Shown here one piece after another: positions 1 to 34,434 of a DNA stretch of 34,434 nucleotides. This DNA comes from a bacterium (GTDB lineage: Bacteria > Bacillota > Clostridia > Lachnospirales > Lachnospiraceae): assembly GCA_023666335.1 (NCBI GenBank), contig JAMPCE010000023.1, positions 1 to 34,434 on the forward strand, in the 5' to 3' direction. The first letter of the stretch is position 1. The number at the start of each line of letters is the position of its first letter. The notes under the pieces are model-generated. The model was not told the DNA's origin. It did no database searches and saw nothing but the letters and a program-made list of their open reading frames with translations. Made by a program: the position numbers and the translations under genes.

Positions 1-6
1 ATATTT

Positions 7-70
7 CTATCGAATCCCGTTCGGGGATTCAAAAAGGTACAGGGCGGGATTCCCCCGGATTTCCCGATAG
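7..70. repeat. Inverted-repeat region upstream of the PP2C gene
   Basis: A compact hairpin (GAATCCC at 12-18, GGGATTC at 24-30, loop GTTCG) lies inside a wider inverted pair CTATCG (7-12) and CGATAG (65-70). A third GGGATTC occurs at 48-54. No T-run follows the small hairpin on either strand, so it does not look like an ordinary terminator. No gene or convincing promoter is visible in 1-133. It may be the tail of an element that starts outside the window. Confidence 0.35.
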
Positions 71-128
71 GAAACTTTTACAGATAAAAATGGAAAAACA
101 AAAGAAATGTGAGAAAGGAAACAATATA

Positions 129-142
129 ATAACATGCGATAT
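129..142. repeat. ATAAC-N4-GTTAT palindrome copy (9/10), spans the PP2C start codon
   Basis: ATAAC-ATGC-GATAT, with nine of ten arm positions matching. The ATG of the phosphatase gene (134-136) lies in the spacer, so a protein bound here would cover the translation-start region. Confidence 0.5.
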
Positions 143-850
143 TTAACGGGTGTATACTGGAACCGTGGAAGTCTGTCCGAAAAGAATCAGGATGCGGTTT
201 TGGTGCAGCAGGTTCTGACCCGCAGAGGGCGGGTGCTCCTCGCGGCGGTATGCGACGGCATGGGCGGCGTTTCGCAGGGAGAATTGGCGGCTGCCTATGC
301 GGCGGAACGGCTCCAGGAGTGGTTTTATCTGGAATTTCTTCGGATGCTTGCAAGCAAAAAGCGTATCTGGGCGATCCGCAGGTCGCTTGACAGGCTGGTC
401 TGGCATATGCAGCAGCAAATGCGGCGTTACGGAGAAAAGGAGGGGGTGTCACTGGGGACGACCATGACGGTTCTGGTGATGTGGGAAAAAGCATGGATCC
501 TCTGGCATCTGGGCGACAGCAGGATTTACAGACTACGGCGCGGGCGTATCAGGCAGTTGACAACGGATCATGCCTGCGGTGCGGGAAAACTGACGAAGTG
601 TGTGGGAAGCTTCGGCGACTTTGTGCCGGAACACATGACGGGCATTCCCGGCGCAGGGGATGGCTTTCTTCTGTGCAGCGACGGATTCAGGCGGCAGGTC
701 ACGGCAGGAGAGCTGGGAGATGTTCTGGCACCGGAGCAGATGCAGGATGAGGCGCAGATCGAGAGGCGGCTTCGGGAGATCGGGGAAGCGTGCATGAAGC
801 GGGGAGAGCGGGATAATCTGTCGGCGGTGTATGTGAAAGCATTGCCTTAG
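134..850 (+). CDS. PP2C-family (PPM) protein serine/threonine phosphatase
   Basis: A 238-residue cytosolic metal-dependent phosphatase that should remove phosphate from Ser/Thr residues. The PPM motifs occur in order: NQDA near residue 18, VCDGMGG near 38-44 (metal-binding Asp), LWHLGDSRIY near 120, LCSDGF near 180, and ERDNLSAV near the C-terminus (second metal Asp). There is no membrane segment. It ends 49 bp before a Hanks-type kinase on the same strand, so the pair probably forms a reversible phosphorylation module, comparable with PrpC/PrkC (known family; pairing inferred). The start at 134 gives the complete first motif; the purine-rich AGGA at 116-119 is rather far upstream (14 nt). 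The start codon lies within a copy of the recurrent ATAAC-N4-GTTAT palindrome. Confidence 0.9.
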   Translation: MRYLTGVYWNRGSLSEKNQDAVLVQQVLTRRGRVLLAAVCDGMGGVSQGELAAAYAAERLQEWFYLEFLRMLASKKRIWAIRRSLDRLVWHMQQQMRRYGEKEGVSLGTTMTVLVMWEKAWILWHLGDSRIYRLRRGRIRQLTTDHACGAGKLTKCVGSFGDFVPEHMTGIPGAGDGFLLCSDGFRRQVTAGELGDVLAPEQMQDEAQIERRLREIGEACMKRGERDNLSAVYVKALP

Positions 851-899
851 ATGTGTATTGATATGATGGGTGGTTTACATAATATCTAGGAGAAAAAGA

Positions 900-1814
900 A
901 TGCGAGAGAAGAGCATAGAAACAGATAAACAAATAGGAAAATACCACATTCTGCGGAAGTTAGGGCAGGGCGGCGAGGGAGTCGTGTATCTGGCGGAGGA
1001 TACGGGGCTTAACAGGCGGGTGGCATTAAAGAGGCTGCGCGCGGAGGAGGATCTGGGGGAGCTGATCCGGCGGGAAGCGGCTTTTCTGCGGGATCTGCGG
1101 CATCCTATGCTGCCGGTGGTCTACGACCTTTTGTTTGAGGATGGCTGGTATCTGGTCATGGAATATATTGAGGGCATAAGTTTACATAACTATATAGAGG
1201 CGAAAGGCAGCGTGCGTGAGGAACAGGCATGTCTTTGGGGAGAAGCGCTTTTGGATGTGCTGATTTACCTCCACACAAGAGAAACACCTGTTATTTATAG
1301 AGATCTGAAACCGGATAACATCATGGTATGTCGGGACGGCAGTCTCAGGCTGATTGATTTTGGGGCGGCTTTTTTCAAAAATTTTGGAGAGCGGCGGGAT
1401 GAGCGGGCAGCGTGGACGGCAGGCTATGGCGCGCCGGAGCAGATGGGAGCGGCGGGCAGGGAAGCTTATGCGGATGAGCGCAGCGATATCTATGCGTTTG
1501 GCAGGACGCTCTATTACATGGTGACGGCAGCGGATCCGGGGAAGCCGCCTTATGCGGCGCTTGCGCCCTCTCTGTATGATCCGCTGCTGTCTCCGGGTTT
1601 TGAACAGATGCTTGCGCGCTGTACGATGGAGGATGCGGACGAGCGATATCAGGTGGCGGCGGAGGTTTGGCACGACCTGCGGGAACGCCGAACTTGGCGG
1701 CGGGGTACGGGAAAAAGGGGGTTCTTGCGCTGCATTGAGAAGCAGATATTTCTGGCACAGCGTCCGGCACGGACTGAGAGTTTCTGTTGTCTTACGGATT
1801 CTTTTCCTATATAA
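900..1814 (+). CDS. Hanks-type serine/threonine protein kinase, soluble
   Basis: A 304-residue eukaryotic-like kinase. Visible landmarks: glycine-rich loop LGQGGEGVVYLAED, VALK lysine, catalytic loop YRDLKPDN (Tyr in place of the usual His of HRD), magnesium-binding DFG in LIDFGAA, and APEQMG near the activation-segment end. ATG at 900 follows AGGAGA with good spacing; an in-frame GTG at 870 is less likely. Unlike PrkC/Stk1 kinases there is no transmembrane helix and no PASTA repeats. After the kinase domain (about residue 260) there is a short, basic, Cys-containing tail of low apparent conservation, and its last codons overlap the promoter of the next unit. The tail may be a truncated remnant. 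The likely partner is the PP2C phosphatase just upstream. Confidence 0.9.
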   Translation: MREKSIETDKQIGKYHILRKLGQGGEGVVYLAEDTGLNRRVALKRLRAEEDLGELIRREAAFLRDLRHPMLPVVYDLLFEDGWYLVMEYIEGISLHNYIEAKGSVREEQACLWGEALLDVLIYLHTRETPVIYRDLKPDNIMVCRDGSLRLIDFGAAFFKNFGERRDERAAWTAGYGAPEQMGAAGREAYADERSDIYAFGRTLYYMVTAADPGKPPYAALAPSLYDPLLSPGFEQMLARCTMEDADERYQVAAEVWHDLRERRTWRRGTGKRGFLRCIEKQIFLAQRPARTESFCCLTDSFPI

Positions 1815-1815
1815 T
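1787..1815 (+). promoter_or_regulatory. Predicted sigma-A promoter for ispG-polC
   Basis: TTGTCT (1787-1792), a 17-bp spacer, and TATAAT (1810-1815). It overlaps the last codons and the stop codon of the kinase gene. Predicted start is near 1822, leaving about 170 nt of untranslated leader before ispG. Confidence 0.65.
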
Positions 1816-1883
1816 AAGATGAAAAGAAGTTCTAATTGCTCACAGCAGAGGCTGCTTCGCAAAGAACTTCTAAGTTTCATCTT
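1816..1883 (+). repeat. Long hairpin with repeated core, copy A (ispG leader)
   Basis: The outer arms AAGATGAAA (1816-1824) and TTTCATCTT (1875-1883) are perfectly complementary. The inner arms AGAAGTTCT (1825-1833) and AGAACTTCT (1863-1871) are also perfect. A small stem AGCAG/CTGCT sits in the apical part. Bases 1837-1869 recur with one mismatch at 1939-1971. Confidence 0.75.
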
Positions 1884-1910
1884 GGAGAATGCCAAAAGCG
1901 GGCATTCTCC
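1884..1910 (+). repeat. Perfect 10-bp stem hairpin in the ispG leader
   Basis: GGAGAATGCC (1884-1893) pairs with GGCATTCTCC (1901-1910) around a 7-nt loop. No T-run follows, so a simple terminator is unlikely. A related GAGAATGC/GCATTCTC hairpin occurs at 10639-10657. Confidence 0.7.
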
Positions 1911-1933
1911 GCATAGTAGAGATTATGAGAAAG

Positions 1934-1983
1934 CCTGATGCTCACAGCAGAGGCTGTTTCGCAAAGAACTTTATCATATCAGG
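1934..1983 (+). repeat. Repeated core, copy B, with arms reaching the ispG ribosome site
   Basis: The 33-nt core 1939-1971 matches copy A (1837-1869) except for one C-to-T change. Flanking CCTGAT (1934-1939) can pair with ATCAGG (1978-1983). The right arm overlaps AGGGAGG (1981-1987), the ispG Shine-Dalgarno, so folding could mask the ribosome site. The arms differ from copy A yet remain complementary, which hints at a conserved fold. Confidence 0.6.
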
Positions 1984-1992
1984 GAGGCAGAC

Positions 1993-3054
1993 GTGGGAAC
2001 GCACAGAGAAAGCACGAAAGTCGTCAGGATCGGCGACAGAAAGATAGGCGGCGGGAATCCGATTCTGATCCAGTCCATGACGAATACGCCCACGCAGGAC
2101 GTGGAGGCGACGGTGGCGCAGATCCTGCGCCTTGAGCAGGCGGGATGCGAGATCATCCGCTGCACGGTGCCGGACGAGGCGTCGGCGCATGCGCTTGGGG
2201 AGATCAAAAAGAGGATTCATATCCCGCTGGTGGCGGATATTCATTTTGATCATCGAATGGCGATCGCGGCGATCGAAAACGGCGCGGACAAGATTCGCAT
2301 CAATCCGGGCAACATCGGCGGCAGGGAAAAGGTGGCAGCGGTCGTTAAGGCGGCGGCGGAGCGGCGGATCCCGATCCGTGTAGGGGTCAACAGCGGTTCT
2401 CTGGAGCGCGATCTTTTGGAAAAGTACCACGGCGTGACGGCGGAAGGCATCGTGGAGAGCGCACTGGATAAAGTGAGCATGATCGAGGGCTGCGGATATG
2501 ACAATCTGGTGATCAGCATCAAGTCGTCGGACGTGATGATGTGCGCCCGGGCGCATGAACTGCTGGCGGCAAAGACAGCTTACCCGCTGCATGTGGGTAT
2601 CACGGAAGCGGGCACCGTGGCGGGCGGCAATATCAAGTCCGCCGTGGGGCTGGGCATCATCTTACATCAGGGGATCGGCGATACGATTCGGGTGTCCCTG
2701 ACGGGGGATCCCGTGGAAGAGATCAAGAGTGCGAAGCTGATCCTGCGCACGCTGGGGCTTAGGAAAGGCGGCATCGAGGTGGTTTCCTGCCCTACCTGCG
2801 GCAGGACAAAGATTGATCTGATCGCGCTGGCAACGCAGGTGGAGGAGATGGTGCAGGATATGCCGCTTAACATCAAGGTGGCAGTCATGGGCTGCGCAGT
2901 GAACGGACCGGGAGAAGCCAGGGAAGCCGATATCGGCATTGCGGGCGGCATTGGCGAGGGGCTTTTGATCAAAAAGGGCGAGATCGTAAAGAAAGTGCCG
3001 GAACATTTGCTCTTAGACACTTTACGGGAGGAGCTTTTGCACTGGGATGAGTAA
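1993..3054 (+). CDS. ispG: 4-hydroxy-3-methylbut-2-en-1-yl diphosphate synthase (flavodoxin/ferredoxin)
   Basis: A 353-residue iron-sulfur enzyme of the MEP isoprenoid pathway that converts MEcPP to HMBPP. The N-terminal TIM-barrel section carries [10 protein letters not shown] and later GVNSGSLE. The C-terminal [4Fe-4S] part carries CPTCGRT and [11 protein letters not shown], giving the three expected cluster cysteines. The start is GTG at 1993, set by AGGGAGG (1981-1987); the protein begins with the family-typical region and full length is retained. The stop overlaps the polC start by 8 nt (ATGAGTAA), indicating translational coupling. Upstream dxr/rseP, common partners in Firmicutes, are absent here and replaced by the phosphatase/kinase pair. 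Confidence 0.96.
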
Positions 3055-6000
3055 AGCGTTTTTTGAGGTCTTTCCGACCTTAAAACTGGATACGGGGCTG
3101 AAAGATCTGTTCGACGGGGTCATGGTGGAGAAAGTGACCAGCACGAAACGGAAAGATTTTCTGCGCGTTTATATCGCTTCGGAGCATCTGATCGCCAAGG
3201 AGGATGTGTTCCGGGTGGAGCGGGAGATCGGCAGGCAGTTTTTCCCGAACATGCTTGTCACGGTCAAGTTTTATGAGCATTTTACGCTTTCGTCACAGTA
3301 CGATCCCGAAAAGCTGATGGATGCCTACGGGGAGAGTATCCTGTTGGAGTTGAGAGAGGCGTCTCCGGTGGAGTACAATCTCTTCAAGCGGGCGGATATC
3401 ACGTTTTCGGAACATACGCTGCGGCTGGCTGTGGAAGATACGGTGCCCGGTCATGAGAGATCGCAGGAGCTTGTCAGGATCCTGGAAAAAATATATAACG
3501 AGCGTTGTGGAATCCCCGTGCATGTCAATGTTACCTATAAGGAGCGGTCTGTGGGGAAGCGGCGGGAGGAGGACGAACATCGGCTTGCCATGCAGGTGGC
3601 GGAGATCTCGGCAAGGGCGGGATATCGGTCGCAGGGGCAGGCGTCTTATCCAAATAACATAACCGGTGATATTGAAAAGGGCGGCTTGCCGGCATATCCG
3701 GGAAACGCAGGGACAGGAGACGCGGATGCGGTGCGGGCGGTTTCGTCTGCATCGGCGCCGTTTCCGGAGGATGGCGCAAAGAAAGCGGCTGTGTCTGCTC
3801 CGACGCCGTTTCCGAAAAAATCAGGAAAGTGGTCGGACGGCGGCAGGGATTTCAAGCGCGCCCTGAAACGTTCCGACAATCCGGACGTGATCTACGGCAG
3901 GGATTTTGAGGAAGATGCCATTCCCATTGAGGATATCATCGGAGAGATGGGGGAGGTGGTCATCCGCGGCAAGGTGATCCGCATGGACAAGCGCGAGATC
4001 AAGAACGAGAGAACGATCCTGATCTACGACGTCACGGACTACACGGATACCATGACGGTGAAGTTTTTTGCGCACAACGATCAGGTAAATGAAATAACGG
4101 ATGTTATGAAAGAGGGCGTCTTTGTCAGGATCAAAGGCATGACGGCGGTGGACAAGTTCGATCATGAGCTGACCATCAGTTCCGTGGCAGGAATCAAAAA
4201 GATCGCGGATTTTACGACGTCCAGAGAAGACCGCAGCATCCGAAAGCGGGTGGAGCTCCACTGTCACACAAAGATGAGCGATATGGACGGGGTCTCCGAG
4301 GTGAAAGATATCGTGAAGCGCGCTTACAAGTGGGGGCATCCTGCAATCGCCATCACGGACCACGGCGTGGTGCAGTCCTTTCCGGATGCGAACCATGTGT
4401 GGGAGGATCTGTGGAAAGCCGAGAAAGCGCGCTGCAAGGAAGCGGGAGAGCCGGAGCCGGACAAACAGGGCTTTTTCAAGGTGATCTACGGCGTGGAGGC
4501 TTATCTGGTGGACGATCTGCATGAGATCGCCACAAATGAAAAAGGACAGGATTTTAAGGCGGATTTTGTGGTCTTTGACATTGAGACGACGGGCTTTTCT
4601 CCGGTGCAGAACCGGATCATCGAGATCGGCGCGGTGAAAGTGTGCGGAGGAAAGATCGTGGATCGGTTTTCCACGTTTGTGGATCCGCTGACTCCCATCC
4701 CGTTTGAGATCGAGAAACTGACAGGAATAACAGATGATATGGTAATGGGCGCGGAGCAGATCGACGCGGCGCTGCCCCGGTTTCTCGCCTTTTGCGAGGG
4801 CTGCATCTTAGTTGCGCACAACGCGCAGTTCGATATGAGCTTTATCATGGAAAACTGCGACAGACAGGGGATCGCGCATGATTTTACTTATGTGGATACC
4901 GTGGGGATCGCAAGGCTTATGCTGCCGAACCAGAAAAAGCATACGCTGGATGCGGTGGCAAAAGCGCTTAACGTATCGCTGGAGAACCATCACAGGGCGG
5001 TGGACGACGCGGAGGCGACGGCGGAAATCTTCGTAAAGCTGATCCCCATGATGGCGAAAGAGGGCATCACCACTCTTGCCGCGATCAATGAGCGGGGCAA
5101 GGCAAGTCCCGAGATCATCGGGAAACTCCCTACCTACCACGCGATCATTCTGGCAAAAAACAATGTGGGCCGTATGAATCTGTACCGTCTGGTCTCGGAA
5201 TCCCATCTGACCTATTTTGCGGGGCGGCCGGGACGACCCCGGATCCCCAAGAGTCTGCTCGTGCAGTACCGCGAGGGGCTGATCCTCGGGAGCGCCTGCG
5301 AGGCGGGAGAGCTTTATAGGGCGCTCCTGGAGCAGAAATCGGATGCGGAGATTGCAAGGCTTGTGAATTTTTACGACTATCTGGAGATCCAGCCGCTCGG
5401 CAACAACCAGTACATGATCGAGTCGGAGCGGGTGCCTGCCGTGCAGTCTATGGAGGATATCAAGGAGATCAATCGGCGGATCGTGCGGCTGGGCGAGCAG
5501 TTTCATAAGCCGGTGGCGGCTACCTGCGACGTCCACTTCTTAAATCCGGAGGACGAGGTCTATCGGCGCATCATCATGGCGGGGCAGGGTTTTCCCGACG
5601 CGGACAACCAGGCGCCTCTGTATCTGCGCACCACGGAGGAGATGCTTAATGAGTTTGCGTACCTTGGCAGCGATAAGGCGGAGGAAGTGGTCATCACCAA
5701 CACCAACCTGATCGCGGATATGATCGAGGTGATGAGTCCGGTGCGGCCCGACAAATGCCCGCCCGTCATAGCGGACAGCGACAAGCAGCTTAAGGATATC
5801 TGTTACAATAAAGCGCATGAGCTGTACGGGGAGACGTTGCCGAAGATCGTGGAAGAGCGGCTGGAAAAGGAACTGCACTCCATCATTTCCAACGGCTTTG
5901 CGGTGATGTATATTATTGCGCAGAAATTAGTATGGAAATCCGTTGAGGACGGCTATCTGGTAGGCTCCCGCGGTTCCGTGGGGAGTTCCTTTGTGGCAAA

Positions 6001-7651
6001 TATGGCGGGGATCACGGAAGTCAATTCCTTAAGTCCGCATTATCTCTGCCCGAAATGTCATTACTATGACTTCGACTCCGATGAGGTGAAAGCCTACGGC
6101 GGCGGCGCAGGCTGCGATATGCCGGACAAGGACTGTCCGGTCTGCGGGACGCCTCTCAGGAAAGAGGGGTTTGATATCCCGTTCGAGACGTTCCTTGGCT
6201 TCAAGGGGGACAAGGAGCCGGATATCGACTTGAATTTTTCGGGGGAATACCAGAGTAAGGCGCATAAATATACGGAAGTGATCTTCGGGAACGGGCAGAC
6301 CTACCGGGCGGGCACGATCGGCACGCTGGCGGACAAGACGGCTTACGGCTATGTGAAGAATTACTATGAGGAGCGGGGCAGGCACAAACGGGCATGCGAG
6401 ATTAACCGCATCGTGACGGGCTGTACGGGGATCCGCAGGAGCACGGGGCAGCATCCCGGCGGCATCGTGGTGCTGCCGATGGGAGAGGATATCAATTCCT
6501 TCACGCCGGTGCAGCATCCCGCAAACGATATGGATACGGACATCATCACGACGCATTTTGATTACCATTCCATCGACCACAATCTGTTGAAGCTGGATAT
6601 TCTGGGGCATGATGATCCGACCATGATCCGTATGCTGCAAGATCTGACGGGGATCGATCCTGTTGCGATCCCTTTAGACGATACAGGTGTGATGTCATTG
6701 TTCAAATCCACGGAGGCGCTCGGCATTACACCGGAGCAGATCGGCGGATGTAAGTTAGGGTGTCTCGGCATTCCGGAGTTTGGAACGGAGTTTGCCATGC
6801 AGATGGTCATAGAGGCTAAACCGCAGTGTTTTACCGATCTGGTGCGTATTGCAGGATTAGCGCATGGAACCGATGTATGGCTTGGAAACGCACAGACGTT
6901 GATCGAGGAAGGAAAAGCGACCATTTCCACAGCGATCTGCTGTCGTGACGATATTATGATCTATCTGATCCAGATGGGGGTAGAGCCGGCGCTGTCTTTT
7001 ACGATCATGGAAAGCGTCCGTAAGGGAAAAGGATTAAAGCCGGAGTGGGAAGAGGCGATGCTTGCCGCAGATGTACCGGACTGGTATATCTGGTCGTGCA
7101 AAAAAATCAAGTATATGTTCCCCAAGGCGCATGCGGCAGCCTACGTCATGATGGCATGGCGTATCGCCTACTGCAAGATCAATTACCCGTTAGCCTACTA
7201 CGCGGCTTATTTCAGCATCCGCGCCTCGGCGTTCTCCTACGAGCTCATGTGTCAGGGAGAGGCGCATCTTGAACGCATCATGGCGGATTATAAGCAGCGG
7301 AGCGACGAACTTTCCAAGAAAGAGCAGGACAGTTATCGGGATATGAAGATCGTGCAGGAAATGCACGCGAGAGGCTTTTCCTTTGTGCCGATCGACCTTT
7401 TTACCGTGCAGGCAAAGCTGTTCCAGATCGTGGACGGGAAACTGATGCCCTCCCTGATCAGCATAGACGGTTTGGGGGACCGCGCGGCGGAAAGCATCGT
7501 GGAAGCGGTAAAGGACGGACCTTTCTTAAGCAAAGACGATTTCAGAGATCGGACCAAAGCGTCAAAGTCGATCACGGATCTGATGGATCAGTTGGGGATC
7601 TTGGGGGATATCCCCGAGTCGAACCAGATCAGCATCTTCGACCTGGCGTAA
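3047..7651 (+). CDS. polC: DNA polymerase III alpha subunit, PolC type
   Basis: A 1534-residue Gram-positive replicative polymerase. Order: N-terminal domain; a low-complexity Ala/Pro/Gly linker around residues 195-270 with a near-duplicated [22 protein letters not shown] segment; OB fold (about 290-390); PHP domain starting [14 protein letters not shown] near 402; inserted DEDDh proofreading exonuclease with FDIETTG near 510, [10 protein letters not shown] and [10 protein letters not shown]; polymerase core with GSRGSVGSS near 972, a Cys pair region CPKC...CPVC, and the catalytic [11 protein letters not shown] near 1057; C-terminal helix-hairpin-helix near 1480. It is somewhat longer than the usual PolC of about 1440 residues, mainly through the linker. 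It overlaps ispG by 8 nt. Three copies of the 14-bp palindrome lie in its first 1.7 kb. Confidence 0.98.
4094..4107. repeat. ATAAC-N4-GTTAT palindrome, exact arms, inside polC
   Basis: ATAAC-GGAT-GTTAT lies within coding sequence for the OB-fold region. One-mismatch copies lie nearby at 3659-3672 and 4727-4740, so polC carries a small cluster. Confidence 0.5.
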
Positions 7652-7673
7652 TATAGATGAGGAGGAGAAAAAC

Positions 7674-8264
7674 ATGAGAAAGATCATCACGATAGGAAGG
7701 GAATTTGGTGCGGGAGGCGCCGAGATCGGTAAGCGCGTGGCGAAAGCGCTGGAGATCGAGTATTATGACAAGGATATCATCTTAAAGACCGCTGTTTCAG
7801 GCAAAAATCTGGATCCCGAGCAGGTGCGCAAATGGGATGAGCGGGTGCCGAAGAGCTTCGGCTTTGCCCAGAGTCTCTTTGACTTCTATAATAAGCCGCT
7901 GGAGGAAGAACTCTGGCAGGCGCAGCGGGATGCCATCCGCGAACTGGCGAACAAGGAGAGCTGTGTGATCGTGGGAAGAAACGGGGACTATATCCTGAAA
8001 GAGTTCGACCACTGTCTGAATGTCTTTATCCACGCGGGATTTGACTGGCGCGTGAAGCGGATGACGGGCCTTATGGACAAGGTGCCCGCGGATCAGGTGG
8101 CAGGTCATGTGCGCTCTGTGGATAAGGCGAGAAAGCGTTACTGCGAGTATTATACCAAATGCGCTTACGGGGACGCCCGCAACTTCGATCTGACGCTGAA
8201 CACGGAGAAGCTGGGGATAGACCGTGCCACGGAATTGATCCTCGCGGCAGCGCAGGAACTATAA
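7674..8264 (+). CDS. Cytidylate kinase-like family protein
   Basis: A 196-residue P-loop protein. The N-terminus ITIGREFGAGGAEIGKRVAKAL is the modified Walker A region typical of the cytidylate-kinase-like family (AAA_26 type), followed by YYDKDI and VIVGRNGDYIL. It is probably a nucleoside or small-molecule kinase, but the substrate cannot be read from sequence, and these proteins differ from true Cmk. ATG follows GAGGAGAAA at good spacing. It lies 22 bp after polC with no promoter visible, so it is likely co-transcribed. A palindrome copy begins at the base right after its stop codon. Confidence 0.85.
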   Translation: MRKIITIGREFGAGGAEIGKRVAKALEIEYYDKDIILKTAVSGKNLDPEQVRKWDERVPKSFGFAQSLFDFYNKPLEEELWQAQRDAIRELANKESCVIVGRNGDYILKEFDHCLNVFIHAGFDWRVKRMTGLMDKVPADQVAGHVRSVDKARKRYCEYYTKCAYGDARNFDLTLNTEKLGIDRATELILAAAQEL

Positions 8265-8278
8265 ATACCACATGTTAT
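8265..8278. repeat. ATAAC-N4-GTTAT palindrome copy (9/10) directly after a stop codon
   Basis: ATACC-ACAT-GTTAT starts at the base following the TAA of the cytidylate-kinase-like gene and lies 24 bp upstream of the -35 box of the ABC-transporter promoter. Confidence 0.5.
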
Positions 8279-8302
8279 TGTATACAATGATACAAGTTTT
8301 CC

Positions 8303-8331
8303 TTGACAACAATGTAAAATCCCCTTATACT
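8303..8331 (+). promoter_or_regulatory. Strong predicted promoter for the amino-acid ABC transporter
   Basis: Perfect TTGACA (8303-8308), 17-bp spacer, TATACT (8326-8331). The leader to the first gene is about 85 nt. Confidence 0.8.
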
Positions 8332-8351
8332 AAGGAGGATCATTCTAAAAC

Positions 8352-8396
8352 AGAGGACAGGACAGCGTCTGAGATTCTGCCGTGTTCCTCGCAAAG
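8352..8396 (+). other. Imperfect hairpin in the transporter leader
   Basis: GAGGA near the 5' side can pair with TCCTC near the 3' side, with imperfect pairing inside (CAG/CTG). Flanking AAAAC and GTTTT are also complementary. No T-box consensus or T-run is present. Its 3' part, CGCAAAGAAAGTT, resembles the repeated core in the ispG leader (CGCAAAGAACTT). Confidence 0.35.
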
Positions 8397-8423
8397 AAAG
8401 TTTTGAAGATGGAGGAGAAAAGT

Positions 8424-9188
8424 ATGAAAAAATTGTGGAAAAAGGGAATGGCGCTTGCATTGCTTGCGGCTATGACACTGAGCATGACTGCCTGCGGCGG
8501 CGCGAGCGGCAAAAAGTATGTGATCGCGACGGATACGGTGTTCCGTCCTTTCGAGTTCACCAACGAGAACGGTGAGTTTGTGGGGATCGACGTGGATATC
8601 CTGGCAGCGATCGCGGAAGATCAGGGATTTGACTACGAATTACAGAGCCTTGGCTGGGATGCGGCGGTAGCAGCGGTACAGGCAGGACAGGCGGACGGCA
8701 TCATCGCGGGCGCGACCATCAAACAGGAGCGTATCGATTCCGGCTGGATCTTTTCCGAGGGCTACTACAATGCCACCCAGACCTTTGTGGTTGCGGAAGG
8801 CAGCGATATCACGGGATTTGCGGATCTTGCGGGAAAGAATGTAGCGGTCAAGAACGGCACCGCGGGCATGGATTTCGCAGAGAGCTTAAAGGATGAGTAC
8901 GGCTTTACCACCACGGTGTTTGAGGATTCGCCAACCATGTATCAGGACGTGATTCTCGGAAACTCCGCAGCGTGCGTGGAAGATACGCCGATCATGGCGG
9001 ATTCCATTAAGACCGGCGGTCTTGCACTGGTGATCCCCGAGGGCATGGAGAGCGACGGCGCGCCTTACGGCTTTGCGATCATGAATACGGAGAATCAGGA
9101 GCTTCTGGATATGTTCAATGCCGGTCTTGCCAATATAAAGGCAAATGGCAAGTATGATGAGATTATTGCGAAGTATTTAAGCGAGTAA
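8424..9188 (+). CDS. Polar amino-acid ABC transporter, substrate-binding lipoprotein
   Basis: A 254-residue extracytoplasmic solute receptor. A positively charged hydrophobic leader is followed by the lipobox LSMTAC near residue 25, so the mature protein should be lipid-anchored at Cys. The body shows the family-3 binding-protein (SBP_bac_3) signature: FRPFEFTNENGEFVGIDVDI, then the GWDAAVAAVQAGQADGIIAG hinge region and a second lobe with VAVKNGTAG. ATG at 8424 is chosen because GGAGGAG lies 7 nt upstream and it begins a proper signal peptide. Substrate is probably glutamine, glutamate or another polar amino acid; specificity cannot be fixed. First gene of a three-gene transporter operon. Confidence 0.93.
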   Translation: MKKLWKKGMALALLAAMTLSMTACGGASGKKYVIATDTVFRPFEFTNENGEFVGIDVDILAAIAEDQGFDYELQSLGWDAAVAAVQAGQADGIIAGATIKQERIDSGWIFSEGYYNATQTFVVAEGSDITGFADLAGKNVAVKNGTAGMDFAESLKDEYGFTTTVFEDSPTMYQDVILGNSAACVEDTPIMADSIKTGGLALVIPEGMESDGAPYGFAIMNTENQELLDMFNAGLANIKANGKYDEIIAKYLSE

Positions 9189-9208
9189 AGGAATCTGGTG
9201 ATAAGCTT

Positions 9209-9877
9209 ATGTTGATGATATTGCAAAGATATGGTCTGATGCTGCTGGCAGCGCTCGGGCAGACGTTGCTTTTAACATTACTGTCGTTATTTTTCGCGAT
9301 GATCATTGGTATGATATTCGGTCTGATGAATGTGGGAAGCAACAGAGTGTTTAATTTTATCGGGACTGTCTATGTGGATGCGGTGAGGGGCGTGCCCCTC
9401 ATCGTGCTCGCCTACTTTATCTATTTCGGCGTGCCGACGGCGATTCAGGGGATTGGATTTGAAACGTTTCGGCTGACGGCTCTGCAGGCGGGCACGATCG
9501 CACTGTCGATGAACTGCGGCGCATATATGGCGGAGATCATCCGCGCGGGGATCCAGAGCGTGGACAGAGGACAGATGGAGGCGGGCAGAAGCCTTGGACT
9601 CTCCTACAGTGCGGGCATGGCGCTCATTGTCGTGCCGCAGGCGATTCGCACGATGATCCCTTCTATCATCAACCAGTTTATCATCACCTTGAAAGATACG
9701 TCTATCCTCTCCGTGATCGGGTTCCCGGAGCTTACGAATGTGGGTAAGACGATCATGGGAAATACCTTCAAACCATTGCAGGCATGGGCGATCATCGGCA
9801 TCATGTATATGGTGGTCATCGTCACGCTCAGCAAGATTTCCAAGAAGATCGAGAGGAGGGTGAACCGTGGCAGATAA
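9209..9877 (+). CDS. Amino-acid ABC transporter permease
   Basis: A 222-residue inner-membrane permease of the HisMQ/GlnP family with about five hydrophobic segments. The N-terminal half carries [11 protein letters not shown], typical of this family. The ATPase-docking EAA loop is seen as [28 protein letters not shown] sequence near residues 115-140. It follows the binding protein by 20 bp and overlaps the ATPase gene by 11 nt, so translation is probably coupled. Only one permease is present, so it likely works as a homodimer. Confidence 0.93.
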
Positions 9878-10610
9878 GGGAACGGTAAAGATCAGCGTCA
9901 AAAATCTCAAAAAGAATTTCGGTCCGTTGGAAGTGTTGAAAGACATCAGCCTGGAGGTGACGGAGGGCGAAGTGGTTGTATTGATCGGTCCTTCCGGCAG
10001 CGGAAAGTCTACCCTTCTGCGGTGTCTGAATCAGTTGGAGAAGGTGACTTCCGGGCAGATCGTCATAGACGGGTGCGATGTGACCGACAAGCATACGGAC
10101 ATCAACAAGGTGCGGGAGAACATCGGTATGGTGTTCCAGCATTTTAATCTCTTTAATCATCTGAACGTGTTGAAAAATATGACGCTTGCGCCGGTGCATT
10201 TAAAAATTCTCTCGAAAGATGAGGCGAAAGATAAGGCGATGCAGCTTTTGGAGCGGGTGGGGCTTGCAGACAAAGCGCAGGCATTCCCCAGCCAGCTTTC
10301 CGGCGGGCAGAAGCAGCGTGTGGCGATCGCAAGGGCATTGGAGATGAATCCGGATATCCTGCTCTTCGACGAGCCGACGAGCGCGCTCGACCCTGAGATG
10401 GTGGGCGAGGTGCTTGCCGTGATGAAAGAGCTTGCGAAAGAGGGCATGACGATGGTGGTGGTCACGCACGAGATCGGTTTTGCCAGAGAGGTGGCGGACC
10501 GCGTGATCTTTATGGAGGGCGGCTACATCGTGGAGCAGGGGACGCCCGACGAGGTGTTCAACCATGCGAAGGAAGCGCGGACCATTGATTTCCTGAGTAA
10601 GGTACTATAA
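9867..10610 (+). CDS. Amino-acid ABC transporter ATP-binding protein
   Basis: A 247-residue ATPase of the GlnQ/HisP type that powers uptake. Visible: Walker [11 protein letters not shown]-loop VFQHFNLF, signature [15 protein letters not shown], Walker [15 protein letters not shown], and switch His in [11 protein letters not shown]. The start is GTG at 9867 within the end of the permease gene, preceded by GAGGAGG; this yields the usual family length. Followed by two back-to-back hairpins that may end the operon. Confidence 0.95.
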
Positions 10611-10612
10611 GT

Positions 10613-10657
10613 GATCGAGCACAAAAGCGCTCGATCGAGAGAATGCTTCGCATTCTC
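10613..10657 (+). terminator. Two adjacent hairpins after the ABC operon (possible transcript end)
   Basis: GATCGAGC (10613-10620) pairs with GCTCGATC (10629-10636). Immediately after, GAGAATGC (10639-10646) pairs with GCATTCTC (10650-10657) around a TTC loop. There is no T-run, so this is not a canonical intrinsic terminator; it may be a 3'-end stabiliser or REP-like repeat. The second stem resembles the ispG-leader hairpin at 1884-1910. Confidence 0.45.
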
Positions 10658-10696
10658 CCATTGGAAAAGATTTAAGTTATGTAAACCAGAATAAAC

Positions 10697-10710
10697 ATAA
10701 CGCATGTTAT
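10697..10710. repeat. ATAAC-N4-GTTAT palindrome, exact arms, upstream of tRNA-Glu
   Basis: ATAAC-GCAT-GTTAT lies 43 bp upstream of the TATAAT box of the tRNA gene, a position suited to an upstream regulator or architectural site. Confidence 0.55.
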
Positions 10711-10752
10711 AAAAAAGAAAGATGTAAAATATGCTTGCATTCTCTCGGAAAA

Positions 10753-10758
10753 TATAAT
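10753..10758 (+). promoter_or_regulatory. -10 element of tRNA-Glu promoter
   Basis: TATAAT lies 24 bp upstream of the mature 5' end. No good -35 box is visible at 16-18 bp; TTGCAT is present but only 12 bp away. Confidence 0.45.
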
Positions 10759-10782
10759 AGAATAAGCAAGTGCTTATGAAAT

Positions 10783-10854
10783 GGCTCGTTGGTCAAGCGG
10801 TTAAGACGCCGCCCTCTCACGGCGGAAACAGGGGTTCGATTCCCCTACGAGCTG
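10783..10854 (+). tRNA. tRNA-Glu (anticodon CTC)
   Basis: A 72-nt cloverleaf can be drawn. Acceptor GGCTCGT pairs with ACGAGCT (first pair G1-U72 wobble, six others Watson-Crick). The anticodon arm is CCGCC, loop CTCTCAC, GGCGG, giving anticodon CTC for GAG codons. The T arm is AGGGG, TTCGATT, CCCCT. Discriminator is G; the CCA end is not encoded. It has its own -10 element and terminator and stands alone between an amino-acid transporter and a minus-strand membrane gene. Confidence 0.95.
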
Positions 10855-10883
10855 TTGACTGTGAGAACAGCCCAACCCTAAAG

Positions 10884-10924
10884 GATGCCGGAAACCTGAT
10901 GTTATCGGGTTTGCGGTATTTTTT
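10884..10924 (+). terminator. Intrinsic terminator after tRNA-Glu
   Basis: The stem is formed by GATGCCGGAAACC and GGGTTTGCGGTAT (a mismatch and wobble allowed), followed by TTTTTT. It may also help stop transcription from the convergent membrane-protein gene. Confidence 0.75.
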
Positions 10925-10953
10925 ATGACTTCCTTTGTAATCTTAGAGGCTGG

Positions 10954-12765
10954 TCACCCTTTCTCCTGCAGCATCGCCGTAATCAGATAGAACGGCAGAC
11001 TTAAGACCATAAAGTAGACATAGCGGAACTCCGCAGCCACCGGAGTCGCGATCAGGACGGTCAGCAGCAAAGTGACGCTCGGCAGATAGCAGATGAGCTT
11101 CTCGGCTTCCCCGCGGATGATCACGGTGCAGATACTAAAGAGCAGGATCCAGCAGGCTACGCCCATACTCCAGAGCGTGCCGTAAATGGGCACCATGCCG
11201 CCCAGCTTGATGGCGATCTCCTTTCCTTTTACCACGAGAGGACCGCCGATCAGCGGTCTGTGGGAGACGCCGAGATCCGTTGCGCTGACGCCCTCCGCCT
11301 CCGCTACCAGATAGAAAGAGTCGGGATACCAGTAACCGTAGGTCTGATTGATGTAGGCGCGCAGATAGTCGCCGGGATAGCGCAGCCCCAGACGGAACCA
11401 GAGCTTGAAAAATTCCTGTTTGTGGGTGACAAGATAGTCCTGATCTCCCGCCCGCACCAGTTCTTTGATGTTATCCGCGAAGCCCGGATTGTAGAGGTCG
11501 CGGATATAGGTCAGGTCTACGACTTTTTCGATCAGCGCCCGTTCTTCGGGGCGCAATTCCCTGTCATTACAAATAACAGCTGTTATTTGCTGCATGGGGA
11601 TGCTGACGGATTCGATAAAGTCCGGCTGCTCCACCCGAAAAGCCCGCATGACCGGATATTTGACGACCACCGCGCACAGGAGGATCGCAAGGAGCAGGGG
11701 ATAGATGCGTTTTGCCTTGTTGCGGAAGCCAAACAGCAGAAACGGCAGGGCAAGCAGAAAGCCGTACCAGCCGTTGGAACGGAATAAACATATCATAACG
11801 CCTGATATTGTAAAAACGATGAGATTTTTCGCATTGACGCTGCCAAAAACGGAGAGCCGCAGGAGGGCGCAGCCAAACAGGAGCGCTGCCGCGGCGAAAG
11901 GGATGTCCTTCCAGATGGTGACGGAGAAGACCGCATGATAGGGGATCAGCGCATAGAAAGCCGTGATCAGGAGCAGGACAAACGGACGGATCCGGCAGGC
12001 GCGCAGCGTGGAGATAAAATAAGCGATGCTTCCCGCGAGCAGACACATCTGAAAAAAAGTATAGACGGATACGGCAGCCGCCATGTCGCCGGTGAGCGCG
12101 TAACCAATCCGGTAGAAGAGACCGAATACCAGCGTGTGCATCCAGGGATGGTGATTGGACCAGGGGACAAGCCCCAGCACCTGTTCAAACTGGTTGATGC
12201 TGTCCGGCGTCATGATGCCGGGATACTGATAGAGATAGTAAGGAAGCCAGCAGAGCATACAGAGCAGAAAAGCGCAAAGCGCCGTGTGTTCCCGATAAAA
12301 GCGGAAAATTGCCGTGAAAGCGGCGGAAAGCCGCGGGTGCTTCGGGTGAATATAGGAAGCCGGAGCGTAGTCGGAAAGCAGCGTCCGCGCCAGCAGATCC
12401 TTGTTACAGGTATAGGAAAACAGAAAGAGGAGCAGGTTGTAAAACAGAAAGACAAAGCCGAGAAAGACAACAGCGAGTACGACCGCGCGGTAGAGGCTGC
12501 TTGTGAGAAGTTCAATATAATGCGGATAGTCCACCACCATATAGAGGAAAGAAAAGAAAACGGCAGCGGCGGCGGAGAGGCGGTTAGAGATCGAAAAAAG
12601 CGCCATTCTGCGGTTTACATGGCGGTAAAAGAAAAAAGTCAGGAGAAAAAACACAAAGGTCAGGATGTTGCCCGGCTCCATGCGGGAAGCTTTCATCAGC
12701 GCCCAGGTGGTAAAGAAACTCATGAGCAGCTGAAACAGTAGAATGCGGTCGGTCTTTTTTATCAT
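10954..12765 (-). CDS. Large polytopic membrane protein, DUF6020-like (GT-C fold suspected)
   Basis: A 603-residue integral membrane protein with roughly a dozen hydrophobic helices. A loop near residue 215 reads YPGIMTPDSINQ followed by SNHHPWMHT; conserved acidic and His residues in an early extracytoplasmic loop recall GT-C glycosyltransferases of the ArnT/PMT kind. I associate it with the DUF6020 family common in Lachnospiraceae, from memory only. The function is not known; a lipid-linked sugar transferase of the envelope is a reasonable guess. ATG at 12765 is preferred over an upstream in-frame ATG at 12831 because AGGGAG lies 8 nt before it and the predicted promoter overlaps the upstream codon. 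Transcribed alone, divergent from rimP. Confidence 0.8.
   Translation of the reverse strand: MIKKTDRILLFQLLMSFFTTWALMKASRMEPGNILTFVFFLLTFFFYRHVNRRMALFSISNRLSAAAAVFFSFLYMVVDYPHYIELLTSSLYRAVVLAVVFLGFVFLFYNLLLFLFSYTCNKDLLARTLLSDYAPASYIHPKHPRLSAAFTAIFRFYREHTALCAFLLCMLCWLPYYLYQYPGIMTPDSINQFEQVLGLVPWSNHHPWMHTLVFGLFYRIGYALTGDMAAAVSVYTFFQMCLLAGSIAYFISTLRACRIRPFVLLLITAFYALIPYHAVFSVTIWKDIPFAAAALLFGCALLRLSVFGSVNAKNLIVFTISGVMICLFRSNGWYGFLLALPFLLFGFRNKAKRIYPLLLAILLCAVVVKYPVMRAFRVEQPDFIESVSIPMQQITAVICNDRELRPEERALIEKVVDLTYIRDLYNPGFADNIKELVRAGDQDYLVTHKQEFFKLWFRLGLRYPGDYLRAYINQTYGYWYPDSFYLVAEAEGVSATDLGVSHRPLIGGPLVVKGKEIAIKLGGMVPIYGTLWSMGVACWILLFSICTVIIRGEAEKLICYLPSVTLLLTVLIATPVAAEFRYVYFMVLSLPFYLITAMLQEKG
11570..11589. 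repeat. 20-bp perfect palindrome containing an exact ATAAC-N4-GTTAT copy
   Basis: ATAAC-AGCT-GTTAT (11573-11586) extends to a perfect 20-bp palindrome with flanking CAA and TTG. It lies inside the membrane-protein gene, encoding Gln-Ile-Thr-Ala-Val-Ile-Cys on the minus strand. Confidence 0.55.
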
Positions 12766-12802
12766 GTGTCTGTCTCCCTTATCTATCGGTAAAACTACCT
12801 CT

Positions 12803-12831
12803 AGCGTAAAGGAAAAAGAGCATTCTGTCAA
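12803..12831 (-). promoter_or_regulatory. Predicted promoter for the DUF6020-like gene
   Basis: On the minus strand TTGACA (12831-12826), 17-bp spacer, TACGCT (12808-12803). Its -35 box is only 7 bp from the -35 box of the rimP promoter on the other strand, so the two are back to back. Confidence 0.65.
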
Positions 12832-12838
12832 ATAGTGC

Positions 12839-12867
12839 TTGCAATGGAGGAAAAAAGGTGTTATAAT
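12839..12867 (+). promoter_or_regulatory. Strong predicted promoter of the rimP-to-ribF operon
   Basis: TTGCAA (12839-12844), 17-bp spacer, TATAAT (12862-12867) with an extended -10 TG at 12859-12860. Predicted start is near 12874. Confidence 0.8.
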
Positions 12868-12896
12868 ACTTCCAGTATTTAGAATGTTACTGAAAT

Positions 12897-12926
12897 GAAA
12901 GAGTGGACTTGCGAGTCCGCTCTTTC
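12897..12926 (+). other. Stable hairpin in the rimP leader
   Basis: GAAAGAG and CTCTTTC (7 bp), a T-G wobble, then GGACT and AGTCC (5 bp) close a TGCG tetraloop (UNCG type). No T-run follows, so it is more likely a 5' stabiliser or regulatory leader than a terminator. Confidence 0.65.
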
Positions 12927-12955
12927 TACGTGCAGGGATCCAAAAGGAGCGGGCA

Positions 12956-13420
12956 ATGTCAAAGAGAGAAACTTATGAGGAGAGGACGGAGAGCCTTCTG
13001 TCGCCCATTGTGGAGAAAGCCGGCGTTACCGTCTACGATGTGGAGTATGTGAAGGAGGGAAGAGACTACTATCTGCGGGTCTATATCGACAAGCCGGACG
13101 GCGTGAACATACAGGATTGCGAGACTGTGAGCCGCGCCTTGTCCGATGCGCTCGACGCGGAGGACTTTATTCCGGACGCCTATATTCTGGAGGTCAGCAG
13201 CCCGGGGCTGGGAAGAAGCCTAAAAAAAGACCGGCACCTCATGCAGAGTCTGGGGGAAGCGGTAGAGATCAAGACCTATAAACCGATTGAAAAGACGAAA
13301 GAATTTTCGGGGATCTTGAAAGCGTACGACGCAGAGACGATCACGATCGAGGAGGACGGCGTCCCGCGCGTATTTGAGAGACAGGAGATAGCGGCGGTCA
13401 GACTGGCACTTGACTTCTGA
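12956..13420 (+). CDS. rimP: Ribosome maturation factor RimP
   Basis: A 154-residue cytosolic factor needed for maturation of the 30S subunit. The N-terminal alpha/beta domain shows VYDVEYVKEGRDYYLRVYIDKPDGVNIQDCE and LEVSSPGLGRSLKKDRH (the family signature near residues 82-95); the C-terminal SH3-like domain follows. Length is typical. ATG follows AAAAGGAGCGGGCA. First gene of the translation operon; nusA follows after 46 bp, the conserved order in most bacteria. Confidence 0.96.
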   Translation: MSKRETYEERTESLLSPIVEKAGVTVYDVEYVKEGRDYYLRVYIDKPDGVNIQDCETVSRALSDALDAEDFIPDAYILEVSSPGLGRSLKKDRHLMQSLGEAVEIKTYKPIEKTKEFSGILKAYDAETITIEEDGVPRVFERQEIAAVRLALDF

Positions 13421-13466
13421 CGCGGTTTAAGACGATAAGCAATGAAACATAGGAGGACAATGGAAA

Positions 13467-14657
13467 ATGAATAAGGAATTGATGGAGGCGCTGGAGATTC
13501 TGGAGAGGGAAAAGGAGATCAGCAAGGATACCCTCTTTGAGGCCATCGAAAATTCATTGATCACCGCCTACAGGAATCATTACGGAAAGGCGGACAATGT
13601 GAAAGTGGAGATCGACAGGGAGACCTGCGATTACTACTGTTATGCGGAGAAGGAAGTCGTGGAGGAAGTGGAGGATCCGGTGATGCAGATTTCACCCGAG
13701 GATGCCGCTGAGATCGACCCGGCAGCCAAGGTGGGCGATATCGTCCGCGTCGAGATCCGCTCCAAGGAATTCGGCCGCATCGCCACCCAGAACGCCAAGA
13801 GCGTGATCTTACAGAAGATCCGCGAGGAGGAGCGTAGCGTCATCTATAACCAGTATTTTGAGAAAGAGAAAGATGTGGTGACTGGCATCGTGCAGCGTTA
13901 CATGGGAAGAAACATTTCCATTAATCTGGGCAAGGCGGACGCCATCTTAAATGAGAACGAGCAGGTAAAGAGCGAACATTTCCGCCCCACCGACCGCATC
14001 AAAGTATACATTTTAGAAGTGAGAAACACACCCAAGGGACCAAGGATCTTAGTGAGCCGTACGCATCCGGAACTTGTGAAGCGTCTCTTTGAGTCCGAGG
14101 TGACGGAGATCAAGGACGGCACGGTGGAGATCATGAGCATTGCCAGAGAGGCGGGCAGCAGGACGAAGCTCGCGGTGCGCTCCAACAACCCGAATGTGGA
14201 CGCGGTGGGCGCCTGCGTGGGCATCAACGGCGCCAGGGTCAATTCCATCGTGGATGAACTCTGCGGCGAAAAGATCGACATCGTAAACTGGGATGAAAAC
14301 CCCGGCAACCTGATCCAGAATGCGCTTTCTCCGGCAAAGATCGTGGCGGTATTTGCAGATCCCGATGAAAAGACGGCAAAGGTCGTGGTGCCGGATTACC
14401 AGCTCTCTCTCGCCATCGGTAAAGAGGGACAGAACGCCAGACTGGCTGCCCGACTGACGGGATATAAGATTGACATCAAGAGCGAGACGCAGGCAAAGGA
14501 TGCGCCCGGCTTCCGCTACGAGGACTATGTCTACGACGACGAGGAGTATGACGAGGAGGGGTACGACGAGGACGGCTATGATGAGGACGGCTACGACGAG
14601 GCGTACGATGACGATGCCGCAGCCTATGAGCAGGAAGAGGCGGTAGAAGAGGATTAG
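13467..14657 (+). CDS. nusA: Transcription termination/antitermination factor NusA
   Basis: A 396-residue RNA-polymerase-associated factor controlling pausing, termination and antitermination. N-terminal RNAP-binding domain (1-125), S1 domain (about 130-200, VGDIVR then [18 protein letters not shown]), KH1 and KH2 (about 230-345, with [18 protein letters not shown] and [16 protein letters not shown]). The last 45 residues form a very acidic Tyr-rich tail with [15 protein letters not shown] repeats, instead of the acidic-repeat domains of E. coli. ATG at 13467 follows AGGAGGAC. Two bases separate its stop from rnpM. Confidence 0.97.
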
Positions 14658-14658
14658 T

Positions 14659-14949
14659 ATGGCAAAGAAAGTATCTCTGCGTCAGTGTGTGGGCTGCGGG
14701 GAAATGAGAGAGAAAAAAGAGATGATGCGCGTGCTGCGGAGTGCGGAGGGACCGATCTTCTTGGATATGACGGGAAGAAAGAACGGCAGGGGCGCCTATC
14801 TGTGCAGGCAGAAAGAGTGCCTTGTAAAGGCGCGGAAGAACAAAGGGCTGGAACGTTCCTTTAAGCAGCGCATACCGGACGAAATATACGAGATGCTGGA
14901 AAAGGCGTTTGAGGAGGGCGGGCATGAAGCTGATACCGGGAAAGGATAA
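14659..14949 (+). CDS. rnpM: RNase P modulator RnpM (YlxR family)
   Basis: A 96-residue basic RNA-binding protein. The YlxR signature is present: RQCVGCGEMREKKEM near residues 7-21, then GRKNGRGAYLC and a later Cys. In Bacillus the family member YlxR was recently described as binding and modulating RNase P RNA (RnpM); that activity is transferred here from the family. It begins one base after the nusA stop codon and its end overlaps the next gene by 26 nt, so translation of nusA, rnpM and the L7Ae-like gene is probably coupled. Confidence 0.92.
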   Translation: MAKKVSLRQCVGCGEMREKKEMMRVLRSAEGPIFLDMTGRKNGRGAYLCRQKECLVKARKNKGLERSFKQRIPDEIYEMLEKAFEEGGHEADTGKG

Positions 14950-15247
14950 GGTACTGTCCATGCTGGGACTCGCTGCACGCTCCAGAAATGTTGTCAGTGG
15001 CGGATTTGCAACGGAAACTGCGATAAAGGGCGGAAAAGCGCGCCTGGTCATCATAGCGGAGGACGCGTCGGACAATACCAGGAAGAAATATAATAACATG
15101 TGTGATTTTTATGAGGTTCCCTGTGCCGTCTATGGAACGAAAGAGATGATCGGTCATTCTATGGGCAGGGAGGAAAGATCGGTCCTTGCGGTGACAGACG
15201 AGGGATTTGCAAATTCGATACAGACGCATTTAGCGGACTCGAAATAG
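14924..15247 (+). CDS. L7Ae-family ribosomal/RNA-binding protein (YlxQ)
   Basis: A 107-residue L7Ae/L30e-like protein that should bind kink-turn RNA. Visible: LGLAARSRNVVSGG (residues 14-27), KGGKARLVIIAEDASDNTRKK, and VPCAVYGTKEMIGHSMG. ATG at 14924 follows GAGGAGGGC and lies inside rnpM; an in-frame TTG at 14909 is less likely. In Bacillus the homologue YlxQ occurs at the same operon position. A one-mismatch copy of the palindrome lies in the gene at 15093-15106. Confidence 0.9.
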   Translation: MKLIPGKDKVLSMLGLAARSRNVVSGGFATETAIKGGKARLVIIAEDASDNTRKKYNNMCDFYEVPCAVYGTKEMIGHSMGREERSVLAVTDEGFANSIQTHLADSK

Positions 15248-15262
15248 GTGGAGGTAGTAAGT

Positions 15263-18064
15263 ATGGCGAAGATGAAAGTACATGAGCTGGCAAAAGAGTT
15301 AGACAAAAAGAGCAAGGAGTTGATCGACTTTTTGCAAGCCAAAGGATATGAAGTAAAGGTGGCGCAAAGCTCCATCGAGGACGAGGCGATCGCGCTGGTG
15401 CGCAAAGCATTCGGTTCCGATGCCGGAGCGGAAGCTGAAAAGAAAGAGAAGAAAGCGTCCGCGCCCGCAAAGGAAGAGAAGCCGGAGCGGAAAGAGGCTG
15501 GCGCCGGGGAGAAAAAGGAAGCGCCTGCGGCACAGGAAAAGCCAAAGCCGGAGAAAGCGGCGGCGAAGCCTGAGAATGCCGGAGCGGCAGGAAAGCCCGA
15601 GCCGAGAACGGAGGCGCCGAAAAAGAAGCGGATCATCTTCGTGAGCAATCCCCACAACTCCAAGATGGGCGGCAGACAGGCGCAGGGAGGCGGACAGGGC
15701 AGGGGCGGCAGACCGATGTCGAACGGCGCGCGTCCCGTACAGCCCCAGAATGCCCCGCATAAGATCGTCCGCCCCACCCAGAAACCGCTTCCGGTGACGG
15801 CGGAGCCTTATGACGTCCGCCAGCGGCAGCAGGAGGAGAGGCGGCTTGAACAGCGGCAGCAGGAGCGGCGGGAGAACGCCGGAAAAGAGGCGGCTGGGAC
15901 CAGACCGGCAGCCGGACAGGAGAGAGCGGGAAGTGCAGGAGAAAATCGCAGATCTGAGGGTCAGGGCAGGCAGAATCGTAATGTGGGTCAGACTGATCGC
16001 AGGGGCGGCGGCGCTTCCTTCGCTTCTGGCAGGAACGGCGGAAATAGTGACCGCCCTCAAAGAGCAAACGGCGGGCAGGACAATCGATTTCGGAAAAATA
16101 ACGGTCCGAAGGACTTTATCGCTGCCGCGCCCGCTAAGGATGCGCAGCCCCATCGGGACGATGAAAAGCGCAGGGCAAATCAGGACAGGGATAAGAGGTC
16201 GAAGAAAGACCACATCTACGAGGACGACAACGCGGCGGTAAAGAACCGCAACAGAGCGGGCCGCTTTATCAAGCCGGAAAAGAAGCCGGAGGAGTCCAAA
16301 GAGGAGCAGATCAAGGTCATCACGATCCCGGAGACGCTGACCATCAAGGAGCTGGCTGATAAAATGAAGATCCAGCCCTCGGTGATCATCAAGAAGCTGT
16401 TCCTGCAGGGGCAGGTCGTGACCTTAAATTCCGACGTCTCCTATGAGGAGGCGGAGAATATCGCCATTGAGTATGAGATCATCTGCGAGAAAGAAGTCAA
16501 GGTCGATGTGATCGAGGAACTTCTCAGGGAAGAGGAGGAGGATGTCTCCAGCATGGTACCGCGTCCGCCCGTTATCTGTGTGATGGGGCATGTGGATCAC
16601 GGTAAGACTTCGCTTTTGGACGCCATCCGCAAGACCAATGTGACGGACAAAGAGGCGGGCGGCATCACGCAGGCAATCGGCGCTTATACCGTGAGCGCGA
16701 AAGGGCAGAGCATCACTTTCTTAGATACGCCGGGGCACGAGGCGTTCACGGCTATGCGTATGCGCGGCGCAAACTCCACGGATATCGCGGTACTGGTGGT
16801 GGCGGCGGACGACGGCGTGATGCCCCAGACCGTGGAGGCGATCAACCATGCAAAGGCGGCGGGCATCGAGATCATCGTGGCGGTGAACAAGATTGATAAG
16901 CCGAATGCGAACATTGACCGCGTCAAGCAGGAAATGACGGAATATGAGCTGATTCCGGTGGATTGGGGCGGGTCTACGGAATTTGTGCCCGTTTCCGCAA
17001 AGTCGGGAGAAGGCATTGAAAATCTGCTGGAAACGATCCTTCTCACGGCGGAGATTCTGGAACTCAAGGCGAATCCGGACAGAAACGCGAGAGGTCTGGT
17101 CATCGAAGCGGAACTTGACAAGGGAAGAGGTCCTGTGGCTACCGTTCTGGTGCAGAAAGGTACGCTCCATGTGGGTGATTTTATCTCCGCGGGCGCAAGC
17201 CACGGCAAGGTGAGAGCCATGATCGACGACAAGGGCAGACGGGTGAAAGAGGCGACGCCTTCCACGCCGGTGGAGATCCTCGGACTTTCCGATGTGCCCA
17301 GCGCCGGAGAAGTGTTCATCGTACACGAAAACGATAAGACGGCAAAGACCTATGCGGAGACCTATCTGGCACAGCACAAGGAAGAGATGCTTGCCGATAC
17401 GAAGACGAAGATGTCCTTAGACGACCTGTTCAATCAGATCCAGGAGGGCAACTTAAAAGAGCTGAACCTGATCGTCAAAGCGGACGTACAGGGAAGCGTG
17501 GAGGCGTTAAAGCAGAGCCTGATGAAGCTTTCCAACGAGGAAGTGGTGGTAAAATGTATCCACGGCGGCGTGGGCGCGATCAACGAGTCGGACGTGTCGT
17601 TAGCTTCCGCTTCTTCCGCGATCATCATCGGTTTCAATGTGAGACCCGACGCGACCGCAAAGACCGTAGCGGAGCGCGAGGGCGTGGATGTGCGTCTCTA
17701 TAAAGTCATCTATCAGGCGATCGAGGACATCGAGGCGGCAATGAAAGGTATGCTCGATCCGATTTTTGAGGAGAAAGTGATCGGCCACGCGGAGGTACGC
17801 CAGATCTTTAAAGCGTCCGCCATCGGCAATATCGCGGGTTCCTATGTGCTTGACGGCGAGTTCAGGAGAGACTGTAAGATCCGTATCCGCAGGGGCGAGG
17901 AGCAGATCTACGAAGGGGAGCTTGCATCCCTCAAGCGCTTTAAGGATGACGTCAAGGAGGTCAAGGCAGGTTTCGAGTGCGGTCTCGTGTTCGAGGGCTT
18001 TGATAAGATGGAAGAACTCGACGTGGTAGAGGCATACATCATGGTAGAAGTGCCAAGACAATAA
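15263..18064 (+). CDS. infB: Translation initiation factor IF-2
   Basis: A 933-residue GTPase that brings initiator fMet-tRNA to the 30S subunit. An N-terminal IF2N module ([21 protein letters not shown]) is followed by a long disordered Lys/Glu/Ala/Pro then Arg/Gly/Asn/Gln-rich linker (about 60-345), a second IF2N module ([20 protein letters not shown]), then the G domain from about residue 435: GHVDHGKTS (G1), DTPGHEAF (G3), NKID (G4), SAKSG (G5). Domains II-IV complete the protein. ATG at 15263 lies 9 nt after GGAGG; a GTG at 15248 is not preferred. The repetitive linker DNA has many purines and a biased codon set. Confidence 0.98.
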
Positions 18065-18068
18065 TGAA

Positions 18069-18082
18069 ATAACATATGTTAT
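18069..18082. repeat. Perfect palindrome ATAACATATGTTAT between infB and rbfA
   Basis: A fully symmetric 14-bp copy, 4 bp after the infB stop codon. A second half-site ATAAC-GCAT follows at 18083-18091. No independent rbfA promoter is evident. Confidence 0.65.
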
Positions 18083-18109
18083 ATAACGCATAGGAAAGGA
18101 TCTGTTGTA

Positions 18110-18514
18110 ATGCGTAAAAACAGTGTCAAAAATACCCGCATCAACGGGGAAGTACAGCGTGTGCTGGCGCAGATCATCAGGGGAGAGATCAAGGATCCCC
18201 GGATCGCGCCCATGACCTCGGTGACAGCGGTGGAGGTAGCCCCCGACTTAAAGACCTGCAAGGCGTGGATCAGTGTGTTCGGAGACGAAAAGGCGCAGGC
18301 GGACACACTTGCCGGATTGACGAGCGCGGAGGGCTATATCCGCGGGCAGCTCGCACGGATCATCAATCTGCGGAATACGCCGCAGATCACCTTTATCATG
18401 GATCAGTCCATCGCCTACGGGGTGAGTATGTCGAAGCGGATCGAGGAAGTGGTTGCCTCCGACAGGGCAGCCGCCGGAGAAAGCAGGGGGAGTGAAGATG
18501 AAGAGGATCAATGA
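18110..18514 (+). CDS. rbfA: 30S ribosome-binding factor RbfA
   Basis: A 134-residue KH-like cold-shock and 30S maturation factor. Typical sequence: RINGEVQRVLAQIIRGEIKDPR near the start, then MTSVTAVEVAPDLKTCKAWISVFG and RNTPQITFIMDQSIAYGVSMSKRIEEV. Full length with a short acidic tail. ATG follows AGGAAAGGA. It lies 45 bp after infB with a palindrome copy in the gap and overlaps the nrnA start by 17 nt. Confidence 0.96.
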   Translation: MRKNSVKNTRINGEVQRVLAQIIRGEIKDPRIAPMTSVTAVEVAPDLKTCKAWISVFGDEKAQADTLAGLTSAEGYIRGQLARIINLRNTPQITFIMDQSIAYGVSMSKRIEEVVASDRAAAGESRGSEDEEDQ

Positions 18515-19469
18515 TCTGGCGAAAGCCAAAACAATAGCGGTCAGCGGACATGTGAGACCGGACGGGGACTGCGTCTGTTCGGTCCTGGCGCTGTATCGTT
18601 ATTTGAGAAAAGAAGTTCCTGAGGCGCAGATCGACGTCTATCTGGAACAACCGCCTGCTGTTTTTCAGATTTTAGAAGATATCGGAGTTATTAAATCAGA
18701 ATTTAACACTACTGTGAACTATGATGTCTTCTTTGCGCTGGACTGCAATGAGGAGCGGCTGGGCGATGCCCATTCCCTTTTTGCACGGGCACGCAGGCGG
18801 ATCAACATAGATCATCATGTAAGCAATGAGGGCTGCGGGGACGAATGGATCGTGGAGCCGGAAAGAAGCTCTACGGCGGAACTGCTCTATGAGCTGATGG
18901 AACCGTCGCTCATCGATGCGGAGACCGCCAAAGCCATCTATATCGGCATTGCCCACGATACGGGCGTGTTTCGTTTTTCCAACACGTCTTCGCGGACAAT
19001 GGAGATTGCCTCGGAATTACTTAAATTTGGATTTGATTTTTCAAGTTTGATTGAAGCGACTTACTATGAGAAGACTTACCTGCAGACTCAGATCATGGGC
19101 AGGGCGATTCTGGAGAGCGTGCGTTTTATGGACAATCGCTGTATCGTCAGCGTAGTGACCCGCCGCATGCTGGAGTTTTATCAAGTAGAGCCGAAAGATC
19201 TGGACGGCATCGTGAATCAGCTGCAGGGGGTCAAAGGCGTGGACTGCGCTATCTTCATGTATGAGACGGGCACGCTTGAGTACAAGGTAAGTATGCGTTC
19301 CAACGGTGTGGTGGACGTATCGCAGGTTGCCGTGAAGTTTGGCGGCGGCGGTCATGTGCGGGCGGCGGGGTGTACGATGAACGGCACCTGCCATGACAAC
19401 ATCAATAATCTTTCACAGGAGATCGCAGCGCAGCTCAAAGAGGCGCGTTTGCGGAAACAGCACACATAA
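18498..19469 (+). CDS. nrnA: DHH/DHHA1 phosphoesterase, NrnA-type oligoribonuclease / pAp phosphatase
   Basis: A 323-residue enzyme expected to degrade nano-RNAs and dephosphorylate 3'-phosphoadenosine 5'-phosphate. The DHH domain carries SGHVRPDGDCVCS (metal-binding DGD; Cys-Val-Cys where family members usually have a small residue and Gly), FFALDCNEE, and NIDHHVSN (the DHH motif near residue 110). The DHHA1 domain ends with GGGGHVRAAGC. ATG at 18498 follows GGGGGAG and gives the usual length; the upstream ATG at 18453 lies deep inside rbfA. Encoded in the same order as in other Clostridia (rbfA-nrnA-truB). Confidence 0.94.
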   Translation: MKRINDLAKAKTIAVSGHVRPDGDCVCSVLALYRYLRKEVPEAQIDVYLEQPPAVFQILEDIGVIKSEFNTTVNYDVFFALDCNEERLGDAHSLFARARRRINIDHHVSNEGCGDEWIVEPERSSTAELLYELMEPSLIDAETAKAIYIGIAHDTGVFRFSNTSSRTMEIASELLKFGFDFSSLIEATYYEKTYLQTQIMGRAILESVRFMDNRCIVSVVTRRMLEFYQVEPKDLDGIVNQLQGVKGVDCAIFMYETGTLEYKVSMRSNGVVDVSQVAVKFGGGGHVRAAGCTMNGTCHDNINNLSQEIAAQLKEARLRKQHT

Positions 19470-19486
19470 GAAAGAGAAGGTGAGTT

Positions 19487-20404
19487 ATGTACAACGGAAT
19501 CCTGAATGTGTATAAGGAGAACGGCTTTACCTCCCACGACGTGGTGGCAAAGGTTCGCGGCATCACCGGAGAAAAGAAAGTAGGGCATACAGGGACGCTT
19601 GATCCGGATGCGGTCGGCGTACTTCCTGTATGTTTTGGTCCGAGTACAAAGCTCAGCAGCGTACTCACGGACTGGGACAAGGAGTATGTCGCGGTCATGC
19701 AGCTCGGAATTACCACGGACACGCAGGATATCTCGGGACAGGTACTGTCGGCGGCGGATGAAGAGGCGCTTGAGAAACTGGATGAAAAGACGGTGCGGGA
19801 AGCCGTCATGTATTTTCAGGGCGGCTATGAGCAGACCCCGCCCATGTATTCCGCCCGCAAGGTGAACGGGAAGAAATTATACAAACTTGCCCGGGCAGGG
19901 AAAGAAGTGGAGCGAAAAGCCCGTCCGGTGACGATCAGCGAGCTGGAGATCACGCAGATGATGCTCCCGTTTGTGCGCATCCGCGTGGTTTGCGGGAAAG
20001 GCACTTACATCCGCACGCTCTGCCATGATATCGGAGAGCGGCTTCATGTGGGCGCCGTGATGCTGAGTCTTGTAAGGAACAGGGTGGGAATCCTTTCCCT
20101 CGACGATGCGTTACCGCTCTCGGAGATCGAGAAACTGCGGGATGAGGGTAAAATAGCGGATGCTATTATTCCGCCCGACGCCGTGCTTGAGACAAAGCGG
20201 GCGGTAGCGGTAACGGAGGAGGAAGCCCTGAGGCTTTTGCAAAACGGCAACCGCATTCCCGAGACATTTTTACAGGGGGCTATGCCTTTGGAGAATGGAG
20301 AGGAAATCCGTATGTATGACAAAGCGGGGCGGTTTTACGGGCTTTACCGCTATCAGGCAAGGGCGCACGATGCAAAGCCCGTCAAGATGTTCCTGTCGGA
20401 ATAA
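19487..20404 (+). CDS. truB: tRNA pseudouridine(55) synthase TruB
   Basis: A 305-residue enzyme converting U55 of the T-loop of most tRNAs to pseudouridine. The N-terminus GILNVYKENGFTSHDVVAKVRG and the catalytic block GHTGTLDPDAVGVLPV (catalytic Asp near residue 43) are clear, followed by YEQTPPMYSARKVNGKKLY and GTYIRTL. The C-terminal part (about 235-305) is a small PUA-like region. ATG follows GAGAAGGTGAG. A palindrome copy begins at the base right after its stop codon. Confidence 0.96.
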   Translation: MYNGILNVYKENGFTSHDVVAKVRGITGEKKVGHTGTLDPDAVGVLPVCFGPSTKLSSVLTDWDKEYVAVMQLGITTDTQDISGQVLSAADEEALEKLDEKTVREAVMYFQGGYEQTPPMYSARKVNGKKLYKLARAGKEVERKARPVTISELEITQMMLPFVRIRVVCGKGTYIRTLCHDIGERLHVGAVMLSLVRNRVGILSLDDALPLSEIEKLRDEGKIADAIIPPDAVLETKRAVAVTEEEALRLLQNGNRIPETFLQGAMPLENGEEIRMYDKAGRFYGLYRYQARAHDAKPVKMFLSE

Positions 20405-20418
20405 ATAACATGCGTTAT
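20405..20418. repeat. ATAAC-N4-GTTAT palindrome, exact arms, directly after the truB stop
   Basis: ATAAC-ATGC-GTTAT begins one base after the TAA of truB and is the exact reverse complement of the copy at 10697-10710. Confidence 0.6.
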
Positions 20419-20468
20419 GAAACGTGCAGCGCCGAGATGCCGTATGCCGCAAAGAGGAGTAAGACACA

Positions 20469-21407
20469 ATGGAGATCATAGAGGGTACGACAGAGTTTGC
20501 GCTGACAAAAAAGAGCGCCGTCGCCATCGGAAAGTTTGACGGCATCCATCTGGGACATCAAAAGCTGCTCTCACGGCTTCTGGCGCAGAGAAAGCAGGGA
20601 CTTATCGCCACGGTGTTTACGTTTGACGGGCAGGCGGCGTCTTTTTTTGGCGGGGAGGAAAAAGAACTGTCCACCAAAGACGAGAAGCGGGCGGCGTTTG
20701 CGGCTCTTGGCATCGATGTACTGATCGAATTTCCCCTAAGCAGGGAGACGGCGGCTACTGCGCCGGAGATTTTCGTAGAGGAGTATCTGGCAAAGCGTAT
20801 GCGGGCGGCTTATATCTGCGCGGGACCCGATCTCTCCTTTGGGCGGGGCGGCGCCGGAGACTATGCCCTGCTTGCACAGAATGCGCAGCGTTTCGGCTAC
20901 CGTACGGAGCTGATCGAGAAAGTCAGGGTGGACGGTGTGGAAGTCAGTTCCACGAAAGTCCGGGAGGCGGTGCGCCTTGGCAGGATGGAGGAGGCAGGCA
21001 GGATGCTCGGAAGCCCCTATGCCGTAAGCGGCCCTGTGGAGCACGGGGAGCAGCTTGGACGTACCCTGGGAATGCCCACGGCAAATCTTCTCCCCGCGGC
21101 GGATAAACTGCTTCCGCCAAACGGCGTCTATCATACGCGGGTGCGGATCGAGGGGGAGGAAGACTTCCGGTGCGCGATCTCTAACGTAGGCTGCAAGCCG
21201 ACGGTGAGCGACAAAAACAGCGTGGGGATTGAGAGCTATCTCTATGACTTTACGGGCGATCTCTACGGGCGCGGGATCACGGTGGAGCTTCTGGCTTTCC
21301 GCAGACCCGAACAGAAATTTGCCTCCGTGGAAGCCCTGCGGGAGCAGATCGCGGCGGACATTGCGGCAGGAAGAGAATTTTCACAGGGGGCTTGTCAGAA
21401 AAGCTGA
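20469..21407 (+). CDS. ribF: Bifunctional riboflavin kinase / FAD synthetase RibF
   Basis: A 312-residue enzyme making FMN from riboflavin and then FAD. The N-terminal nucleotidyltransferase domain has GKFDGIHLGHQKLL (HxGH near residue 30) and later VSSTKVREAVRLGRMEEA. The C-terminal riboflavin-kinase domain has GRTLGMPTANL, PPNGVYHTRV, ISNVGCKPTV and FRRPEQKFAS. ATG at 20469 follows AAGAGGAGTAAGACACA. Last gene of the rimP operon; no intrinsic terminator is seen after it, and the next promoter overlaps its end. Confidence 0.96.
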   Translation: MEIIEGTTEFALTKKSAVAIGKFDGIHLGHQKLLSRLLAQRKQGLIATVFTFDGQAASFFGGEEKELSTKDEKRAAFAALGIDVLIEFPLSRETAATAPEIFVEEYLAKRMRAAYICAGPDLSFGRGGAGDYALLAQNAQRFGYRTELIEKVRVDGVEVSSTKVREAVRLGRMEEAGRMLGSPYAVSGPVEHGEQLGRTLGMPTANLLPAADKLLPPNGVYHTRVRIEGEEDFRCAISNVGCKPTVSDKNSVGIESYLYDFTGDLYGRGITVELLAFRRPEQKFASVEALREQIAADIAAGREFSQGACQKS

Positions 21408-21420
21408 TTTTCGATACAAT
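21392..21420 (+). promoter_or_regulatory. Predicted promoter of the Na/Pi cotransporter unit
   Basis: TTGTCA (21392-21397), 17-bp spacer, TACAAT (21415-21420). The -35 box lies inside the last codons of ribF. The T8 run at 21434-21441 follows only a weak possible stem. Confidence 0.6.
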
Positions 21421-21477
21421 AAAATCGTGTAGTTTTTTTTCAGCGGTGAAGAACAAAGGAAGGGTATCGGAAGTAAG

Positions 21478-23112
21478 ATGAGTCCAACGATCATTCTGTC
21501 TATGGCAGGCGGCCTGGGGCTGTTTTTATACGGGATGCGCATTATGAGCGACAGCATCGAGAAAGTTGCGGGCGCAAGGCTCAGGGGGATTCTTGAGAGA
21601 CTTACGACAAACCGTTTTATGGGGATCCTGGTAGGGGTGCTCTTTACGGCGGCGATCCAGTCCTCTTCGGCATGTACCGTCATGGTGGTCAGCTTCGTCA
21701 ACTCCGGTCTGATGACGCTCACGCAGGCGGCAGGCGTGATCTTCGGCGCAAATATCGGTACGACGGTGACGGCGCTCCTCGTTTCCCTGAAACTGGAAAA
21801 GGCGGCGCCGGTCATCCTGCTGGCGGGCGTGCTCGTTGTCATGTTTGTCAAAAAGCAGAAGATCGCCCGGTGGGGCGAAGTCATCATCGGGTTCGGCGTT
21901 CTCTTTATGGGACTTTCCACGATGTCCGGCGCGATGTCCGGCATGAAAGATTCTCCGGCAGTCTTACAGATGTTTGCCTCTCTGCGCTCGCCGCTTGTCG
22001 CGGTGCTTTTGGGAACGGTGCTCACGGCGGTGATCCAGAGTTCTTCGGTGACGGTCAGTATCATGGTGCTTCTCGCCAATCAGGGTCTGATGAGCCTTGA
22101 TATCGGTATGTTCATTATCTTAGGCTGTAATATCGGCGCCTGTACCTCGGCGCTTCTCGCTTCCTTAAACGGTAAAAAAGATGCGAAGCGGGCGGCGATG
22201 ATCCATCTGATCTTCAATGTCATCGGCACGGTCATTGTCTATGTCCTGTTCCTGTTTGCGGTGGAAGAGATCGTGGACGGGCTCGAATTTCTGGCGCAGG
22301 GCGACGCGGGACGCGTAGTCGCTTTCGCGCATATCCTGATCAAGGTGTTTCAGGTGGTCATCATGATGCCGTTCATCAAGCAGATCGTGAAGATTACCTA
22401 TCTGCTGGTGCCGGGCGACGACAAGAAGATCGGTTATCGCGACAGCTACCAGCTCAAATACATAGGCGAGAAGATGCTCCTAAACCCTGCCACGGCTATG
22501 GTGGAGGTCATCAAGGAGCTTGACCGCATGGGATCTCTTGCGGATGAGAATTTAAACCGTGCGATGAATGCGCTGATCACGCTTGACAGGGAGGAGATCG
22601 ACGAGGTCTATGAAGTGGAGAAAAACATAGACTTCTTAAGCCATGCCATCACAAATTATCTGGTAAAGATCAACCAGACGACCCTGCCGATCGAGGACTT
22701 GAAGAGCATCGGCGCGCTTTTCCATGTGGTCAACGATATCGAACGGATCGGCGACCATGCGGAGAATATCGCGGATGCGGCGGTGCGCAGGGAGGAGACC
22801 GGAGTTGGCTTTTCCAAAGTGGCACAGAGAGAACTTGGCGAGATGATGGATATGGTCAATACGATCCTGCGTTTCTCCTTTGAAATGTTCGCTAAGAGCA
22901 CGGAGGAGCATGTGGAGGATATCCGCAATCTGGAGGAAGCCATCGACGAGAAAGAGAAAGAATTGCAGCAGAAGCATATCGAGCGGCTCTCGAACAACGA
23001 GTGTACGCCCGAAGCGGGAGCGCTGTTCTCCGATATCGTGTCGGGACTTGAGCGGGTGGCGGATCACGCGATCAACATTGCTTTTGCGAACAGTTATTTT
23101 GAGCCGAATTAG
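21478..23112 (+). CDS. Na/Pi cotransporter family protein with C-terminal PhoU-like domain
   Basis: A 544-residue membrane transporter of the NptA/PNaS type. Two inverted-repeat halves each carry the QSSS signature: QSSSACTVMVVSFVNSGLM near residue 61 and QSSSVTVSIMVLLANQGLM near residue 187. About eight to ten helices lie in residues 1-310. The C-terminal 200 residues are helical and PhoU-like (HVVNDIERIGDHAENIAD, VSGLERVADHAINIA). Likely sodium-driven phosphate uptake at the cytoplasmic membrane, with the PhoU part modulating it (inference). It has its own promoter and lies between ribF and rpsO, which are usually adjacent. Confidence 0.94.
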   Translation: MSPTIILSMAGGLGLFLYGMRIMSDSIEKVAGARLRGILERLTTNRFMGILVGVLFTAAIQSSSACTVMVVSFVNSGLMTLTQAAGVIFGANIGTTVTALLVSLKLEKAAPVILLAGVLVVMFVKKQKIARWGEVIIGFGVLFMGLSTMSGAMSGMKDSPAVLQMFASLRSPLVAVLLGTVLTAVIQSSSVTVSIMVLLANQGLMSLDIGMFIILGCNIGACTSALLASLNGKKDAKRAAMIHLIFNVIGTVIVYVLFLFAVEEIVDGLEFLAQGDAGRVVAFAHILIKVFQVVIMMPFIKQIVKITYLLVPGDDKKIGYRDSYQLKYIGEKMLLNPATAMVEVIKELDRMGSLADENLNRAMNALITLDREEIDEVYEVEKNIDFLSHAITNYLVKINQTTLPIEDLKSIGALFHVVNDIERIGDHAENIADAAVRREETGVGFSKVAQRELGEMMDMVNTILRFSFEMFAKSTEEHVEDIRNLEEAIDEKEKELQQKHIERLSNNECTPEAGALFSDIVSGLERVADHAINIAFANSYFEPN

Positions 23113-23142
23113 AGCGTGTACGCAAGTGAGAGGAAGCGTTTT

Positions 23143-24270
23143 ATGAAGATACGGGAGACCGCATTTATAATAGCGGCTGTTATTTTAATAAGTGATATGT
23201 CTGCGGTGCATGCCAATTCGCCGATACCTGACCTTCTGCCGTTTGGGCAGATCAAGCTGGATCAGGAACCGACGGAGCAGGTCAGCGGCAACAGCGTCGG
23301 GGATGATGCGGGCAGGGGCACGGAGACGGCGCAGGATGTGTTGAACGATTCGATCGGTTCCGGCACGATCCTTGCGTCCGAAAAGACGGCGGAGGATTAC
23401 GCGCTTGCCTATGAGCGGGCGAAGAATGCCAACTGGGGCTATACCAATCTAGGCATTGCCGATGTGAGCGACAACCTGAACATCAGAGCCATCGCGGCGG
23501 AGGACGGACGGCTGATCGGAAAACTGCCGAAAGACGCTGCCTGTGAAGTGCTCGATCTGGACGATACCTGGGCGCATATCAGCTCCGGCAATGTGGAGGG
23601 GTATGTGAGTCGGGATTATCTTTTGACGGGGATCCCCGCCAAACATAAGGCGGAGGAGCTCGCCACGACCGTGGCGGAAGTTACGACGGACAGTCTGAAA
23701 GTGCGGGCGGAGGCGAGCACGGATTCAGAGGTCATCACGCTGGTACCCCGCGGCGAGGAACTGGAGGTTTCCGCCGTGGAGGGTGACTGGGTGAAAGTCT
23801 TTTTGGACGATGACGAGGTCTATGTCTCCGCGGAATATGTGGAAGTCAGTGCGGAGCTTGGCACGGCGGTCACGATGTCGGAACTGCTTTACGGACAGGG
23901 CGTTTCGGATATCCGCGTGGACGTCTGCCAGTATGCGAAAGAGTTTATCGGCAATCCCTATGTGTGGGGCGGGACCAGCCTGACAAAAGGAGCGGACTGC
24001 TCCGGGTTTGTGATGAAAGTCTTCCAGAATTTCGGGGTGAAGCTTCCCCGCAATTCCAGGGCGCAGGCACAGTGCGGCACGACCATCAAGGTGTCGGAAG
24101 CAAAGCCGGGCGATCTGATCTTTTACGCAAAGGGCAAGACCATCAACCATGTGGCGATCTACATCGGAAACGGGCAGGTCGTCCATGCCAGCAGCCCGAA
24201 GACGGGCATCAAGATCTCCAATGTGTCCTATCGGTCGCCTTATAAGGCGGTGCGGATTCTGTACGACTAG
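23143..24270 (+). CDS. Secreted SH3-NlpC/P60 cell-wall hydrolase
   Basis: A 375-residue exported peptidoglycan endopeptidase, probably cutting D-Glu-(meso-DAP) type stem-peptide bonds. A signal peptide (residues 1-25, ending near VHANS) is followed by a variable segment, two bacterial SH3 domains (about 102-160, DNLNIRA; about 172-235, DSLKVRAEAS), and a C-terminal NlpC/P60 domain. The catalytic Cys is in GADCSGF near residue 286, and the His in INHVAIYIGNG near 336, with a further HASS. ATG at 23143 starts the signal peptide and follows GAGAGGA; an in-frame GTG at 23116 is rejected. It follows the transporter gene by 30 bp. A one-mismatch palindrome copy lies in the signal-peptide codons at 23170-23183. 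Confidence 0.94.
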   Translation: MKIRETAFIIAAVILISDMSAVHANSPIPDLLPFGQIKLDQEPTEQVSGNSVGDDAGRGTETAQDVLNDSIGSGTILASEKTAEDYALAYERAKNANWGYTNLGIADVSDNLNIRAIAAEDGRLIGKLPKDAACEVLDLDDTWAHISSGNVEGYVSRDYLLTGIPAKHKAEELATTVAEVTTDSLKVRAEASTDSEVITLVPRGEELEVSAVEGDWVKVFLDDDEVYVSAEYVEVSAELGTAVTMSELLYGQGVSDIRVDVCQYAKEFIGNPYVWGGTSLTKGADCSGFVMKVFQNFGVKLPRNSRAQAQCGTTIKVSEAKPGDLIFYAKGKTINHVAIYIGNGQVVHASSPKTGIKISNVSYRSPYKAVRILYD

Positions 24271-24284
24271 GCGAAAGGAAAAAA

Positions 24285-24653
24285 ATGGAAAAGCGTATCC
24301 TTGCTTATCGGAAGTATATGGACGAACTGCTCCTTACGGAGGATGTTGATTGGGAACGGATTCGGCAGGAGCATCTCGTACAGGTGGGATTTTTTCAGCA
24401 TGAGAGGCTGATTCATCTGATCGTCACCGTGATCTTTGCCCTGCTTACCGTGTTCTCCATCGGCATGGCATTTGGGCTGATGGCGTTTGGGAAAGACGGC
24501 GCGGGAAGCTGGCTTTTGGTGGTGCTGGCGTTTCTGGTCCTGCTCATTCCTTATGTACGCCATTATTATATCCTGGAGAATGAAGTGCAGAAGATGTATC
24601 GGCAGTATGACGAAATTATCGCGAAAATCGATAAAACAGGCTTTACATTATAA
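24285..24653 (+). CDS. Small membrane protein of unknown function, two helices
   Basis: A 122-residue protein. Residues 1-40 are hydrophilic with many charged residues. Two hydrophobic segments follow: LIHLIVTVIFALLTVFSIGM (about 45-72) and SWLLVVLAFLVLLIP (about 75-95), then a charged C-terminal tail with EVQKMYRQYDEIIAKID, possibly a short coiled coil. I do not recognise the family. ATG follows GCGAAAGGAAAAA and lies 14 bp after the NlpC/P60 gene, so it probably belongs to that transcript. The rpsO promoter overlaps its end. Confidence 0.75.
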   Translation: MEKRILAYRKYMDELLLTEDVDWERIRQEHLVQVGFFQHERLIHLIVTVIFALLTVFSIGMAFGLMAFGKDGAGSWLLVVLAFLVLLIPYVRHYYILENEVQKMYRQYDEIIAKIDKTGFTL

Positions 24654-24670
24654 TATCCTTGTGGTAGAAT
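24642..24670 (+). promoter_or_regulatory. Predicted promoter for rpsO-pnp
   Basis: TTTACA (24642-24647), 17-bp spacer, TAGAAT (24665-24670) with an extended -10 TG. The leader from about 24677 to the rpsO ATG is about 95 nt. Confidence 0.65.
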
Positions 24671-24689
24671 ATCAAAGTATGAATTTCAG

Positions 24690-24771
24690 CCGACACGCGG
24701 TGGCGGGACACTCCGACCCCTTCCTGGTGTCAGGCGGTTATCAGGGCAGTCCCTGAAAGAAAGGAGAAAAC
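24690..24771 (+). promoter_or_regulatory. Structured rpsO leader, candidate S15 autoregulatory RNA
   Basis: CCGACAC (24691-24697) can pair with GTGTCAGG with one bulged A, enclosing a GC-rich section; CAGGG and CCCTG then form a second stem just before the AAAGGAG ribosome site. In many bacteria S15 represses its own mRNA through leader structure (known); that this fold binds S15 is inferred. Confidence 0.5.
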
Positions 24772-25038
24772 ATGATTTCCAAAGAAAAGAAAACAGCGAT
24801 CATCAACGAGTATGCGAGAACACCCGGCGACACCGGTTCACCCGAGGTACAGGTGGCAGTTCTGACGGCAAGAATCCAGGAGCTCACGGATCATCTGAAA
24901 GAGCATCCGAAGGATCATCATTCCAGAAGAGGGCTTCTGAAAATGGTAGGTCAGAGGCGCGGTCTGCTGGGTTATCTGAAAGACAAGGATATCGAGAGAT
25001 ATCGTACACTGATCGAGAGACTTGGACTTCGTAAATAA
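24772..25038 (+). CDS. rpsO: 30S ribosomal protein S15
   Basis: An 88-residue primary 16S rRNA-binding protein of the 30S platform. Typical sequence: [23 protein letters not shown] near the start, [32 protein letters not shown], then [15 protein letters not shown] at the end. Full length. ATG is preceded by AAAGGAGAAAAC. It is followed by a hairpin and pnp, the conserved rpsO-pnp arrangement. Confidence 0.98.
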
Positions 25039-25050
25039 GCTGGGCTGATG

Positions 25051-25089
25051 AGCGGAGATAGGGTTGGCGGGTCCGACCCTAAATCCGCT
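25051..25089 (+). other. Long hairpin between rpsO and pnp (likely processing/attenuation site)
   Basis: AGCGGA (25051-25056) pairs with TCCGCT (25084-25089); across a small GA/AA internal loop TAGGGT (25059-25064) pairs with ACCCTA (25076-25081), extended by two G-C pairs. A weak T-rich stretch follows. In E. coli the equivalent intergenic stem is cut by RNase III and used for PNPase autocontrol (known); the same role here is inferred. Partial termination is the alternative. Confidence 0.7.
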
Positions 25090-25142
25090 TTCACTATTTT
25101 CAAGGCAGGAGAAGAGAAGAAGAGAGAAGAGGAGAGAAGATT

Positions 25143-27233
25143 ATGTACAAGAGTTATCAAATGGAACTCGCCGGACGCACCCTTCGGGTGGACATCGGCA
25201 GAGTCGGCAAACAGGCAAACGGCTGCGCATTTATGCAGTATGGTGAGACCACCGTGTTATCCACCGCTACGGCTTCCGATAAGCCCAGGGACGGGATCGA
25301 TTTCTTCCCATGCAGCGTGGAGTATGAGGAGAAGTTTTATTCCGTAGGAAAGATTCCCGGCGGCTTTAATAAGAGAGAGGGCAAGCCTTCCGAGAATGCG
25401 ATCTTAACGAGCCGCGTGATCGACAGACCTATGAGACCGTTATTCCCCAAGGATTACCGCAACGACGTGACCTTAAACAATCTGGTGATGAGCGTGGATC
25501 CGGCATGCCGTCCGGAGCTTACGGCAATGCTGGGCACGGCGATCGCGACCTGCATTTCGGACATTCCTTTTGCGGGTCCCTGCGCGATGACGCAGATGGG
25601 CATGGTGGACGGCGAGCTGATCGTGAACCCTTCCCAGGAACAGTGGGATAAGGGCGACTTAAAGATGACGGTGGCTTCCACCTCCGAGAAAGTGATGATG
25701 ATCGAGGCGGGCGCAAACGAGGTGCCGGAAGCAAAGGTGCTTGAGGCAATCTACAAGGCGCATGAGATCAACCAGACGATCATCGCTTTCATCAATCAGA
25801 TCGTTGCGGAAGTCGGCAAGCCCAAGCACAGCTACGAGAGCTGCGCGGTGCCGGAGCAGATGTTTGAGGATATGAAGAAAGTCATCCCGCCCGAGGAGAT
25901 GGAAAAGGCGGTCTTCACGGACGAGAAGCAGGTGCGTGAGGAAAATATCAGGAACGTGACGGCAAAGCTGGAGGAGGCGTTTGCGGATAACGCGGCGTAT
26001 CTGGCGGTTCTTAGCGAGGCGGTCTATCAGTATCAGAAAAAGACCGTGCGCAAGATGATCTTAAAGGATCACAAGCGTCCCGACGGCAGAGCGCTTGACC
26101 AGATCAGACCCTTGGCTGCGGAAGTGGATATCATTCCGAGAGTGCACGGTTCCGCCATGTTCACCAGAGGACAGACCCAGATCTGTAACGTATGTACGCT
26201 GGCGCCGCTTTCCGAGATGCAGAAAGTGGACGGTCTTGACCCGAACATTACGGCGAAGAGATATATGCACCACTACAATTTCCCGTCCTACTCGGTAGGC
26301 GAGACCAAGGTGAGCAGAGGTCCCGGCAGAAGAGAGATTGGTCACGGCGCGCTGGCGGAGAGAGCGCTTTTGCCGGTGCTCCCCTCCGAGGAAGAATTCC
26401 CGTATGCGATCCGTACCGTGTCCGAGACGTTTGAGTCCAACGGTTCAACGTCTATGGCATCCACCTGTGCGTCCTGTATGTCGCTGATGGCGGCGGGCGT
26501 GCCGATCAAGAAGATGGTCGCGGGTATCTCCTGCGGTCTGGTGACGGGCGACACGGATGACGATTTTGTCCTTTTGACCGATATCCAGGGGCTTGAGGAC
26601 TTCTTCGGCGATATGGACTTTAAGGTGACGGGAACGCACGAGGGCATCACGGCGATCCAGATGGATATCAAGATCCACGGTCTGACCAAACCCATCGTTG
26701 AGGGCGCGATCGGCAGATGCCGCGAAGCACGGGAGTATATCATGGAAAACTGCATGAAACCTGCGATCGCAGCGCCCCGTAAGGAGGTTGGTCCTTATGC
26801 GCCGAAGATCATTTCCATCCAGATCGATCCGGATAAGATCGGCGACGTGGTGGGCCAGCGCGGCAAGACCATCAACGAGATCATTGCCCGCACCGGCGTG
26901 AAGATCGACATCAACGATGAGGGACAGGTTTCCGTCTGCGGCATGGACGCCGAGATGATGGACAAGGCTGTCGAGATGATCAAGATGATCGTAACGGACT
27001 TTGCGGAGGGACAGATCTTCCAGGGCAAGGTTGTCAGCATCAAGGAATTCGGCGCGTTCATCGAGTTTGCACCCGGTAAAGAGGGCATGGTCCACATTTC
27101 CAAGATCGCGAAAGAGCGGATCAACCGCGTGGAGGATGTGCTCACGCTGGGCGACGTCGTTACGGTCGTGTGCCTCGGTAAAGATAAGATGGGCAGGATC
27201 AGCTTCTCCATGAAGGATGTTGCGCAGATGTAA
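25143..27233 (+). CDS. pnp: Polyribonucleotide nucleotidyltransferase (PNPase)
   Basis: A 696-residue phosphorolytic 3'-5' exoribonuclease of mRNA decay. Two RNase PH domains flank a helical linker: the first has FFPCSVEYEEKFYSVGKIPGGF-type sequence and RPLFPKDYRNDV, the second has RVHGSAMFTRGQTQ, FPSYSVGETK and LTDIQGLEDFFGDMDFK (catalytic Asp). KH domain about 555-610 (VGQRGKTINEIIARTGVKIDI region), S1 domain about 620-690 (GKVVSIKEFGAFIEFAPGKEGMVHISKI). ATG follows a purine-rich GAGGAGAGAAGATT. The leader is unusually rich in GA. A palindrome copy lies after the stop. Confidence 0.98.
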   Translation: MYKSYQMELAGRTLRVDIGRVGKQANGCAFMQYGETTVLSTATASDKPRDGIDFFPCSVEYEEKFYSVGKIPGGFNKREGKPSENAILTSRVIDRPMRPLFPKDYRNDVTLNNLVMSVDPACRPELTAMLGTAIATCISDIPFAGPCAMTQMGMVDGELIVNPSQEQWDKGDLKMTVASTSEKVMMIEAGANEVPEAKVLEAIYKAHEINQTIIAFINQIVAEVGKPKHSYESCAVPEQMFEDMKKVIPPEEMEKAVFTDEKQVREENIRNVTAKLEEAFADNAAYLAVLSEAVYQYQKKTVRKMILKDHKRPDGRALDQIRPLAAEVDIIPRVHGSAMFTRGQTQICNVCTLAPLSEMQKVDGLDPNITAKRYMHHYNFPSYSVGETKVSRGPGRREIGHGALAERALLPVLPSEEEFPYAIRTVSETFESNGSTSMASTCASCMSLMAAGVPIKKMVAGISCGLVTGDTDDDFVLLTDIQGLEDFFGDMDFKVTGTHEGITAIQMDIKIHGLTKPIVEGAIGRCREAREYIMENCMKPAIAAPRKEVGPYAPKIISIQIDPDKIGDVVGQRGKTINEIIARTGVKIDINDEGQVSVCGMDAEMMDKAVEMIKMIVTDFAEGQIFQGKVVSIKEFGAFIEFAPGKEGMVHISKIAKERINRVEDVLTLGDVVTVVCLGKDKMGRISFSMKDVAQM

Positions 27234-27239
27234 TAATAA

Positions 27240-27253
27240 ATGACATTTGTTAT
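27240..27253. repeat. ATAAC-N4-GTTAT palindrome copy (9/10) after pnp
   Basis: ATGAC-ATTT-GTTAT starts 6 bp after the pnp stop and lies 26 bp before the ATG of the REC-HD-GYP gene, surrounded by A/T-only sequence. Confidence 0.5.
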
Positions 27254-27279
27254 TATATAAGACGATGAGGAGATCAGTC

Positions 27280-28350
27280 ATGAAGGATTCCGTTATCTTG
27301 ATCGTGGACGATGTAGATATCGACAGAGGGATTCTGTGTGAGATTTTTTCGGATTATACGACGCTGGAAGCAGCAAACGGCAGAAGAGCCGTTGAGATCA
27401 TCAAGGAGGACCCGGATCGCATATCCGCGGTTCTCCTTGATTTGGTTATGCCCGTGATGAACGGACTGGAAGTGATGGATGAAATGAGAAAGAACGGCTG
27501 GCTTTCCCACATTCCGGTCATTTTGATCTCGGGCGAGGCGACGCTTGCGGCGGAGCGTATGGCGTATGAGATGGGCGCGACCGACGTGATCCACAAACCT
27601 TATGACAGCGTTGTGATCAAGCGGCGGACGCAGAATATCATGGAACTGTATTACAACAAGCGCCATCTGGAAGAGATGGTGGAGTTACAGACAGGCGTTT
27701 TAAAAAAGCAGGCTGTGGAATTGCAGCGCATCAATAACCGCATCATCGACACGATGAGCAATGTGGTGGAGTTTCGGAATCTGGAATCGGGCGATCATGT
27801 CAGGCGGGTAAAACAGTTTACGCGCATTCTGGCAGAGCAGGTGGCGGAGCTTTATCCGGAGTACCATCTGGATGAGGAGATGATTGACGTGATCACTGCC
27901 GCAGCGGCGATGCACGATGTGGGTAAGATCGCGATCTCGGACGCCATTCTCCTAAAGCCGGGCAAGCTCACGGAAGAAGAGTTTACCGTGATGAAGACGC
28001 ACACCACAAAGGGATGTGAGATTATCGAGATGCTGGAGGATATCCAGGAGGGCGAATACGGCAGAATGAGTTATGAGATCTGCCGCTATCACCATGAGCG
28101 CTACGACGGGGGAGGCTACCCCGAAGGCTTGAAAGGCGAGGAGATCCCCATCGCTGCGCAGATCGTCTCCGTGGCGGACGTCTATGACGCGCTGGTGAGC
28201 GACCGATGCTACAAGAGCGCCTATGCGCCCGCGGAGGCGTACGATATGATCATGCGGGGCGAATGCGGCAAGTTCTCGCCCAAGATCCTGACCTGCCTTG
28301 CCCGCGCGCGGGAAGCGTTTGAGCGGGAAGCAGCGCAAAACAAGGGCTGA
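27280..28350 (+). CDS. Response regulator with HD-GYP phosphodiesterase domain
   Basis: A 356-residue cytosolic regulator. The receiver domain (about 3-120) has VDDVDIDR, the phospho-acceptor Asp in VLLDLVMP, and the Lys in HKPYD. A helical linker (about 125-165) is followed by an HD-GYP domain: HVRRVKQFTR, AAAMHDVGKIAI (HD), HTTKGCEII, YHHERYDGGGYPEGL (GYP region) and VADVYDAL. It probably hydrolyses cyclic di-GMP or a related dinucleotide on phosphorylation; no cognate histidine kinase is encoded nearby. ATG at 27280 is preferred (GAGGAG 7 nt upstream) over TTG 27247 and ATG 27265. Its stop is one base from the stop of convergent pyrI. Confidence 0.93.
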   Translation: MKDSVILIVDDVDIDRGILCEIFSDYTTLEAANGRRAVEIIKEDPDRISAVLLDLVMPVMNGLEVMDEMRKNGWLSHIPVILISGEATLAAERMAYEMGATDVIHKPYDSVVIKRRTQNIMELYYNKRHLEEMVELQTGVLKKQAVELQRINNRIIDTMSNVVEFRNLESGDHVRRVKQFTRILAEQVAELYPEYHLDEEMIDVITAAAAMHDVGKIAISDAILLKPGKLTEEEFTVMKTHTTKGCEIIEMLEDIQEGEYGRMSYEICRYHHERYDGGGYPEGLKGEEIPIAAQIVSVADVYDALVSDRCYKSAYAPAEAYDMIMRGECGKFSPKILTCLARAREAFEREAAQNKG

Positions 28351-28351
28351 C

Positions 28352-28792
28352 TTACCACTGGCTGGAGGATTTGCTTGCCTTTTCCTCACAGTATTTGCAG
28401 CGGTAGATCTCCTTTTCCTCGTCTGCGAGCACGAAGATGTGCGGCAGTTCCTGTTCGATGGAAGTGATGCAGCGGGGATTCTTACATTTGATGACGTTGT
28501 GGATCTCCTGCGGGAGTTCCAGCTCCTTTTTATCGACGATCTCCCCGTCCTTGATGACATTGACGGTAATATTGTGATCGATCACAGCCAGGATATCCAG
28601 GTTCAGGGTGTTGATGTCGCACTCCACCTTGAGGATGTCCTTTTTTCCTTTCTTGTTGCTGCGGGCGTTCTTGATGATCGCCACCGTGCAGTCCAGCTTA
28701 TCCAGATTCAGGTGATGATAGATTTCAAGGCTCTTGCCCGCCTCGATGTGGTCGAGCACGAAGCCCTCCTCTATTTTTCCCACATTTAACAT
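28352..28792 (-). CDS. pyrI: Aspartate carbamoyltransferase regulatory subunit
   Basis: A 146-residue allosteric subunit that binds nucleotides and bridges PyrB trimers. The N-terminal part matches the family (MLNVGKIEEGFVLDHI, GKSLEIYHHL). The zinc domain has Cys103-x4-Cys108 in CKNPRC and Cys132-x2-Cys135 in CKYC, the complete four-Cys set. ATG follows AAAGGAGG and lies 13 bp after pyrB. It ends convergently one base from the HD-GYP gene with no terminator between them. Confidence 0.96.
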   Translation of the reverse strand: MLNVGKIEEGFVLDHIEAGKSLEIYHHLNLDKLDCTVAIIKNARSNKKGKKDILKVECDINTLNLDILAVIDHNITVNVIKDGEIVDKKELELPQEIHNVIKCKNPRCITSIEQELPHIFVLADEEKEIYRCKYCEEKASKSSSQW

Positions 28793-28805
28793 AGTGTTCC
28801 TCCTT

Positions 28806-29717
28806 TCACGCTAATTCAAGAAGTGTTAAGATCAGCGCCATCCGCACATACACCCCATACTGCGCCTGCTTGAAGTAAACAGCCCGCGGATCGTCGTCCA
28901 CCTCCACGGAGATCTCATTGACCCGCGGCAGGGGATGGAGCACCAGCATGTCCTCCCTGGCGGCGGACAGCTTCTCCTTGTCAAGGATATAGAAATCTTT
29001 GAGTCTCACATAATCCTCTTCGTTGAAGAAACGCTCCCGCTGCACTCTGGTCATGTAGAGAAGATCCAGATTCGGTATGCAGTCTTCCAGCCGGATGACC
29101 TCTTCGCAGGAGACGCCCTTTTCTTTCAGCATATCCGTGATATAGTCGGGGACTTTTAATTCCGGCGGCGAGATGAAGACAAAGCGGATGTCAGGGTAGC
29201 GGATCAGCGCATTGATGAGGGAATGCACCGTGCGCCCGAATTTCAGGTCGCCGCACAGACCGATGGTGAAGCCGCCGAGCTTTCCCTTCAGGGAACGGAT
29301 CGTGAGGAGGTCTGTGAGGGTCTGGGTGGGATGCTGGTGCCCGCCGTCGCCCGCGTTGATCACGGGGATGCCGGAGCGGCTTGCCGCGACCATAGGAGCG
29401 CCCTCCTTGGGGTGGCGCATGGCGCAGATGTCCGCGTAGCAGGAAATGATGCGGATCGTATCCGACACGCTCTCGCCTTTGGAGGCGGAGGAGGATCCGG
29501 CGTCAGAGAAGCCAAGGACCTGTCCGCCCAGATTCAGCATGGCGGCTTCGAAACTTAAGCGGGTGCGGGTGCTCGGTTCGTAGAAGCAGGTGGCGAGCTT
29601 TTTCCCCTCACAGGCATGGGCATATTTTGCGGGATCGGACTCGATCTCGTTTGCCAGGTCAAAGAGCCTGTCCAGTTCTTCCACGGAAAAATCAAGCGGG
29701 TTCATCAAATGTCTCAT
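28806..29717 (-). CDS. pyrB: Aspartate carbamoyltransferase catalytic subunit
   Basis: A 303-residue enzyme for the committed step of de novo pyrimidine synthesis: carbamoyl phosphate plus aspartate to carbamoyl aspartate. Carbamoyl-phosphate site [12 protein letters not shown] near residues 50-61, then [22 protein letters not shown] near 130, TRVQRERF, and the C-terminal [13 protein letters not shown] at 29717 is set by AAGGAG (29734-29729). Only 29 bp separate it from a strong terminator hairpin belonging to the end of the upstream nitroreductase unit, leaving no space for a separate promoter. Together with pyrI it forms an E. coli-like pyrBI pair. Confidence 0.97.
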
Positions 29718-29746
29718 GGGATATCACACTCCTTTTTGTAATGGCG

Positions 29747-29780
29747 AAAAAAAGTAGAAGAGAAATTCTCTTCTACTTTT
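29747..29780 (-). terminator. Strong intrinsic terminator / candidate pyrBI attenuator
   Basis: Minus-strand stem AAAAGTAGAAGAG with CTCTTCTACTTTT (13 bp, A-rich loop) followed by seven T. It starts 4 bp after the nitroreductase stop codon and ends 29 bp before pyrB. E. coli pyrBI has a UTP-sensitive attenuator at almost the same distance from pyrB (known); a regulatory role here is inferred. Confidence 0.8.
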
Positions 29781-29784
29781 ACGA

Positions 29785-30327
29785 TCATGATTGATAGGAT
29801 AACAGTTCCTCCACAGGCTTTCTGCGGGGAGCGGCGGGCGACTCGTCGGGATAACCGATCGGAATGAGCGCCACGAGTTCCCTGTCTTCGGGAAGCTGTA
29901 AGAGAGATTCCGCCGCGCTCTGGTCAAAGAGACCGAGGATCACGGAACCAAGCCCTTTCTCATAAGCAGCAAGGCAGAAACTCTGGGATGCGATGCCGGC
30001 GTCGTACATCTGCCAGCCGCTGCCTTTGGGAGTGCTGAAAGAACCGTCGCGTTCATAACCGCTGCGGTTTTTGATGATGGTAACTGCGATCAGCACGGGA
30101 GCCGCCGCGATGATATCGCCGTTGGGGGGATACAGGGAAGAGCACTCTCTGGCGATCTTTTCTTTCAATGCGCCCTCCACCGCGATATAACGGGTGATCT
30201 GTGTGTGTTTCCAGCTCGGAGAGTAGGATGCGGTCTCAACAAGCTCGGCGATCAGTTCATGGGAGACGGGATCGGCTTTAAATTTGCGAATGCTTCTGCG
30301 GCCGAGGATACAGTCTTTAGCGGTCAT
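29785..30327 (-). CDS. Nitroreductase family protein
   Basis: A 180-residue flavin (FMN) oxidoreductase of the nitroreductase fold. The start shows the typical LGRRSIRKFKADPVSHELI and ASYSPSWKHTQITR; the C-terminal half has YDAGIASQSFCLAAYEKGLGSVILGLF and VALIPIGYPDE. The substrate is unknown; such proteins reduce quinones, nitroaromatics or flavins. ATG follows AAGGAGG. It has its own promoter and a strong terminator. Because pyrB starts just after that terminator, the nitroreductase transcript may also be the pyrBI leader. Confidence 0.92.
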   Translation of the reverse strand: MTAKDCILGRRSIRKFKADPVSHELIAELVETASYSPSWKHTQITRYIAVEGALKEKIARECSSLYPPNGDIIAAAPVLIAVTIIKNRSGYERDGSFSTPKGSGWQMYDAGIASQSFCLAAYEKGLGSVILGLFDQSAAESLLQLPEDRELVALIPIGYPDESPAAPRRKPVEELLSYQS

Positions 30328-30399
30328 ACGAAAACCTCCTTATGATGTGGTCTGGTCAATGATTGTTTACTATATTTTGTGGATATCGATCCTGCGACA

Positions 30400-30428
30400 A
30401 TTGTAGCACAAAGGCGGGGCGGTTGCAA
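30400..30428 (-). promoter_or_regulatory. Predicted promoter of the nitroreductase gene
   Basis: Minus-strand TTGCAA (30428-30423), 17-bp spacer, TACAAT (30405-30400) with an extended -10 TG. The leader is about 65 nt. Confidence 0.65.
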
Positions 30429-30446
30429 GGAGAACATAAGTGGTGC

Positions 30447-30475
30447 TTGTGAAAGAGGGCGCCTTGTGCTATAGT
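30447..30475 (+). promoter_or_regulatory. Predicted promoter of the PH-domain gene
   Basis: TTGTGA (30447-30452), 17-bp spacer, TATAGT (30470-30475) with an extended -10 TG. It is back to back with the nitroreductase promoter, 18 bp between the -35 boxes. Confidence 0.65.
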
Positions 30476-30516
30476 AAACAGGGAGTTTTTATCGAAAAAT
30501 AAGGGAGGAGACCGAG

Positions 30517-30930
30517 ATGGAAGAAAAACAGGAAACGATGAGGGAAGAGCAGACGGCTGGCGCCGTAGAGCAGTATGTGGAGAGAAAGCGCTGGCTCTTT
30601 TTCGGTCTGCCTTTCACCTTTACAAAATATACGATCAATGAGCGGGTGATCACGGTGGATTCCGGTCTGTTCAACACAACAGAAAACGACTGTTATTTAT
30701 ATAAGGTACAGGATGTGGAACTCAAGACCAGCCTGATGGAGCGCATCTTCGGGCTGGGCACGGTTGCCTGTTACACCGGAGACAATACCCACCCGAAACT
30801 GTTTCTGGAGCATATCAAACATGCGAAAGAGGTCAAGGATTACATTCTGCACACCTCCGAGGAGGCAAGGAGGAAACGGCGCACGCTGAACACGCTGAAT
30901 ATCGACGCGGATGATATTGATGCCGATTAA
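30517..30930 (+). CDS. PH-domain (bacterial, YdbS/DUF304-like) protein
   Basis: A 137-residue soluble protein. After a charged 20-residue start it shows a bacterial PH-like core: RKRWLFFGLPFTFTKYTINERVI, TVDSGLFNTTENDCYLYKVQDVELKTSLMERIFGLGTV and an end rich in Lys/Arg, typical of bPH_2 proteins, which often bind or associate with membranes. No membrane segment is visible, unlike YdbS itself. The C-terminus alternates Asp and Ile. ATG follows AGGGAGGAGACCGAG. Its TAA overlaps the TAA of the convergent gene by two bases (TTAA). A one-mismatch palindrome lies at 30683-30696. Confidence 0.85.
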   Translation: MEEKQETMREEQTAGAVEQYVERKRWLFFGLPFTFTKYTINERVITVDSGLFNTTENDCYLYKVQDVELKTSLMERIFGLGTVACYTGDNTHPKLFLEHIKHAKEVKDYILHTSEEARRKRRTLNTLNIDADDIDAD

Positions 30931-31355
30931 GGGCGGCGTTTGCGGTCGGGGCGCAGCGTCTCGTCGTTCTCGCGCAGGAGCCGTTCGAACAGCAGCCCGG
31001 TGAAAAACCAGCAGGGCGCGTAGTCTAAGCGGATCACTTTTTTGATGTTCCAGCGGGCGCGCTCGTAATTCCACGGGCAGAGGCTGCGGCGGTCCAGCCA
31101 CACTCCGGTGAGAAATTCTCCACTGTAGATCAGCGCTGTGTAGAGAAAGCCCCGGAACCAGAACGAGCGGTTTTTGACCAGGCGGCAGACGGGGGCAAAG
31201 AAAGCCATCAGTCCGTAGATGGGGAACATCCAGACGGAAGTGACGCCGGGAAGCCTTAAGTCGCGCTTGCGAAAGGCATGAAACGCCGTAAAGGAGATTT
31301 CCAAAAACCACCCGAGCAGACCGCATTGTATGAAGTTGTGCAAAAATTTTTTCAT
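30927..31355 (-). CDS. CmpB-like putative ABC-transporter permease family membrane protein
   Basis: A 142-residue integral membrane protein with about four hydrophobic segments. It has the features I associate with the ABC_trans_CmpB (DUF1113) family: GWFLEISFTAF near residue 15, GVTSVWMFPIYGLMAFFAP, GEFLTGVWLD and CPWNYERARWNIKKVIRLDY then a C-terminal membrane helix. Despite the family name no ATPase partner is nearby and transport is unproven. ATG at 31355 is chosen because it starts MKKFLHNFIQCG, like family members; no clear Shine-Dalgarno precedes it, and an in-frame ATG at 31424 would overlap folC. It ends convergently with the PH-domain gene. Confidence 0.78.
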   Translation of the reverse strand: MKKFLHNFIQCGLLGWFLEISFTAFHAFRKRDLRLPGVTSVWMFPIYGLMAFFAPVCRLVKNRSFWFRGFLYTALIYSGEFLTGVWLDRRSLCPWNYERARWNIKKVIRLDYAPCWFFTGLLFERLLRENDETLRPDRKRRP

Positions 31356-31391
31356 GGAAACAGTATGGGCGGACTGGCAGCATTCTATACA

Positions 31392-31405
31392 ATAACAGGT
31401 GTTAT
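31392..31405. repeat. ATAAC-N4-GTTAT palindrome, exact arms, in the folC/CmpB-like divergent gap
   Basis: ATAAC-AGGT-GTTAT (extending to AATAAC/GTTATT) lies 17 bp before the folC ATG and about 36 bp upstream of the minus-strand gene. It overlaps a possible TACAAT -10 at 31388-31393, a good position for an operator. Confidence 0.6.
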
Positions 31406-31422
31406 TAAGAGGAGTAGGGCAC

Positions 31423-32754
31423 ATGAACTATCGGGAAGCCATGAACTATATAGAAGAACTTAAGTTCCTCGGCAGCGTCATGGGTCTGGAGACGATGCGG
31501 CAGTTGTGCGCGCGTCTGGGCGATCCGCAGGAAAGCCTGCAATTCGTCCATATTGCCGGAACGAACGGCAAAGGATCGACCCTCGCCTACGTCTCCACGG
31601 TGATGCAGACGGCAGGATATCGGGTGGGCAGATACCTTTCCCCGACCGTGCGGGATTACAGAGAGCGGTTTCAGGTGGACGGCAGCAAGATCACACAGTC
31701 CGGTCTGTGCCGCTATCTGGAGCCGGTAAAGGAAGCGGCGGAGGCGATGGCGGCGGAGGGGCTTGCGCACCCCACCCTTTTCGAGGTGGAGACTGCGGTG
31801 GCGTTCCTGTTTTTTCTGGATAAAGCCTGCGATCTGGTGGTGCTGGAGACGGGGCTCGGCGGCGCGCTGGATGCGACCAATGTGGTAAATAACACGCTGG
31901 CGGCGGTTTTTTCTTCTATCAGTATGGATCATATGGAGATCCTTGGCGATACCCTGGAAGAGATCGCGCTCGTCAAGGCGGGGATTATAAAAAACAAGTG
32001 TTATGTCATATCAGCCAGACAGACGCCCGAAGTCATGAAAGTTCTGCGGCAGTCGGCGCTTCTGAAAAAGGGGAAGTTTTTGACGGCGGATGCCGCGCGG
32101 GCAAAGCAGATCCGATACGGCTTGACAAAGCAGAGCTTTTCCTATGACCGTTATAAGAATCTGGAAATTTCCATGACGGGACAGTTTCAGATCGAAAATG
32201 CCGTACTGGCGGTGGAAACGGTCATGGCGCTCACAAGATGCGGGTTCAAGGTGCCGGAGGAGAAACTGCGGCAGGGAATGCTTGCGGCGAGATGGCAGGG
32301 ACGTTTCGATGTGATCGCAAAGCGCCCTTTCGTGATCGCAGATGGCGCCCACAACGAAGATGCGGCAAAAAAATTGGCGGAAAGCCTCCGTTTTTATTTT
32401 ACAAATCATAAAATTATTTATATAATAGGAATGCTGCGGGACAAAGAGTATGACAAGGTGATCCGTGCGACCTTTTCCCTGGCGTCCCATATCATCACCG
32501 TAACGCCGCCGGTGGGAGAGCGGGCGCTTTCCGCGATCGATCTTGCCCGGACGGCAGGGGAATATCACGACGCCGTGACAGCGGCGGACAGTGTGCAGGA
32601 GGCGGTGGAGATCGCCTATCTCCTTGCGGGAAAGGATAAGGACGCCGTGATCGTCGCTTTCGGTTCCCTCTCTTATCTGGGAGAACTGATGGATACGGTA
32701 GAGCACAGAGATACGATCAGGAGAGACACTCATGGCAGATCAGATCAAGATTAA
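31423..32754 (+). CDS. folC: Folylpolyglutamate synthase / dihydrofolate synthase
   Basis: A 443-residue ATP-dependent ligase adding glutamate to folates (and possibly to dihydropteroate). The P-loop is in [16 protein letters not shown] near residues 43-57; [25 protein letters not shown] and [15 protein letters not shown] follow in the expected order. The C-terminal Mur-ligase-like domain has [18 protein letters not shown] at 31423 follows AAGAGGAG; a GTG at 31399 is rejected because it lies before that site and within a palindrome. The end overlaps folE by 23 nt. First gene of a folate operon. Confidence 0.95.
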
Positions 32755-33316
32755 GGAAGCGGTCAAAATGCTTCTGGAAGGAATCGGCGAAGACACACAG
32801 AGAGAGGGGCTTAAGGAGACGCCGGATCGGATCGCCCGTATGTACACAGAGATCTTTGCCGGAATGGAAGACGATGCGGCAAAGCATCTTTCGAAGACGT
32901 TTCCGGTGGAGAGCAATGAGATCGTCCTGGTAAAAGATATCACCTTTTATTCTATGTGCGAGCACCATTTCATGCCTTTTTACGGAAAGGCGCATATCGC
33001 ATACCTGCCAAACGGCAGGGTGGTGGGACTCAGTAAGCTGGCAAGGACTGTGGAAGTGTACGCCAAACGACCGCAGATTCAGGAACAGATGACGATCCAG
33101 ATCGTGGAGGCTGTCATGGAGCACTTAAGACCGCAGGGGGTGATGGCGATGCTTGAGGCGGAGCACACCTGTATGACCATGCGGGGTGTGGAGAAGCCGG
33201 GAAGCCGGACAGTGACGGTGGCAGCCAGGGGCTGTTTTCAGACGGATCCCAAGTGGCAGGATTTATTTTTCCGTATGCTGGCAAAAGAAAAACTGTATAA
33301 TCAGGATTTAATCTAA
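32732..33316 (+). CDS. folE: GTP cyclohydrolase I
   Basis: A 194-residue zinc enzyme making 7,8-dihydroneopterin triphosphate from GTP, the first step of folate synthesis. [22 protein letters not shown] near residues 70-92 holds the catalytic Cys-His pair; [22 protein letters not shown] and the zinc Cys in [10 protein letters not shown] follow. Complete length. ATG at 32732 follows CAGGAGAGACACTC inside the end of folC, so the two are translationally coupled. Confidence 0.97.
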
Positions 33317-33329
33317 CAAAATCCTGTGG

Positions 33330-33343
33330 ATAAACAGTGTTAT
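33330..33343. repeat. ATAAC-N4-GTTAT palindrome copy (9/10) between folE and folP
   Basis: ATAAA-CAGT-GTTAT lies 13 bp after the folE stop and 26 bp before the folP ATG. Confidence 0.45.
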
Positions 33344-33369
33344 CAAAAAACTTATGGAGGGTTGCAAAA

Positions 33370-34185
33370 ATGAGGATCGGACAGAGAGATTTTAGACCAA
33401 AGGGACATACCTATGTGATGGGAATCCTAAACGTAACACCTGATTCTTTTTCGGACGGAGGCAAGTACAATGATCTGGATCAGGCGTTATATCATGTGGA
33501 ACAAATGATAACGGATGGTATGGATATTGTGGATGTGGGCGGCGAATCGACCAGACCGGGCTATACGGTCGTTCCCGAGCAGGAGGAGATCGACAGGGTC
33601 GTTCCCGTGATCGAAGCAATCAAATCCAGATTTAATGTTCCGATTTCTCTGGATACCTGCAAGTCTGCGGTGGCAAAAGCCGGTATCGCGGCGGGCGCGG
33701 ATATGATCAACGATATCTGGGGCTTAAAATACGACGATAAAATGGCGCAGGTGATCGCGGAGGCAGGGCTTCCCTGCTGTCTGGGGCACAACCGCAAGGA
33801 CGCGCGATACACGAGTCTGATCGAGGAGATCCTCTGGGATCTGGAGTCTTCTCTGGAAGCGGCGCGCAATGCAGGTATCGCCTATGACAGGATCATTCTC
33901 GACCCGGGCATCGGCTACGGCAAGACTTACGAGCAGAATCTGGAGATCATAGACCATCTGCAAAATTTCCATTCACTGGGATCGCCGATCCTCATGGGGG
34001 CAAGCCGTAAGTCCGTGATCGGTATGGGGCTTGACCTGCCGGTGAACGAGCGCGTGGAGGGGACGATCGTCACGACCGTATACGGCGTACAGCACGGCGT
34101 GATGTTTGTGCGTGTGCACGACGTAAAGGAGAATGTACGCGCGGTCAAGATGGCGGAGGCGATCCGCGATGCTTATAAAAACTGA
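33370..34185 (+). CDS. folP: Dihydropteroate synthase
   Basis: A 271-residue TIM-barrel enzyme joining p-aminobenzoate to the pterin; the classic sulfonamide target. Motifs: MGILNVTPDSFSDGG (residues 17-31), GGESTRPG near 58, ISLDTCKSAVA near 94, DPGIGYGKTYEQNLEI near 180, MGASRKSVIG near 215, and RVHDVKENVRA near 250. ATG at 33370 is preferred because TGGAGGG precedes it; a GTG at 33337 is in frame but lacks a site. A one-mismatch palindrome lies in the gene at 33508-33521. folB follows after 79 bp. Confidence 0.96.
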   Translation: MRIGQRDFRPKGHTYVMGILNVTPDSFSDGGKYNDLDQALYHVEQMITDGMDIVDVGGESTRPGYTVVPEQEEIDRVVPVIEAIKSRFNVPISLDTCKSAVAKAGIAAGADMINDIWGLKYDDKMAQVIAEAGLPCCLGHNRKDARYTSLIEEILWDLESSLEAARNAGIAYDRIILDPGIGYGKTYEQNLEIIDHLQNFHSLGSPILMGASRKSVIGMGLDLPVNERVEGTIVTTVYGVQHGVMFVRVHDVKENVRAVKMAEAIRDAYKN

Positions 34186-34229
34186 GCGGGGCGCGGAAGA
34201 TCCGCATAGCCAAATTTGAAAGAAATTAT

Positions 34230-34243
34230 ATAACACATGATAT
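34230..34243. repeat. ATAAC-N4-GTTAT palindrome copy (9/10) upstream of folB
   Basis: ATAAC-ACAT-GATAT lies 44 bp after the folP stop, 21 bp before the folB ATG, inside an A/T-rich gap. Confidence 0.5.
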
Positions 34244-34264
34244 TTAATGAGGGCGGACAAAACG

Positions 34265-34434
34265 ATGGATCAGATCATCATAAACGACCTGCAAGTTTAT
34301 GCGCATCATGGCGTATATCAGCAGGAGACGGAAAAAGGACAGAATTTTTTGGTCAGCGTGACGCTTGAGACAGACACCAGAGCGGCGGGGATGACGGACG
34401 ATCTGGGGCTGTCCACCAATTACGGTGTGGTCTG
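34265..34434 (+). CDS. folB: Dihydroneopterin aldolase, partial (cut by window end)
   Basis: Only the first 56 residues are present; the gene runs off the window. The sequence QIIINDLQVYAHHGVYQQE, then GQNFLVSVTLETDTRAA and DDLGLSTNYGVV, is typical of FolB, which converts 7,8-dihydroneopterin to 6-hydroxymethyl-dihydropterin and glycolaldehyde. ATG follows GAGGGCGGACAAAACG. In many Clostridia folB is followed by or fused to folK; this cannot be seen here. Confidence 0.9.
   Translation, partial: MDQIIINDLQVYAHHGVYQQETEKGQNFLVSVTLETDTRAAGMTDDLGLSTNYGVV

Follow-up and report, generated by a model that had tools for sequence, protein, structure and literature searches.

ATAAC-RNNY-GTTAT, a regionally clustered palindrome scarce beside the replication terminus in a Lachnospiraceae genome

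What does a short palindrome mark when it recurs many times within a single stretch of bacterial DNA? The stretch analysed, hereafter the window, comprises 34,434 nt (positions 1 to 34,434, forward strand, of contig JAMPCE010000023.1, assembly GCA_023666335.1), and its host belongs to the GTDB lineage Bacteria; Bacillota; Clostridia; Lachnospirales; Lachnospiraceae. The host genome (G000) is a 3.10 Mb draft in 117 contigs, with contamination given as 0.03. A first-pass annotation had described ATAAC-N4-GTTAT as strongly over-represented and proposed that it serves a dimeric DNA-binding protein, either a global regulator or a nucleoid factor.

Form and excess of the palindrome

Over-representation was borne out: allowing one mismatch, 22 copies occur in the window (6 exact, 16 with a mismatch) against an expected 0.40 and a maximum of 4 among 100 dinucleotide shuffles. 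All 6 exact and 13 one-mismatch positions of the first-pass annotation were recovered, and three further one-mismatch copies that it had overlooked (3495, 9277 and 11795) were added. The sites, listed without strand, are as follows.

4094..4107, exact site in polC; aligned counterpart, one mismatch allowed, in L028, L034, L041 and L049 (17 relatives compared)
10697..10710, exact site between genes, following an ABC transporter gene; kept in L022 (17 relatives compared)
11573..11586, exact site within a membrane protein gene (minus strand); kept in 9 of 17 relatives compared
18069..18082, exact site in the infB-rbfA gap; gap holds a site in 10/29 clade relatives and 0/33 others
20405..20418, exact site in the truB-ribF gap; gap without a site in relatives (0/29 clade, 0/42 others)
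31392..31405, exact site at the folC start; motif match
129..142, one-mismatch site; motif match
3495..3508, one-mismatch site, newly added; motif match
3659..3672, one-mismatch site; motif match
4727..4740, one-mismatch site; motif match
8265..8278, one-mismatch site; motif match
9277..9290, one-mismatch site, newly added; kept in L022 (17 relatives compared)
11795..11808, one-mismatch site, newly added; kept in 8 of 17 relatives compared
13630..13643, one-mismatch site in nusA; of 17 relatives, L021 alone keeps it
15093..15106, one-mismatch site; kept in L016, L023 and L024 (17 relatives compared)
23170..23183, one-mismatch site; kept in L016, L017, L019, L021, L023 and L024 (17 relatives compared)
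27240..27253, one-mismatch site after pnp; motif match
30683..30696, one-mismatch site; motif match
31991..32004, one-mismatch site; motif match
33330..33343, one-mismatch site; motif match
33508..33521, one-mismatch site; motif match
34230..34243, one-mismatch site; motif match

When 43 exact sites are oriented by GC skew, the spacer opens with A in 34 and G in 9, and closes with T in 25, C in 11, A in 4 and G in 3. This bears out the suggested tendency to A first and T last, confirms an RNNY spacer and gives the consensus word ATAAC-RNNY-GTTAT (representative sequence AATAACATATGTTATT). AT-rich flanks lie on either side of the motif, whilst the centre is free. Within the window, the right arm reads GATAT in 5 of 22 copies and the left arm ATATC in none, a hint of direction; in the larger set of 96 one-mismatch sites, oriented by GC skew, the GATAT and ATATC arms are about equal (11 and 10), and the idea of a directional site was therefore dropped.

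Dinucleotide shuffles, the backward word and permuted arms served as controls. Across the 3.10 Mb genome, exact copies number 76 against 3 for the backward control, confirming the excess at genome scale; the assumption that it extends everywhere in the genome had to be corrected, the excess being regional. Palindrome counts at the nusA loci of 80 relatives gave no convincing word other than ATAAC-N4-GTTAT. One strain that falls within the clade, Bacterium 1xD42-87 (L020), has few sites in its nusA stretch.

Regional clustering and the terminus

Within the 2.04 Mb of the 3.10 Mb genome covered by the regional survey, the motif is dense in about 0.5 Mb and almost missing from long core-gene stretches; the site-poor stretches include about 130 kb adjoining the terminus. 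For contigs C1-C51, where the list of exact sites is complete, 50 exact sites are unevenly spread (20,000 multinomial draws reached the observed chi-square 27 times); some 1.12 Mb out of 1.72 Mb carry no exact site, the zones having been summed after the data were seen. The densest contigs hold 4-13 scored sites per 20 kb, and a boundary runs inside one 206 kb contig, with 21 sites of at most one mismatch in the first 60 kb and 4 in the next 147 kb. When gapped 5-mer palindromes with spacers of 0-12 were scanned, ATAAC N4 gave the top dense-to-sparse contrast (43 in 446 kb of dense versus 3 in 1.22 Mb of sparse sequence, in contigs picked by the motif itself), and the runners-up, TAACA N2 and AATAA N6, are shifted frames of the same word.

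The terminus (ter) was placed via G066, a complete relative from another genus in which marker strands flip at ~3.60-3.65 Mb. On that map, the mean density in our genome, in sites per 20 kb, is 1.2 for markers within 0.12 Mb of ter (median 0, 9 markers), 6.5 for those at 0.12-1.6 Mb (21 markers) and 2.6 for those beyond 1.6 Mb (9 markers), with markers drawn from contigs already known to be dense or sparse. Exceptions were atpD, glmS and clpB, found in dense contigs here yet far from ter in G066; groEL, pcrA, cysS and ftsZ, which lie in the flanking zone yet have few or no sites; and Era, dense (5.7 per 20 kb) though 0.11 Mb from ter in G066. Position is, moreover, borrowed from another genus. 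Given these exceptions, the sites form patches and not a single clean domain.

The same pattern was found in a second species, G118. Ten stretches labelled dense from our genome carry 10, 9, 2, 9, 5, 8, 7, 4, 5 and 7 sites per 20 kb there, and eight labelled sparse carry 1, 0, 4, 0, 1, 1, 0 and 0 (means of 6.6 versus 0.9, p 0.0003, in a comparison that was not fully blind). Five dense-labelled stretches of which nothing had been seen beforehand hold 2, 5, 7, 5 and 7 (mean 5.2, p 0.003). Five of the sparse stretches belong to the ter contig, along which GC skew changes sign. Individual stretches depart from their labels, with only 2 sites in the dense-labelled flhA stretch and 4 in the sparse-labelled mutS-mreB stretch adjoining ter. 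A further genome from another genus, G141, with the RNNY pattern 93 versus 6 times, at first resembled a second case; it was set apart, since the sites listed for it favour ACCT/AGGT centres and are also found close to ter genes, ruvB and leuS among them.

Selection on the arms and placement relative to genes

Identity reaches 92.5% in the arms, compared with 79.2% in the spacer and 80.2% in the flanks, which argues for purifying selection on the arms and not on the spacer. Of the two outcomes that the first-pass annotation named as refuting its idea, neither occurred: copies outnumber controls across the genome, and conservation at orthologous positions was seen overall, with sites kept in 45 of 60 cases versus 25 of 84 controls (p 1e-7), although individual gaps were divided: infB-rbfA retains a site in a third or so of clade relatives (10/29) and truB-ribF in none (0/29). 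The view that the palindrome belongs to a dimeric DNA-binding protein is supported by AT-rich flanks, a free centre and selection on arms rather than spacer; symmetry and selection together suggest that a protein binds these sites.

A preference for gaps between genes did not hold up. In the dense regions, with genes taken from script-called ORFs, roughly three in four sites fall within genes, and the non-coding share (46/189, 24%) is no stronger than for an AT-rich word as such (40/201 permuted-arm controls, 20%; Fisher p 0.33). Without a non-coding preference beyond controls, a classical regulon is unlikely, and the proposal of a global regulator is weakened by this lack of promoter preference and by regional clustering.

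Candidate readers and rival explanations

Home-made helix-turn-helix gene scans, of low recall and covering 66% of the genome, gave no convincing reader. MatP was absent from 7/7 genomes and was rejected on that count (0/7), with only E. coli positive among 14 control genomes. A ParB-family reader was likewise rejected, as our genome has a single ParB_N match, ~13 kb from dnaA (B. subtilis control positive); with only one ParB-family match, there is therefore no separate Noc. The PrfA-type CRP/FNR box, which we take to be TTAACANNTGTTAA, shares the inner core TAACANNTGTTA but differs in its outermost bases, and a CRP/FNR reader was rejected because no protein of the family passes the Pfam cut-off here, three weak matches falling below it. 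The core AAC-RNNY-GTT is also presumably that of the Gram-positive LexA (SOS) consensus; LexA, a single gene here, was rejected, since lexA and recA carry canonical GAAC-N4-GTTC boxes and not ATAAC-N4-GTTAT.

On balance, we favour ATAAC-RNNY-GTTAT as an operator-like site of a putative dedicated dimeric protein of helix-turn-helix type, which would coat or gather particular chromosome regions, stay nearly off ter in one Lachnospiraceae clade, and may delay division or organise the flanks. Once bound, the protein would delay septum assembly over late-replicating flanks, or organise them, and the terminus would stay free, allowing division to close over ter; the mode would resemble that of Noc or SlmA, the protein being neither. 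A role in chromosome layout or division timing, rather than at promoters, is suggested by the regional distribution of the sites, which show no preference for promoters. The nucleoid factor of the first-pass annotation is thereby favoured, but sharpened to a regional set of sites nearly avoiding the terminus.

A MatP/matS-like organiser, condensing or tethering the flanks beside ter into macrodomains with no part in division timing, would fit the clustering, the site density of the densest contigs and the enrichment of markers 0.12-1.6 Mb from ter on the G066 map; we consider it unlikely, given the missing MatP match and a nearly empty terminus, whereas matS sits in the Ter region (excerpts of PMC3116907). 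More improbable still is a transcription factor acting globally on a very large regulon. Two or three sites lying close together upstream of a ynbB-like gene, within the otherwise near-empty ter zone of both species, and the infB-rbfA sites would speak for it, but it is at odds with the non-coding share, the regional clustering, and the CRP/FNR and LexA results. There is a slim chance that an abundant nucleoid-associated or repair/replication protein has a weak site multiplied regionally, with no division or domain role: site numbers are graded across the genus and density across the clade, which speaks for it, yet the boundary inside one contig is sharp and selection on single sites strong. 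A draft in 117 contigs could harbour a composition or assembly artefact, but this is scarcely credible when dinucleotide-shuffle, backward and permuted-arm controls are all low, the boundary falls inside one contig, G118 repeats the pattern and contamination is 0.03.

The letters of the NBS and of the SlmA site differ, as we understand them, from ATAAC-N4-GTTAT. Few systems mark chromosome regions sequence-specifically, namely matS, NBS and SBS in excerpts of PMC3116907 and PMC4726725. Noc of B. subtilis has a 14-bp palindrome that occurs some 70 times per genome and is under-represented at Ter (excerpts of PMC4726725); our 14-bp palindrome, with its 76 exact sites, shares this Ter under-representation, but there is no separate Noc and much of the remaining chromosome is also site-poor. 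SlmA sites of E. coli are likewise palindromic and under-represented at Ter, with a TetR-type reader (excerpts of PMC4726725), whereas no TetR protein could be linked with the sites here, rare at Ter as they also are. Those excerpts describe the sites of Noc and SlmA as under-represented at Ter and do not describe a wider shortage over much of the remaining chromosome, a point against the favoured reading. The E. coli matS, GTGAC-RNY-GTCAC, lies in the Ter region (excerpts of PMC3116907) and resembles our sites as a short dispersed palindrome confined to part of the chromosome with a partly free centre; unlike the 23 matS sites, the 76 exact sites here occur in a genome without MatP and leave the terminus nearly free, the ter-adjacent stretches being almost empty.

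Full-text searching of one literature collection returned no paper for the motif letters or for Clostridia macrodomain palindromes, and one Listeria paper only speculates on a MatP-like system. We tentatively propose, at somewhat less than an even chance, that one Lachnospiraceae clade, having neither MatP nor a separate Noc, evolved a third, unrelated ter-avoiding system for nucleoid occlusion or chromosome domains, with its own palindrome and putative DNA-binding protein. These dense, conserved sites are amenable to testing and could reveal how regions are marked or division is timed without MatP or a separate Noc in gut bacteria. Arms with a 4-bp centre are a common TetR geometry, and a TetR gene at C29:52322, with no other copy among the loci searched, has a one-mismatch site 54 bp upstream, which we record as a lead only.

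Abundance, architecture and constraint of the palindrome

The window carries 22 copies of ATAAC-N4-GTTAT with at most one mismatch, against an expectation of 0.40, and the entire source genome, a draft of 3,100,932 bases in 117 contigs in which the window is contig C33, contains 76 exact copies compared with 3 of the backward word (65 and 1 when the spacer is restricted to RNNY). The over-representation that the first-pass annotation had proposed from the window is borne out in the window and in the genome-wide count. The two-fold averaged consensus of 237 sites (at most one mismatch) from the 2.04 Mb read is W-W-A-A-ATAAC-RNNY-GTTAT-T-T-W-W, comprising ten strong positions, an inner purine/pyrimidine pair, outer AT-rich flanks and two free central bases; averaging itself forces this symmetry, and the unaveraged base table is symmetric as well. 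Sites showed no directionality relative to GC skew. Such a pattern is what would be expected of the footprint of a dimer contacting two half-sites.

Alignment of the source genome with a second species of the genus (G118) spanned 278,075 positions at 83.1% identity and included 60 sites, of which the arms were 92.5%, the four spacer bases 79.2% and the flanks 80.2% identical, compared with 81.4%, 80.4% and 82.0% for 84 permuted-arm controls. Forty-five of the 60 sites remained sites in G118, against 25 of the 84 controls (p 1e-7). Across the nusA loci of 17 relatives, the in-gene sites at window positions 4094, 11573, 11795, 15093 and 23170 recurred at the aligned place, while some others hardly recurred, that at 13630 being found in one relative only. 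Conservation at orthologous gaps, which the first-pass annotation had tied to its proposal, held for infB-rbfA, with a site in 10/29 clade relatives and 0/33 others, but not for truB-ribF (0/29 and 0/42).

Regional distribution and the terminus

Sites (at most one mismatch) were dense on contigs C11, C21, C27, C31, C33, C41, C43, C50, C54 and C67, at one end of both C24 and C62 and over the initial 60 kb of C29; C58, C64 and C65 were fairly dense. Many remaining contigs had 0 or 1 site per 20 kb, and the backward control stayed low throughout (at most 4 per 20 kb). The dense regions, totalling 514 kb, held 189 sites, whereas permuted arms of the same letters (n = 19) averaged 10.6 each; this ratio is inflated by the motif-based choice of regions. 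Free of density-based choice, the 50 exact sites on C1-C51, the contigs with a complete exact-site list, were also uneven, with only 27 of 20,000 random draws as uneven. On C29, 21 sites in the first 60 kb were followed by 4 over the next 147 kb, which contains pheT, leuS, ruvB, mutSL and mreB (genes were named by eye from translations and ORF order, except dnaA, parB, lexA and Pfam-scanned genes). This site-poor stretch also includes, within a 40% GC island, a 1379-residue ORF with a Cas9-like start by eye (C29:88411-92550, in stretch L202).

Forty marker pieces, drawn from contigs already known to be dense or sparse, were searched on the complete genome of CE91-St56 (G066), from another genus, where 39 were placed by best match (dnaK and flhA each with a second possible place) and pheT was unplaced. 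In G066, dnaA lies at base 122 and marker strands flip at ~3.60-3.65 Mb of 7.29 Mb. Source-genome density averaged 1.2 sites per 20 kb for markers <0.12 Mb from this flip (n = 9), 6.5 for those at 0.12-1.6 Mb (n = 21) and 2.6 for the remaining, farther markers (n = 9; flank vs ter p 0.002, flank vs rest p 0.02), with many exceptions, including the atpD, glmS and clpB contigs, dense despite their distance from ter in G066. Within the window, folC has a G066 place different from that of its neighbours infB and polC. The GC skew of C29 changes from positive to slightly negative across its last 25 kb, on the side of the site-poor stretch; as a sign of the terminus, this supports ter scarcity from within the source genome.

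For G118, labels were set from the source genome before the stretches were read. The ten marker surrounds labelled dense held 10, 9, 2, 9, 5, 8, 7, 4, 5 and 7 sites per 20 kb, and the eight labelled sparse 1, 0, 4, 0, 1, 1, 0 and 0 (one-sided Mann-Whitney p 0.0003), a test only partly blind, as part of the G118 sites was already known, including some in five dense stretches (folC, infB-polC, lepA, ligA, atpD), with no ATAACANNTGTTAT site known on the contigs of the sparse stretches. The five previously unseen dense stretches held 2, 5, 7, 5 and 7 (mean 5.2 vs 0.9 sparse, p 0.003), and two unlabelled stretches 2 and 7. Contig C20 of G118, which carries the ter markers and within which the GC skew turns from positive to negative, had 1, 0, 4, 0 and 1 sites in the five stretches read. 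The atpD and glmS surroundings were dense in G118 too, which makes their departure from the G066 map a feature shared by two species of the genus. It can safely be stated that the sites are regional, scarce beside ter and scarce in many further core regions.

Within the otherwise near-empty ter zone, two to three adjacent weak sites lie upstream of a ynbB-like gene (methionine gamma-lyase type, by eye) at C29:162225-162290 (in L201) and at L261:7955-7990 in G118, with a spacing of 19 bp between the first two in each species; they may form a true operator.

Spread among Lachnospiraceae

NusA relatives were nearly all labelled Lachnospiraceae, mostly metagenome assemblies, with UBA7054 and UBA7196 nearest on the tree. 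G118 and G064 (UBA7196) are probably one genome, since their dnaA and ParB_N matches fall at identical places. The tree comprised 77 rows, made up of the window plus 76 loci out of 80 (four below 9 kb were omitted), and all 15 site-rich rows (at least 4.5 sites per 20 kb at nusA) fell inside one supported 30-row clade, within which density varies. The site-rich label requires nine changes, which points to frequent gain and loss or to frequent sampling noise where loci are short. Exact counts were at least threefold the backward control in 20/36 genus mates. They also reached this level in 2/24 genomes of the order from outside the family, where counts were low (3 vs 0, 9 vs 3).

Among 148 family genomes from other genera, G141 stood out with 93 RNNY sites vs 6, followed weakly by G085 (13 vs 5); all others had at most 8. 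G141 holds at least 64 ATAACANNTGTTAT sites against 1 backward, on many contigs and near ter genes too, and among the sites listed the centres are often ACCT or AGGT; these perhaps belong to a different regulator with a similar site.

In a separate observation, CRP/FNR-type matches of at least ~60 bits occurred, among 14 genomes, only in the site-poor G065, G066 and G068, and the six site-rich genus members tested had none above 28 bits, possibly a coincidence.

Candidate readers

The first-pass annotation had suggested a global regulator as one of several possibilities. In the form of a promoter-based regulon this is a poor account, because 46/189 sites were non-coding compared with 40/201 permuted-arm controls, a preference no greater than that of the controls. 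Regional packing, single-site selection and ter scarcity are reminiscent of how Noc and SlmA sites are distributed in published work: passages of PMC4726725 describe these as under-represented at Ter and thought to couple division with the final stages of replication. The likeness to matS, as described in passages of PMC3116907, is partial. MatP was detected in none of seven genomes tested, and the sole ParB_N match in the source genome lies ~13 kb from dnaA; the reader would therefore be another protein. LexA and CRP/FNR were excluded as readers, and crude helix-turn-helix scans covering two thirds of the genome revealed no reader. Full-text searches, one for the motif letters and one for Clostridia macrodomain palindromes, returned no paper, within a coverage outside which most subscription-journal papers and preprints fall. 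On MatP with Firmicutes, the search yielded one paper, PMC3692452, whose passages go no further than speculation on a MatP-like system in Listeria; further background came from passages of PMC3116907, PMC4726725 and PMC4786541.

At the ter-side edge of the dense stretch of C29 lies a TetR-family gene (C29:52322-52873; L098:12322-12873), with a one-mismatch site at C29:52268 (L098:12268), 54 bp before the gene start and just past a consensus-like promoter.
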